The notes under the pieces are model-generated. The model saw nothing but the letters and a program-made list of their open reading frames with translations. It was not told where the DNA came from and did not search any database. A program made the position numbers and the translations under genes. Shown here piece after piece: positions 1 to 64,000 of a DNA stretch of 64,000 bases; within the stretch, counting starts at the first letter, position 1; each line of letters begins with the position of its first letter. Origin of the DNA: Pseudeuparius sepicola (lineage: Eukaryota; Arthropoda; Insecta; Coleoptera; Anthribidae); NCBI GenBank assembly GCA_963920635.1, contig OY987303.1, positions 20,748,175-20,812,174 of the forward strand, in the 5' to 3' direction.

Positions 1-1020
1 GTGTACAAAAGAAAGTAGAGGTGTTTGGTTACTAAAATGCGCCAAAGGCGAAATTTTTTAGAAATATAAAGCACAGATAGTTTAAAAGAGATATAGGAAA
101 TTACAAAATCATAACAGTATAATGTATTTTTCGTCTTTTTTCAATGTAGGGGGCTTGAACCCCCAAACCATATACAGCCCTGGGCTCATGTAAAAGCCAA
201 GTCTCGTGGAATCGGTAGTTAGCTATTTGACAATAATAAGTATATTTTTCAATAAATGTATCTATGTTACACATTATTACATGACAATTTTCCAATTTAT
301 ATTCAATCAATGAATCAATGTTGTATATTCTGCGTTTAGGATATTTTCACTTGGAAATTTTTATTTTCGTCCAAAAATCCAGGGGGAGAATAAAATTTTC
401 AACATACAGATGAATAAGATGATGAATAGGAGAACGTTTCAGATGTTATGTTTGCAGACGACGATCAAAATGAAGGTGTCGCGTCGTGAGCGACATAGCA
501 ACAAAATGTGATTTATTTTTAGTTATTAGACCAGCTTATACTGCTTCATAAAATTAAATGCTGGGTGTTATTAGCGTCCTAGCACCCCCCTAAAACCGGC
601 GCTGGCTGAATTTTAAGACGCGGTCTTTAAACAAAAACAAACAAAAAAACAAAACAAAAACAAAAGACGATTAGTTATCTAACTTTGCGTAAATAACGCA
701 AAAGTGCTTAGTCTTATGGACGATTTTATGGGGAACATTTGACATATAATATTTTCAAATTGTTTAGTTGTCACCTTGTCACCTTTGCTTGAGCTTCCAA
801 CAACTGGCCACAACTTTTGGCCGGGTGCTCGAGCCCCGGAGCACCCGCGGAGTCGGCGCCTATGTAAATCATCCTCAATAGTTGTGAATAGTTTCGCGTT
901 ACTTTGAGCAATTTTTGTGCTTACAAAATGCGTTTTACGAACGACGAAGCTGTTTTTTGAATGTCTTCAGAATGCCGCAGTAGAAAAAAGAGTTTACGCG
1001 GCTCGACACTACTCTTCTTT
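1..1020. other. AT-rich stretch with no recognised gene
   Basis: No coding similarity is seen. Around 150-175 the minus strand carries a GGTTCAAGCC-like box B, which could be a remnant of a tRNA-derived SINE, but no box A or tail supports it. A-rich simple sequence occurs at 620-665. Confidence 0.4.
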
Positions 1021-1457
1021 ACTCACATTTACAATTGTTCGATTTGAAAAAGTTATTAGAACTAGAGCAGTGTAAACTAATATTTAAAATCGTGGATAAA
1101 CTGCAGAAGTCAAATACCCGCTTTCGGGCCTGCAGCGAAATTCATTCATACGATACGAGAGCACAAACTCATATCTATTTAACCACCCCCAGAACTGAGA
1201 TAGGCTTAAATAACCCTCTCGTAAAGGCTTCAAAAACCTTCAACCTGCTGCCTCAATCCATAAAATCAATCAAAAATTTAGCAACTTTTTCAAATAATAT
1301 TAAATCGTTGTTACAATTGTCAAAATAACCACACACTGATTATATAACTTGTATATTTTCGATACCCATGCCTCGAGCACGGCTTAGAGAATGTATGTAA
1401 AAGATTTATATTATTGTAAAAAAATTATTGAAATAAAGCTTTCAAAAAAAAAAAATC
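1020..1457 (+). pseudogene. 5'-truncated LINE tail (reverse-transcriptase C-terminus)
   Basis: The frame at 1035-1328 (97 codons) shows the pattern common to C-termini of jockey/CR1-type LINE reverse transcriptases: HSYDTR, then T-P-R-T-E-I-G, then K-x-F-N-x-LP-x-SIK. It lies downstream of the catalytic domain, so only the last part of the polyprotein remains and the piece is dead. After the stop come about 100 bp of 3' UTR, an AATAAA signal near 1433 and a poly(A) run at about 1445-1457. The mariner-type frame starts directly after the poly(A), which suggests that the LINE inserted into the 5' part of that mariner. The clade assignment is inference. Confidence 0.7.
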
Positions 1458-2853
1458 CAAATCGGCGTCCATGCGATGTGAGAGTTTTTCCCCGGTTAGT
1501 GGCGAGCTTACGAGCCAATGGTAGTTTTCGGCCTACGTTTCAACGGCAAAGAATTGGAAGAACAGAAGAAAATATTAACCGCGTACTGGGATATATTGAA
1601 GGAAATCCTCATGTTAGCACAAGAGCATTATCCCTTGAGTTGGGCATATCACGAACAACGGTTCAAAATATTTTGAAAGACCATAGGTCAGTTCTAATTG
1701 CCATCAAAATATAGGGACTTATTTAAATTTAACTTTTTTTAAATTACTTTTAGAATGCATCCATATCATGTCGTTTTGCATCAGGCCTTAAAAGAGGAAG
1801 ACTTTGATCGGAGGTTGGACTACTGCCATTGGATGTTGGCATGATACGCGAAAATAGAGAATTTTTATTTCAAATTCTTTGAACCGATGAAGCCACCTTT
1901 AATAATAACGGGAAAGTCAATCTGCACAATATGCATTATTGGTCTGCAGAAAATCCGCATTGGTTGCGTGAAGTTCAGCACCAAGGACGTTGGAGTTTAA
2001 ATGTGTGGTGTGGCATACTGGGAGGCAGAATTATTGGGCCATATTTTTTCGGGCAATCCCTAAATGGCAATGTCTTTCTTGACTTTTTGGCCAATCAATT
2101 ACCGTTGTTGTTGGAAGATGTGCCACTGGAAACACAGCAAAACTTGTTCTTGCAGTTGGATGGTTGCCCAGCACATTTTGCTATTATTGTGCGCGAGCAT
2201 ATTAATGCAGTATTTCATCAGCGGTGGATTGGAAGAGGAAGTCTGTTTCCATGGCCTCCGCGATCACCAGACTTAACTTGTCTTGATTTTTATTTATGGG
2301 AGCGGTTAAAGAACATCGTGTTTCAGACTCAACCTACGACCAGAGAAAATATGAAAAACCGCATTCGTAATGCAATACGTAACATACCGAGAGCCGAAAT
2401 TGAAGCTGCAGTTTTGTCTTCCCATGAGAGGCTTCAGCAATGCATGAGGGTCAGCATTTCGAGCATTTACGGGGACACTAAAAACTTTTCTTTTTTAAAT
2501 CGGTCCTTTTTAGGGCCACAACTTACATAATAAAAAGAATTTCGGAAAAATTAGTTTAAGAAAATAAAAATTTAAGGGATTTCTTTATAAAATTTTCTTT
2601 GGCCTAAATTGTAGGTCAAACAAAAAAGGTTCAAATTATCCTCGACCTTAAAGATCAGGTATTTTTTGTTAGGTTAATATAGCGGAATTCACCATCACTT
2701 TTTTAGATTCAAGATTGCAGTTACGCCCCCTAGCGGCCATTTCAGAAACTTGAAAATATTTTCCAAGTTTTTCTCTTAGCCGTTTTAGTCATAAAATTTT
2801 TTGCCGCAAGCCCAGATACAGTACCTCGCATTCTTAGTTGGCCACCCTGTACT
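1456..2853 (+). mobile_element. Broken Tc1/mariner element, DD41D-like
   Basis: The element contains a helix-turn-helix part, a DDE/D catalytic part and a right end reading GGCCACCCTGTAC at about 2840-2853. A second element at 62739 begins with the complementary GTACAGGGTGGCC. The left terminal repeat is not visible and was probably removed by the LINE insertion upstream. The catalytic core has 41 residues between the second and third aspartates, the spacing of the DD41D (Visitor) group of IS630-Tc1-mariner. The family assignment is inference from spacing and motifs. Confidence 0.75.
1470..2530 (+). pseudogene. Mariner-like transposase, disrupted
   Basis: The N-terminal DNA-binding part (1470-1714) reads VASLRANGSFRP, then a helix-turn-helix ending STRALSLELGISRTTV. 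Coding similarity continues through 1755-1930 (HPYHVVLHQAL, then TDEATFN) but in shifted frames and with a stop where a Trp is expected just before the first catalytic Asp near 1885. The frame 1931-2530 carries the rest: HYWSAENPHW, NVWCGILGG, the second catalytic Asp in LQLDGCPAHF and the third in SPDLTCLDFYLW. The canonical APAH is CPAH here. At least one frameshift and one nonsense change make it inactive. In life the product would cut and paste the element at TA sites in the nucleus. Confidence 0.85.
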
Positions 2854-2859
2854 TGATTT

Positions 2860-3141
2860 GCGCTAAAACCACAGAAAATATAATTCCACAACAGAAAGCT
2901 CCTTAACAATACCTGTCAAATGGACTCCAACTACAGACTCCAAAAACAAGCAGATTGCATTTCTTAGGAAATGATAGTTTCCCAAAATATAATCTTCCCA
3001 ATTCGTAGATTAGCCAACACTTACTAGTGTACCTCAATATCAATGTATTTGGAAAATATTAAGCTTCAAAGTTGGAGTCCATTTGACAGCTGTCATTTAG
3101 GAGCTCTCTGTTCTGAATATATTTTCTGTGCTAAAACCGCA
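2860..3141. repeat. Short inverted-repeat element (MITE-like)
   Basis: Sequence from 2860 (GCTAAAACCACAGAAAATAT, then AGCTCCT and GTCAAATGGACTCCAAC) returns inverted at 3080-3141. Arms are about 75 bp around a 140-bp spacer. No coding capacity is seen and target duplications were not resolved. Confidence 0.6.
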
Positions 3142-4474
3142 AAAATTGAAAAAATAAAAAAAGATAAAAATGTGCCGAATGTTTTATAATTTGGCACGGG
3201 GATTTGCAATTGCATTCTGAACAACTTTTTTTATTAAAATTTTTCGATATCTCTTCACGCATTGTCTTTCCTGGGAGTTGCCCCACAATTAAAGAATTGG
3301 CATTTGTTTCCTGAAATGGTAACTGATAACAACCTCAGACAAACAACAAATCACCCCTTGTCACTATCGCAGTTCTTACAATCATAAATAACGAAATTTT
3401 CTAGACCCGAGCCTGCAAAAAATGATTAGAGGCTAAATTATTATTTGGTTAAAACCAAACATAACCATCATCATGTAATTTAATTAATATAAATATAAAA
3501 TATTACAATGGCCTACATTGCAACAGAGTACGTGTTACATGTATAAACAGAGTACGTGTTATATGTATAAACGTGCTTTGCTAAAAATTGGCCAAAAATG
3601 CGCCTGTTAAAAGTAGGTCCAAACTCCTTGTATATTCTGTGTACAATACTATGCAACAAACAATTTAATATTAGGACCATGAATTCTAAACAATTGTTTG
3701 TTGAAATTTTATTCCATTCATCCTATTCCAAACTTTTGTAGAGCAACGTATGCATGATGGTCGTACGTCACGCGTAATATGACGTAGTGCTCTCAGGTGA
3801 GCCCCTCAGGGATAGATAGGGGATAGTGGCGTGCCCGCTAATGGGGATATATGCATTAAGTTTTCAGAAGCGGAGTTTACAACACATATATTTCGTTAGA
3901 TATAAACCGAAAGGCGGCAGGCAACGTGAAGATTGAAGTTGTAGGAAATCTCATTTTTAGGCGACCAGAAGGATGAGGAACAAAAAGTATTTTATTATAC
4001 TTTTAGTCTTTTTTTATAACGTGGTATATTAGTTTTTTTATTTAAATTTATTATTTTCTGATTTTTAGTCTTGTGTTTGAAATTTTGCAATCGATTTTAA
4101 ACATGTTGGTGAGATTATGACAGAGACAAGTGTCAAATTTCACATTTATTTCAGTTTCTCAGAAAATTATTGTTATACCTACCTACCAATAACATATAAA
4201 TCTGTTTAATTGTTATTTTACTGAAAAATAAAATAAAGAAGAAATCAAAATTAAAGTCGTAAGATTGATCAATATTAATAAAAAATCAATATTAAAACAA
4301 ATTACATTGTTCCAAATACGTCGTAGTTACCAACTTATGGTGCTGGAGGTTCTACTTCCCGCATTCTTGCTAACTGTTAAATAACTCGCTTTCTTGTCAG
4401 TATGTATGTTTGTTTCTTTGGCATCCTTTCTTCTTATCGCGTTTTTAACATGATACTTTTATTTATTATTTAAT
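3142..4474. other. No recognised gene
   Basis: No coding similarity is seen on either strand. The only local structure is a perfect two-copy 24-bp tandem repeat with one mismatch at 3523-3570 (unit starts ACAGAGTACGTGTT). Confidence 0.5.
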
Positions 4475-4476
4475 TA

Positions 4477-5908
4477 TACAGGGTGAGTTTTTTTTTATGC
4501 CCACTATGGGGATCTCGGAAACTAGTAGAGCTAGAACAAAGGTTAAATGGGGAAAGAATTGTAGTTTTGAATGCTCAATCTAATGCCCCTTTTGGATTTT
4601 TAAAAAAGTTCATGGCTCACTAGATATTTTGAAAAGAGTGATTTTTTGCTATTTCATCAGATCTCTGTAGCTCCGTTATTTCTGATTATACAGAAAAACT
4701 GTAGAGACAAAAATTGTAGATAATTTTGGACTTAATAAGATCATCTGATCTAATTTTTTTTGTTGTTTGTGATTTTTGAGATATGACATAAACTTGTGTT
4801 TTTTAAATGTAAATCATAGTTGGCTGTGGCCATTTTTTGAACTTTCCAAAGATATAATACTCGGCGTAGTTATTATAAAAAATAAAAGACCTATGGCCAA
4901 TTTTCGGATTTTTTCTAAATTTTCACGTAGTAAGCTATGGAATATTTTTATAATTACGTTCTATTTTATAATTAGACATACTTCAAACTTTCAAATATTT
5001 TTTTTAGCTGGTAACAAAATGTAACAAAATAAAACAAAAATGATGGAGGTCCACCACATAATTATTTGCCCGTAAGAAATTACCTAGATCAGCTCTATCA
5101 AAATTTGGATAGGGAGATTGTCTGTTTTGGATTTCTTTTTGTGGGGAACAGTACAAAATAAAGTGTGATACAATTGTTGAATTAAGAGCAGCTGTTTTAG
5201 AAGCAATTGCCAGTATTGACAGGCGCTCTCTAAGAAAAGCGACAAATTAAGTTTTAAAAAGGTGCAATATTTGCATAAATAATAATGGTGGATTGTTTGA
5301 ACACCTTTTTTATTTTAAGAGGTGACCTAAAAAATAATAATAATTTGAATGTGAGTTTTTTAATTTTTGTTTTATTTTGTTACATTTTGTTACCAGCTAT
5401 TACCAGCTTATTATAAAATAGAACGTAATTATGAAAATATTCCATGGCTGACTATGTGAAAATTAAAAAAAAAATCGGAAAATTAGCCAGCTCTTTTATT
5501 TTTTATAATAGTATTATAGTATTATAAGAGTATTATATCTTTGGAAAGCTCAAAAAATGGCCAACTATGATTTACATTTAAAAAACACAAGTTTAAGTCA
5601 TATCTCAAAAATCACAAACAACATAAAAAAAATTGGATCAGATTATCTTATTAAGCCCAAAATTATCTACAATTTTTGTCTCTACAGTTTTTCTGTATAA
5701 TCAGAAATAACGGAGCTACAGAGATCTGATGAAATAGCAAAAAATCACTCTTTTCAAAATATCTAGTGAGCCATGAACTTTTTTAAAAATCCAAAATGGC
5801 ATTAGATTGAGCATTCAAAACTGGAATTCTTTCCAAATTTAACCTTTGTTCTAGGTCTGCTAGTTTCCGAGATCCCCATAGTGGGCATTGAAAAAAACTC
5901 ACCCTGTA
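4477..5908. mobile_element. Mariner relic with very long inverted arms
   Basis: The ends read TACAGGGTGAG and CTCACCCTGTA and are flanked by TA on both sides (4475-4476 and 5909-5910), the target duplication of Tc1/mariner. Homology between the ends continues inward for about 555 bp (4477 to about 5040, and about 5358 to 5908), so the DNA can fold into a long hairpin. The loop of about 315 bp holds a transposase C-terminal relic. Open frames inside the arms are by-products of the repeat. Confidence 0.85.
5120..5330 (+). pseudogene. Mariner transposase C-terminal remnant
   Basis: Translation gives LDFFLWGTVQNKV (the block around the last catalytic Asp). After a frameshift it gives a helix ending EAIASIDRRSLRKATN, a stop, then NNNGGLFEHLF, which matches the closing GGHFEHL-type motif of mariner-like transposases. 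Only this short part survives, with a frameshift and a stop, between the two long arms. It identifies the foldback element as a mariner derivative. Confidence 0.7.
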
Positions 5909-5911
5909 TAT

Positions 5912-6590
5912 AAATATAGATAAATATAATAATAATAGTAATATGTATACGTACTGCATTGCCATCAATTTTCAGAAAGATATCGAACATTTTGAATAGC
6001 TTTTCTGTAATTAATGAATAAATCGAAACCAGTAAACAGTGATATTTATAACAGCAGTAAAATAACTTCAAAAATGTAACAAAATGTTGCATTACACAGG
6101 GCTGGACTATTTTTTTCCAAATTCAGTAATATCGATCCCTCGTAACGACGCCACTGGCAGCCGCAGAATACCAGTATATTACCATAATTTGACACTCCAT
6201 TTAGGCCTGGCGACTACCAAATTTGGCTTCGATTTAATCATTTACAGAAATATTTTTCCAATTTTTTCATATTTTTCTGGAAACTTCAACATCTTCTTCC
6301 CCAAAAAGGAAGTCTTCAAGGAACTATATGTTCATATGAAGTTTTTTCTTAAAATCGACCCAATAATCTTTCCTTGAAATTTTGTGACATACTTTATTAA
6401 CACTATGTATGTTCATACATAAATATGTATACAACAAAATATATAATAAGTAGATATCAGAAATAAACTGAATTCTTATTTTTTGAAAAATTAGTAATTT
6501 TTTGTGTTGATATGGATCATTTTTCCTTATCTATAAAATCTTCCACTGAATTTAAAGAAGCAAACAACATTTACAAAATACCGTAACCTT
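5912..6590. other. No recognised gene
   Basis: A 97-codon open frame at 6084-6377 on the plus strand shows no recognisable motif and I do not consider it a gene. The rest is AT-rich with stops in all frames. Confidence 0.4.
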
Positions 6591-6594
6591 TGAC

Positions 6595-6775
6595 TGACGT
6601 ATTTATAAAGACTTCTCACGGCTATAGCTTCATGTCTTGGAAAACAGACCGCTCTGATGGCTAACAAAGTGTTTTGCATTGTATTTTGTCTCCGGAAAGC
6701 GCATGGTGAGTTGAAAAAGTGTCAGGCGTGATAGCCGTGAGCAATCTTTATTAATACGCCAATCAACGCCATAAC
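6595..6775. repeat. Small inverted-repeat element
   Basis: GACGTATTTATAAAGACTTC and TCACGGCTAT near 6596-6633 return inverted at about 6725-6765. A diverged piece of the same family (GACTGA, then AAAAAGACCTCTCACGG) occurs near 18586-18618. Confidence 0.5.
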
Positions 6776-7394
6776 CATCCGTTGCATGGCGCAAGAATTA
6801 TTGTTAAAATAAAACGCCAGTCGAAAGGGGAAAACTAGGAAGGAATATCAGAATCAGAAAGTAAACAAAACACAAATTAAAAAAGATGCTTCTGTATTCC
6901 AGAGTTTATTACAGTGCAGATAATATACAGGGTTTTCCAACGAAAACTTGACTCCCCAAAAATTCGAAAACCGAAAAATATTTGAAAATTCGCCGAGACC
7001 CGTCGATTTTTGTTTTGGGGGGAGCTTTGTTGACAGTCAAGCCAACCCGATATGTTCATCCCCCTAATCCCTAGCAACCCCAACTTTAAAATTTCAAATG
7101 GAACTACCCCCCTTGTGGCGCATCATTTTAAAGCCCTTTTTATTGCGAATACAATAATGTATCGTTTTTGGAATTCTGTTGAGAATTGACAGAATTATTG
7201 GCTGAAAACGGAAAGTTGACAATCCATTGTACGCGTAGAAATTTCTACACAAATGCCCGCCACTATTAAGTTTTTTATCTACTACACACGACCAAATTAC
7301 CTAGTTTTTATTGACGTGTCGATCAGTTTACAAAAATGTCACAAATGAAAAAGCTGAAGCAAAACAAAAAAAGTTCATACGAATTCAAACCTTA

Positions 7395-7885
7395 AGCTGG
7401 TATTACACTTGTCAATTTCTTGGCCAATAAATTGCACAATAAATTGGCCAAGAAATTGTAGATAATGTGGTATGTTTTACACCATCAATTTATTGTGCAA
7501 TTTCAATACTACCAACATGAAAGCACAAAAAATATGCAAACAATAATAAGTAAATAAATCCGTGAATCTCTCAAATCACGCGCAAAAATATAATAAACAA
7601 TAGATATAAATTAGTAAATGTGAATACTGAGTGAATTGGAGCATAATCTCATTTCCAGTAATTTTTTTTAAGGCACTAAAATTGGTATTGAGGTCAGAAC
7701 ACAGAAAATCCCTACAATAAAAACTTGCTACAATATTTTCGAACTTGCTTCAATTTCTTGGCCAAGAAATTGACAAAGAAATTGAAGGTAAATTGACGAC
7801 AATTTCTGTTTTACACCTACAATTCAACTTGCACAATTTATTGTACAATTTATTGACAAAGAAATTGACAAGTGTAATACCAGCT
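7395..7885. mobile_element. MITE D with TTA target duplication
   Basis: The ends AGCTGGTATTACACTTGTCA and its complement are flanked by TTA (7392-7394 and 7886-7888). Inner sequence is rich in repeats of CAATTTCTTGGCCAA and CAATTTATTGTGCAATT in both orientations. A 3-bp TTA/TAA duplication is typical of PIF/Harbinger, so it may be a Harbinger MITE, but no transposase is present to prove it. It inserted at the left edge of element B. Confidence 0.75.
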
Positions 7886-8206
7886 TTAGAGGAAGGTCGC
7901 CTAATATGGGGATAGTCCCTAATACGGGGTACGTCAATTTCTCAGGATCTAAGGCGCTGCCATCTATTTGGTGGGGGCTATACTAAGCTTCTAGAAGTGA
8001 CATGTACCTAACTAGCAAACATCTCGCGATGCAGAGAGCTACAGTTCCAATACAACATGACCAACAAAATTAGTGAGCGTATTGAAAATTTCTAGCTTCT
8101 AGAAATCCTGTGAATTTGGCTACAAAAAAAGGTAAGTTAAATTATTGTATGTTGTTCAAAACGTGCATTATGGGCTAGTTTTGGCTTAGACTGGTTCTTT
8201 TATGTA

Positions 8207-9329
8207 TACAGTGTGTCCCCGGATAGGTGTAACTAGGATAGTTCCAAACCAATTCTAAAAGAAGAAGTAGGAAATAGACGAAAAATTAAAGAATCTGCAT
8301 TTATTCTAGGGAATACGGGCAACTGTGTTCCTGAATGTTCAGTGGAATTCAGTAAAATATTATTGCCACTTATTCAAAGAGAAGTTAGTATAGATAATTA
8401 GATAAAACACAGGGTACAATATCAGGCAGGTGGCTAGGCTATTGTTTCTGTTGTCATGACATTTTAACCTGAAATTTATTAATCTATCACTTCACTTTGA
8501 CGTGACATGATCTTTGAGAAAGGAGGAAGATTTATCCTCCGAAAGCTCAGAAAACAAATTTGTTGAAGTTATTTTTTGAGTTACACGTTTAAAGTTTCGT
8601 TCATTTAGTGTTAAGAATTTATGAATTTTCGAAGCAACTTGAAAAAGTTGTCTTTTAATCAGTTTGGTGGCGAAAAACCCAATTAAAAATTAAATGGAGG
8701 TGTAACTATACTTGTAAACTTTTTTATTTTTCATTTTTCGGCAAAAAGTCATTCTTTATCAAAAGTTTTGCTTGTTTGAGAAAGTGGTTCCTAAGACAAC
8801 AAAAGGTCCAAATCTCCGATATTAATAGATTCTAATAAACTTCAAGAAATATTATATTTTTAACTTTTTGACGTTTCTTTTTTGTAAACAGACCCAGATC
8901 GGATGAACCTGTCTATGGTACGCCTCAAACACTTCAGGGCTTACATGTTTACTTGTTTTCCAATGCCTCCTGTATAAACCGTAATAACACATTATTGCTC
9001 TTAATATCTTGAACCACATTTTAAAAAATCGACTCTTTCGTGAATTTTATTAGAATCTATTAATATCTGAGATTTGGGCCCTTTGTTTTATTAGAAACCA
9101 CTTTCTCGAATAACATTTTCTGCTAGCTTTGAAAAAAGAGCACTTTACTCTTGACACGATTTTAGTATTTTGAACTTTTCGGACGCCCTGTATAACTTTT
9201 CAAAAATCTGGTATTGGATTTCTCAGTTTCAAAATAAACAAAACTTTTTATAAAGAATGACTTTTTGCCGAAAAATGAAAAATAAAAAAGTTTACAAGTA
9301 TAGTTACACCTATCCGGGGACACACTGTA
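8207..9329. mobile_element. Inverted-repeat element C nested in element B
   Basis: The ends TACAGTGTGTCCCCGGATAG and the complement are flanked by TA at 8205-8206 and 9330-9331. A second inverted pair lies further in: the sequence after GGTGTAACTATACTTG at about 8700-8760 returns inverted at 9250-9312, so the right arm continues into a second copy of the subterminal sequence. No coding similarity is seen. Confidence 0.75.
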
Positions 9330-9459
9330 TATTTGCTTATTTCTTAAAATCTACTTTTTTATTTTTACTACTGCCCTAGGCCTAATATGGGGTACTCTGG
9401 GAGTCCTAATTTGGGGTACCTCAGACAACGTTGGAAATATGTAAAAATAAATGGAGCAG

Positions 9460-9575
9460 CAGAAGATATTGTTTATGGTAGTCTTAGGCGGAAACCTGTT
9501 TTTCCGTTGACATGGAAAATGCAATCGTCAATCATGCTATGGAAACTGAGAAAAAATATTTACTTTTGTGCGAAT
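9460..9575 (+). pseudogene. Pogo-type transposase N-terminal remnant
   Basis: The translation RRKPVFPL, followed after a one-base shift by DMENAIVNHAMETEKKY, matches the G-R-K-P-V-F ... E-x-E-L-V-x-x-I-x-x-M-E-x-R-x-F pattern at the start of pogo-family transposases, next to their DNA-binding domain. The catalytic domain is absent. The reading-frame break lies at about 9507. This fits the TA duplication and assigns element B to the pogo branch of Tc1/mariner. Confidence 0.6.
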
Positions 9576-10809
9576 TGAATCTTGAAATAGTTTTATAATT
9601 ATTTTAAAGAATTATTTTTTGATAATTTTTGTTTTGTTTCTAAAATAACACCAAATAAAGACGTACTTACCCAACCCACCGTGTTTCTTTCGTAGGTATT
9701 TTATTTAAACACAAATTTTAATCATTTCTTAGGTACTCCATATAAGGAAATAGAAGTACCCCATGTTAGGGATAGAGTTTCCTAATATGGGGCCTAAAAA
9801 AGTTTAAAAGCAAAAAACGAACAAGTTTGAATTTTAATTATAGTTTCAAGTAGACAATCAGGTTGCCTAAGGGATGAAGTCCAGTTTTGAAAAAGTTACG
9901 TTGATTCTTTTAAAAACACTCAACTTTTAGGGGGATTACAAAAATGTACCCCATATTAGGCGACTTTCCTCTATATCTTTTTTAAAATATGTAACAAAAA
10001 GTCACTGTCACAAAAAAGTCTAACTACAAAATCGTTAGTTTCAGCCAGCTATTGATAGTGTAAACGTGTTTTTGAAATGGTTTATTCTATCATGGAAAGG
10101 TTAGAAATTGTTGCAATTCTTGCTGTAGCTTTAGCGCAATCATGATTTCGATAATAAATTGCAACAATTTCTACCCTTTCCGCGATAGAATAAACCATTT
10201 CGAAAATACGTTTCCACCTTCAATAGCTGGCTGAAACTAACGACTTCGTGGTTACAAGCAAAAAACGGGAACTTTTTTGTGTGACGGTGACTTTTTGTTA
10301 CATATTTTAAAAAGATACAAGGTTTGAATTCGTATGAACTTTTTTGTTTTGCTTCAGCTTTTTCGTTTATGACTTTTTTGTAAACTGATCGACAGGTCAA
10401 TAAAAACTAGGTAATTTGGACGTGTGTAGTAGATAAAAAAAAATTAATAGTGGAGGGCATTTGTGTAGAAATTACAAACTACTACGCGTACAGTGCATTG
10501 TCAACTTTCCGTTTTTAGCCAATAATTCTGTCAAATCTCAACAGAATTCTAAAAACGATACATCACTGTATTCGCAATAAAAAGGGCTTTAAAATGATGC
10601 GCCACAATTGGGGTAGTTCCATTTGAAATTTTAAAGTTGGGGTTGCTAGGGATTAGGGGGATGAACATATCGGGTTGGTTTGACTGACAAAAAAAGCTCC
10701 CCCCCAAAAATAAAAATCAACGGGTCTCGGCTAATTTTCAAATATTTTTCGGTTTTCGAATTTTTGAGGGGGTCAAGTTTTCGTTGGAAAACCCTGTATA
10801 TAAAAATAA

Positions 10810-11555
10810 TTAAGTAGGTATTAGGTACCTATTAGTTCGATTTATGCAACATAATTTAATTTCAATAGTTAAACATTCTAAATGTTTTTTTAAATTAAGT
10901 TTAATTGCAAAAACCTAATGAACTGTGATCATTTGTTGCAATGAAAAATCGTACTGTGAAAGTGGGAAATATGCAGGGAGACATAGTCAGAAGCATTGTT
11001 GAAATCGCGTCCCCAAAACATGCCGGCAAACCAACTTTCAAGCACTAATTTTTGAACGTACACAAATTAAAACATAATTACTTGTAATGTCTTAAAATTC
11101 TTGGGACTCTTTACTAAGTTTAGGTAGAGGCATTTCAATTTAGTTATTAGTTTTTATATAATATGTTGTAATTATTTGGTGTGTCTCGAGAAAATTTCAA
11201 CAATGGTTCTGACAGTCTATATGGCTTTGTGTATGTGAATTTCCTCTCAAGGAATAAACGCGATGAATGCCTGGCTTGTTAACATTGGTAACCCTGAATA
11301 GACAGATAATTGCTGATAACTGTAAAGTTAACAGTACTAGAAAAGAACTCAGAAATGATGCTGTTCCAGAATCTCACATACTCACATGTTCTTTGCAAGA
11401 CTTCTCTGACAAAATCGAATCAAAACGTAAGTCATGCTGTTATACATAAGCTAAATTTTAATGTTCCCATATGTGTAAGTTCCATAATAACTCTGAACAA
11501 ATAATATGTAAAAACGCTTATTATAAAATCTATCCTTAATGTTAAATTTTAATAA
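10810..11555. other. No recognised gene
   Basis: AT-rich DNA without coding similarity or clear repeats. Short open frames at 11267-11504 overlap each other in different frames and carry no motif. Confidence 0.4.
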
Positions 11556-11560
11556 TATTT

Positions 11561-12101
11561 GTATATGTTACAGACCGTATATGTAACACAGGCCGTATAC
11601 AAAAGGACTAGTCCATATGTAAACGGACTGAAGATATTAGTCCATATGTATAAGAAGCTTGTCCGTCAACATACGGTCTAGTCGGTTTGCAAAAGGACTA
11701 GTCCTATTATATACGGTCTATCTGCAACTAGACCGTATAAATATCACAGAGAGATTTAAACAAAGACAGAAGACAGAATGTATGTGCAATGTTTTCCGAG
11801 CGGTTTCGACGTCCGCCATTTCTGAATTACTCCTTCTTTTTTATATAGGCCCATCAAAAAGGATATTACTTCTTGCTGGTACACAGTATTTTGAAGGAAA
11901 GCAGGTAATTATTTAGTAAAATAAGGGTCATTCACTACGATTGCACATACAGTCTGAATGTCAATAGTCCGTATGTTAATGGTCTAGTCCATATATGAAA
12001 TGCCACGTCATTTACATACGGTCTGCGCCATTTAGGCCGTATAAATACAGCCTAGACCGTATACATACGGTCTGTTTTCATATACGGGCTGTAACATATA
12101 C
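11561..12101. mobile_element. Inverted-repeat element packed with CCGTAT motifs
   Basis: The ends GTATATGTTACAG and CTGTAACATATAC are perfect inverted repeats. Within about 180 bp of each end lie some 14 copies of a short motif, (A/G)GACCGTATA or its variants GGCCGTAT, AGTCCGTAT and AGTCCATATG, on both strands. The central part (11750-11940) lacks them. Such subterminal clusters usually serve transposase binding in cut-and-paste elements. No transposase is present and the superfamily is unknown. Confidence 0.65.
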
Positions 12102-12419
12102 ATCTAATCCAAAATCATTGAAACTTGAACCCATAAAATCTCTTAGCTTATAAAATATAATGTATTGCAAAGATTGTTTTTTTTTAAACTCTGATAATTA
12201 TAACTATTTTTTCCATATACACATACCTACCAAATAATTGTGCCCACTATATTTTGATTACCAAAAAATATTCTCAACATTTTTTGTTTTATTTATTTAC
12301 AAAAGCTAGTTTGTCAGATCTTTGACGAATATCTTGCAGTTTTTACAATTTAAATTGAATAATTGCAAATTTTCATGTATAGTACATATAGAGCCTCTTA
12401 AAAGTCTAATTACATTTTA

Positions 12420-12870
12420 GGGGATATCAAGCCCGGGATCCCGTACTGGGATGAAGCGTGTTTTGACTCTATCCGCAGCACCACAAAGCGCTCTGTGCTA
12501 TTTTCCCGGTCACTTACACCCGAAATGGGGGTGATTTGTTACTCGTCAGGTATAAAAAATGGAAGTTCGTTCAGGTATCGCTGGGCTCGAAAAATTTATG
12601 CATGCCCCGGAGATGGGTTTTTGACGTGATTGCCCAGGCTGGCGGGCTGTATTACCATGTATATAAATTTGCGAGGCTGCGGAAGGCAGTTATACGAATT
12701 CAATTTTCTGTATCGTCGAAGCAGGGGGGGGGGTGAGAAATAACGCGCAACGGAAAAACGCTAAGCCCGAGGATTGTGGCGGGGATTTATTTTAGGGTCG
12801 ATCGGGTTAGGCTGGGGAGTGTGCCTGGGGAAAACGCGCAAAATAATTTATGGGAAAAAATTTAAACGGG
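12420..12870. other. GC-rich island of unknown nature
   Basis: This stretch is clearly richer in G and C than its surroundings (for example CAAGCCCGGGATCCCG near 12430 and a run of G near 12725-12733). The open frame 12536-12736 has no recognisable motif. It could be a host conserved element or promoter, or the inside of an unrecognised transposon. Confidence 0.3.
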
Positions 12871-13000
12871 AAATCAAGTGTCGAGCGTTTTTTTTATAGA
12901 AACTACCTCTGTGTCTTGGTCCCACTTTTGTGTGAGAGGCGTGCCATCAACTGGACCGCCTCGCGGTCCCTGCCTTCCTATCCTAACCATTATAAATAGA

Positions 13001-13170
13001 GATTCATGGCTTGACTTGATATTCAAGCTACTTGACTTGACTTGACTTGAAATCAAGTCAAGTTCAAGTCAAGTAGTAATTTTCCAATACCAAGTCAAGT
13101 CAAGTATTTATTTCTCAAGTAATTGAAAAATCAAGTTTTTCTTGAAGCTACTTGATTACTTGATTTTTTA
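13001..13170. repeat. CTTGA-rich hairpin, copy 1
   Basis: AGATTCATGGCTTGACTTGA is followed by runs of CTTGA that turn into TCAAG, giving a long imperfect hairpin. A second copy with the same order lies at 13924-14105. Confidence 0.7.
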
Positions 13171-13235
13171 TCAATTTCAAATTGTATTATAAGTTAGGAC
13201 AGTTAGGTAAATAATAATAATAAACCTTTGCATTG

Positions 13236-13645
13236 TACAGGATGTTAAATGAAAGTTGTTGGGTAACAAGGTGTATTGTCCCAAAAATAATGGATTGACA
13301 GGAATGCTCTTGTCTAAGTTGACATGTTTTTTCCATGGCAACGTTGATTAAGTATAAATATGGTATTTATTTGCAATTTGGAATATCATGCGAATGCTTA
13401 TAGCAAACATATAACATATTTATATCGTTAGAATCTGAAAAATGCGTGCAATTCAAAAATCCACAAATATACAGGGTGTTCCATTAAAAAAAGTAAGTTT
13501 ATATTTTTTCATAAATTTGCCACGCTCATTTGTTTTATCTAGTAACAGATCCTAGCGGTTCAGAAAAAACCCTACAACTTTCATTTCAGTAATTCGAAAA
13601 ATAAAGGCTCTAGGGGTGGGTCAAAATATACGGGAACACCCTGTA
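13236..13645. mobile_element. MITE with TGTACAGG ends
   Basis: The ends are TACAGGATGTT and GGGAACACCCTGTA. An inner start TACAGGGTGTTCC lies at 13470. The whole unit matches, in inverse orientation, the repeat at 58814-59210, including GGCTCTAGGGGTGGG, AGATCCTAGCGGTT and CCATGGCAAC. Two copies with the same internal order show that this is one repeat family. It is non-coding. Confidence 0.7.
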
Positions 13646-13726
13646 CACTTTTTTTGCAAAACTAGGAAAGAACAAAAATAAACTATTTTAAGTCCGTACC
13701 AAAACTATGTGTATAGTCTGTGTAAC

Positions 13727-13800
13727 AACAAAAACTTCTATTTGTTTGTCTGGGTCTGTGTAACATAGACAACAAAAACTTCTATTTGTTTTACGTTAAC
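13727..13800 (+). repeat. Short tandem duplication
   Basis: GTCTGTGTAACA and ACAACAAAAACTTCTATTTG occur twice within about 75 bp. Confidence 0.6.
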
Positions 13801-13923
13801 ACCGTTCAAAGCACTTTTTTTTCTTAATATATAAACATTTTTCTCTTGGTTCTTATTTTGTGTGTTAATAATAAATAAACATGTTCACAAGTAAAAGTAA
13901 ATTTTATTTTATTGCCAATTTTA

Positions 13924-14105
13924 GAGATTCATATCTTGACTTGATATTCAATCTACTTGACTTGACTTGACTTGAAATCAAGTCAAGTTCAAGTCAAGTA
14001 GTAATTTTCCAATATCAAGTCAAGTCAAATATTTAATTTGTCAAAAGCTTTATTTTCAAGTCAAGTCAAGTTATTTGTTAAAATGTCAAGCTACTTCACT
14101 TGATG
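13924..14105. repeat. CTTGA-rich hairpin, copy 2
   Basis: This is a near-duplicate of the repeat at 13001-13170: AGATTCATATCTTGACTTGA followed by CTTGA/TCAAG runs and AGTAGTAATTTTCCAATA. The copies differ in their last third, so they are separate insertions or an old duplication of the MITE-containing segment between them. Confidence 0.7.
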
Positions 14106-14465
14106 AAACCCCAATAAATACTCTTGGAAATTATCGCAAAGCGATAAATCCCAAGGGAATTTATTACTTCGTTGCTTGGAAACACAGATACACACATCAA
14201 CTTATCAAAACTATATGGTCAGTTTTACACTGTTTTAAATAATTATGTGCAGCTGCAAAATATGTTACTGTACTACCTATCAGGAATTGTATAAATTAAT
14301 TTAAGTAGCTATTCTGGCCTAACTGGCCTACGTCTACACCTGCTCCGTGGATTTCCGAAACGCCGACCAATCAAATCGCTACGCTAGCTTTCTTATTGGC
14401 TGCCTCCTTGACTAGGTCGACGTCGACCGCATAAAAACCTTTGAATTTTATACGGGTGATTTCTG

Positions 14466-16104
14466 GTGATAAGTCGGGTATTTTTACCAGCAGCAGAGCG
14501 TGGTAAATGCTATGAAATAGATCGCACCCCGTATATCACTGCGTTCCAAGTAACTTCATTTCTTCATGTAGAGTCTTTCAATAAAATACCATCTAACCAA
14601 TCAGGGTTTCGAAGATGTTACAGCACGACGACAGCTCTGTTAAATATGTGCGATAACATTTTCCGAGCACTGGACAAGAGGATGGCCGTTACTGTGACTA
14701 TTCTGAAGCTTTTGATAGAATCAATCACAGACTTCTAAAGTCTATCCAAGTTACAGCGGCAGTAGTTATAAACAAAGTCACATGACCGCATTGCGATCGA
14801 TTACCAGGGTCTGACTAATATGAGATTCCCAGTGGCTTGTAATTCTGAACTAGATCTTTTAGAAGTTCTAAAAATTGTGTTTTTACCTTTTGTGGATCTA
14901 TATAAATTTCTTTAAATTAAGTAGCAAAATAAATTTACAGAATATACTGCTCGCGATCCGATCTAAAATATGCAGGAAACTCGACTGAGGGAAGAGCCGG
15001 CCCTGCATTCTGCTCGCCGCGTAAACACTTGACATTTTATGACGGCCAGACCAATAAGAGAATGAGTCACGTGGTGGCCAATATTTTGATCCACTGCCTC
15101 TGTAACTTGGGTAGACTTTAAGTTCAAAGCTGCAACACTTTGGGTTGCTGTTTCCTTTTTCATGAATTATCTAGGTAGCCAAACACAGCGTGTTTCGCTG
15201 ACTGATAGAACATCAAATATCGCTAATATATCATCTGGAGTGCCTCAGGGTCCATTCTTGGGCCACTTCTTTTCCTAATTTACACTTTCGACTTGGCTTC
15301 GACTGTTGAGAGTTCCGTGATTCAGTCTTTTGCAGATGATACCCAAATAATTCAAAGTTTCGAAATTGAATATATCCAAAACTCAGTTTCCGCTTTGCAA
15401 TAGTGTCCGTAGATATTCAGCGAATCACAATTTGAGCATCAATACAGATAAAACAAGTATGCTTTTTTGTTTGGAGCCTAAGAGGCAGGGCATCTCAGTC
15501 GTTGGGGATACGCCTATATTGTATAGCGAAGCTGCAAAGATGTTAGGTGTACAGGTGGATGCTAAGTTGCGATTTACAAGTCATGTGGCTCAGCTGGCAC
15601 AAAAAACTTATTTAAAATTACAGGTTTTATATGCAAGTCGACACCCACTGAACTTTAAGCTCAGGAAAAAAATATGTGAATCACTAGTTTTGCCAGTATT
15701 AAGTTATTGTGATATATTGTATTTCCAGTGTCTAGACCAGCAAGCAAAAAATAGACTTCAAATTATACAATTGTGTACGCTTAGTGTGCGGCCTAAAAAA
15801 ATTTAATCATATTTCAGAGAAATATGTCACACTAAAGTGGTTAAAGATAAGCAGTCTAGTAAGATATCATTTTTTGGTTTTTATACGCAGGTTATTAATC
15901 GTTTCAAAACCTGACTATCTGAAAGAAAAACTCATATTCAATGGTACTATTCACGATATAGCAATTAGGGACCGAAACATTATGAGAGTTCCCCAGCACA
16001 ATATGGCTTTATTCCAGCGAAGTTTTTCATATAATCCGGCAATTTTATATAATTCAATATTTAACTGCGTGGAATTTATTGTATCATTATTAATTTGTGA
16101 GTAG
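14466..16104 (+). pseudogene. LINE reverse transcriptase, broken
   Basis: The segments in order are: NQSGFRRCYSTTTALLNMCD (14590-14650); then, after a frameshift, DYSEAFDRINHRLLKS with the first catalytic Asp (14697-14745); the MITE; YLGSQTQRVSL and SGVPQGPFLGPLLF (15165-15275); then FADDTQI near 15325-15350, which contains the second pair of catalytic Asp residues. The long frame 15366-15806 covers the thumb and C-terminal region (NTDKTSMLF, KMLGVQVDAKLRF, VLPVLSYCDILYF), and 15784-16104 continues in another frame. Several frameshifts, stops and the insertion make it dead. It would have copied LINE RNA by target-primed reverse transcription. Confidence 0.8.
14745..15121. mobile_element. MITE inserted in the LINE reverse transcriptase
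   Basis: AAAGTCTATCCAAGTTACAG at the left end returns inverted as CTGTAACTTGGGTAGACTTT at the right. The reading frame of the LINE stops at LLKS on the left and resumes near KFKAATLW on the right. The inside (about 340 bp) shows no coding similarity. Confidence 0.7.
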
Positions 16105-16113
16105 AATTGGAAC

Positions 16114-16477
16114 TTTCTTTGTCCATTACTTAAACTAGATTAAACCTTAGCTTATTACGTAGATACATTAAAAAGACTAAAATGTGGCAAATTTAATGTG
16201 TCTACGTAATAAGCTAAGGTTTAATCTAGTTTTAGTAATGGACGAAGAAATTACACCTAATTGTAAGTATTGTATTGAGCTGTTTTTTGTAAATATTGTA
16301 AATTGTTAAGTGTTGCTCTGGGATGTTTACATTCATGTTTTTTGTAGTGCCCTGAAGATGATAGAATAACACTATCGAAACGTCGGCAAATTTAGAAACG
16401 TAGTTTCATTTCTAATCGGTCCCTATACCCATAAAACAGCTATAAGTTAAACTTTTGGATCGAAATTACAATTCTCA
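16114..16477 (+). mobile_element. Penelope-like element tail inserted in the LINE
   Basis: The 364-bp insert is flanked by an exact 12-bp direct repeat TAGAATTGGAAC (16102-16113 and 16478-16489). It starts with an inverted copy of its own sequence: 16115-16171 is complementary to about 16192-16250, including CTAGATTAAACCTTAGCTTA. It contains a hammerhead-ribozyme core at 16348-16388. A rearranged, partly inverted, 5'-truncated copy with a variable target duplication is usual for Penelope-like retroelements. No protein-coding part is present, so the class call rests on the ribozyme and the architecture. Confidence 0.7.
16348..16388 (+). ncRNA. Hammerhead ribozyme motif (Penelope-type)
   Basis: Stem I is TGCC (16348-16351) paired with GGCA (16385-16388). 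The core CTGAAGA (16352-16358) fits CUGANGA. Stem II is GATAG/CTATC (16360-16364 and 1672-76 of the same kilobase). GAAA follows at 16377-16380, then ACGT and the cleavage-site C at 16384 (GUC, fits NUH). Stem III is reduced to the self-complementary ACGT, as in the dimer-forming minimal hammerheads known from Penelope-like elements. Confidence 0.75.
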
Positions 16478-16876
16478 TAGAATTGGAACATCACAATGCA
16501 GATGAACCAAATGGTTGAGTGTAAGAGTAGCAAACGCTAAACTTCGCCATTTTTGGTTCTTAATTTTGCTGAATAATGTAATGTGCATTTTTTTTTCCTT
16601 TTTGTATATGTACATTGTAAATAAAGACGTTATTATTATTATTATTTATATTTTACCAGGGTAAAGGAGATAGATATTGTATTTTCATATTTTCTACTGG
16701 AGGGCTCTAGTCCCACTACTGTAAAAACCACACATGACGAAAATTTTTCTTAATAAATTTATTCTCAAAGGCTATTTTGCAAACTCGTATAAATTAACCT
16801 TTTATCTTCTGATATTATTTCTTGAGCTAATCTTATCAGAACTCTATTACCAGTTCTAAGTAGGTGCACATCTCAC

Positions 16877-17065
16877 CTGGTGGCGCAATTTTGAAGTTAC
16901 CTATTGGCCGGCAATATTTTATCTTCTTTCCTTGATGTACCTTGTTGTTATGAGAAGTTATTATTTGTTTTAATGTTTCTGATTTCCTGTAGGGCTCTTT
17001 CTGTGTTGCATATTGTAGTTGCTCATTTGTGAAGTGTCTTATAGTAATTCCTTTCTTTGCCAGTA
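16877..17065 (-). CDS. Possible internal exon of an unidentified gene
   Basis: On the minus strand an open frame (16836-17141) contains a non-repetitive segment with ordinary protein composition. It starts around GITIRHFTNEQLQYA, continues with KEPYRKSETLKQIITSHNNK, and ends GNFKIAPP just before a strong splice donor, CAG followed by GTGAGA (exon end at 16877). An AG acceptor preceded by a T-rich tract lies near 17060. I do not recognise the protein. The upstream end of the frame is repeat-derived: 17095-17207 is a piece of the foldback family at 20361. A chance open frame or an old pseudogene remains possible. Confidence 0.35.
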
Positions 17066-17094
17066 TTTCGTCAGCAAAAAAAATGTTTTTAGAT

Positions 17095-17207
17095 TTTTTA
17101 GGAAGGTCAAAAGAAGCGGTTTTTGACGGCCTTTCAGACAAACAAAAAGTTCAAGCGATTATCTAAAAAAAATTAAGATTTTATGCATTTGTACACCTTT
17201 AAAAGTA
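17095..17207. repeat. Fragment of the 20.36-kb foldback family
   Basis: GGTCAAAAGAAGCGGTTTTT, the following GGCCTTT and the stretch ending TTTGTACA match the right arm of the element at 20361-21236, so this is a truncated copy. Confidence 0.7.
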
Positions 17208-17209
17208 GG

Positions 17210-20200
17210 TATGTGCCTGCCCAAAACTACACTCGTTATAAAATACAAGAACTTAGTTTTAATCGATAATAATTTATCAAGGATAAAAGTTTCATGTTAC
17301 ATGCATGTGAAGCTTCATCGAATCACAATCAAAATAATCCTTAACGTCGAGCTTACTTTTTTGGTTATCTAAAGCTTCATTCCGCCAATCGCAAAAATAA
17401 TCGTGACAGAACGGTCCAAATCGACGCCGATTCGCTCCCGCCGGATTTCTGAGGTTGATTCGCGCCGACGGGCTCTCAGTTCACGTCTGAATCGATGCCA
17501 ATATTTTCGGCTTGTGGTTTAGCTTCATTATGCGAACGAAGGCGGCAGGAACAGACAAATATTTGTTAATTTGCCGTACATTAGCGGGAGGCATATGTTG
17601 ATATTTGCGGAGCAGTCGAACGACGAAATCCCTAGCCGTTCTACCAAAGCCACGTTCCTATTACTTAAATTAAATTATTGTACTTGAATGTGTATTGTAT
17701 AATGTGTGCTGCTGGTATAGGTACCTAGGTAATTAAAGTATAGGTAGGTTTTGCTATGCAAACAACTTAGTTCGCTTTCATAAAGCCTACAATATTAATT
17801 TTAATTAGAGAGTTATAACCAGCTATAATGATTTCGCTATTGACTGTCCACTGTAATTAATCAAAAATATTAACTTGCGAAAACTTCGAAATTAGACCCA
17901 TTCGCCTTTCTTTATCTTTTGAGTTCTGAAGCCTAATATCGCAGATTACACTGGCCGTAGGCTTCCTCATGAATGTAGGACAAACAAGAACTACTTCAGG
18001 CAATATGCTTAACATGATGCGATTGAAGTAACTTTATTTAAATGGCCACTAAATGTTTCATTAATTACAATAGGGAATTTGAACTTGCCTTATCTATAAG
18101 TACACACCACATTGGGCTTTCTCTATATGTTGTCAAGAGCTAGTAGTGCAGAGTAATGTTTCAATTTGGTATCGGCACAAAAGTTATTTCTTGTACCTAA
18201 TAGATGAAAGTAACAGTTACAATAAACGCCTACATAAACAATAGTTTACTAGACTGTTGCTTAAAAGTAAACTGAAGAAGTAGTATTTTTATTGTGCTTT
18301 ATTTTTAAAAGACTATAGGATTATATTGTTGTGATCCTAAACAAAAATCCGCAGTCTAAAAAATCCCTAATGAAACTTTACGAAACTTGAGCTTTTAACT
18401 GTGGTCGTAGTTGGCCATGATTACAATTCAAGAATAAAGTTTTCCGCCCATTGAATGCGCATTTTGAATACTTCCATACATATCTAACAAAAAATTGATC
18501 AAAATCGGTCAACAAATAACGATTTTACAAAGGTGGTAAGTTCTTAACGTGGATACACTGTATATCTACAAACAATATTACCGTTGACTGAAGGTTTAAA
18601 AAGACCTCTCACGGATCCAGATAAAATGCCGAGCGCTTTTGGAGGCGAAGGACTATGGATATTCGAACTTTTTCCAATGATCGTAGTCATTCGCCTCCGC
18701 GCACCAACTCCATCTACTGGTGTATAGCGGTATTATTATTTCTATTTAGCTCTCGTCCAGTACTACTGTTTAGCACCATCTATTTTCGATAATTACAATG
18801 ACTCTAACAAAATCGATAATTAGTGGTAGGTTTCGTACTCGACAATTTCGTATTCCAAAAGGCTCGTTTGTGTTCGGGGCGGGGCAAACAAGTCTAAAAA
18901 TAGACACGGGGGGAGAAGGGAGAAGGGGCCAGTGAAATAATTCTACGATTTGGCTTTTATAAAATTAGGAATAGATTCAGGGTTGGGCGTATTTCAGTTT
19001 GATATTTGACGATTTTAACGGATTGGCAGATTTTTAAAATTCTCTTTTTTAGGATATAGTGATCTACATTATGTTGCTTCAATTTCTTACGTTGATTTGA
19101 AAAACAAAACATATGTCCAAAATGAAAACTGAGAAAAGTGAAAAAACTGATTGCCTTCCTTCTATTAGGGAGTATTTTTTAATGTACCTAGGCGTTTTTC
19201 TGGAAAAATGTTGAATACAGAAAGAGGTTGTTATTTATTTTTATTTTTTTAGCTTAAGTAACTAATAAAAATATATACTGTGTGTCCGGCGATTCAGTGC
19301 CCAAGGGGTGTAAACGATAAAAAAATTCTAATTGTAAGTTGACATTCTGTTTGGTGTTGCCCCAATAATTGGCCGAACCTATCAGCAAAGTCTAGAGAAT
19401 ACTAGACTTTGCTATCAGTACACAGTGTATACAGGGTGTATTTTTGTCGAAAAAAAACAAGGCCGGAGTAAACTGTACCCTCAATTTTAAAAGCTAGCTA
19501 GCTAGGACGTTAAAACGATATTATTGCTTATATCTGCCAAACTATGATACCACACCACTTAATCAGTGGCGGCTCGTAACTATTTAAACTTAAACAGGCG
19601 GGGCCAAATATCGGAAGACATTTAAAAATCAATGTGCCTAACTAAACCGGTGTAAAGTTAGTAGCCGATTTTCTGGCAGCAAAAAATTTTCCTCGCCCTT
19701 ATTTCCACAAATTTATTTTGATAAAAATAAAGTAGAAAGGGTAACTATTATTAAACCTTCTAAGCAGATTAAACTGGAGAATGAAGAAAAATATTCATCA
19801 AAAAATAAAGATTGAAATTTTTGGCTCCTAGAAAATTGGCTGCTAAGTACTAAGTTCAGTTTTAAGTAGACACTTTTGTTGAATTTACGTGATCGCGTTT
19901 TTTATGTTCTGCCGTTTGATTTTTCTCTATAGTTAAATCAAGGTAACGGCCTGCCCTCTATAACTGTTTAATTTGCAGTTTTTGCTCAAATTACATTGAC
20001 GAAAATGAATTTCTTAATAAAAAAAACTAACACTGTTTTATGAAATGCTACTTTTATTAGTGATATAAACAAAAATAGTAAAAGTAGGTAAATAAGGATT
20101 TTTTAAACTGTTGACTATGTATGTACCTACATGTAGGAATTGAGATTTTTTAAGTAGGTATTGACTGAACACGCCAGAAAGTAATTACCCATTTTCAGTC

Positions 20201-20355
20201 AGAATTACCTTTGAACATTTTTTGACAGAGAGGAATAAAATAAAATAGTTAAATGAGAAAACACATTTATTAAAAAAACACCTAAATACCAAATCCAGAA
20301 ATATTGTCAACATAAATAAATTATATAAGTAAGAACATTTTAACGCATATACAAT
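17210..20355. other. No recognised gene; scattered repeat ends
   Basis: No coding similarity is seen. A more GC-rich stretch lies at 17400-17600. Isolated MITE-end sequences occur near 18545-18560 (GGATACACTGTATA), 19279 (ACTGTGTGTCCGGCG) and 19430 (TATACAGGGTGTA) without visible partners. A micro-palindrome lies at 19386-19411 (listed separately). Confidence 0.4.
19379..19418. repeat. Micro-palindrome with 7-bp direct repeats (i)
   Basis: CTATCAG (19379-19385) and CTATCAG (19412-19418) flank a 26-bp hairpin with arms CAAAGTCTAG and CTAGACTTTG. The same palindrome occurs at 42192-42218 between a different 7-bp repeat. Confidence 0.85.
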
Positions 20356-20360
20356 TATTA

Positions 20361-21236
20361 TACAGGGTGTCCAACTTTAAAACTGTACAAATCCGTAAAA
20401 TCTTCATTTTTAGAGATAAGAGCCTAAACTTTTTTTGTTTGAAAGGCCTTCAAAAACCGCTTCTTTTGACCTTCCTGCTATTATTAAAATGCAAATCCAG
20501 GGCCGGCTACCATTTTTTTATACCCCCAATTTTCTCGAAAACCATTTAGCGATTTTTTTATTTAAAATCTGACCCCACAGCGTTAATCAGAACACCCCAA
20601 AACCCCTATATACCAAATTTGAATAAAAAATATACAGGGAGTTCTATTCTGCAGGGTGTCAAATTTGAGCAAAATAGGAATTTTAAAGAAATACATTACT
20701 TTTGTGTTTATCAATATTTTTTCAATGATTCTACAGCACTCATGACCCATATAAAGTTTCATAAAAATTCAGCATTTTGAGATGGCACAGATAAGAATAC
20801 TCTGTATATTTTGTACTGGACCTTTGCACACCAATACCTTGAGTGGTCCTATAGACCATTGAACTGTTTTGAGGGGATTCCATGGCAATCTTGACTTGGC
20901 AGATACCTTTAAAAGTCCTATTTTGCTCAACTTTGACACCCTGCAGATTGGAACTCCCTGTATATTTTTTATTCAAATTTGGTGTAAAGGGGTTTTTGGG
21001 TGTTCTGATTAATGCTGTGGGGTCAGATTTTAAATAAAAAAATCGCTAAATGGTTTTCGTGAAAATCGAGGGTATAAAAAAAATCGCAGCCGGCCCTGGA
21101 TTTGCATTTTGAAAATGACGGGACGGTCAAAAGAAGCGGTTTTTGAAGGCCTTTTAAACAAAAAAAAGTTTGGGCGATTGTCTCCGAAAATGAAGATTTT
21201 ACGGATTTGTACAGTTTTAAAGTTGGACACACTGTA
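20361..21236. mobile_element. Foldback element, arms about 400 bp
   Basis: TACAGGGTGTCCAACTTTAA at the left returns inverted at the right end (TTAAAGTTGGACACACTGTA). Homology of the two halves extends over nearly the whole 876 bp, for example the matching GGTCAAAAGAAGCGG blocks. TA lies at the left edge. Open frames in the arms are mirror images of each other and not genes. A truncated relative lies at 17095-17207. Confidence 0.85.
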
Positions 21237-21239
21237 TGT

Positions 21240-22292
21240 TATTTGTTTTGGCAATAATAATAGTCCCCCACTAGTCAATAGTTTCACAATGTGTAAAAAG
21301 AGTTTCAAGGCTAAAAAAAATTCGAAGTCTCGCCCGCAGCTCTAGGGTTTACTATAGATCCCAACGTACCCGTTGAAAATAAACACCATCTATGGAGCTG
21401 GAAATATAAAATTTTGTGTCTGTATTTTCTGCTCGTGTGTGGTTGATGTAATATACGATTTCTATTAAAGGGAAAAGGATGGAATGATACCCCTGTTTAA
21501 TAAGTGTATTTGGGCGGGTCCTTTCCCCAAGTAAATTTCTGGTCGCGAAAGGGAGCAGTGAAAGGGGCAAATAATATTGTAATGAATCTCAAAAATCACA
21601 GTCCAAACTCGTTACCTTGGTTACCACCTTTATTGTTTAGCCTTCAAAAATCACAAATAAACTTGTCAGATTACTGTCACTGCCCAAGAATATTCTTTCA
21701 GCTCCAAAATTCGCACAAAATCGCTTTCTAACCTTTCACTTTCTCCAGGCCCAATTCCCAGGTCTTAATGTCAAGTAAAACCCTGTCAAAAGTCAAAATC
21801 AAGATATTGCCAGACTCGAAATGTCCCATCTGTAATTCCCACCGAGCTATCCCAGTATACCCCAGAAAACAGTGTGCAGTTTTCTAGACTTTGCTTTCGA
21901 GTCAGCGACACCGACTGTGAATAATTGTTACTTCCGCTAGCCGCAAGATGGCTCCGGCGAAAATGCCAGAAGATTTTCGATATCGATCCGCTTTAATTTC
22001 TGGTCCGGAATGTAGAGGGTGCCAGCGGGCTCCGGAGATGTTTTTAAATCGGCACGCTGTTCCATGGGCGTAGATTCTCTTTTTAAATCTTCACCCAACG
22101 ATATTACGTTCATTTTCTGTTAATTCAAATTTGTAGTTAGGTGGAAAACATCTAGGCTAGTTTGTGCAAACAATTTTTTATGGGATCCCAAATATTGAAA
22201 TATTAAAATAATATACAGCTAATTTGAATCAAGTTTAAATTACTCATGTTTCTCTATTTTCCCATTCCCTGGCGATATAACATATGAACATG
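21240..22292. other. No recognised gene
   Basis: No coding similarity or clear repeat is seen. 21870-22080 is somewhat GC-richer. Confidence 0.4.
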
Positions 22293-22296
22293 ACTA

Positions 22297-22657
22297 TACA
22301 GGATGTCCCAGATTAGATGGTTTTAGTATATCTTCTATTTCTCGAGGAAATAGATAAAAAGCAACAAAAGCGTAGTGTTTTTCGAAAAAAGTTGAATGCC
22401 GCAAATCTCATCCTGATATCCCAATTCCTTTAGGCGATAGGTAGGTACGATTCGTTTTGTGGAGTTTCTGTTTGTGAATATTTTCGATTTCTGTGAAAAC
22501 ATATCTGTTTATTTTTTACACAGAATTCATTGGCTTAGAGAGACTTTTTGTATAAAAGATTAAAAATTCCCAGATTTAAACCACAGGAATTTTTTCTTTA
22601 GAACCGCTAACCAAAAAATTTTTCAGGGGTGTTCCAGATCAAAATGAGACACCCTGT
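22297..22657. mobile_element. MITE with TACAGGATGTCCCA ends
   Basis: The left end TACAGGATGTCCCAGAT and the right end ATCAAAATGAGACACCCTGTA are imperfect inverted repeats about 360 bp apart. It is non-coding. Only the ends are clearly matched. Confidence 0.55.
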
Positions 22658-22659
22658 AT

Positions 22660-24250
22660 GAAGGCCTCGTTGATTCTCATCCTCACAATAATACTCCAAA
22701 CTAGGAGTATTCTACAAGCAACCAAATGCTTCTGCAGAGCAGGGGTGGCAATTACTATTATTTCGTCTTCATTGTCATTTGCGGCTAGGGCCGACTTTTT
22801 GCTGATAGAACTGGGATAGCATTGGCTACTGCGGAAAACCCTAAGAAATCGTAGTAATTCCAGTGACTGTAGGACAGTATTTTAGATCTAGGTGTTGAGA
22901 GGTAATTTTCTCGTTTTACGAGCTAAAGCGAAATAGTAAAATAAGAAGTAGGCTGATATCCTCCTACAGAGTTCGTTATTTTCGTTTGATGCAGCAACAA
23001 AGTCAACTAAGCCGCGGGCGCGTTTTCCCAGATCATAATCTGGAAAATAAATGCAAGTGAGGCGCCCGAACGTGCCGTTTTTTTCGGCGGGTATATATCC
23101 GGGGTTTACGGGCAATTTAAAACAGACAAATATTTTACTATCTTTATCGCGGGACCTCGGCCCCGTTTGCATAATGTCTGAAATTTTAATGAAATTGTAC
23201 CTTCGCGTTTTGTTTACGCTGCTCCTTCCAAACAGAAAATATATACGCAACTAAAAGCGTAATTAACCATGGGCATATTAATAGAGAGACCGCCGGCCGT
23301 TGTAAAATGCACCGTCGAATTTCCCTGAATAATTTGCACCGCTTACCACGGACAGAGGTAACACGATGTGACGTCACAGACGACAATGAGAATCCCTTCT
23401 TAAAATTTTACCTATATTATTTCTAGCCACGGAGAAGAAAGGTGGCTCATCTTGTCAAATCTTTCAACGCAGGAGCCAACTTTAAACGAAGATAATTAAT
23501 CTATTGTAGGTCTCTGTACGATAAAATTATCGCCTACCGCATTTAAATCTTACAGATGAATTATACGTTCAAAACCAAAAAAAAAGAATGCCTAATAGGT
23601 ATTGAGTAAAACATCACTGGTTTTCTTGAAACAGGGTGTCAAAATTTTGTCGAGCTCAATCCGTTCCATTTTGAAAGCGAACAATTTTTGGTACATTGTT
23701 CATAGGAAATTTTTTGTCACTAAATAATACAATTATTCTGTAAAATTTGAAAGCGGTAGTTGAAAATTCTATTTTTCGAACTTTGAAGTTAACAGGTGTT
23801 TTGTGACACATTTTGCCAATTTCAACGCAAACGATTGATTTCATCGTAATGGAACAAAAGCACCCTTTTGTTTCAAAATGAAAAGATGCACTAAAATGAT
23901 GAACCTGCAAGACCAAAAAGATAACCTCAAAAAAGTTATGAGTATAATACCCATTGAGCTACCCCGCCCCTCCGCCTCTGGGCGATGGGAATAAATTGTT
24001 TTTACACAAAATTATTGTACTTCAGTTACTAAAGGACTATGCACCAAATTTCATTTGAATTGTACAACTTCTGTAGAAATTTTGGCGAAAGCAAAAGAGT
24101 ATTTTCATACAAATTCGTACGATATTTTGATGCGACCAAACTACTTGGTACAAATTCTCATACAATGTACTTAAGTAACTATTACTATTGCCTTACTAAA
24201 TTGTCCGTGTGAGACAAAAACAAACTTCAAACGTTGCGACACAGCGATTT
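22660..24250. other. No recognised gene
   Basis: The minus-strand open frame 22888-23250 (120 codons) shows no recognisable domain and has no splice context I can support. An isolated repeat end (ACAGGGTGTCAAAATTTTGT) lies near 23632. Confidence 0.35.
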
Positions 24251-24256
24251 AGTTAG

Positions 24257-25234
24257 ATAGGCCTGTTCTCACAAACACCAGCAGGTCCCAACTAAGTCAG
24301 ACTCACTCAGCAGGCATCAAAACAATCAGAACAGTCAGATAATTTAAAATCTGTCAATCAGATTCGCGTCTGGTTTCTGATTTCGGTGAGAACAAACTCA
24401 TATCAACACATTCGATGAGTTGATAGGGGCTATCACCTGGGCTATCACACAGTACCTTTCATTTAATTTTAATCCATCTGACTTCACTATGAAATTTTAC
24501 TTTACATAACAACACCATTTTTACACTATCGGTCGATAGAATCACTTTTAACCTATTATACGCGCCACGCGTCACACGTCACAATTTGATTAGCTCCGTC
24601 GCGCAACACGTTCGACAAACGACTGACGCCATGGCTTCGATTTCCTAAGATTTTACACCCGTAACTGGCGAAATACCTTCCTCCTCTCATGTCCCTAACA
24701 CGAACTTGTGTCAATACACCACGTGGTGTGAACAAACACGAAGCCGTGTTAGAAATATAAAGAAATTACACCTCTAAAGTGTTAAAATTAACGAATTTGT
24801 TGTAGTGTGGATTTTACTAAATGAGGTCTGGTTAAGATATTTGGAATCCACCAATTTTCGTGTCAATTTTTCACCAAATTTCTTTCACCACCTACACGAA
24901 GAGGATTTACACCGATTTTTTTTACCGTGTGAAGGGGAAAGGGAAATACTCCATATCAGTTGAAAACCTGCGAGAAATGATCTGAAACAGGAGAATACGT
25001 TCCAATTGATCTGGTTCAATTAGATCAATAGGAACAGTATGAAAGAATATCAATATTAGGTATGTTGCAGCTGAACTTCAAACCGTTTGAAATCAGTTTG
25101 AAACTGTCATCAGGAGCATACGCAGTTTCGTTTCTGCAGGTTCTTCATTCAAAGGTTTCTACACCACCAAAATGAAACTACGCATGCTCCTGACAGTTTC
25201 AAACTGGTTTGAAATTCTGCCGAAACAGGCCTAT
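24257..25234. repeat. Probable inverted-repeat element with internal hairpins
   Basis: TAGGCCTGTT near 24258 and AACAGGCCTA near 25224-25234 are inverted. A strong inner hairpin lies at about 25078-25215 (AAACTGTCATCAGGAGCATA against its complement), and small hairpins around ACACCACGTGGTGT lie near 24716. No transposase is seen. The outer boundary pairing is short, so the extent is uncertain. Confidence 0.45.
24429..24447. repeat. Minimal 7-bp repeat pair around CCTGG
   Basis: GCTATCA, CCTGG, GCTATCA: the same layout as the micro-palindromes, with the smallest possible C-to-G palindrome. On its own it could be chance. Confidence 0.4.
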
Positions 25235-25239
25235 TATTA

Positions 25240-26840
25240 TTATCTGTCAACAATAAAAAGGGCCTGCGTTTGAGTTGACTCTTATCCTCCGAATTGCCAT
25301 AGATTCCCGTCGATTCCAAACTATAGGAAAATAAACGAAATATCCGGAGAGGACTAGTGGAAAGAAGGGAAAACCCTCTTTCTCGACGAATTTCAAGGCG
25401 GAAAAAAGGAGGAACTCCCGTAGCGGCGCAGAGGGGCAATCGTCCCGATAGATAACCGCTCTAGGGGTGGAAGGGCTCCGGCCATTTAAAATCACGATAT
25501 CGCCCCTTCAGTCAACTCACTTAGGAGCGCGCTTTGGCTGCTCGTATGGCCAGAGACGGCATCGGCGCGGAGAAATTCTCGTTTAATGAGAGTATCATAT
25601 GAAGTTAGTTGAACATACGCTAGTGTACTGAAATGAACTGTTTATTGGCTTGATCTGACAAGGTATTTTACTTATGTAGGGGTTATTTTGAAATGATATT
25701 ACAAATACAAATAACAGATAATACTTATAACAGGTACATAACACTAAATCTATTTTACTTAATTTGAGAACATCCACAACCTTCTCAAGGTTACAAGCCC
25801 TGTGCAAACATGTTGCAACGCCGCAGCGGGGCGGTTCAACGGGTCTATGCCGTATAGAGCAGTCTGCACTTTGGCTTAGTTTATCTTTTCTATAATAGAT
25901 CTTCAACCCTCTTTTAAATTATAATTAAATACTTACTACATTTTTGAACTTTGTTTCAATAATTGGGTACCTAAGTAAGTAGGTTGTTTAACAGACAATA
26001 AAAGTACTAACAAGTAACAAAATATACACAGAAGTATAAGTATTTATAATAAGAACGATTCTTGGTGTGGATAAATACATTTTCGAGAAATAATATGGTA
26101 AATTTGGGCAAATATCTGGCACTAAATTTTGTTGTATGTCGAATTTTTAGCAAAGTGCGCGATCAGCCAACTGATCTATATCTTCCCTTATGGTTACATT
26201 TTCATCAAAATACAAACAAGCGAACAGAGAACAGCATGTTGTGAAGGAGAGTAATCTCTTCTGACTGAAATGGCAGTTAGGGTCAATTTCATAATACATT
26301 CAACTAAATTATCTTTTGACTTTAACATTAGGTAAAGAAACTTTTGCAACAATACTAAATAATGGTTGGATTGTTAGAAAGCTCCTTTAATTTTAAAGGG
26401 TACTTTAGTTTGCCTATGCAATTGGACCTTAATCATTTTATTATTTAATTTTCGTCCTTTGGAAAGCCCAAAATGAATACAAGTTGACCGCTTGTCGTCA
26501 ACCAAAGAGAACCTAGCTACTTCAAGTTATTATTACGATTTGACTTACAGCCAGGTATACATATAACTAAGTTCTAGCTTCCCTCGACGGTTCTAAGCAT
26601 CTTGAGGCTTGAAATTGTAAAGGAACGATTCTTCACTTCGAACTTTTATAGAAATGTTTCACTTTTGCACCAACAAAGCAAATTTATAAAAAAAACTGTC
26701 GCCAGCACTTCGGTCTGTCTGTTTCCACCAAGAGACACACTGCCTCGTCGTAGCAATCTGGCGACGATAGCACTACCCGCACTACACAAATTAATTCTGG
26801 TTAAATTTCTTGTAAAATCAACTGACAGGCAGTGTCAGAG
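25240..26840. other. No recognised gene
   Basis: A GC-richer stretch lies at 25260-25590 and AT-rich DNA follows. Open frames on both strands carry no recognisable motif. Confidence 0.35.
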
Positions 26841-26844
26841 CACG

Positions 26845-27690
26845 CGACGTGGACCGGCACCGTCGCAATGATAAAGGCCTGCCAGCTGGCGACGCGAAAC
26901 GTCACTACGTCATCACAGGGAGGTCGGGAGGTTGCTTTTTGAAGTTGTTTACGTTTACTTGTCTGGCGATTTTTCTGTTTTAAAGAACGTTTGTTGTGTG
27001 TTGGACTGTGTTTTTTAGTAATATAGGACGTGGAGTTTTATTAATAAGGTGGTAAAACAGCAGTGGTTCAGAATAAAGTTATTCAAGTTCAATTTTAGTT
27101 TATAGGTTTTAAGTTGTGTCTATAGTTTCGGGCTAATTTAAATCATGCCGGGGACGTGTTCCGTTCCCAACTGCAAGGGAAACTACAAAGGCGGTCCTAA
27201 TGTGTCCGCTTTTCCTCTATAAAGACCCCATTTTAAGGGAAAAGTGGGGTAAGGCCATCAAAAGAGATTTTGTTCCTACACAGTGTTCCAGGATTTTGGT
27301 TTGGACTGTTGGAGAGTGTTATACCTAACAATTTTACGTGATTAAACGTAACCACCTTGAAATCAGTAAGTTTTATGGTTTTATTTATTCGAATTTAGTT
27401 GTATCTAGGCAGGCAAATAATAAATAATTGGCATTTACGAAAATTTTACCGGTAGATCTCTAAATGCACCAAAACCCCTTGAAAATGTGAGTTTCACTCT
27501 CGTAGATTATTATCCGTGTTGTAAAATCATGAGCTATATATGTAAACAATCATTTTAAAGTGTTTTTTTACCAAATTTACCAAGTTGACACCTTGAAATT
27601 TGAATTTGGCGCCTTAGGTTCACCTCCCTTGGATGACTCATCGCTTTCAGCTGGCGGGCCTTGTTATTGCGACGGTGCCGCGTGGACCCG
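26845..27690. mobile_element. Inverted-repeat element enclosing a THAP relic
   Basis: Sequence at 26845-26927 (GGCACCGTCGCAAT, then GGCC(T/C)GCCAGCTG and AGGGAGG) returns inverted at 27622-27690. Arms are about 70-80 bp. Between them lies a leader and a THAP-type coding fragment followed by GTAAGT. THAP domains are the DNA-binding domain of P-element transposases and of host THAP proteins, so the inverted repeats favour a transposon origin. No catalytic part is present. Confidence 0.55.
27145..27330 (+). pseudogene. THAP zinc-finger domain remnant
   Basis: The fragment starts at an ATG at 27145 with MPGTCSVPNCKGNYKGGPNV, that is C-x4-C followed by the NYK and SAFP pattern of THAP domains. 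After a one-base frameshift near 27220 it continues YKDPILREKWGKAIKRDF, matching the F-P-x-(D)-x-x-L-R-x-x-W-x-x-A-I-x-R block, and then a Cys near TQCSRI. The final C-x2-H pair is not recognisable. A splice-donor-like CAGTAAGT lies at about 27366. The domain would bind DNA in the nucleus but is broken here. Confidence 0.65.
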
Positions 27691-27863
27691 CATCCCTGGT
27701 TACCAGTTTTCTCTACTTCAGGGCTTCTCCTAGAGTCGGCTGTGGAACATCCTTCTTTCTTTCCGCAAATCTTATATTTTCTCAAATTAGGACATTATAT
27801 TTAACGAAAACCCATACCAGATCAGTATTCCGAAAATACTCATTTTAGACGGTAAGCCTAAAT

Positions 27864-28128
27864 TGTAGCGTAGCGGTAATTTAGAGCTTGTAAATAGTAA
27901 ATATACTTTAATAACGAATTTATCAGTTTGAAGAAATTATTTTTATTATAACATTCTTTTGTTACAATTTTTTTTATATTAACATCATTACTACTATGAC
28001 AACATATTTTCTATACGCAGCCTACTATTCCATAAAACATTAAAACAATATTATGGAAAGGTCATCTCTATATATTATAGTTAGGCAACCAAGTATTATC
28101 TACACCTAAGATATTGTATAATTCAACA
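27864..28128 (-). repeat. 3' LTR of the copia relic
   Basis: In minus-strand orientation the LTR starts TGTTGAATTATACAATATCT at 28128, directly after a polypurine tract (ATTGAGGGAGAA, 28129-28140), and would end in CTACGCTACA at 27864. This gives a 265-bp TG...CA repeat. The 5' partner is missing. Confidence 0.6.
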
Positions 28129-28298
28129 TTCTCCCTCAATATTTAAGGTGTAGACAATATAAACATAAAAAATCTCATTTGAAGTTTAATTTGTCACATA
28201 TAAAACTATGTTTTTTATGTCCCAAAGCCTCTGTTAACATATCTGCTACCATTTCGGTAGTTGACAAATACAACAACTTAATGTCACCATCCTTAACC

Positions 28299-29389
28299 TT
28301 ATTTCTGATAAAATGGTATTTCACATGTATAATGTTTTGTTCTCTTATGAAACTTTATTGCACTTTGATTATCATTATAAATATGTATTGCTTTCGTAGC
28401 ATCGAGAAACATACAGTCAGCATTTTGTGCAAAAAATTCACCAATCAAAGATTTCAAGTACATTGATCCTTTAGCTGCTTCACTGATACCTATATACTCA
28501 GCTTCGGTAGAAGATAATGCCAAAGTTTTTTGTTTTCGACATTCCCAAGAAATGGGTCCACTGGCTAATGCAAAAGTATAACCATAAAAAGGTTTGTTAC
28601 GTTTGTTACATTTGTTAAATACTATGCCCATATCTTTTGTAGCTTTTAAGTATTTTAATACTCTTTTAGCAGCAAGCCAGTGTTCTTTTGTATGACTGAT
28701 ATTAAATTGACTCAAATATGATACTAAGAAAGCGATATCAGGTCTTGAACAAACTGCTAAGTACATTATCGATCCAATTAATTGCTGATAAGGAACATCA
28801 AATTATTGTTCTCCCTCAAGAGAAAAATTGTTGTTCTGTTCAAGAGGAGTATTAGTAGTTTTTCAATCTATCATTTGAAATCTTTCAAGGATTTTCATAA
28901 TATACTGCTCCTGACTTAACTTTAATACACCCTTATTGCGATTTCGTTCTATTTTTATTCCCAAACAATACGAAACTGGTCCTAAATCTTTCATGTGAAA
29001 ATTTTTGAATAATTCAGACTTCAGAAGTTTGGCTTCTTCAAGACATAAAGAGCTACAATTATTATAGAACTTTTCGAATTCTTATAGAATATACAGGGTT
29101 CGATTTCAGACTGTTTATAGTTTATTTTAATAAGAACGTTGTGAGCTTTTTCATACCACAATCTTGATGATTGTTTTAAGCCATAAACAGCCTTTTTTAA
29201 CAAACATACTTTGTCTTCCGAACCAGGTTCTCCAAAACCTTCAGGTTCACACATATAAACCTTTTCGTCAATGTCTCCATTAAGAAATGCAGTTTCTACA
29301 TCTAAATGATCTGCTTCTAAATTTAATTCTGCTGTCATAGCAAGTAACAATCTCAAATTAAATAAAAAAAAATTACATAAAAAAATCAA
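28299..29389 (-). pseudogene. Copia reverse transcriptase and RNase H remnant
   Basis: The frame 29389-29021 begins in the RT palm: DVETAFLNGDIDEKVYM, EPEGF, LKKAVYGLKQSSRLWYE, ending IIVALYV. The catalytic YVDD should follow, but after YV the sequence jumps to LEEAKLLKSELFKNFHMKDL, so the Asp pair is deleted. A further stretch (28767-29020) retains KDLGPVSYCLGIKIER with a stop. RNase H is at 28766-28299: MYLAVCSRPDIAF, ALASGPISWECRKQKT, LSSTEAEYIGISEAAK, NDNQSAI. The loss of the active site and several frame breaks make it non-functional. Confidence 0.85.
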
Positions 29390-29766
29390 AATAAATAGGC
29401 ATAGCCAAACAAAATACTGATGTCGTATACCAAGTCATAACTTTGTAAGGGTAATAAAACGAGACGCCTTCAAACTACAGTGTACTTTCAGAAGTTTGCA
29501 TCATGGGGAAAATTTGTTAATTGATGATTTTAACTTTGCCGTTTAGTTTGCTTTATTCCTGGTTTATACAGCTCCCCTTTCTTTGCACTTTACCTTATGA
29601 TTCCATAAGCGCACAGAGTGAGATGTCTGCTTGTGCAACACATGACCATGCACAATATGACCAAAATCAGACTGCCGGATGAACGTATCTTCTCGTCTTT
29701 AAAAAAACAACTAATGGCAACAATTTAAAATATCCAATAGCTCTAATTATTTCTTAAATAGAAGAT
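29390..29766. other. No recognised gene
   Basis: AT-rich spacer without coding similarity between the copia relic and the next inverted-repeat element. Confidence 0.4.
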
Positions 29767-29767
29767 T

Positions 29768-30409
29768 ATGGGTTATTGGTAATTCGATATATTCCTTTGG
29801 AGGTGTGATAGGAGAGGTGGTAAGGAGTAAATTTAATCCTATATGCAAAACTCAATTTTTTTAATATTTTTGACAACTTTTTATTTAAATTGGGATTAAA
29901 TGATTTTTGCGGAGTTTGGACAAATTGCATATTAAAGCAAAATTATAAAAATAGCTAATGCAAGCTTTCGGACAAATTTGTGCTACTTCAGGCTAAAAAA
30001 TTATATATTGTATCGAAGCTTTTGGCTATTTGGAATAAATAGCAAGTAATAATTATTATCAGTATATATTAAAAATAAATGTAAAATATTGGTAGAAATT
30101 TGTGTCAATAAAATTATTTGGCTGTGGCCAAATATAGATATTATAAGTGTCTATTCAACAAAATAACAGAAATGAAAGGTATAAAGGTAAATTAAACAGT
30201 GGGTTTAAAGATAAAAATTATAACTTTTTTAATTATTTTTTATTTAAAATGTTCCTATGATCTAAATGTTTCCGGACTTTTTTCATTGCAAACATAAGTT
30301 GAAAAGTTTAAGAAGAGTTTTTTGTCTGCTAAGAAAAATTTGAATATCTCAGAAACTATTGAGTTTTGCATCTCCAAAAGAATGTATCGAATTACCAATA
30401 ACCCTGTAT
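29768..30409. mobile_element. Inverted-repeat element
   Basis: The left GGGTTATTGGTAATTCGATA and the right complement TATCGAATTACCAATAACCC (ending CCCTGTA) match. The homology continues inward to TGCAAAACTCAAT, but the left arm carries an extra piece of about 40 bp. It is non-coding. Confidence 0.65.
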
Positions 30410-30859
30410 ATAGAAAAAGTAAAAGATAAGAAATCCTTGTAAACCAACCATTAAAAAAATAAAAAATGATCCGCACTCAATCGTGGTCAAGGGTGACTTC
30501 ATCTATAGATATGTCAAAAATTACATTTAAAGATAATGTGTAATCATGAAGTTTCTCAAAAATTGAACATGTATCTTCGTAAAAACTATTTTATATAACT
30601 AGCGTTATTATTCTACTAACTTTTTAGTAGGTACCAAATATACAACATTATAATATAATTTTCTGCGGTTTTGAAAAAATATCCATGTGTTTCAAATTTG
30701 ATAATTTTGTAATTTTATTTCTTCAAAACCGCTACCCAAAGAAAAAATATGCTTACATCATGGGACACCATGTACTATTTCGACCGAAAGCAGAACATTT
30801 GTGAATTTGTTGTAATAAACGATATTACATATAACAAATATTGCTGTATTTTTATTTTT

Positions 30860-31200
30860 TCATAACCTCTTTTCGATACGTTTGCAGGGTTTCTCGGATA
30901 TTTTTAGAGATAGGTAGTTGCGGTTTTCGGAACACTAGTCTACTTTTTCATAAAAAGAAAGGACCCGTAAACAGAATTTTTATGTTAATTTTTGAGATAC
31001 AAGGAGATATTTAAAATTTGTCATTTTCAGGCAACCTCCACATTTCCGTTATATGCTAACTTGTTGAAATGTTAAAAATCTACCATAATAGATTTTTCAC
31101 GTAAAATTCAGGGGCGTACACGGATTTTTTCTAGAAGGTAAGAATTTCACAATATATAAAATATAACTTGCAAAAGTATCGAAAATGGAACACCCTGTAC
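30860..31200. repeat. Copy of a dispersed repeat (shared with 48.4 kb)
   Basis: TATTTTTAGAGATAGG(T/G)AGTTGCGGTTTTCG, the following ACTTTTT and CGTAAACAGA blocks, and the CACCCTGTAC end match, in inverse orientation, the repeat at 48410-48605. Confidence 0.55.
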
Positions 31201-31209
31201 TTTAATCAA

Positions 31210-32200
31210 AAATAATAATGAAAATTACATATCTGCAACAACTGTAAATCAAACAGTTAAGTTGGCTCAGATAGCCTGACACCATAATAAGCTGGGACGA
31301 AAATTTCAACTCACTAATTTTAACAAAATAATGAACTTTCTGCGGAGAAATGCCATGTTTCTAGAAAATCATAAAAGTTCGAATATGTTGTTTCAGGAAC
31401 CTTTATTTGCTTAGAAATGTTGTAAAACTGTATCAAAGTGAGGGTTTCGTAATGCCATCATTTTTATCTCTATAGGGTGGCAGAATTTTCCAAGTGCTAC
31501 CGAGTACGGTTCTGTAACGCATACTTATCGCTTCGTCGCTAATATTTCGGCGACAAACTGATGCGTAAAAATAGCAAATTTGTCGGGGGATCAGGAAATT
31601 GAAATGTTCGGGAAATTTCGTGAAAATCGTTCGGCACTAACTCGAATTTCTGCCTCTGCAAAGTTGGGGAATTTATTTTAATTGCGTCACGTTTTTACAG
31701 GGCTTAGCTAGTAACTAGAGATATGCTTTATTACAGGGCTAGAAACAATATTCCCCTACACAGGAATTAATTAAATATGAACCGATGAGTTGATACAATG
31801 GATTCGGGCTCCTTTTTACTCTCGCGACAAAGAAAATATTGACGTTTAATTCCCACCGTTACATCCGTTAAGAAAACAGCGCAGGGGAAAGAAAAACGTT
31901 CGATAAGGGAGAGGAAACGGTGTGTCTAACGTGTCTTTTTAGATCTAGAAAAAATATCGAATATACGGCAGTTCACGAAGAATTGCTGTCGAAATAGCCG
32001 TTATTTTTATCAGTTGCAGCAAAATACAAAACAAATTACAGATAAATATTCACAATAATTTGGCTTTTGCCACTAGCACTTAGTATTATATGATAATCTA
32101 ACCGCTAATAATACGTCAACAATATCCAGAATCATTGTTGGCTGATGCCGCAAACTTTAATATAAGAATGGCTTTACACGCGGCTTCCATCATGAATTTA
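31210..32200. other. No recognised gene
   Basis: No coding similarity or structured repeat was recognised. Confidence 0.4.
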
Positions 32201-32204
32201 TTGT

Positions 32205-32255
32205 GTTTGACCATTGAGTAAAGGAATAATTTATTCATTTACTCAATGGTTTGAC
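32205..32255. repeat. Micro-palindrome with 7-bp direct repeats (v)
   Basis: GTTTGAC (32205-32211) and GTTTGAC (32249-32255) flank a 37-bp hairpin with arms CATTGAGTAAA and TTTACTCAATG. Confidence 0.85.
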
Positions 32256-32347
32256 TAAAATTATATTAAAGACTTGGACAGTTTTTAAGCGATCGCCACG
32301 CTACTACATACCGAAAAAATCGACAGGGTTTGGTTTAAGGCTGGAAA

Positions 32348-32545
32348 TAAAAGATCGTCAAAAGTATATTTCGTTGCCCGTATCAATATAATTTTATTTA
32401 CAGCTAGCTGGAAAAGCTAGTGCATTTGAAAGTTTTGTTTACCTAATTGAAGGGGTATTTCTTTCAAATTCACTAGTTTTCCAGCTAGTTGTAAATAAAA
32501 ATATATTAATACAGGCAAATAATCATACTTTTGATGACGTTTTAA
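32348..32545. mobile_element. Small MITE
   Basis: Arms of about 80 bp (ATTTTATTTACAGCTAGCTG, then GAAA, CTAGTG, ATTTGAAAG against the complement; outward CGTCAAAAGTAT against ATACTTTTGATGACG) around a spacer of about 35 bp. It is non-coding. Confidence 0.7.
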
Positions 32546-32679
32546 TTACATCTTTGATGTTGAGTAAAATAAAATGCTTGTTTACATGGCATGTTTCTAT
32601 AGATCTTCTCAATAAAAGCCAGTCTAAAAAGCAAACAAGAATATTTTAGTACCTTTTGGTTTCAAATGAAGTTGTGAGT

Positions 32680-32756
32680 GTATAAGCACAGACCTATATA
32701 GTAGCGAAGCTATGTAGGTCTGTGGTATAAGCAGTGACTATAGACACTGGTATAAG
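32680..32756. repeat. Two adjacent micro-palindromes sharing 7-bp repeats (iii)
   Basis: GTATAAG occurs at 32680-32686, 32725-32731 and 32750-32756. Between the first two lies a 38-bp hairpin with arms CACAGACCTA and TAGGTCTGTG. Between the last two lies the 18-bp palindrome CAGTGACTATAGACACTG. Confidence 0.85.
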
Positions 32757-33277
32757 TAAGCATAGAAAGCATTATAGATTTTCAGTTTCTTCTTTACATA
32801 TACAGGGTGGTCTAACTTTTATAGGCAACACTTTAGGAATCTATAGAAAACATCAAAGCAAGATTTTTTCATATAAAAATGTATCCAATTCCTAACGGTT
32901 TTTCGTTATACAGGTCGTCGGATAATTTTTCTCTCTTTTCCTAAAGGAAGACAGCTAAGAAAACATATTTGTCACAGCTCAGACACACATTAAATGCCAT
33001 AAACTAAAAATATTTCGGCATGTGTGCCGGAGAGGCATGTTTTTTAATAAAAAAAATGGTACGCCATTGGAAAAGTAATATTTTTTAGTCTTCACTAAAT
33101 TTCCAAATCAATTCTAAAAAAACTATTCTTGATTTCTTCTGAAAATGTACCGTTTTTGGAAAAATTCATTTTAGTTGGTTTTACACTCATTTGCTGAAGA
33201 AAATCAAAAGTAGACTTTTGAAATTTTGCACACCTACTTAATTTTTAATTATGAACAACTTTCCTTAATAACATTTT

Positions 33278-33817
33278 ATGAAAAATAAAATAATCAAATT
33301 AAGCCATCAGACATTTCATCAAGAAAATATGAGGAAGTTTAAAAGTAAACTTAGTCAAAATGGGTATCCACTAGCAATATGTAACCATATAATAAATAAT
33401 GTAGGGAGAGATGATGTTGATTTTAAAAGGACACAAAATAGTACTAACAATACAAAATACCTAAAAATTCCATACATAAAAGGATTATCCGAACATATAA
33501 AAAAGAAATTAGAAACGGACAATATGAGAGTGGTATACTGTTTTGAAAAAGTCATAGGAAATATGTTCAATCTAATGAAGTCTAAGATCAACAAAGATAT
33601 GATTAACAATGTTGTTTATAAGTTGAAATGCCAGAATTGTGAAAAAATGTATGTTGGACAAACTAAACAATATATTAAAACCAGAATAAAACAACATATA
33701 GACTCCTGCAAAGAAATTCACAAAACAAAAAGAGAAAAAACGGCTTTAGCATCTCATCACTTTGATTTGGACCATATTTTTGACTTTGATGATATACAAA
33801 AATACTGGATAGAGAAG
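33278..33817 (+). pseudogene. Penelope-like element 3' part: RT thumb and GIY-YIG
   Basis: This 180-codon frame starts inside the thumb region (KLSHQTFHQENMRKFKSKL, NGYP) and leads into the GIY-YIG nuclease domain: VVYKLKCQNCEKMYVGQT with the paired motif forms (VVY and YVG), then KTRIKQHI with the conserved Arg, SHHFDLDHIF with the His, and an end near IQKYWIEK. The catalytic palm of the reverse transcriptase and the closing part of the nuclease domain (Glu-containing helix, N-x-R-D) are missing or frameshifted after 33817. It is a 5'-truncated, inactive copy. The nuclease would nick target DNA during retrotransposition. Confidence 0.8.
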
Positions 33818-34371
33818 TGAACTACCAGAAGAGATGTTTGTCTGAAATGATCTACATAAACAAATTCCAAACTGTAAACAAAAAAACAGACACGGAAAAC
33901 TTAAGTATCGCTTATCGAAATATTATAGACAGGTATATAAATATTTAAACAAATGACTAGGTTTTTAAGACCTTAGACACCCTGTAGTGTTTCTTGGTTC
34001 AAGGAAAAAAACACACGTGCCAGTTCTTTACAACCTAAAGTACCTCTTTTTTAAGTTTTTTAGATTTTGTTATCTTATACCGATTTCTGGCTCCATTTCT
34101 GCTTCAACTTTTATTGTGTTTGTATCCGTCATTGCCTATTTATAAAAGTAAAATATTTTAATATGGATAATATGTACCAAGTCTTCGTCCAACCGTGTAT
34201 TGTAAAATTATTTATGACGTACACAAGTTATGTGTCAATTTTGGATTTTTAAAATTGTTTTCCCAGGTGAGAATATTATCACTGTCTGTAAAATACGTAA
34301 TTACATAGTATTATAGTCATTTTATAAGTGGTTTAAATTATTATAAAAATAGTTGTCTTATGTTGGTTGTA

Positions 34372-34411
34372 GTTCTGAAGAAGGTTTTAAATAAAAGACC
34401 GAAACGTTAGC
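34372..34411 (+). ncRNA. Hammerhead ribozyme motif (Penelope-type)
   Basis: The core CTGAAGA (34375-34381) fits CUGANGA. Stem II is GGT/ACC (34383-34385 and 34398-34400) with an extended A-T part. GAAA is at 34401-34404, then ACGT and cleavage-site T (NUH). Stem I is weak (GTT/AGC with one wobble). It follows the GIY-YIG frame in the same orientation by about 550 bp. Confidence 0.6.
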
Positions 34412-34699
34412 GCGAGGAAATAAAGTATTTGTTTTCTTCCCAGTGTCCTAAAAAAAGCCGACAATATCACATTTGAGTATCACAAGTAAGGATATTAACA
34501 ACAAATTTGGATTATTAAGGAAAGTTAGTCATTTATTTGTTCATTTGTCCACTTAAAAACTGAGTAGGGGTGCAAACTTTCAAACGCCTATAGGTATCTG
34601 CTTTGATTTTCTTCTGCTAATAAATTGAAAACGATCAAAAATGAATTTTTCAAAAACGATACATTTTTCGAAAAAGTCGAGAATATCCAAAAGTAAGTT

Positions 34700-35860
34700 A
34701 AGTAAGTTAAGAATAGAATATTATCAGGATAGGTACGTTGGGTAACTAACCGTATAAAAAGAAAGAGCCGATTAGAACTTCTATACCTACCGACTATACG
34801 AATAACGACTACAAACTTGTGATACCTGTTCTCTTAAATTCGTTTATTGTTTCATTTCCTAATTACAGATTGTATAAAATTTGATATTAAAAATTAATGC
34901 ATTGCGAATGTTGTAAGAATGAAACTCAACTTATTCAACATAAATAAACCCGTAATTTCGAAAAAATATTTTTCATTCCAATTCGGTTCATCCAGCTCCC
35001 AGCGGGAAAACTTTATATATAGGTTTTAATGATAGAATGTACAGCGTACTGCCGGCAGGACGAAAACCACTCATTTGAGGGCTTACAAAATCGTAATATT
35101 TAAGGCTTTTCCGTCCTTCTGGCGGGACTGAAAGTTGTATAAAAAAATTCGTTAAAATTCAAGCTACCAGCACAACTTTTGATCAGGACTGTACGTCAAA
35201 TCGCAGAGAAGTTATGACCTGTCGAATCTCACGTATTTTAGTCGCAAAAATGATGCGAGTGGGGCAGCGTGTGTCCGCTTTTCTCAGTTTGGTGACCAGT
35301 GGCGGTCGCCACGGTGTTATGGTACAATTAGAAAAATTATTAAATCGAAGAATTTGGCTCTAGTGCTTTCGGATATTGATAAAAAGGTAGTCAAAATTTC
35401 ACTTGATGCCCTACGAGTGGAAGACTGTGAACAAGGTAATTTTTGAATTTATCATTTCATGATAAAACGTATCCTTTTTTTCTTTCGTTGTAGACTTACC
35501 TATCTACTTAATAAAAAATAAGAACTTGAATTATATTAATAAATAATACAAAAAATCAAATTTGCCACGAAACCATGACATACAAAATATTACCAAGAGG
35601 GCATTTTTGTTTAATACAATTTATTGCTATACAAGGTAGTTCTTTTTTTTTAAAACAATTAGACTAATTACCTACTTCTACGCCACTGGTTGTTCAAGGT
35701 GTTTCATATTAACAGGTTTCATGCTAACCCATGCCGTTATAACGTGTACCAAATATGACTTAAATATCTCGACTAGTTTGGTAAATATTCAATAAAGACC
35801 ACATGTTTCTTAAAATTTTAACACCCTGTAACTTTTTAATAAGGCCTTATATAAGGGAAT
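34700..35860. other. No recognised gene
   Basis: TGATAGAATGTACA and GGCAGGACG near 35030-35060 resemble, inverted, sequence at 43160-43205, so part of it is repeat. No coding similarity is seen. Confidence 0.4.
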
Positions 35861-35867
35861 GCTTCAC

Positions 35868-36020
35868 AAAATGGAAAAAAACACAGTCGCATGGTTTGTG
35901 TAACGCCACCCACTGGTGGAAGATTAGTCAGTCAGGCAACGGTGCTATTGTGAGAATATTCGTTTGTAACGTGTTCTGCCAAAGTTTAATAAATTTAATA
36001 TTTTCATTGTTGAACTACGA
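35868..36020 (+). repeat. LTR-like direct repeat, left copy
   Basis: This 153-bp block is identical to 39547-39699 and brackets a gypsy-type coding region in direct orientation, as LTRs do. It contains an AATAAA. The ends do not show a clean TG...CA, and no target duplication is visible. Confidence 0.65.
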
Positions 36021-36079
36021 ATCAAGAAGTGCAGGTACAAGGTTAGTACAATAATAGGTATCTAACATTAACTATGAAT

Positions 36080-36590
36080 AGGATTTTTGGATATTTAGAC
36101 ACACAAGATACATACAGGTTGTATGGTGTTTATTAATGTGCTTGATAGGTTATTACGATGTACAAGATGTATATCGGGATACATATAGGTTGTATGATGT
36201 TTATAGGTTATTACGATGTACAGGATGTATGTCGGGATACAAACAGGTTGTATGGTGTTTATTACTATACTTTATAGGTTATTAGGGTATACAGGATGTA
36301 TATTGGAATACATTCAGGTTGTATGGTGTTTATTAATGTGCTTGATAGGTTATTACGATGTACAAGATGTATATCGGGATACATACAGGTTGTATGATGT
36401 TTATAGGTTATTAATACGATGTACAGGATGTATGTCGGGATACATACAGGTTGTATGGTGTTTATTAGTATACTTTATAGGTTATTAGGGTATACAGGAT
36501 GTATATCGGAATACGTTAAGACGTTTTTAGGTTATTACGATGTACAGGATGTATGTCAGGATACATACAGGTAGTATATTGGTATCTAGT
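36080..36590 (+). repeat. Minisatellite in the gypsy leader
   Basis: A complex tandem repeat has units of about 60-75 bp built from GGTTGTATG(G/A)TGTTTAT, AGGTTATTACGATGTACA and GATGTATGTCGGGATACA. A higher-order period joins units around 36107-36290 and 36318-36490. It lies between the left LTR-like repeat and gag. The open frame through it (36216-36488) is a by-product of the repeat. Confidence 0.8.
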
Positions 36591-36632
36591 ATGTGTCAAA
36601 TATCCAGTTCAAAAGTGGGTGTCTAACAAAAA

Positions 36633-38201
36633 ATGTTAACAGGTATTGGTATGGATCGTCGCCGGCGAACCCGTTCTCCAATAAGGAAGAGATCAGCGAG
36701 GAGTTCTTCCAGGCGAAATGCAAGAGAACGATCTAGAGATAGAAGTTCAAGGACACCGAGAAGATCAAGATCTAGGAGAGAAGCTCGATCTCGGATTCCT
36801 CTTAGTCCAGAAAACTACCAAAGGCGACGGCAATCTAGAAGCCCTACTGAAGTCAGATTAGAAATGCTAGAAAACATTTTAACCCAGGTGATCCGGAGTG
36901 GTAGTGTTAACAGCAGTGAACGTCGGGAACAAACCATTCGAAGTAATATCAAATCTGATTGCATTCCTTTATTTGAGCCTGGGAATTCAGGTGCTAGTTC
37001 AGAAAAGTGGATTAATAAAATCGAACAGTTGGCCGAAATTAATGGTTGGGACGAGAAAATGACAATTTATCATATGCAGAGCCGTTTAGGAGGCTTAGCT
37101 AGGAGTTGGTACAATGGCCTAGAGTCGTACAGCCGGTCATGGGATGATTGGAAATCTCTCATTATCAATACATTTCCATCTCATCAAGACTATGCAACCT
37201 TGTTAAGAAAAATGCTATATAGAACAAAGTTACAAACTGAATCATGGGACACCTACTATTTGGAGAAAATGGAGCTAATACGAGCATGCGAAATTACTGG
37301 AAAACATGCCGTCTCCTGCATGATCGATGGAATTTCTGATCAAAATATCAAAACCGGCGCCAAAGCTGGTAGATATCAGACACCTGAAGGACTCTACTCC
37401 GAGTTTTTGACGACACTGCCGTCAGGCTCTGATTCTGCAAAAAGTCGTACGATGACCAGTACCCATAAATATGATAAGCGCCCCATATCAGCACCTGAAA
37501 GAGCTAAACATCAACTGAATGAGACATTGAAATGTTACAACTGTAACGAAACAGGACATCCTTATTACAAGTGTCCAAAACCTAAGCTTAGATGTTCGAT
37601 CTGCAAACGAATGGGTCATATTACGGAAACGTGCAGCAAGAAAGTACAATCCAAAGTTGTTGTAAAATATGCGAGTACAAGTGAAACTAAATCCTGCTAT
37701 TTCTTAGAATGTAAAGTTAATGGTGAATCGGTGCAAGCGTTGGTAGACACTGGCTGTTCATCTGTAGTTATCCGAGAGCAAGACGCCAACAAGTTAAGAT
37801 TGACGTGGCGCCCTAATCCAGTAGTCATTTCTGGATTAGGAGATTGGAAGACTGGCGCTTTGGGTGTCACCAGTTTCCACTTAAGAGTCGACAAAGCTAC
37901 AGATGGCATAGATGCAGTGGTCGTCGAAGACTATGTGCTTCCGAAAATACCTGTCATAGTTGGTCGCTCATTTATCAATGGCAAGAATAAGCAACTGACG
38001 ATAAAGAATAACATCCTTCACATGATTCATGGCGAACCGGAACCTTTCGCCGGTTTATCATCAATGTCCCGTATAAACCTGCGTGCAAGAGAACATATAA
38101 TAATTCCCCCTGGACATATAGCCAATGTGATGGTTACTTGCGATGAATATCATGGTGATATTTTTGTTGAAAATAAGATCAGGAGTCAGCCTGGCATGTA
38201 G
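36633..38201 (+). CDS. gag: Gypsy-type Gag-protease polyprotein
   Basis: This frame has 522 codons. Residues 1-75 are an Arg/Ser-rich tract with many RS/SR pairs (for example RRSRSRREARSR), like RS domains of splicing factors. Residues about 105-260 look like a retrotransposon Gag capsid region (SEKWINKIEQLAEINGWDE, HMQSRLGGLARSWYN). Two CCHC knuckles follow, CYNCNETGHPYYKC (from residue 301) and CSICKRMGHITETC, both complete. An aspartic protease follows with VDTGCSS (catalytic Asp 372) and a later VIVGRSF. The frame ends at a TAG (38199), after which the same frame stays open into the reverse transcriptase, so the stop is either a mutation or a readthrough point. A start at the second Met (36651) is equally possible. 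Confidence 0.85.
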   Translation: MLTGIGMDRRRRTRSPIRKRSARSSSRRNARERSRDRSSRTPRRSRSRREARSRIPLSPENYQRRRQSRSPTEVRLEMLENILTQVIRSGSVNSSERREQTIRSNIKSDCIPLFEPGNSGASSEKWINKIEQLAEINGWDEKMTIYHMQSRLGGLARSWYNGLESYSRSWDDWKSLIINTFPSHQDYATLLRKMLYRTKLQTESWDTYYLEKMELIRACEITGKHAVSCMIDGISDQNIKTGAKAGRYQTPEGLYSEFLTTLPSGSDSAKSRTMTSTHKYDKRPISAPERAKHQLNETLKCYNCNETGHPYYKCPKPKLRCSICKRMGHITETCSKKVQSKVVVKYASTSETKSCYFLECKVNGESVQALVDTGCSSVVIREQDANKLRLTWRPNPVVISGLGDWKTGALGVTSFHLRVDKATDGIDAVVVEDYVLPKIPVIVGRSFINGKNKQLTIKNNILHMIHGEPEPFAGLSSMSRINLRAREHIIIPPGHIANVMVTCDEYHGDIFVENKIRSQPGM

Positions 38202-39632
38202 CATGGGATTGCCTGTTGCATTACTACATCAGTCAGTCCTGTTGTACCAGTAGTCAATATATCGGATTCCACTTTGGTTTTTCGAAAACAAGATCTCCTT
38301 GCCAGAGGAGAACCTTGCGAGATCGTTGTTCCACCTAATATTGAGGAATGTATGATCATGGATCAAGACGAACTCTGTTTTTCCAAGCTGGATTTAAACA
38401 ACTTGCATGTAGATCACTCCGTTGAACCTGAAAATAAGGAGAGCCTGTTGCTCTTGCTTCAAGAATTTTGCGACTGCTTTTCCGGGACGACAACTGATTT
38501 AGGAAAATGCAAGACGGAGATGCACATCAGGCTGGTGGATGACAAGCCGATAACCTATCGCCCTTACCGACTATCTGTGTTTGAACGGTCTAAAGTTAGA
38601 AAAATTGTGGATGATCTTATGGATGGAAATATTATCCAAGAATCGAGTTCACCATATGCTAGCCCAATTATATTAGTCAAGAAGAAAACTGGGGAATACA
38701 GAATGTGCGTGGACTATCGTGCATTAAATGCAAAAACGGTAAAGGATAAATACCCGCTTCCACGTGTTGATGAGCATCTTGAACGACTAAAGGGTTGCAA
38801 ATATTTTACGTCCCTTGACCTTTCGTCGGGCTACCACTAGATTCCTATGGCTGCAGATTCAATTGCGAGAACCGCCTTCGTGACTCCAGTTGGCCACTTT
38901 GAATATCTTCGGATGCCGTTTGGACTGGCAAATGCGCCAGCATGTTTCCAACGAATGATAAATAACGTTTTGGGTACCCTCCGATTTACTATTGCTATCG
39001 CATATATGGATGATATTCTGATTCCATCGAGAACAATAGAAGAAGGTTTAGTTAATTTACGCAAAGTTTTGGAAGTCTTAAGAAATGCCAAACTCACGTT
39101 GCGCCTTAATAAATGCAATTTCTTCCAAACACAACTGGAGTATTTAGGGCACGAAATTTCTCATGAAGGAGTGAAACCAGGCAAGCGAAAAACTGAGGCC
39201 ATTGAAAATTTTCCACAACCCCGTAATGTACACGAAGTTCGTCAATTTATGGGCATCTCGGGATACTTCAGGAAGTATATTAAACACTTTTCGCTTATTG
39301 CTCGTCCATTAACCCAACTTACTAAAAAGGATGTTTCATTTAAATGGGAGGCAGCCGAACAGACCGCATTCGAAACCTTAAAAGAAAAATTAAGAAGTCG
39401 CCCTTTACTAGCTATATACAATCCACAGGCGGAAACCGAATTACATACCGATGCACGCAAGTACGGTATTGGAGGTATAATGCTCCAAAAACAAGATGAT
39501 GGATGCAGAAAGCCTGTCGTGTATTATAGCAGGCAAACAAGTAAAGAAAATGGAAAAAAACACAGTCGCATGGTTTGTGTAACGCCACCCACTGGTGGAA
39601 GATTAGTCAGTCAGGCAACGGTGCTATTGTGA
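38202..39632 (+). pseudogene. pol: Gypsy-type reverse transcriptase and partial RNase H
   Basis: The same frame as gag continues after TAG at 38199. It includes the RT N-terminal blocks (PYRLSVFERSKV, SPYASPIILVKKK, MCVDYRALNAKTVKDKYPLP, FTSLDLSSGYH), then a second in-frame TAG at 38838 where a Gln is usual, then RT continues with RMPFGLANAPACFQ and YMDD (39003-39014), YLGHEIS and GISGYFRKYI. RNase H starts with HTDARKYGIGG and breaks off at about 39566, where the LTR-like repeat begins. Apart from the two stops no frameshift is seen. RNase H active-site completion and integrase are lacking, so it cannot work alone. Confidence 0.85.
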
Positions 39633-39699
39633 GAATATTCGTTTGTAACGTGTTCTGCCAAAGTTTAATAAATTTAATATTTTCATTGTTGAACTACGA
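39547..39699 (+). repeat. LTR-like direct repeat, right copy
   Basis: Identical over 153 bp to 35868-36020. The first bases (AAAATGGAAAAAAACACAG) are read as the last RNase H codons here, yet they are also present in the left copy. Confidence 0.65.
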
Positions 39700-40449
39700 G
39701 TATACTTATTCACCCCTAACACTTAAAATGATATAGTTTATAAAAGAAAGTGCGGTTATTTTTTGGTTTTCTATCACCTGTTGAAGTGTCGCAGAATAAA
39801 ACTGAATCACCCTGTATTTTAAAAGTATAGCTATATGGGTCATTCTCCAGAAGTGGTCAAATTAATGTCCTTCTGATTTTACTCTTCACTCCTTCACGAA
39901 AATATTATTATTTTTTATTGGGTATAGAGAAAATTACCAATATTAACACATGCTTAATGAAATTCAGTTGTGTGTAATTTTTTCCAACGGAAAATTTGGA
40001 ACTCTGACACCGAAATCTCAGCTCCGTGCCTGTCCCTACTTACATTTTAATATGATTTATTTGCCGCTGTACGTGATTTTCTGCTAATAAGATCATTATT
40101 ATTCATTACTTATGCTGAGATGGGTGCAACTTAGTTACAATCTCAGAAAAATAAAAAACGTAGAACTGGCTTTGTATTGGCAAGTTTGTTCCCATAATAA
40201 AAAAAATAATGTTTACAGTTCGGGTGACAGATCTGGTGCTAACGATTACAAGGCAGTGGCGTACCTCTTATTTTTTTAAAAATAGTTATAAAAATAGGAA
40301 AAAATATATTTGCCTTTATATCTCAATTTGCATTTATATCTCAATTTCAGGTACAACTAGTACGCGTCAATTCTAAAATTCAAACTTATCAATGTTATTG
40401 ACAGTTACTAGTTGGGGATTGTTCTGCGAACACAATATAAAAAAATAAA

Positions 40450-40800
40450 AACTTTTTAAAAACAAGCTTTAATTTAAGCCATGAACTGAAACGAATAAAG
40501 TAAGTTTAGGTTTTCGTTAAGATAATTCAATGCCACACTGCGGCAAGCTTTTCTAAATCAAAAAGCTCGTGGCGCGAGATGGACATAAAAGTAGGTACCA
40601 ATTAATTTTATCGGACAGTTGATAAGCAAGTACATGCTAAAGAATATATTTTCTTTACAGTTTGCGCGACAAGCTTTTTGATTTAAAAAAGCTTATCGCA
40701 GCTTGGCATTGAATTATCTTAACGAAAACCTAAACTTATTTTATCCGTTTTAGTAAATGGCTTACTTAAATAAAAGCTTGTTTTTAAAAAGGTTTTTTTA
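40450..40800. repeat. Hairpin element
   Basis: AAGTTTAGGTTTTCGTTAAG and neighbouring sequence at the left is complementary to 40700-40795 on the right. Outer ends read AAAAACAAGCTTTAATTTAAG and the complement with AATAAAAGCTTG. It resembles the hairpin around the gypsy insertion at 51153-57510, whose ends also carry AATAAAAGCTT, and both are followed by similar CRE-containing repeats. Confidence 0.7.
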
Positions 40801-40859
40801 TTATTGATTTTATTTTGTGCTTTTTTAGTAGGTACCTATTTGGTTCCCATTTCGGAAGG

Positions 40860-41120
40860 GTGGTAAAGAAATTTAATCTGCCCTCTTGGGGCATCGGGCA
40901 TCCGCCCTATTGGATTTAGTATGACGTCACTCACCTGATCGTTTTCTACTCTTCAAATTCTTTCATTTGATACCCATGTCGAGGATACGGTTGTGAAGAA
41001 TTAGGCAATCCGCCGTCTTGGGGAGGCCGCCATATTAGATTTATTATGACGTCATTCACCTTATTGTTTTCTACCCGTCGAGCCCTTTCGTTTCATACCC
41101 ATGTTGAGAATTATTTCCCC
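40860..41120 (+). repeat. Two-copy repeat with TGACGTCA
   Basis: CCGCC(C/A)TATT(G/A)GATTTA followed by TATGACGTCA(C/T)TCACCT occurs twice about 120 bp apart. It is related to the three-copy array at 57636-57992. Confidence 0.6.
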
Positions 41121-42184
41121 TCTGGTGGTAAAGGTATCTTTTACCGTGCCCCGAACTAGGTACGCCTATGTACTTACGCATGATATGTAACCTCCTTTGG
41201 CGAGATGCTTGATTTGCAAACAATACACTTTTTTGCCCATAACGTATAACTTAATTGTCTATATAAGCATTTTAAACCGACGAACACTTAAGAAACGCTT
41301 AAAAACAGCGAAAAATTGCTTCTAAAAGACACAGCACCAGTTGTGTCAAACACAAGGTGAGGCACACTCTTGACCGATTTGCGCGTTTGTCAGATTGTGC
41401 GATTGGTATTGGTAATTGTAGGTACCTATATTATTGTTTCCTTAGTTGTATCACAGATTAAAGTACTACACGTAGTATAGAAATACTGCCTAATAAGTGT
41501 CTAGATAATAATTATAAATACTAGATTCACCTATTAGTCATGCAGACCTTATCTCATAAATACATAAATAACATATAGGTATTATCTACCATTATTTACT
41601 TCAAAGCAAACGTATTTGCAACTGATTGGGTATGTCCCTAGTCCCTACATACAACGGAAACCACTGTTGAAGATTATTTTAATTATTACTAGAGAAATAA
41701 GTTTTTCATTATGAATTATTGGCAACGCTGTTAAACTTTAACTAGTAAATAAATAATAGAGTATAAAAAGTGCTACCCCTTACAAACATTTCAATCTACA
41801 GATGCCATTTCTATGTTTTTTATTTTTCTGAGGTTACAATGTATTTTAAATATATTATTTATTATATTTTGTCCATATTTTGTGTAATTCAAAGTTTGTC
41901 CTCGATAGGACCCCTCAGCTCCGTGGTCAGCTATATAAACTTAGGTTAACTGACTCATAGATGGTGCCAGCTTCGCTACATACAGCAGCTTGCTTTTAGT
42001 GCATCAGATGATGAATATAGAGTGCAGTGCTTTTGTGCAGTTATGACAGTTTTCGGGTAAAAAGGTATGTTTTTTGCAAAGGCCATCATCAACAACCATG
42101 GCTTATCAAATCCGTGACCTCCCTAATTAATTAATGACAGTTATTATTCACTAACATCGTTAGTATTTAGTAGTAAAACAAAGC

Positions 42185-42225
42185 CCAATACCAAAGTCTA
42201 GAGAATCTCTAGACTTTGCCAATAC
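42185..42225. repeat. Micro-palindrome with 7-bp direct repeats (ii)
   Basis: CCAATAC (42185-42191) and CCAATAC (42219-42225) flank a 27-bp hairpin with arms CAAAGTCTAGAG and CTCTAGACTTTG. It has the same arms as the insert at 19386-19411. Confidence 0.85.
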
Positions 42226-42899
42226 TGTGCTCCAAGTTACAAGAAATATGGTTTAAAAACGGTGGCTAAAAATTGCGGGAAATATAAAATTCTCAACTCT
42301 GTGGTTCTCAGCTCCGTTACTGTTTATTGCCACGGAGCTGAGAATTGATCACGGAGTTGATATATTTTGCTCAACATGTTAGACCTATGTGAAAATCACA
42401 GGGATTATTTTTCTGTGTGTGGAGGTTAAAAAAACTGACACTAAAAAAATGCATTTCCAGTTCATTATGGTAAAATCAAATTCTGTTTTTTAATATCAGC
42501 TCTGTGATGACTTCTCAGCTCCATGGCATTAAAAAATAAAAAGCCTAGGTATATAAGAAGCATGCAAACTATTTTTTGTTAGTGTAGTCGAAGTACACAG
42601 GGTGTAATTATTTTTGTAGCAACATTTATTTGTGTTTGTTTGGAAGTTACACATAGTTATTTTAGGTAAAATGCTAATTTTATCAGCTCCGTGATACGGC
42701 TGTCAACTCCGTGGTATTCAGAAATAAAAAAAAACGTGTTTTTTTATGACATTACATATTTGGGAGGTGGGAAAATGTTATTTTTCGTTTAATTTTGACT
42801 TTCTAATAATAATAAAAAAAATAAAGGTTATTACGTAACATTTGTATTTGTCCAATTGTGTCCTCGAAATATGAACACTTCTGGAGAATGACCCGTATA

Positions 42900-43730
42900 C
42901 GTTGATTATTTGAAGAGTTTTTTTGTTTTTCATATTTTATTTACCAAATAAATAATTAAATATTTGTTTTTAATGTTCCACTTTATATTGCACCACGCCA
43001 CTGGACTCCTGTAATAAATTTCTGAGAGGTCGGAATCAATATACCTTTTACTATGGTACTTACTGCTAGCAGGACTCTGTCGTCCTCTTTGAAGGACAAA
43101 TGCATTTGCGGAACTAAGTCCTTCTAGCAGGACCTAGTCCCGGTACAAAAGTACTTCCGGAGGAGCTTCCAGCAGGACAACCTCTTGTACGTTCTATCAT
43201 TAAAAGTTCTGTTTTCAGTTTTAGTTACTTTAATAGTTTTAGAAGTTAACTAAGTAGGTATAATAGTTAGGTACTTCAACGTTGAAATACAAATAACCGC
43301 TGACAAAGAAACAGAACAAAACTCTGGGAGTTTATAAGATTTATGTTTGCAACGTCGCAAAGCCCAATGAACAGTAAATGGATCGGGCGGGCCGAGCTGC
43401 AAAGAAATTATCTAGAATAACTCTAAGCCATCGCTCAAACTGAACAAAGAGAGCATGCTGCAATAAGTGTTACAGCGTTCTGCGAAGTGCCGGTGTGTTT
43501 TGAACGTGTAAATTTGGCCGCAGCGAAGATGGATGGACGGCGGGGACAGCAATTTAGAAAAGACCGTCGTCAGTCAATTTCCTTTTTGTACTGACCTGGC
43601 CGCCCTACACGCTGAGGCGACTTTTGCTATTAGTTCCTGAAAAACGGGTAGGAAACTTTTGGGGTAAAGGAGATGAGAAAACAGCTATTGTCATTCCAAG
43701 GGCGGAAAATGTACAGTGGGTCTAGTTTTT
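42900..43730. other. No recognised gene
   Basis: 43060-43205 contains several CAGGAC/GTCCTG blocks and resembles, inverted, part of 35030-35120. The rest shows no similarity. Confidence 0.4.
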
Positions 43731-43955
43731 CGTGTTAACACCCCTAGCAATCTAAGAAGGCTGTGGGAATTGAAGTGGACAATTTTTTTATAAATCTGTC
43801 CCTAAAAGGTCATCGTTTTCAAAATATTGGTTTAGCATTGCAAAATACTTATGTAGCAATTATTTTGGTGAAAAAATATAGAATCATTATTTTTCTGAGC
43901 GATGCTTTTGAAAAAGTGAATACAAACTTTTTTGTGACGCTATTGAACCTTATAC

Positions 43956-44512
43956 AGTGTGTTCTATAGAAAGCCGTGTCAGACATAACTTATGTTTTTT
44001 TATGGAACACCTTGTATATTTCTGGATTATTGAATTCTACTCATTTTTATTATGACAGGCCGGAAAATGTAGAAACACTGGAAGGTAGAATTTGGGAAGA
44101 AATCCACATATTAAATAATACTGAACACAGCAATTTTATCGCTGACTCAATGAACAGGAAGTTAGTAGGTACCTAGCCAATATCAATAAATGCATTGAGC
44201 AAGATGGGGGCCATGTGGAGCATTTGTAGTATGTATATCCTTTTTCTAAATGTTATTGTCATTTTCAGTAAAAATTAAATTTCAAACAATAAATCTGGCG
44301 AAGTTTATTAACTATATTACTATTTAAAATTTCCCATTTCTCTTAATTTCCCTTAAAAAATAAGAAAGTTTTTCCTATTCAACACCTTTTCTGTGGACAT
44401 ACTTTATACTACGTTAGAGTCGGAAAAATTCGTAGAATTCAATAATCCAAAAATATACAAGGTGTTCCATTAAAAAAAATTTCTGCTCTTGCTTTCTAGA
44501 ACACACTGTATA
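43956..44512 (+). mobile_element. Mariner relic with transposase C-terminus
   Basis: The ends TACAGTGTGTTCTA and TAGAACACACTGTA are inverted, and weaker inverted homology continues outward for about 35-60 bp on both sides. Inside, 44055-44176 translates as RPENVETLEGRIWEEI and SMNRKL. After a frameshift, 44185-44228 gives NKCIEQDGGHVEHL, the closing motif of mariner-type transposases (C-I-x-x-x-G-G-H-x-E-H-L). The catalytic part is lost, so this is a deletion derivative. Confidence 0.75.
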
Positions 44513-45173
44513 AGGTCCAATAGAGTCACAAAAAACTTTGTATTAGTATCTAAAACTTTTGTGATAAACTTTTTTTCTAACTTCAAAAACTAACAAGTTA
44601 AGGGGGGGGGGGTGTCAATTTTTAGTGCACAAACGAAATAAAGGTTTGTAAAAAATATAAAATAACTTTTAAAACATAACATTTCAATGGAGGATGCGTG
44701 AAAAATGAAGTGCGTTTGGTTTGTTTAAACTTATATAAAATACAATTATGTGTTCACTCTACGGGGTAGTTCACTGGAAGCTGTGTTCACTAAATCGCGA
44801 CTCTACTGTAATTAAAATTCGTTGTATGAATCTAGGATGCTTTGAAATCAAAAACAAATAACGCAAGGAACATCAGCAAATATGTCAAAAAAGTTTTAGT
44901 GCAAATGAGAGGAATAATTTCTGTTTGGACGTCGCTCTTTAAAAATTTAGACCATTTCGCTAAAACTTCTGCAATTATTTTCATATAATAATAATTCTAA
45001 TAATTTATATCTCCTATTACAGTCTGCGCGCTCTAATTTTGCACTCGAAAACCTCAGTTTAACCGCTGCAAAATAAGCAAATGTGATAATCTACGAATAT
45101 ATTTTACATCAATGAAGTACAATAACGGGTATTTCAGCCAAAATTATACCTATATTATTTATTCTTTACAATG

Positions 45174-45213
45174 AACCAAGCTTTCGGCTATATTTTTGGC
45201 CTTCGTCAGGGCT
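45174..45213 (-). ncRNA. Hammerhead ribozyme motif in left Penelope arm
   Basis: Minus strand: AGCC stem I, core CTGACGA, stem II GGCC/AGCC with one mismatch, GAAA, AGCT, cleavage-site T, then GGTT (stem I with one wobble). It is the diverged partner of the motif at 46773-46812. Confidence 0.65.
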
Positions 45214-45735
45214 AAAATAGTGTTAGGTAAAATATATTATTGAGTAAGAATTATTTATATACTTACTATTGAGATGAATATTAAATAGTTATGGTTTTAA
45301 TGGATATAAACTTCAAAAATGGAATAAAGTGTTATGTAAATATTTTTGTTGTTGTCTACTGAAAATTTTGTAATAGATATTTATAGTTGATATAAAAATT
45401 TGAAATAAAAGAAAATCTTCATATTTTGAAGCAAGTCATGAAAAACAAATGATAGCGCAGACAGGAATATTGTTTTAAGGTTATAAAAATTTTAGGTTAT
45501 AAAAATTTGTAGGTTACCAAAAAGTTTGACAATAAACAAAAGAAATCTAAATTTAAGGTTGTTTGTCAAAAAGGTTAGAAAATATTTGCCAATAAAAATG
45601 TTTAGTTTGAAAACCGAAAACTTGGGAAATATAGATATAGGGTAGTATGATTTTACAGACAAATTTTTATATAAATATAGTGTTATTATGAGTTATTTTG
45701 ATTGTTTTTCATCTAAAAGTAAAATATAAGAGTAC

Positions 45736-46194
45736 CTAAATACAACTTAGATCTTCTATATCAGTTCTTTTGTTCATTGGATAATTTTCTTTATTAATTT
45801 CAAACATCTCAAGGAATAACCTCTTAGTTAGATTCTTTTCTCTGTGTAAAATTTTAAAATTGTAAAAATTTGCATGATAGCCTGTGATATTTATATGTTC
45901 AGAAAAAGCAGAAGAAATTTTATTTAATTTAACATCACTTTTGTGTCCTGAAATTCTATTATATAAATTTTGGGAAGTTTGGCCTATGTATTTTTTATTG
46001 CAATTATAACAAGGGATCGAACACACAACATTAGATTCACACATTATTGGAGTTTTATTTTTTAATTTAGTGTATAATTTTCCGATTTGTTTAACATCCC
46101 AAAATTTATATAATAGAATTTCAGGACACAAAAGTGATGTTAAATTAAATAAAATTTCTTCTGCTTTTTCTGAACATAATATATATAATATCAC
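45736..46194 (-). pseudogene. Penelope-like GIY-YIG endonuclease domain
   Basis: This 152-codon frame shows the complete GIY-YIG order: VVCSIPCYNCNKKYIGQTSQ (with the conserved Cys pair typical of Penelope-like elements), NRISGHKSDV with the catalytic Arg, SEHINITGYH with the His, then FKILHREKNLTKRLFLEMFE with the conserved Glu, and NKRTDIEDLS with the terminal Asn. It ends naturally. The reverse transcriptase upstream is absent, since the frame begins where the inverted copy starts, so the element is 5'-truncated. The domain itself appears intact. A second, frame-broken copy of its last two thirds lies at 46102-46320 on the plus strand. Confidence 0.85.
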
Positions 46195-46772
46195 AGGCCA
46201 TCATGCAAATTTTAACAATGTTAAAATTTTACACCTTCCTTCCTTGAGATGTTTGAAATTAATAAAGAAAATTATCCAATGAACAAAAGAACTGATATAG
46301 AAGATCTAAGATGTATTTACTCTTATATTTTACTTTTAGATGAAAAACAATCAAAATAACTCACTATAACCCTATATTTATATAAAAATTTGTCTGTAAA
46401 ATCATTGTATACTACCCTATATCTATATTTCCCAAGTTTTCGGTTTTCAAACTAAACATTTTTATTCGCAAATATTTTCTATTCTTTTTGACAAATAACC
46501 TAAAATTTAGATTTCTTTTGTTTATTGTCAAACTTTTTGGTGACCTAAAAATTATTATAACCTAAAATTTTTATAACCTTAAAACAATATTACTCTCTGC
46601 TATCATTTGTTTTTCATGACTTGCTTCATAATATGAAGATTATCTTTTATTTCAAATTTCTATAACAACTATAAATATTTATTACAAAATTTTCAGTAGA
46701 CAACAACAAAAATATTTACATAACACTTTATTCCATTCTTACTCAATAATATATTTTACCTAACACTATTTT

Positions 46773-46812
46773 AGCCCTGACGAAGGCCAAAAATATGGCC
46801 GAAAGCTTGGCT
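46773..46812 (+). ncRNA. Hammerhead ribozyme motif in right Penelope arm
   Basis: Stem I AGCC/GGCT (46773-46776 and 46809-46812), core CTGACGA (46777-46783), stem II GGCC/GGCC (46785-46788 and 46797-46800), GAAA (46801-46804), self-complementary AGCT as stem III, cleavage-site T at 46808 (NUH). All required core bases are present. Confidence 0.75.
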
Positions 46813-47249
46813 CATTGTAAAGAATAAATAATATATAATTTTGGCTGAAATACCCGTTATTGTACTTCATTGATATATAAATACAGCCATTATTAAAAAA
46901 GATCTATTATAATATATTTTACAATTAAAACCTTTCACAAGTTATATCTGAATATTAATGTATTCTTTGAGCGTCGTTTGTGTTTTCTTTCTTAGCACCG
47001 TAGATTCGTACCACGAATTTAAATTATTAACTTTTTCAAAGTTTAGCACCACACGGAAAAATAACGAATGGATATTTTTCACCGAATCTGTTTTGAGGGA
47101 AGAAAAAACCGCAGAATGCAGAATAGATATTATAATGCCAAATCAATAATACTTCGCAAACGATGACCTATCAGGGTGTATCGATAAAAAAATTGTCTCG
47201 TTCAATTCCCACAGACTACTTAGATTTATATGGGTGTTAACACTTAGCG

Positions 47250-49600
47250 CACCATACTTGATTGTAGTTAATAATTATAAACAATATTCGAAAATAATAA
47301 TATTTATCATCTAATTTTTCGCGATAAAGTAAGTACTAAAGTAGTGTTACAACAAACTGGCCATATTTTTAAATAGTTCACTGATCCTAACAATGTGTTC
47401 AGTCACCCTATATAATTAATTATAATAAATAATATAATATAATAAATAATAATTCTCAACCTCACAAAATACTCCAAACTAGGATATAGGCTCGTATTAG
47501 TGCGTGAAATGGCTATTTCCTGCCCGATAATGGAAATATATATTTTTAGTAGCATCAAAAATTATCGTATGGACGATATTCTCCTTGAATTGAAAGAGAC
47601 TCTTAACCGCAATAGCAGTTTGGGTGGAAGAAAATGTTATTGGAATATAACCGATCGTTTTATAGGTCGTAAAGCGATGATAAAACATAAAATCACCATA
47701 AAATATATGTCATATACGTGGGACATTACTTCGTAAAAGGCTACTTAGTCCTACTTTACACAAAATTGCATTCAATTGGCTCAATTCTCGTGGTTTTATT
47801 TCAAGCATTACATTTGCCGCACTAGGGGAACACGGTGCTAGGATAAGCGCGATTTTTGAGACCGTACAAAATTCTTTTCTTGGTAGAGTAATAATATTTA
47901 GCACGTAGGGGTGTTATGTTCCCAAGGAGTAAAACTCGCACACGCTAATAACAAAGTTAATGTTATGACGGGAAGGGAAGAAGAAGGAAATAATCATAAA
48001 AGGCGTTAACTGGACTGGAATACTTTCTACACTTTATACACCTCTTCTTACGACGACGGAAAGATCTTAGGTAGAGCATGGGCGGAACACACACATATAG
48101 GTCTTACCACTTCATTTTTTAACACAAATAGAACTGACACCTTGCTTTAAAATTCCCCTTTCTAATCATGTTTATTTTTGCATATCAATAATTGTAGTAA
48201 CAATATAATTGTAACACAATCATGTTGTGATCATGCTGGCAAAAAATAGGCAAAGAGTAAGTCATTACCCACTATACCCACCTAAGTTGGGTCCATATAT
48301 CGAACACTAGCAATTTTAGTAAAAAACTGAATAAATCACTGAATTCTACGCGAAAATATCTATAAGAAACAGTTTCTGCCATTTCAATATCATTAACCGT
48401 TCCCAAAATACGAGGTAAGTATGCCCCAAAAGCGCAAATTTTAAATTTCGCCCTGTATCTTAAAAACAAAGGTGGCTATGAAAAATCTGTTTACGGTATC
48501 TTTCGTTTCACAAAAAAGTAGCACCGGTTCGCGAAAACCGCAACTCCCTATCTCTAAAAATAACCGAGATACCCCCCATTTACAACCAAATCTGGACACC
48601 CTGTACAGTAAATGTATATAATTGTCTTTCTATTCGTTCTTTCAATTTCAATCTTATTATTTATTATTAATAGTGCGATGAGATCATTCAAAACAAGGTT
48701 TTGACACCTAAAATATAGGCGAACATCAATACACTATTGCTACTTTTGCAGCCTAGGAAAGTACGTAATAATATTAATAAACTAATTTGTAGGTGCGTCC
48801 GTTTCTACGCCCATGAATCAGGTAAGCCGCATTTCCTCGCCTGAAGTGCCTAAGCTATAGTGTCTTTCCAACATAAATTAAAACATAACACCAGTATTTT
48901 ATTAAGAATTCTCTCAAACTTTACTAGTGCCATAAAATTTGTAGGGAAAGGCTTTGGTGAAAACCCTAAAAAAACAAAAATTGAATTTACTTTGGAATTA
49001 GTTTACACAAAAAATATAGACGCTGGATCGTGGTATCTACTGCTTACTTACTGTTTAAAATAATTAACTTTATTACACCGAAAAATGTACAGAGGGTGCA
49101 TGCTCAATGAGGGCTTAATTCACTCTTACAAGATGTCTTGTTTCCAGAGGTACCCAAACTAATTGCTATTTACTCTCTTTTGAGTAAATTTCAAGGAAAG
49201 AAAACAAGAAATGACTGTTTTTTACCACCCGATTTAGCGTCGGCTGTATGCGCTTGAATTTGCAATAGTTAGCGCAAGTGGTCGACGATGTTGTGGCTTC
49301 GTGCACCGCCTGTTTCCCTGGCACCGTTTTGTGCACTGAATAAATAAGACTATTGACGTCTATGGCTTAGTGTTCGGCTCCCCGATCTGTTATAACAGTA
49401 TGATTTTTAATGAAGGTATGGAAAAATCATTAATTCGGTATCTTATGGCAAAATTGTAAAAATCACCTACCTTCATTTTCCAAGATATGAAAAAGGCCAC
49501 TAAAAAAATTGTTTAGAGTGCAATTTTACACCCCATACCAAATTTCAGGACATTTTTAAAGTTATTATAAATTATATACAACGAATACCACATAAACAGT
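47250..49600. other. No recognised gene
   Basis: Short open frames on both strands carry no recognisable domains. A dispersed repeat lies at 48410-48605 (below). Confidence 0.4.
48410..48605. repeat. Copy of a dispersed repeat (shared with 30.9 kb)
   Basis: It ends in GGACACCCTGTAC and matches 30860-31200 in inverse orientation, including CGAAAACCGCAACT and CCTATCTCTAAAAATA. Confidence 0.55.
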
Positions 49601-49629
49601 ATAACAAATAATAAACATCAATCCTTACA

Positions 49630-50878
49630 AGGACTCATATAGAAAGACATAAAATAATATCACAAAAACAATCAGGAATAAGATCTGGCTACTCCTGCAC
49701 TACAGCACTGGCCAACATAACAGATAACATTTTTAAATGAATTATTGACAATAATGAAATCTGTGCTCTAATTGTGCTTGACTAGCAAAGCTTGTGATAT
49801 GCTTAACCATAAAATCGTGCTTCCTATCTGACACTTTGTAGGCTTTGAGGCCAGAGCTTCCGCATTCTTGGAATCATATCTTGATGATAGAAAACAGATA
49901 GTCAGACTAAATAGAAACTTTTCTGATGTGGGGTCGATAAAACAGGGAGTCCTACAAGGCAGCATATTAGGGCGTTTGTTGTTTACCCTGTAGGTATAGT
50001 TGCAACATTTATACTGCACTTAACCACAGGAATATCATCTATACGAGATGACACCCAGCTGTATCATAGATTTAAAGTTTCTCAACTTTAAGATGCATTA
50101 ATTAAAATCACTAGTGATTTAGACCCAATTTTGAAATTGGCATCTGGCCATCAATTAAAATTTAATGGTAGCAAGTCCTGTTTCATATTTTTCGGTAATG
50201 AGAGTGCTAGAACTTCCATTGTCAATGACTGCAAATTTGATGGGAAGGTAATTCGTGTCTCTGATAGATGCAAGAGTCTGGGGTTAACGTTGGATTCGAG
50301 GTTAAGATTTAAGGAACATATCTCCTCTGTGTTAAAAAATCATATTCTTCACTGAAATTAATATTTGCACAGGGGTGTTTTCTTGATTGGGAGACTCTAA
50401 GAGGGTGCTATGTGATTTGCTTGTTCTCTCACATTTAAATCAAGGAGACTGTGTGTATGGGCCCTGCCTTGATCAAGTGGACCTGGGGAGGGTTCAAAAG
50501 GTCCAGAACAGCTGCCTGAGATTAATATATTATGGGATTTGTCGCCCCAACGGAATTTCACACAAAGGACATAAACTGGCTAAGTATGTTCAATCGTAGG
50601 AAGTTACATATATGGCTTGCTTTTACTATAAAATATTGAAGTATAAGTCACCGCTCTATCTGTATCGCAGATTAATATTTCGTACTGACATCCACAATTT
50701 GCATTTTAGACAAAATTCTTTCCAGTTCCTCAACATAAAAAAAGAGATCTTTAAGAGGTCATTCTCTTACAATGTTTCGACTTGCGATGAAATTGTGGCT
50801 GATCCTCTGCTTTCTTTGTCAATTGTTAAATTAAGGTCCAGTTGTAGGAAAACACTGTTTCAACGAGAAAGTTGTTAA
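49630..50878 (+). pseudogene. LINE reverse transcriptase, heavily broken
   Basis: The recognisable order is: SQKQSGIRSGYSCTTALANI (49645-49720), ICALIVLD with stops (the first catalytic block), FLESYLDDRKQIVRLN (49870-49920), VGSIKQGVLQGSILG (49928-49972), and RDDTQLYHRF (50050-50080) in place of the usual ADDT, preceded by shifted sequence. The frame 50131-50355 continues with LKFNGSKSCFIFFG and KSLGLTLDSRLRFKEHI. Frames 50387-50599 and 50612-50878 give the C-terminal part (VQKVQNSCLRLIYY, YKILKYKSPLYL, KRSFSYNV). Many stops and shifts show long decay. Confidence 0.75.
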
Positions 50879-50983
50879 TTTTTGTTTACATGGAAAAATT
50901 AGACTTTTTTTGTTATAAGGGAATGTAAATAGCTACAATGTTATTTGGCTGTGGAAATTATCGGAATTAATCTGTATGTTGCA

Positions 50984-51020
50984 CTATTAGCCCAGAAAAA
51001 GACTTTTTCTGGGCTATTAG
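50984..51020. repeat. Micro-palindrome with 7-bp direct repeats (iv)
   Basis: CTATTAG (50984-50990) and CTATTAG (51014-51020) flank a 23-bp hairpin, arms CCCAGAAAAAG and CTTTTTCTGGG with a single central A. It sits in the 3' UTR of the LINE relic and so postdates it. Confidence 0.85.
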
Positions 51021-51283
51021 TTGTCTCATGAAGTCTATATGGAAGAATTGGTTTCATGTACCTAATCTGGTGCTTTTTATTTACCATTAATACTATATGT
51101 TTGCCCTTAAACTTTTTATAATCTGGTAAATGATAAATTCATTATTATTATTATTAAAAAAATATTTTTAAAAAAAGCTTTTATTTAAATGCGCTAAAAA
51201 GAATAAAATAATCTTTTCTTTTAAAACTTTTACTTTTTTACGTCATTCCACAATTTATATGATATAAAAGCTTGTCGCGAGAT

Positions 51284-51547
51284 TGTACTGGATCAACACA
51301 AGCTACGTAACAAATATTATAACAACATTACCAAATATGGCCAGCACCATTCCTCTGTCGACGTAAATCATTATGTAGGTAATTAGGATTGTTTCGTATT
51401 AGTTTATAAACAATAAATGCTTACTTATAAGTTACAACATTAGGTTGTGTACTGAATTCATTTCATACAATATAGTCTGTCTAAAAACCTCAACGTGTTC
51501 ACTTGCTTTAACCACCTACAAATGATCACCGAACAAGGGTGATTGCA
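51284..51547 (+). repeat. 5' LTR
   Basis: 264 bp, starting TGTACTGGATCAACACAAGC and ending AGGGTGATTGCA. Identical to 57066-57329. It contains an ATAAATG block that may serve 3' processing. It should carry the promoter. Confidence 0.92.
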
Positions 51548-51565
51548 TGGCGACCCTGCCAACGC
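51548..51565 (+). promoter_or_regulatory. Primer binding site
   Basis: TGGCGACCCTGCC directly follows the LTR. The TGG start pairs with the CCA end of a tRNA. The tRNA identity (possibly Arg) is inference. Confidence 0.75.
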
Positions 51566-51666
51566 AAACCTGCCAACTCAAACCTGCCAACGCAAACCTG
51601 CCAACTCAAACCTGCCAACGCAAACCTGCCAACTCAAACCTGCCAACGCCGATCTGCCAACGAAAA
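51555..51666 (+). repeat. 14-bp tandem repeat overlapping the primer site
   Basis: Eight 14-bp units alternate CCTGCCAACGCAAA and CCTGCCAACTCAAA (28-bp composite), the last two being degenerate. The first unit overlaps the end of the primer binding site, so part of the site (CCTGCCAAC) is repeated through the leader. Confidence 0.9.
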
Positions 51667-51675
51667 TAACTGGAA

Positions 51676-51906
51676 ATGGGTTTAAAAGAATCAAAAGAAG
51701 AGGTAATTATCGCACAAGCAGGCAATAGCGGAGGTTCTACCACTTCACAAGAGATTCAGAGAGGAGTTTCCCTAGGAGAAGTTGTCGCACTGATAGCTGT
51801 AGCACTAGTCCTAGCAATAGTAGTCGCATATTGCTATTTACGCGGAAAGAAGAAATTGGAGCGGAAGATTCGTAGGGTAATTATAAGAAGCCAAGAAATC
51901 GCGTAA
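51676..51906 (+). CDS. Small myristoylation/membrane ORF of the gypsy leader
   Basis: The protein has 76 residues. It starts MGLKES, which fits the N-myristoylation pattern (Gly2, Ser6). A polar region rich in Gly/Ser/Thr follows (residues 15-28), then a single hydrophobic span of about 20 residues (about 34-53, VVALIAVALVLAIVVAYCYL) and a basic tail (RGKKKLERKIRR). This predicts a small membrane protein anchored at both the N-terminus and one span. It lies between the primer site and gag, with a gap of about 195 bp to gag. Similar small ORFs with an MG start and one membrane span occur in leaders of some insect gypsy elements, to my knowledge without a proven function. A role in directing Gag to membranes is inference. 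Confidence 0.7.
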   Translation: MGLKESKEEVIIAQAGNSGGSTTSQEIQRGVSLGEVVALIAVALVLAIVVAYCYLRGKKKLERKIRRVIIRSQEIA

Positions 51907-52101
51907 GCAGACTTCGTCAACTGGCCGTACCACACCGGTGGCTGGCATCGTGGGAACGGGCTAGAGTGGCGTAATGCCTCTAGTTCGCAACGTGGGTTTT
52001 GGACCAGAAGCCCTCAAAGCAGCTCTTGGAGGAAAAAACGGCACAGAAAATGATGTTTAAGGTTAGAACTGTGTATTTCAAATTTTAAGTTAGATAGGCA
52101 A

Positions 52102-53325
52102 ATGAATATTATAGAATTGGAAAATTTAAAGGAACAATTAGAATCCGTAAAAAAGTTTTATGGTAAGGTTAGCAAAGAACCATTAGATAGGCGAGAAAAC
52201 CAGATTAGGCTAAACAAATTATTATTAGAAGTAGGTTTATTAGAGGATGAATTTACGAAAATAAAGTCAAAAGTTGCTAAAGTTGATAGGAAGCCAGAAG
52301 AGATACAAGTTATCAATTCGTACTTTAAAGAAATCGAAAAATATATTTATCATTCTAGACATTTACTTTTAAATAGATTAGGTACTTTAAGTAGTCAAGA
52401 TAGTCAGGTAGAAATAAGAGAAATTCAAACTGTAAAAATGACCGAAAAGTTCGATTTACGAACAGCGTCTTCGTTACTACCTCTTATGGACGGTACTGAG
52501 GATACCACAAAACAATTAATTGATGCCATTGAGTTATACAGCGAGTTATTGGACGAGAATGGTCAAAAATTAATGATTAGTTATGTTTTGAAAGCTAGGT
52601 TATCCCAAAATGCAAAGCTTAGGCTTGATAGAACTTATAAAACGGTTGACGATTTAGTAAACGATATGCGAACCCATTTGGTTAGTAAAAAATCAGCCAC
52701 AGCACTTGCAAGCACACTTCACAGCGCTAAGCAAGAAGGCAAAACAATTGATAACTATGCGCAAATTATAGAAGATTTATTCGTGAATCTTACAATAGCT
52801 CAAGCTGACGGGAATAGTAATAACGCGGCAATACTACGAGTAGCAAACGAAAAACTTGCCATAAATGTTTTTTCAAACGGTTTAAAAAATAGTGAGCTTC
52901 GCACCGTTATAAAAGCTAGAAATTACTCTACTTTAAAAGAGGCTATAGTAGGTGCCAAGGATGAAGAAAGGTTAATATCTAGTAATCAATCCGGGTTTTT
53001 TCATATGCGGACACGAAATAATAACAGATTTAGTAATCATGGTATGAGAGGCAGATTCAATAGGTCTAGACAGTACAATAATAGTAACAGGAACGCTCAA
53101 AACAATGTAAACAGCACTCAGCGAAATTTTAGTGGTACTAGAAACTTTCGATGTCATGGTCGCGGAATTAGTCGAGGTCGTGCTAATTACCGGGGACAGC
53201 AGCGCAACAATCGAAGTACAGGTCACCAAGCTTATTTTGCAGACGCATCGGGAACTGAAGGTTTTAATTCAATAGGAGAAACAAGTAGTGTAAGCGAAAC
53301 GCAGCAAAAATTTTTTCGTGTCTAA
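52102..53325 (+). CDS. gag: Gypsy Gag protein without zinc knuckle
   Basis: The protein has 407 residues. The N-terminal 100 residues are charged and heptad-like (IELENLKEQLESVKKFYGK, EEIQVINSYFKEIEKYI), suggesting a coiled coil. Residues about 115-300 resemble a Gag capsid region (LLPLMDGTEDTTKQLIDAIE, ARLSQNAKLRL, the helix ending NVFSNGLKNSELR). The C-terminus is rich in Asn, Arg and Gly (RGRFNRSRQYNNSNRN, then RGISRGRANYRGQQRNNRS) with one C-x-H but no CCHC knuckle, so RNA binding probably relies on the RG-rich tail. The start Met follows an in-frame stop closely. It overlaps pol by 32 nt of open frame; pol is in the +1 frame. Confidence 0.88.
   Translation: MNIIELENLKEQLESVKKFYGKVSKEPLDRRENQIRLNKLLLEVGLLEDEFTKIKSKVAKVDRKPEEIQVINSYFKEIEKYIYHSRHLLLNRLGTLSSQDSQVEIREIQTVKMTEKFDLRTASSLLPLMDGTEDTTKQLIDAIELYSELLDENGQKLMISYVLKARLSQNAKLRLDRTYKTVDDLVNDMRTHLVSKKSATALASTLHSAKQEGKTIDNYAQIIEDLFVNLTIAQADGNSNNAAILRVANEKLAINVFSNGLKNSELRTVIKARNYSTLKEAIVGAKDEERLISSNQSGFFHMRTRNNNRFSNHGMRGRFNRSRQYNNSNRNAQNNVNSTQRNFSGTRNFRCHGRGISRGRANYRGQQRNNRSTGHQAYFADASGTEGFNSIGETSSVSETQQKFFRV
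53294..53325 (+). promoter_or_regulatory. Gag-pol overlap with candidate +1 frameshift site
   Basis: The pol frame is open from 53294 and gag ends at TAA 53323-53325. In gag phase the overlap reads CAA AAA TTT TTT CGT GTC TAA. A Phe tRNA on TTT could move +1 onto TTC at 53315-53317, leading into pol (GTG TCT AAA). No ATG opens pol in this interval, so recoding is likely. Confidence 0.6.
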
Positions 53326-56300
53326 ACGAGAGATTGAAGAAGAATGTGTGTTTTTAGAGTTAAAGGGAATGAATTTTGTACGTGTGAAATGTGGAATGCG
53401 AGATATGTTGTTCTTGTTGGACACTGGAGCTAGTATTAGCGTAATTTTTTCAGAAAGTGTACAAAAAACTGATAGTGTTGATACATCTAAAAAGATACGT
53501 GTAAAAGGTTTAGGTGGAAATATAGTTTCAACAGGAGTTGTAAAATTATCTTTTTCGATAGCTAATGCAAAAATTAAACATGAATTCTATATTCTTGAAT
53601 TTAATACAGATTTTCAAGGAGTTTTAGGTATGGATTTTTTCATTCAACATAAGGCAAATTTAAATTATGAAAAATTTTTGTTTTCTTTTTGGAATAATGA
53701 CTGTGATGTATTAGCACCAATAATATCTGATTTTGACTGTTATATGTCTATTCCACCCAGAAGCGAAATAATAAAATACTGCTCAAGTGATCAAACGGAC
53801 GAGTGTGTAATTTTTCCAGAGGAACTTTGTGAAGGTGTTTTTGTTGCGGGAATTTTAGCTAAGTCGGAAAATGGAAGAGTGCCAGTGAGGTTGCTGAATG
53901 TGAATGATCGTGAAGTAAAAATTAGAAATTTTAAACCTAGATTGGAGCGTGCATGTAATTTTGAGGCGTATAATTTCGGGACAACCAATAATTTATCTGT
54001 AAAACGTATCGATAAGGTATTAGATTTAATAGATACATCAGCGCTAAACAAGGAAGAACATCTTGCAATAGAAAAAATTTGTGCGAAATACGCCGATGTT
54101 TTTCATTTAGACGATGACCCTGTTACAGTTACTAGTTTATATAAGCAAAAATTGCAATTGAAAGACAATGCAGTACCTGTATATGTCAAACCCTATAGGT
54201 TGCCTCATTCTCAAAAAACAGAAATTAACAAACAGGTTAAACAAATGCTACATGACGGTATTATTGAAGAAGCTAAATGCGAATGGTCTTCACCACTATT
54301 AATAGTACCTAAAAAAGCTGATTTGAACGGTATAAGGAAATGGCGAATTGTTATAGATTATCGGTTATTAAATAAGCAAATAATAGATGACAAATTTCCA
54401 TTACCATGCATTTCAGAAATACTAGATTCGTTATCAGGTGCAATATATTTTTCCCATCTTGATTTATCTCAAGGATATTATCAATTAGAGTTACATAAAA
54501 ATAGTAGAAAATACACGGCATTTACTACAAATGAAGGACAATTTCAAATGAAACGATTACCAATGGGGTTAAAAGTTAGCCCTAGTGCGTTTTCTAGACT
54601 AATGACTGTTGCATTATCAGGTTTAAATTATGAATCATGTTTTATTTATTTGGATGATCTAATTATTTTTGGAAATTCGTTACAACAGCACAATAGGAAT
54701 CTTGTTCGTGTTTTACAAAGGCTTAGGGAAGTAAATTTAAAACTCAATCCCAGTAAGTGTGATTTTCTCAAAAAAGAAATTTTGTATTTAGGTCATATTA
54801 TATCATCTGAAGGAATATTACCCGATCCAGAGAAATCTAGATCAATTTTGCAATTTCCAATACCAAAAAATGCAGACGAAACAAAACGTTTTGTAGCTTT
54901 TGCGAATTATTACCGAAAATTTATTAGAAATTTTGCTCAAATTGCACAACCATTAAATGAATTATCACGAAAAGGAAGTATTTTTAATTGGTCAGGTAAG
55001 TGTCAGACTTCATTTGATACTTTAAAACAAGCTCTCAGTAATCCACCCATATTGCAATATCCAAATTTTTCAGAAAACAACACTTTTATTCTTAAAACTG
55101 ACGCTAGCGGATATGCCATAGGAGCAGTTCTTAGTAATGCAAATGACCATCCCATTGCTTTCGCATCTCGTGTTTTAAATAAAGCAGAGAAAAATTACTG
55201 CACAGTAGAAAAAGAACTATTAGCAATTGTATGGAGTGTACAACATTTCAGACCGTATTTATATGGTAGGAAGTTCGAAATTTTTACAGATCATCGCCCA
55301 CTTGTTTACTTATTTAGTATTACAAACCCATCAAGTCGATTAACTAAATTCAGACTGATATTAGAAGAGTATGATTTTACGATAAGTTATGTTAAAGGTT
55401 CTGATAACGTAGTAGCGGATGCTTTGTCACGTGTAAGGATTGATTCAAATGAGCTGATGGATATGTGTGAAAGAGTGAATGTAATGACTCGAGCTCAATC
55501 AAAAAGAAGCGATATTCAAAGAAACCTACAACAGGAAAAAATGACTATTACTGAGGAAAGGCTTGATCACCCCGGACTCGTAGAAGTTTTAAACCGTCCT
55601 GTTGATAGCGTTGAATTACGGCCGATAAACAAAAATTTATTTATTGAATGTAAAAATAAAATTTGTGGAAATAGTGCACAATCAAATAAATCAACAAATG
55701 ATGACTATATATATGATGAGTTAACCCAAATTATTTATTTCAACCAAGATTACCGATCAACGTTTGACTTAGGTACATCGTTGAGGGAACTTGCGAAAAT
55801 TTGTAAAAATTGTGAAATAAAAGAATTATATATTATAAAGAATGCGCAAAGTAATGAATTTATTAAACATTTATCGCGATATAAACAAGACATAATAAAT
55901 ACCGGTATTATCAAAATAAGTATTATTCAAGGTGTAAAACGAATAGAAAATAAAGAAGTTCAGCAATTAATACTTAATGACTTTCATAACCTGCCTACAG
56001 GAGGACATTCCGGAACAAACCGAATGTATAATAATATTAAAAAATATTATCATTGGTCAAGGTTAAAGAAAGATATTGAGGAATTTGTAAAAAAATGTGA
56101 CGATTGTCAGAGGTGTAAGTATGGAAGAGTAAATAAACAACCAATAACAATAACGACAACGGCTACCTCAGCATTTCAAAAAATCTATCTTGATTTAGTA
56201 GGCCCCATTAAAAATGATATTGATGAAAATTCTTATATATTAACAATCCAATGTGAACTCAGTAAATTTATCGAATGTTATCCTTTGTTGTCAAAAGAAG

Positions 56301-56986
56301 CAGATATAGTTTCGAAATCCTTTGTTGAAAATTTTATTTTACGTTATGGTATTCCAAGAGAAGTTGTTACTGATCAAGGAAAAGAATTTATAGCTAATGT
56401 GTTTCAAGAATCGTGTAAGTTGTTAGGCATAAAAACTTTAAACTCCACTGCTCACCATCATGAAACATTAGGAGCTTTAGAAAATTCACATAAACATTTA
56501 GGAGCTTATTTAAGAATTCAAGTTTCTAAATACACTCGTAATTGGAGTACATGGTTACCATATTGGTGTTTTGCATTTAATAATACTGTACATACTGAAA
56601 CCAAACATACACCATACGAACTTGTATTTGGAAAGCTGAATCAAATACCTTTAAGCATTTCGGATAACATAGATCCTTTGTATAACTTCGGAAACTATTC
56701 TAAAGAACTAAAATATCGTATACAAAATGCTTGCCATGACGCTAGAAATAACTTATTGGTATCAAAACAAAAAAGGAAAGAAACATTAGATGGAAAAAGA
56801 AACGAAATTTTTTACAAGTCAGGAGATAAAGTACTTATTTTTAATGAAAGTAGAAATGCTAAAATGGATCCCTTATATACAGGTCCTTACGAGGTAGTAC
56901 GAGATGAAAATCCAAATGTGATTTTAAAAATTAATAATAAAGACATTAAAGTGCATAAAAATAGAATTAAGTTATATTATACTTAG
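53318..56986 (+). CDS. pol: Gypsy Pol polyprotein: protease, RT, RNase H, integrase
   Basis: This uninterrupted frame has about 1222 codons. The protease has FLLDTGAS (catalytic Asp 35) and GVLGMDFFI. The RT runs from KPYRLPHSQKTEI through WSSPLLIVPKK, VIDYRLLNKQ, HLDLSQGYYQLEL, PMGLKVSPSAFSR to YLDD (residues 444-447). RNase H has LKTDASGYAIGA (Asp 595), TVEKELLAIVW and TDHRPLVYLF. The integrase has an N-terminal zinc site (His 890 and His 897, Cys 927 and Cys 930), catalytic Asp 959, Asp 1019 (TDQGKEF) and Glu 1055 (GALENSHK) with 35 residues between the last two, and a C-terminal GPY-type module (YTGPYEVV near 1190). No chromodomain is seen. All active-site residues are present, so it may be functional. 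Confidence 0.93.
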   Translation: MSKREIEEECVFLELKGMNFVRVKCGMRDMLFLLDTGASISVIFSESVQKTDSVDTSKKIRVKGLGGNIVSTGVVKLSFSIANAKIKHEFYILEFNTDFQGVLGMDFFIQHKANLNYEKFLFSFWNNDCDVLAPIISDFDCYMSIPPRSEIIKYCSSDQTDECVIFPEELCEGVFVAGILAKSENGRVPVRLLNVNDREVKIRNFKPRLERACNFEAYNFGTTNNLSVKRIDKVLDLIDTSALNKEEHLAIEKICAKYADVFHLDDDPVTVTSLYKQKLQLKDNAVPVYVKPYRLPHSQKTEINKQVKQMLHDGIIEEAKCEWSSPLLIVPKKADLNGIRKWRIVIDYRLLNKQIIDDKFPLPCISEILDSLSGAIYFSHLDLSQGYYQLELHKNSRKYTAFTTNEGQFQMKRLPMGLKVSPSAFSRLMTVALSGLNYESCFIYLDDLIIFGNSLQQHNRNLVRVLQRLREVNLKLNPSKCDFLKKEILYLGHIISSEGILPDPEKSRSILQFPIPKNADETKRFVAFANYYRKFIRNFAQIAQPLNELSRKGSIFNWSGKCQTSFDTLKQALSNPPILQYPNFSENNTFILKTDASGYAIGAVLSNANDHPIAFASRVLNKAEKNYCTVEKELLAIVWSVQHFRPYLYGRKFEIFTDHRPLVYLFSITNPSSRLTKFRLILEEYDFTISYVKGSDNVVADALSRVRIDSNELMDMCERVNVMTRAQSKRSDIQRNLQQEKMTITEERLDHPGLVEVLNRPVDSVELRPINKNLFIECKNKICGNSAQSNKSTNDDYIYDELTQIIYFNQDYRSTFDLGTSLRELAKICKNCEIKELYIIKNAQSNEFIKHLSRYKQDIINTGIIKISIIQGVKRIENKEVQQLILNDFHNLPTGGHSGTNRMYNNIKKYYHWSRLKKDIEEFVKKCDDCQRCKYGRVNKQPITITTTATSAFQKIYLDLVGPIKNDIDENSYILTIQCELSKFIECYPLLSKEADIVSKSFVENFILRYGIPREVVTDQGKEFIANVFQESCKLLGIKTLNSTAHHHETLGALENSHKHLGAYLRIQVSKYTRNWSTWLPYWCFAFNNTVHTETKHTPYELVFGKLNQIPLSISDNIDPLYNFGNYSKELKYRIQNACHDARNNLLVSKQKRKETLDGKRNEIFYKSGDKVLIFNESRNAKMDPLYTGPYEVVRDENPNVILKINNKDIKVHKNRIKLYYT

Positions 56987-57049
56987 ATATAGTTTTAGAT
57001 AGTGGTATGAAAAAAAAAAAAAACTTAATGTTTTGCGTATTTTTTTTTC

Positions 57050-57065
57050 TCATCGCCAGGGGAGG
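57050..57065 (+). promoter_or_regulatory. Polypurine tract
   Basis: AGGGGAGG directly precedes the 3' LTR and would prime plus-strand synthesis. Confidence 0.75.
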
Positions 57066-57329
57066 TGTACTGGATCAACACAAGCTACGTAACAAATATT
57101 ATAACAACATTACCAAATATGGCCAGCACCATTCCTCTGTCGACGTAAATCATTATGTAGGTAATTAGGATTGTTTCGTATTAGTTTATAAACAATAAAT
57201 GCTTACTTATAAGTTACAACATTAGGTTGTGTACTGAATTCATTTCATACAATATAGTCTGTCTAAAAACCTCAACGTGTTCACTTGCTTTAACCACCTA
57301 CAAATGATCACCGAACAAGGGTGATTGCA
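57066..57329 (+). repeat. 3' LTR
   Basis: 264 bp, identical to the 5' LTR at 51284-51547; followed by the AGAT duplication. Confidence 0.92.
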
Positions 57330-57635
57330 AGATTTAAGTAGTGGTATTTACTTAGTTTGAAAACTTAAATCTCGCGACAAGCTTTTATATCATATAAATT
57401 GTGGAATGACGTTATAAGTTGATAGTAAAAGTTTTAAAAGAAAAGATTATTTTATTCTTTTTAGCGCATTTAAATAAAAGCTTTTTTTAAAAATATTTTT
57501 TTACTTTTAATTTATTTTGTAATTTTTAGTTTGGCCAGGTGTCTGAGTCTATTCATCTCAGTTAACGCATCATTGTTGCAAGGTCGTTTGCCGGTTAGTT
57601 TAGAAGAGTCTAGCTCTTCAATGAGGAGACCTTCT

Positions 57636-57992
57636 AATGACCATCTTGGGTGTTCCGCCATGTTGGATTTAGAATGACGTCACACATATAATCATGCATT
57701 GTCATCCAAATTAAACGTGTGTACAAAATTTCAGCTCGATCGGTTGAAATTTAACTAGTCCGCCATCTTGAGTGTTCCGCCATGTTGGATTTAGAATGAC
57801 GTCACACATATAATCATGCATTGTCATCCAAATTAAACGTGTGTACAAAATTTCAGCTGGATCGGTTGAAATTTAACTAGTCCGCCATCTTGAGTGTTCC
57901 GCCATGTTGGATTTAGAATGACGTCACACATATAATCATGCATTGTCATCCAAATTAAACGTGTGTACAAAATTTCAGCTCGATCGGTTGAA
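57636..57992 (+). repeat. Three-copy 122-bp tandem repeat with TGACGTCA
   Basis: Units start at about 57636, 57758 and 57880 and contain CCGCCATGTTGGATTTAGAA followed by TGACGTCAC, a CRE-type palindrome, and CAGCTCGATCGGTTGAA. The second and third copies are almost identical, so they arose recently. A related two-copy piece lies at 40860-41120. Confidence 0.9.
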
Positions 57993-58040
57993 GATATCTG
58001 CTTCAAAATTGAGTTGCAAGATTCCACCCGAACAAATTAC

Positions 58041-58066
58041 ATACATACATACATACATACATACAT
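58041..58066 (+). repeat. CATA microsatellite
   Basis: About 6.5 copies of CATA, followed by GCAAGTTAAATAAAAGC. This kind of tail is common at the ends of RTE-like LINEs and their derivatives (inference). Confidence 0.8.
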
Positions 58067-58322
58067 TGCAAGTTAAATAAAAGCTTTTAAAAATAAGAGA
58101 GTTTTCAACAGAAATATATAAATCCAAAGCACTTCTGCAAAAATAAGTTTATACGAGTTTTTACTAATTTATTGAAATAAAATACTTATATTTTAATATT
58201 ATAAAATAATATTCAAGAACTAACTCAATTTAGAAGGAATTTCGAAGGAATTTTCACTCTGACCTGATTATAGAGGGATTTCAATCAAAATGTTCACTCA
58301 TCTTCACGCTATATAAACTGTC

Positions 58323-58745
58323 AGGTGCTCCATTTTTGCATACAAGCCTCGAAGAGGGTTGAAAAGTACATCGATGTTGAGTAGAATGAAGGGAAATTTA
58401 CGAGTGGCCCCTGGGAATAACAAGGAAAATTCAATTTTTCATTTTTCACAAATTCGATTCGATATTTTCTCGGAAAACCAAAGGCTTAATTGTTGCAGGT
58501 TGCTAAAGGGTTGAATCTTGTAAGGAAAAATCGAGATTTTGACCGATATTTCCACACAAGCCCATCGAAAGTATGACTGGCGCGAATAGAATAAGTACAT
58601 TTTGGGATCGGAAAATTTAACAATTTTTTTTTTCGATTTTTCATGTGTTATCCCCAGGGGCCACTCGTAAATTTCCTTTCATTCTACCCAACATCGATGT
58701 ACTTTTCAATCCTATTCGAAGCTTGTATGCGAAAATGGGGCACCT
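58323..58745. mobile_element. MITE with AGGTGC(T/C)CCATTTT ends
   Basis: The left arm (GAAAAGTACATCGATGTTG, AAATTTACGAGTGGCCCCTG) returns inverted on the right. Arms are about 130 bp. It is non-coding. Confidence 0.75.
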
Positions 58746-58813
58746 AAATCTGTCACTATCTGATGGTCTACTATTCAGTCTACTATAACCGTCTACTCCA
58801 ACGAGTAAAAATG

Positions 58814-59210
58814 TACAGGGTGTTGCCGTATATTTTTATCCACCCCTAAAGCCTATATTTTTCGAGTTAGAAAAAATTACTTTAATGAAAGTTGTAGGGG
58901 TTTTTCTAAACCGCTAGGATCTGTTACTAGATAAAACAAATGAGTGTCGCAAATTTATGAAAAAATATAAACTTATTTTTTTTAATATAACACCCTGTAT
59001 ATTTGTGGGTTTTTGAATTGCACGCATTTTTCCGATTTTCCGAAGGTTGCCATGGAAAAGCATTTCAACTTAAGCAAGGGCATTCCTGTCAATCCATTAT
59101 TTTTGGGACAATACACCTTGGTACCATACAACTTTCATTTAAGTAATTTTTTTCTAACTCGAAAAAGAGAGGCTCTAGGGGTGGGGCAAAATATACGGGA
59201 ACTCCCTGTA
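58814..59210. mobile_element. MITE, second copy of the 13.24-kb family
   Basis: TACAGGGTGTTGCCGTATAT to GGGAACTCCCTGTA, with an inner AACACCCTGTATA near 58990. It matches 13236-13645 in inverse orientation in all main blocks. Confidence 0.7.
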
Positions 59211-59270
59211 CAGCACAATAATTTACATATGTATTACCATACATTGTATATAAATGAGTTTATATCTATA

Positions 59271-59477
59271 TCTATACTAATATATCATAAAGAGAAAAGA
59301 TTTGTATTTTTGTTTGTAATGTCTAAACTCAAAAACTACTAGACCTATTTTAAAAATTCTTTCACTAATAGATTGCTACATTATCACTGACTAACATAGG
59401 CTATATTGTTAATCGAGTTAAATTAGGGATATAAATACCTAAATGTTTACCCGTGCAAAGCCAGGACAGGCCGCTGG
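59271..59477 (+). mobile_element. Small Helitron-like element
   Basis: It starts TCTATACTAA after an A and ends CGCTGG (fits CTRR) before a T, the target rule of Helitrons. A GC-rich imperfect hairpin (AAGCCAGGACAGGCCG) lies just before the end. Internal sequence such as AAAACTACTAGACC and GCCCGTGCAAAGCC-type blocks resembles widespread non-autonomous Helitrons of insects from memory. No Rep/helicase is present. Confidence 0.55.
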
Positions 59478-59589
59478 TACTTTATACATTCCTAAACTCT
59501 TCATAATAGACCACTGTTGAAATTTATGACACACATTCACAAAAAAAAAATAATTTTAAGAAGAATCGCGCCTGCCTTGGATATTCAAG

Positions 59590-60770
59590 CGTCGCGTCGT
59601 GTTGTTTCGAGGCCTACGATAAAGACAGGCCATGGCGCACAAAAATCACGTGACCATCTTAGTCCGACGTTACATGTCATTTGTCACATAACTGAAAGCG
59701 GCAGCTTGGGTTTTGAGAAGTTTTAAATGTTTAAAGTGTTTTTAAACGTCTTAATTTATATTTTAGAAACAAGTTTGTGTCTAGTGCGCGTGTGTCCTGG
59801 CGGAGGGGAACCGCCCAGATGTTATTATGGCCTCTGGGTGGGAGCCGTGCCGTTCAGGAGTATTGGTGCCGCTCGCGCCGACGAGTGAGCTCTGTAAGGG
59901 GAATTCTCCCCCCGGAAAGGACAGTGGAGCCTGAGACACAGACAGGTGAACTGCTTACGGAAGATCCGCGAGTTCAGACGGTCCGGGTGGCTGGAAACCG
60001 TTCCCGTTGACCACGTTCGGGTTTGTGTATTTACCATTCACCTTGTGCGAAATAAATCAGTGTTTTAACGTACTCGAGGATTTTCGTTGCCGACCCACTC
60101 CCTGATACGGTTCCTATTCGGCCGTTCACGCTGCCGATCAACTGGGACCTCGTCAATATTTACAGTATACTGAGGTGAGTTTTCATTTTTATTTTGTAAA
60201 AAATAACCTAAATACCAAATATTGGGGGCTGTTTATATTATATTTATACATATTACAAAAGCCAGGAAGAAAATGTCACCATAACAACATTTGCTTTGCC
60301 TCGGGATGAAAATTTGCGCCAAAAATGGAATCGTCAAATGCCAACTGAGATTTAATTTCTAAAAAACCCTTAAGTATGTGTGGCTAACATATCAAGAAAG
60401 TGAAACAATTAAAGTGGACAAATGTGTTGTGGGAGGAAAATACCTATAGAGAATATCACCTAAGCCCCAACAATTTTTGAGAATGTGCCAAAATATTTGA
60501 GATCAGTGCCGTTTAATTCTCAGCCCAAAACAGCTGACGCAGGTTGAACATTTTGAAAAAACAACTAGAGAAAGCCTGGATGCACAAAACCAATAATGTA
60601 ATAGATGAAAGAAAACTCGCCAAATTGTTGCGAAATTTTTTTTTTCTGCTTATCTCCAAAAATGCCTTTTATTATATAGGACTAAGTTCGTCACGTGACT
60701 ACGCGATTATGCGTTAGTGCCATGGCCTGTTTTTATCGTTGGCGTCGGTGTTGTTTGTCGAAGCTGTCAC
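59590..60770. repeat. Inverted-repeat element around a GC-rich island
   Basis: ACGATAAAGACAGGCCATGG, then TCACGTGAC and CTTAGTCC (59615-59665), return inverted at 60683-60750. Outer ends were not resolved. Confidence 0.5.
59760..60180 (+). other. GC-rich island, possible LTR leader or captured exon
   Basis: This segment is strikingly GC-rich. It contains AATAAA near 60051 and ends ACTGAGGTGAGT, a strong splice-donor match at about 60175. The layout could be an LTR end followed by leader sequence, or an exon with polyadenylation signal by chance. The plus-strand open frame 59777-60010 has no recognisable domain. Confidence 0.3.
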
Positions 60771-60829
60771 TTTTGCAATTATTCAAAACACTAAACATGT
60801 TTATTTTGAATCGTTTTGGAGATATAAAT

Positions 60830-62730
60830 AAAAAAATAAATTAATAAACGAATCGCATTCGTGAGATATTCTCAAAAAAAACACGTGCTGAAAATATTTC
60901 TTGATAAATTTATTCTTAAGCGCTATGTTGCCCTTAGCAAGATCACTAGTACAAAATGGCCTAGCTTAATTCAGTTTAGAAAATTGTGATCGATAATTGA
61001 AAGAAAGAGTTAATTTTTCATTTTTGGTGATTGTATTGCCACATACACTTTATACAATGTTTCCCAAATTCGATCATCACCATTGGGATCTCGGTTACTA
61101 CGAGAGAATCTGTTAAATAGGGGCAGTTTTAGACAATTTTATGGTCAATCTGATTGAGAAACCAAGACTAACTAGGATCGTTTTCAATGTATTATAAACT
61201 GATGATTACTTTACTGACTGCTTTAACCATTTTTTAACCTAACCTAACCAGCTGTTGCACTATCATAAGGAAAGTTTTAATTTAGTAATGCATATGTTGA
61301 CTGATTACAGTGCCATAAGAAGGGATTGTCTATATTATTTTTTATCTGAGAATTTATCCATATATATCCAAAAATGTATACATTGTCTCTTTTTTTGTTG
61401 GCTCATATTGGTCGTTTTCGGGGAAATTTGTATATCTATTATTTTCAAGAATAAGAAAAAGAGATAAACATCTCCATTCAAGAGCGCAAGACATTCAATT
61501 TCGCACGCAAACGTCTTCGCCGCATTGGAGTCCCAACCATCAACATCCAAATAATTTCATTTCACGAATGAGACGCCACGTCGAGAAACATAAAAGTTAT
61601 TCCCGCAAACGGAAAATATCCCGGAATTATTTATCGTGAGAACATTTTAAAATAACAAAACGCTGCACGTCCCTTTAATACACAAACTGAAGAGGGACAC
61701 TCCGGTTCTGTCGGAGGGACGGTCACGTTGCTTTCATAAGATTCCCTTCGGTACAATAATAGCTGAGGATAAGAATACCTAACTAGCCTTGGCGGAAAAC
61801 AACAACGAGGAGCTTCTTCGTGGAATGCATTATCGCTGTAGGGGGAAATTTAATAATCCAGTCCTTTAAAAGCATTTCGCCATGAGTTTTTGTAATGATT
61901 ATCCTTCGGAAACTCCTTATAACACTTTCAGAGACTTATCAGAACATTATTATAACCAATGCAGACAAGAACTTCTTATTTGGACAATGCTTAGGGCTTT
62001 TAATACATTATCCTCCAAAAAGTTTGCACCGTACATTTTAATTAATGATTTATTTTGAAATTTAACTTGACTGTTAACTTCTGCTTTAAAGAGATGAATA
62101 ATGACCCATCCAAACGTGGTCACGTGATTTTCGCTTATTATTTGGCAGTTATTTGTTATTTCTATTTCACTTCTTCATAAGTGTAACAAATTTGAAAGCT
62201 GTATTAAAAGAGTTAATCCTTTGACATGTTTAATTACACAGGGAAAAGTTTTTTTCAGTTTTTGGACAGATTATGTATTATACCTTAATATAAGCTATAT
62301 ATAATATTATAAATAAAGAGATATGTTTTTGTGGCATAGCAGGTAAAGAACAATCAGTTGAAAAAAATGCGCTCCCACCGAGATTCGAACCCGAAACTCC
62401 TAGTGGCCCTGGGTTCGATCCCCTATTGTTATAGAAAGTCACATATAGTTTAAAGACTTATTTATTACGACATTATTAGACTTATTATTTAATTATTCAA
62501 TACATGACTAATATTTGAAATGTTTAAACGTTTGTTAATCACTCCATCTTTAAAAATCAGAAAATAGTGAATAATCTTTTAGTTATTGGGCTAGATTAAT
62601 GCCACAGATTACAAATGCTACCTTTATTTATAGTCAGCACATCCGAACAAGCCCCAGCGGCGTCACACAATGGATATTTAATAAGACTTTTGATTTAAAT
62701 TTTTTTAGAACTATAATTTCTTTCCGATCT
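60830..62730. other. No recognised gene; short tRNA-like boxes
   Basis: TAACCTAACCTAACC at about 61210-61230 resembles insect telomere units but is too short to mean much. Around 62371-62420 two box-B-like sequences, GGGTTCGAATCTCGG on the minus strand and GGGTTCGATCCCC on the plus strand, suggest SINE remnants without a visible box A. Confidence 0.35.
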
Positions 62731-62738
62731 GCAGACAG

Positions 62739-64000
62739 TACAGGGTGGCCCATCCAAGCGGAAAAAGTGTGCTACGTGGAGACAGGTTAACATAAAATCG
62801 TCATTCAAAAAATTAGGTTGTAGTAAAAATTAAGGGGAATTCGAGGGTGTACCCTAATTTTGTATACGGGGGTCGGTAAAAAAGTTATCGCGAAAAAACA
62901 TTTTTTGCAAAATAAAAAAATATATTTTTTTACCTACACATCCATTAGAAAACCTTTAAGTAGTATTCCCGAATATTCAGTTTTTTAATATAACTTCCGG
63001 TTATAGCGGAAATGAAAGTAGTTTTCTCTATTTTACAACTTACACATTTCTCTTAACCATCACAGGATTCCTTTTTTAATTCTGAATCCAACGATATATA
63101 ATTTGACCTATTTATCTCCAACCGTTTCCGAGATATTTATCAGAGAAACTCCATCAAACTAGATACATGTCTCATGGTCGGTGTCTGATGTTCGATCTGA
63201 GTAGGCCAAACAATAAAACCAAATTTATGACAAATCAAGTCAGCCATGATAATAAAACTGACAAGCGAGTAGGCTGAATGTTAAAGTGGCTATAGCCATT
63301 CAACTGCATTCAACTTAATTAAAAATCTCGTGGAAATTATGAAACATTTATTATTTTTACTACTGTCATATTTATTATAACAACAACAATATGATTAGTT
63401 GTTAAAAATTAGTTAGAAGTTCATTTACATTAAAAATGTTCAAAATGGTTTCCATTATTATTTACACATAACCTAAGTCTTTTAAGAATTTTTTTCGGAC
63501 ATTTTCAAAGATTAAGGGACGATTGTTTAAACTATCAATTTCTAATTTTACTCGTCTTTTAATCTCCTCAACATTTTCGGGGCGGTTCTTATAAACTTTA
63601 TTTTTTAAATGCCCCCACAAGAAAAAATCCAAGGGGGTTAAATCTGGACTACGTGGCGGCCACCTTATCGTTCCATGTTTACCAATCCAAATTTTCAAAC
63701 GAATTGTTCAAAAATTCCGTTATGGGCCCACAGTTATGGAAGGAAGCGCCATCTTGCTGCCATATTAATTGTCTTTCTTGGAGTTGGTTAAGAAAAATTA
63801 ATGGCAACTGGTCAAAGTATTGTTCCAACTCGTTCTGGATTAAATGTAGGTATTTCCTACTTGTCATACTTCCTGAATAAAATAGAGGGCCCATTATAAA
63901 ATTTCCCAAAATTCCGCACCAAACATCCACGGAATTTCTGCCGGATTTCACAACTTCAATCTGACACGTAAATAGAAATATTGAATTGACAGCCTACTCG
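62739..64000 (-). mobile_element. Second DD41D-like mariner, cut by the window end
   Basis: The 3' terminal repeat starts TACAGGGTGGCCCATCC at 62739. The transposase coding region on the minus strand runs off the right edge. Its end sequence and transposase type match the element at 1456-2853. Confidence 0.75.
63462..63990 (-). pseudogene. Mariner-like transposase, frameshifted, partial
   Basis: From right to left, the frame 63951-63679 gives SVDVWCGILGNFIMGPLFY, then the helical linker and IWQQDGASFH with the second catalytic Asp. A frameshift near 63690 is followed by RWPPRSPDLTPLDFFLWGHL (third catalytic Asp, 41 residues from the second if the shift is bridged), and NRPENVEEIKRRV up to the C-terminus at 63462. 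The N-terminal DNA-binding part lies beyond the window. The frameshift makes this copy inactive unless it is a sequencing artefact. Confidence 0.8.

What the first reader, a model, noticed from the sequence alone, without database searches (positions are those of the whole stretch)
19379..51020. Micro-palindromes flanked by exact 7-bp direct repeats: a possible undescribed class of tiny insertions
Five loci (19379-19418, 32205-32255, 32680-32756, 42185-42225, 50984-51020) carry hairpins of 18-38 bp, each starting with C and ending with G and each bounded by an identical 7-bp direct repeat (CTATCAG, GTTTGAC, GTATAAG, CCAATAC, CTATTAG). The repeats differ between loci, as target duplications should. 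Two loci share the same palindrome arms (CAAAGTCTAG) between different duplications, so a specific sequence seems to have moved. A single random 7-bp flank match has probability 4^-7. Explanations: (a) miniature inserts moved by an enzyme that makes a 7-bp stagger; (b) hairpin-derived excision or repair scars at 7-bp staggered breaks. The constant C...G ends and the shared palindrome favour (a), though differing palindromes at other loci leave (b) open.
Basis: partly seen in the sequence, partly recalled or inferred. Interest (0 to 1): 0.92.

Follow-up and report, generated by a model that had tools for sequence, protein, structure and literature searches.

The report
Palindromic scars of departed P-type transposons
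The tiny hairpins between 7-base repeats are most likely scars left when larger jumping genes of the P-element type cut themselves out, and they are so frequent in this probably insect genome that they could serve as a record of how broken DNA was mended in its ancestors.

Summary
The window holds six palindromes between exact 7-bp direct repeats; the 32680 locus is a double. In 283 kb of this genome, C..G palindromes with exact flanks number 30 at 7 bp, 4 at 6 bp and 7 at 8 bp, with a shuffled mean of 0 at 7 bp (17 of the 30 are the family used to choose regions). Two arm sequences were counted in the whole 769-Mb genome: 1076 and 613 palindromes, reversed controls 0. For the first family, transposons with the same end exist (476 + 469 ends); 14 of 17 paired copies have exact 7-bp duplications. 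The 50 listed scars keep at most 20 nt of an end that continues further in those copies. Scars and intact elements share a target near STAWTAS, like Galileo's GTANTAC. P-type transposase domains are abundant in the genome. Best reading: excision footprints of P-superfamily transposons, made by a long staggered cut and end joining, not self-moving micro-inserts. No transposase was tied to these ends, and no site was seen in both full and scar state; one search for such a pair found none.

The parts
19379..19418 (.). Footprint of family A: CTATCAG + 26-bp palindrome (arms CAAAGTCTAG) + CTATCAG
   Evidence: copied with its host repeat: a pattern over its left junction has 107 + 101 matches at up to 3 mismatches; every listed row has 3 mismatches, which is what this footprint form gives, and the 5 printed strings are that form
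32205..32255 (.). Footprint: GTTTGAC + 37-bp imperfect palindrome (arms CATTGAGTAAA) + GTTTGAC
32680..32731 (.). Footprint: GTATAAG + 38-bp imperfect palindrome (arms CACAGACCTA) + GTATAAG; left half of a double
32725..32756 (.). Footprint: GTATAAG + 18-bp palindrome (arms CAGTG, then an A/A mismatch) + GTATAAG; right half of the double, sharing the middle GTATAAG
   Evidence: a longer palindrome with arms CAGTGACTATAG has 613 genome-wide matches; this short one is not itself among them
42185..42225 (.). Footprint of family A: CCAATAC + 27-bp palindrome (arms CAAAGTCTAGAGA) + CCAATAC
50984..51020 (.). Footprint: CTATTAG + 23-bp palindrome (arms CCCAGAAAAAG) + CTATTAG
2863..3137 (.). Intact small element, 261 bp between 7-bp duplications CTAAAAC, ends CACAGAAAATATA; footprints at L005:5086 and L015:2950 share its first 13 nt on one side and 10-12 on the other, then differ
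18575..22107 (.). Element of about 3.5 kb between 7-bp repeats ATATTAC, ends CGTTGACTGAAG / CGTTGGGTGAAG (2 mismatches); longest stop-to-stop frame 103 codons; it carries the 19379 footprint inside it
   Evidence: other copies begin at the same left end with different 7-bp flanks (L003, L010, L014, L017, L020); their right ends were not checked

Best explanation
The palindromes are excision footprints of P-superfamily (Galileo-like) cut-and-paste transposons and their small non-autonomous derivatives. An element inserts and duplicates a 7-bp target close to STAWTAS. On excision the transposase cuts one strand at the element's tip and the other about 17-20 nt inside the terminal inverted repeat. 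Each side of the break keeps the duplication plus a single-stranded tail of repeat sequence. The two tails are inverted copies of each other. After trimming, short pairing or filling, and end joining, what remains is duplication + repeat end + reversed repeat end + duplication, which is a palindrome. Shown, for the CAAAGTCTAG family: 7-bp duplications, intact elements with the same end, a 20-nt limit on the end left behind in the 50 listed places, and variable junctions with microhomology or filler. Shown more widely: a common target motif, empty sites for two palindromes of other families, and P-type transposase domains in the genome. Inferred: the order of events at each site, the polarity of the cut, which transposase did it, and that the other families behave like this one.
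For: Intact ends CAAAGTCTAGAGAATACTATAAGTC: 476 on + and 469 on -, control 0. Seventeen facing pairs of 247-3042 bp were fetched: 14 of 17 have exact 7-bp duplications (9 of 12 if the six copies of one repeated site count once). Against this end, the 50 listed footprints have a longer arm of at most 20 nt (13 of 50 at 20) and a shorter arm of 10-16 (10 of the 50 are one repeated form). In 34 independent events, 29 have no filler; the least end length needed is 17 nt in 13, 19 in 6, 20 in 2 and 16 or less in 8. Microhomology of 3 or more: 8 of 34, against 8% of simulated random joins. Target motif shared by 35 footprint and 14 intact-element sites; Galileo GTANTAC / GTATTAC in passages. Paralogous empty sites: L015:4809-5105, L010:9626-9992, L009:9007-9403. 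P-type RNase H domain PF21787: 1302 first-look candidates, 150 scored and reported, the listed rows all over the cut-off, 27 of them (my count) in frames of 650-866 codons; 0 of 14 control genomes (what those controls are is not stated). The P element cuts 17 bp inside its 31-bp repeat.
Against: No transposase was tied to any of these ends. Frames were printed for three of the 17 family-A elements and for a 5.4-kb one, and none looks P-type by eye; 27 selected frames (of window and held loci) run against Pfam gave no P-type family, while 106 frames of 110 codons or more exist in the sequence examined. No site was seen in both the full and the footprint state. At one repeated site, found through its intact copies, no footprint of 7-37 bp with exact flanks exists. 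At the 19379 site no listed match is better than the footprint form. Outside the CAAAGTCTAG family the match between footprint and intact end stops at 10-14 nt. Several arms start CG, CT or CC. Microhomology of 1 or more (22 of 34) is only modestly above random joins (49%). The 5 filler events could in part be point mutations. In reporter assays P-type excision also made flanking deletions; the scans here demand intact flanks and cannot see such events.
Confidence: 0.79

Rival explanations
1. The palindromes are minimal transposons of 18-40 bp that move as such, recognised in trans by a transposase that binds their ends.
For: Identical palindromes sit at different duplications: the 33-bp form at 7 independent sites. 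Empty sites show net insertion with a 7-bp duplication. No footprint was found at a site known to carry the full element.
Against: 21 different forms among 34 independent events, differing at the centre and not the ends; the kept end is at most 20 nt in the 50 listed places while intact copies continue; larger elements with the same end and targets exist. The recurrent 33-bp form is one that 3-nt microhomology predicts.
Confidence: 0.06
2. Internal deletions of full elements by slippage or aborted repair, not transposase excision.
For: Gives the same duplication-end-end-duplication layout; P-type elements are known to suffer internal deletions (recalled).
Against: Deletion junctions should be spread along the element. 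In the 50 listed places none keeps more than 20 nt on one side, although the pattern allowed up to 30. Limit of this test: remnants longer than 40 bp in all were not searched for.
Confidence: 0.05
3. They are excision footprints, but of another superfamily with about 7-bp duplications (for example Dada) or of an undescribed one with a long stagger.
For: No transposase was tied to the ends; Dada makes 6-7 bp duplications (passages of PMC3706591).
Against: The Dada elements in the passages read have no terminal inverted repeats and target small-RNA genes. The target motif and the long kept end fit P, and P-type transposase domains are abundant in the genome.
Confidence: 0.1
4. Chance palindromes with chance flanking repeats.
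For: None beyond the small number in one window.
Against: 1076 and 613 matches against controls of 0; 30 against a mean of 0 in the k=7 C..G scan.
Confidence: 0.001

Closest known systems
Galileo (P superfamily, Drosophila)
   Same: 7-bp target duplications with a palindromic consensus: GTAGTAC in D. buzzatii (passages of PMC2775673), GTANTAC over six genomes and GTATTAC in D. willistoni (passages of PMC4168063)
   Different: Galileo has long, internally repetitive terminal repeats; family A ends here agree for about 36-38 nt with six mismatches allowed. The word footprint does not occur in PMC4168063.
P element (Drosophila melanogaster)
   Same: 31-bp terminal repeat cut 17 bp inside on one strand, leaving 17-nt single-stranded extensions; donor break repaired by recombination or end joining (section 7 of PMC7776569)
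   Different: 8-bp duplication, here 7 bp. Here 8 of 29 filler-free events need more than 17 nt of end, up to 20.
Mariner/Stowaway and Ac/Ds excision footprints
   Same: Scars that keep the duplication with bits of the element (Mariner/Stowaway) or that are palindromes (Ac/Ds) (passages of PMC4561436)
   Different: In those passages the Mariner remnants are short, and the Ac/Ds palindromes come from flanking DNA, not from the element end.

Membership tests
P superfamily (Galileo/1360/P) | Target duplication of 7-8 bp | tested here: met
   14 of 17 intact family-A pairs exact, 9 of 12 distinct sites; 38 of 45 footprint places exact, 45 of 45 within one mismatch
P superfamily (Galileo/1360/P) | Palindromic target motif like GTANTAC | tested here: met
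   49 sites, counted on both strands (which forces symmetry): position 2 T 87%, 3 A 71%, 5 T 71%, 6 A 87%, first base C or G 76%; a few sites are copies of one repeat. Galileo passages
P superfamily (Galileo/1360/P) | Terminal inverted repeats, usually starting CA (recalled) | tested here: inconclusive
   Family A has them and starts CA; other arms start CG, CT or CC
P superfamily (Galileo/1360/P) | Long staggered cut leaving about 17 nt of the repeat at the donor | tested here: inconclusive
   Indirect and for family A only: kept end never above 20 nt in 50 listed places; least length needed 17 nt in 13 of 29; polarity cannot be seen in sequence
P superfamily (Galileo/1360/P) | P-type transposase encoded between these ends | tested here: inconclusive
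P superfamily (Galileo/1360/P) | THAP domain and GTP-dependent activity | not tested
   no transposase sequence could be read
Dada superfamily | No terminal inverted repeats; insertion into small-RNA genes | tested here: not met
   Terminal repeats present in family A; sites dispersed with an STAWTAS motif; Dada features from passages. Whether any site lies in a small-RNA gene was not searched
   21 different forms in 34 independent events of one family

The most novel reading that the evidence does not exclude
A P-like transposon lineage has left tens of thousands of fixed palindromic scars in one genome, so that scars rival or outnumber surviving copies. Its transposase may cut 19-20 nt rather than 17 nt inside the end. 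Such scars would be a genome-wide archive of germline end joining, and they also act as fresh targets: elements land in their duplications or centres (window 32680; L012:4994-5040; L015:2934-3010).
Probability: 0.45. Interest if true: 0.65.

Novelty: new variant of a known kind. Interest (0 to 1): 0.5.

Why it matters
Many transposon scars are only a few bases long and hard to recognise later. These are long, palindromic and bracketed by a 7-bp duplication, so they can be counted and sorted by family in an assembled genome. That makes the excision history of a transposon lineage, and the balance of microhomology, trimming and filler in germline break repair, measurable from sequence alone. It also warns that repeat annotation may list such palindromes as unknown micro-elements.

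Tried and rejected
Chance origin: rejected by shuffles and reversed-pattern controls. Autonomous micro-inserts: not favoured, because centres vary while ends stay fixed. Simple internal deletion: not favoured, because kept ends stop at 20 nt in the 50 listed places, but remnants over 40 bp were not searched. Full and footprint states at one repeated site: the GTATTAC site of L040-L045 gave 0 footprints with exact flanks; the CTATCAG site gave 208 matches, every listed row at 3 mismatches, the 5 printed strings being the footprint. Transposase beside the ends: 27 selected frames scanned gave reverse transcriptase and other retrotransposon domains, GIY-YIG, mariner-type and MADF matches, no P-type. 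By eye, no family-A end listed lies within 10 kb of a P-type domain listed on contig C1; both lists are partial, so this says little. Naming the host: the three first named relatives of a mariner-type protein of the window are from weevils; other named ones are from whitefly, ants, wasp and bee, so this only suggests an insect.
Full report
What is there. The place at 32680 is a double: GTATAAG, a 38-bp palindrome, GTATAAG, an 18-bp palindrome, GTATAAG. So the window has six palindromes with exact 7-bp flanks. In the window the scan with exact arms of 8 or more finds 5 at k=7, 1 at k=6 and 0 at k=8, against 0, 1, 0 at k=7 in three shuffles. In 283 kb of this genome the C..G count is 4 at k=6, 30 at k=7 and 7 at k=8, with a Markov mean of 0 at k=7. 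Of those 30, 17 are the family used to choose the regions and 13 are other sequences.

The host. The window lies at G000:C6:20748175-20812174 in a 769,049,646-bp assembly of 16 contigs. It holds retrotransposon frames (Ty3-type by my reading of the domains), a DDE_3 frame and a GIY-YIG frame. The first three named relatives of the DDE_3 protein are from weevils, so an insect is likely; the species is not known to me.

Families. Palindromes with arms CAAAGTCTAG (family A) number 1076 genome-wide, control 0. Palindromes with arms CAGTGACTATAG, related to the right half of the 32680 double, number 613, control 0, and those listed are 25-43 bp long (almost none of their letters were shown). Not all are separate events. 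The 19379 footprint sits inside a repeated element of about 3.5 kb, and a pattern over its left junction has 208 matches, so about a fifth of the 1076 are probably copies of that one scar. Of 45 held places of family A, 34 are independent by target and flank.

Intact relatives. The end CAAAGTCTAGAGAATACTATAAGTC occurs 476 times on + and 469 on -, control 0. I fetched 17 facing pairs of 247-3042 bp. Fourteen have exact 7-bp duplications, and the two ends agree for about 36-38 nt before a seventh mismatch. Six of the 17 are copies of one repeated site, L040-L045, so 9 of 12 distinct sites are exact. In the window, 2863-3137 is an intact 261-bp element with CTAAAAC duplications, and 18575-22107 is an element with ATATTAC at both ends. 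L009:3243-3435 and L017:7847-8658 are further candidates. Footprints that share the first 10-14 nt with three of these ends occur in held loci, but beyond that they differ; a full match between footprint and intact end was shown for family A only.

Why scars. First, the ends are constant and the centre varies: 21 forms in 34 independent events. Second, the kept part of the end stops: among 50 listed places the longer arm is at most 20 nt, although intact ends go on with AAGTC and the pattern allowed up to 30 nt on one side. Palindromes over 40 bp were outside that pattern. Among 29 events without filler the least length needed is 17 nt in 13, 19 in 6, 20 in 2 and 16 or less in 8. Third, 8 of 34 junctions show 3-nt microhomology, against 8% of simulated random joins; for 1 nt or more the figures are 22 of 34 against 49%; 5 of 34 have filler or point changes. 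Fourth, empty sites exist: the tandem copy at L015:4809-5105 has one GTAGTAT where L015:2950 has the scar, and L010:9626-9992 and L009:9007-9403 lack the scar of L014:2912 and have one 7-mer, each with one difference. Empty sites show insertion; they do not by themselves separate scars from micro-inserts.

Which enzyme. The 49 target sites, 35 of footprints and 14 of intact elements, fit an STAWTAS motif; they were counted on both strands, which forces symmetry. Galileo of the P superfamily has 7-bp duplications with GTAGTAC, GTANTAC or GTATTAC (passages). The P element cuts 17 bp inside its 31-bp repeat on one strand (section 7 of PMC7776569). The genome has 1302 first-look candidates for the P-type RNase H domain; 150 were scored and reported, the listed rows all over the cut-off, 27 of them by my count in frames of 650-866 codons. 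None of 14 control genomes rings, but what those are is not stated. I could not read DNA around the hits, so the link between transposase and ends is inferred.

Against the reading. No site was seen in both states. The repeated GTATTAC site gave no footprint of 7-37 bp with exact flanks. Frames printed for three of the 17 elements and the 5.4-kb one look non-P by eye, and 27 selected frames gave no P-type domain. Arms starting CG, CT or CC are unusual for the group as I recall it. In reporter assays with P-type transposases, excision also caused flanking deletions (section 6 of PMC10983969); scans that demand intact flanks miss such events.

Nesting. New insertions seem to use old scars: the 32680 double; L012, where a family-A right end, GTAGTAT, a family-A scar and GTAGTAT follow each other (no left end was found by exact search in the 12 kb held upstream); and L015:2934-3010, a scar inside a scar. 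That P elements insert into each other's target duplications is recalled, not looked up.

Density. Outside the window, 12 palindromes other than family A were found in 219 kb, two of which (L022:4966, L024:4399) may be chance. Scaled to 769 Mb this is about 42,000 (35,000 without those two). It is a rough figure: all 219 kb are from the first 14 Mb of contig C1, and the regions were chosen around family-A palindromes or ends.

Literature. Eight searches listed no paper on a genome-wide set of palindromic P-type excision scars; I saw listings, passages of PMC2775673, PMC4168063, PMC4561436, PMC3706591, PMC7776569 and PMC10983969, and one whole section each of the last two. Subscription journals are missing from that library.

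Odds.

Noticed in passing
L021:2533-4446: Tandem units of about 900 bp between GTAATAC copies; two end in a family-A end, the second and a third begin CACAGAAAACC, the first begins 43 nt further in; a MADF-domain frame lies in the first and a near-identical frame in the second. Possibly a chimeric element array.
   Followed up: partly
L049 and L052, right flanks: After the right duplication of two intact family-A elements the sequence begins CACAGA, as if a second element starts there.
   Followed up: no
G000, hits: Dozens of P-type transposase domains with the same score (118.7 bits), most in open frames of about 180-320 codons, suggest recent amplification of one lineage.
   Followed up: no
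window:4475-5910, 45102-46880, 20340-21257: Long inverted repeats, fold-back-like; the last lies inside the 18575-22107 element.
   Followed up: no
window:13003-13994: CTTGA-rich palindromic repeats, two similar copies about 920 bp apart.
   Followed up: no
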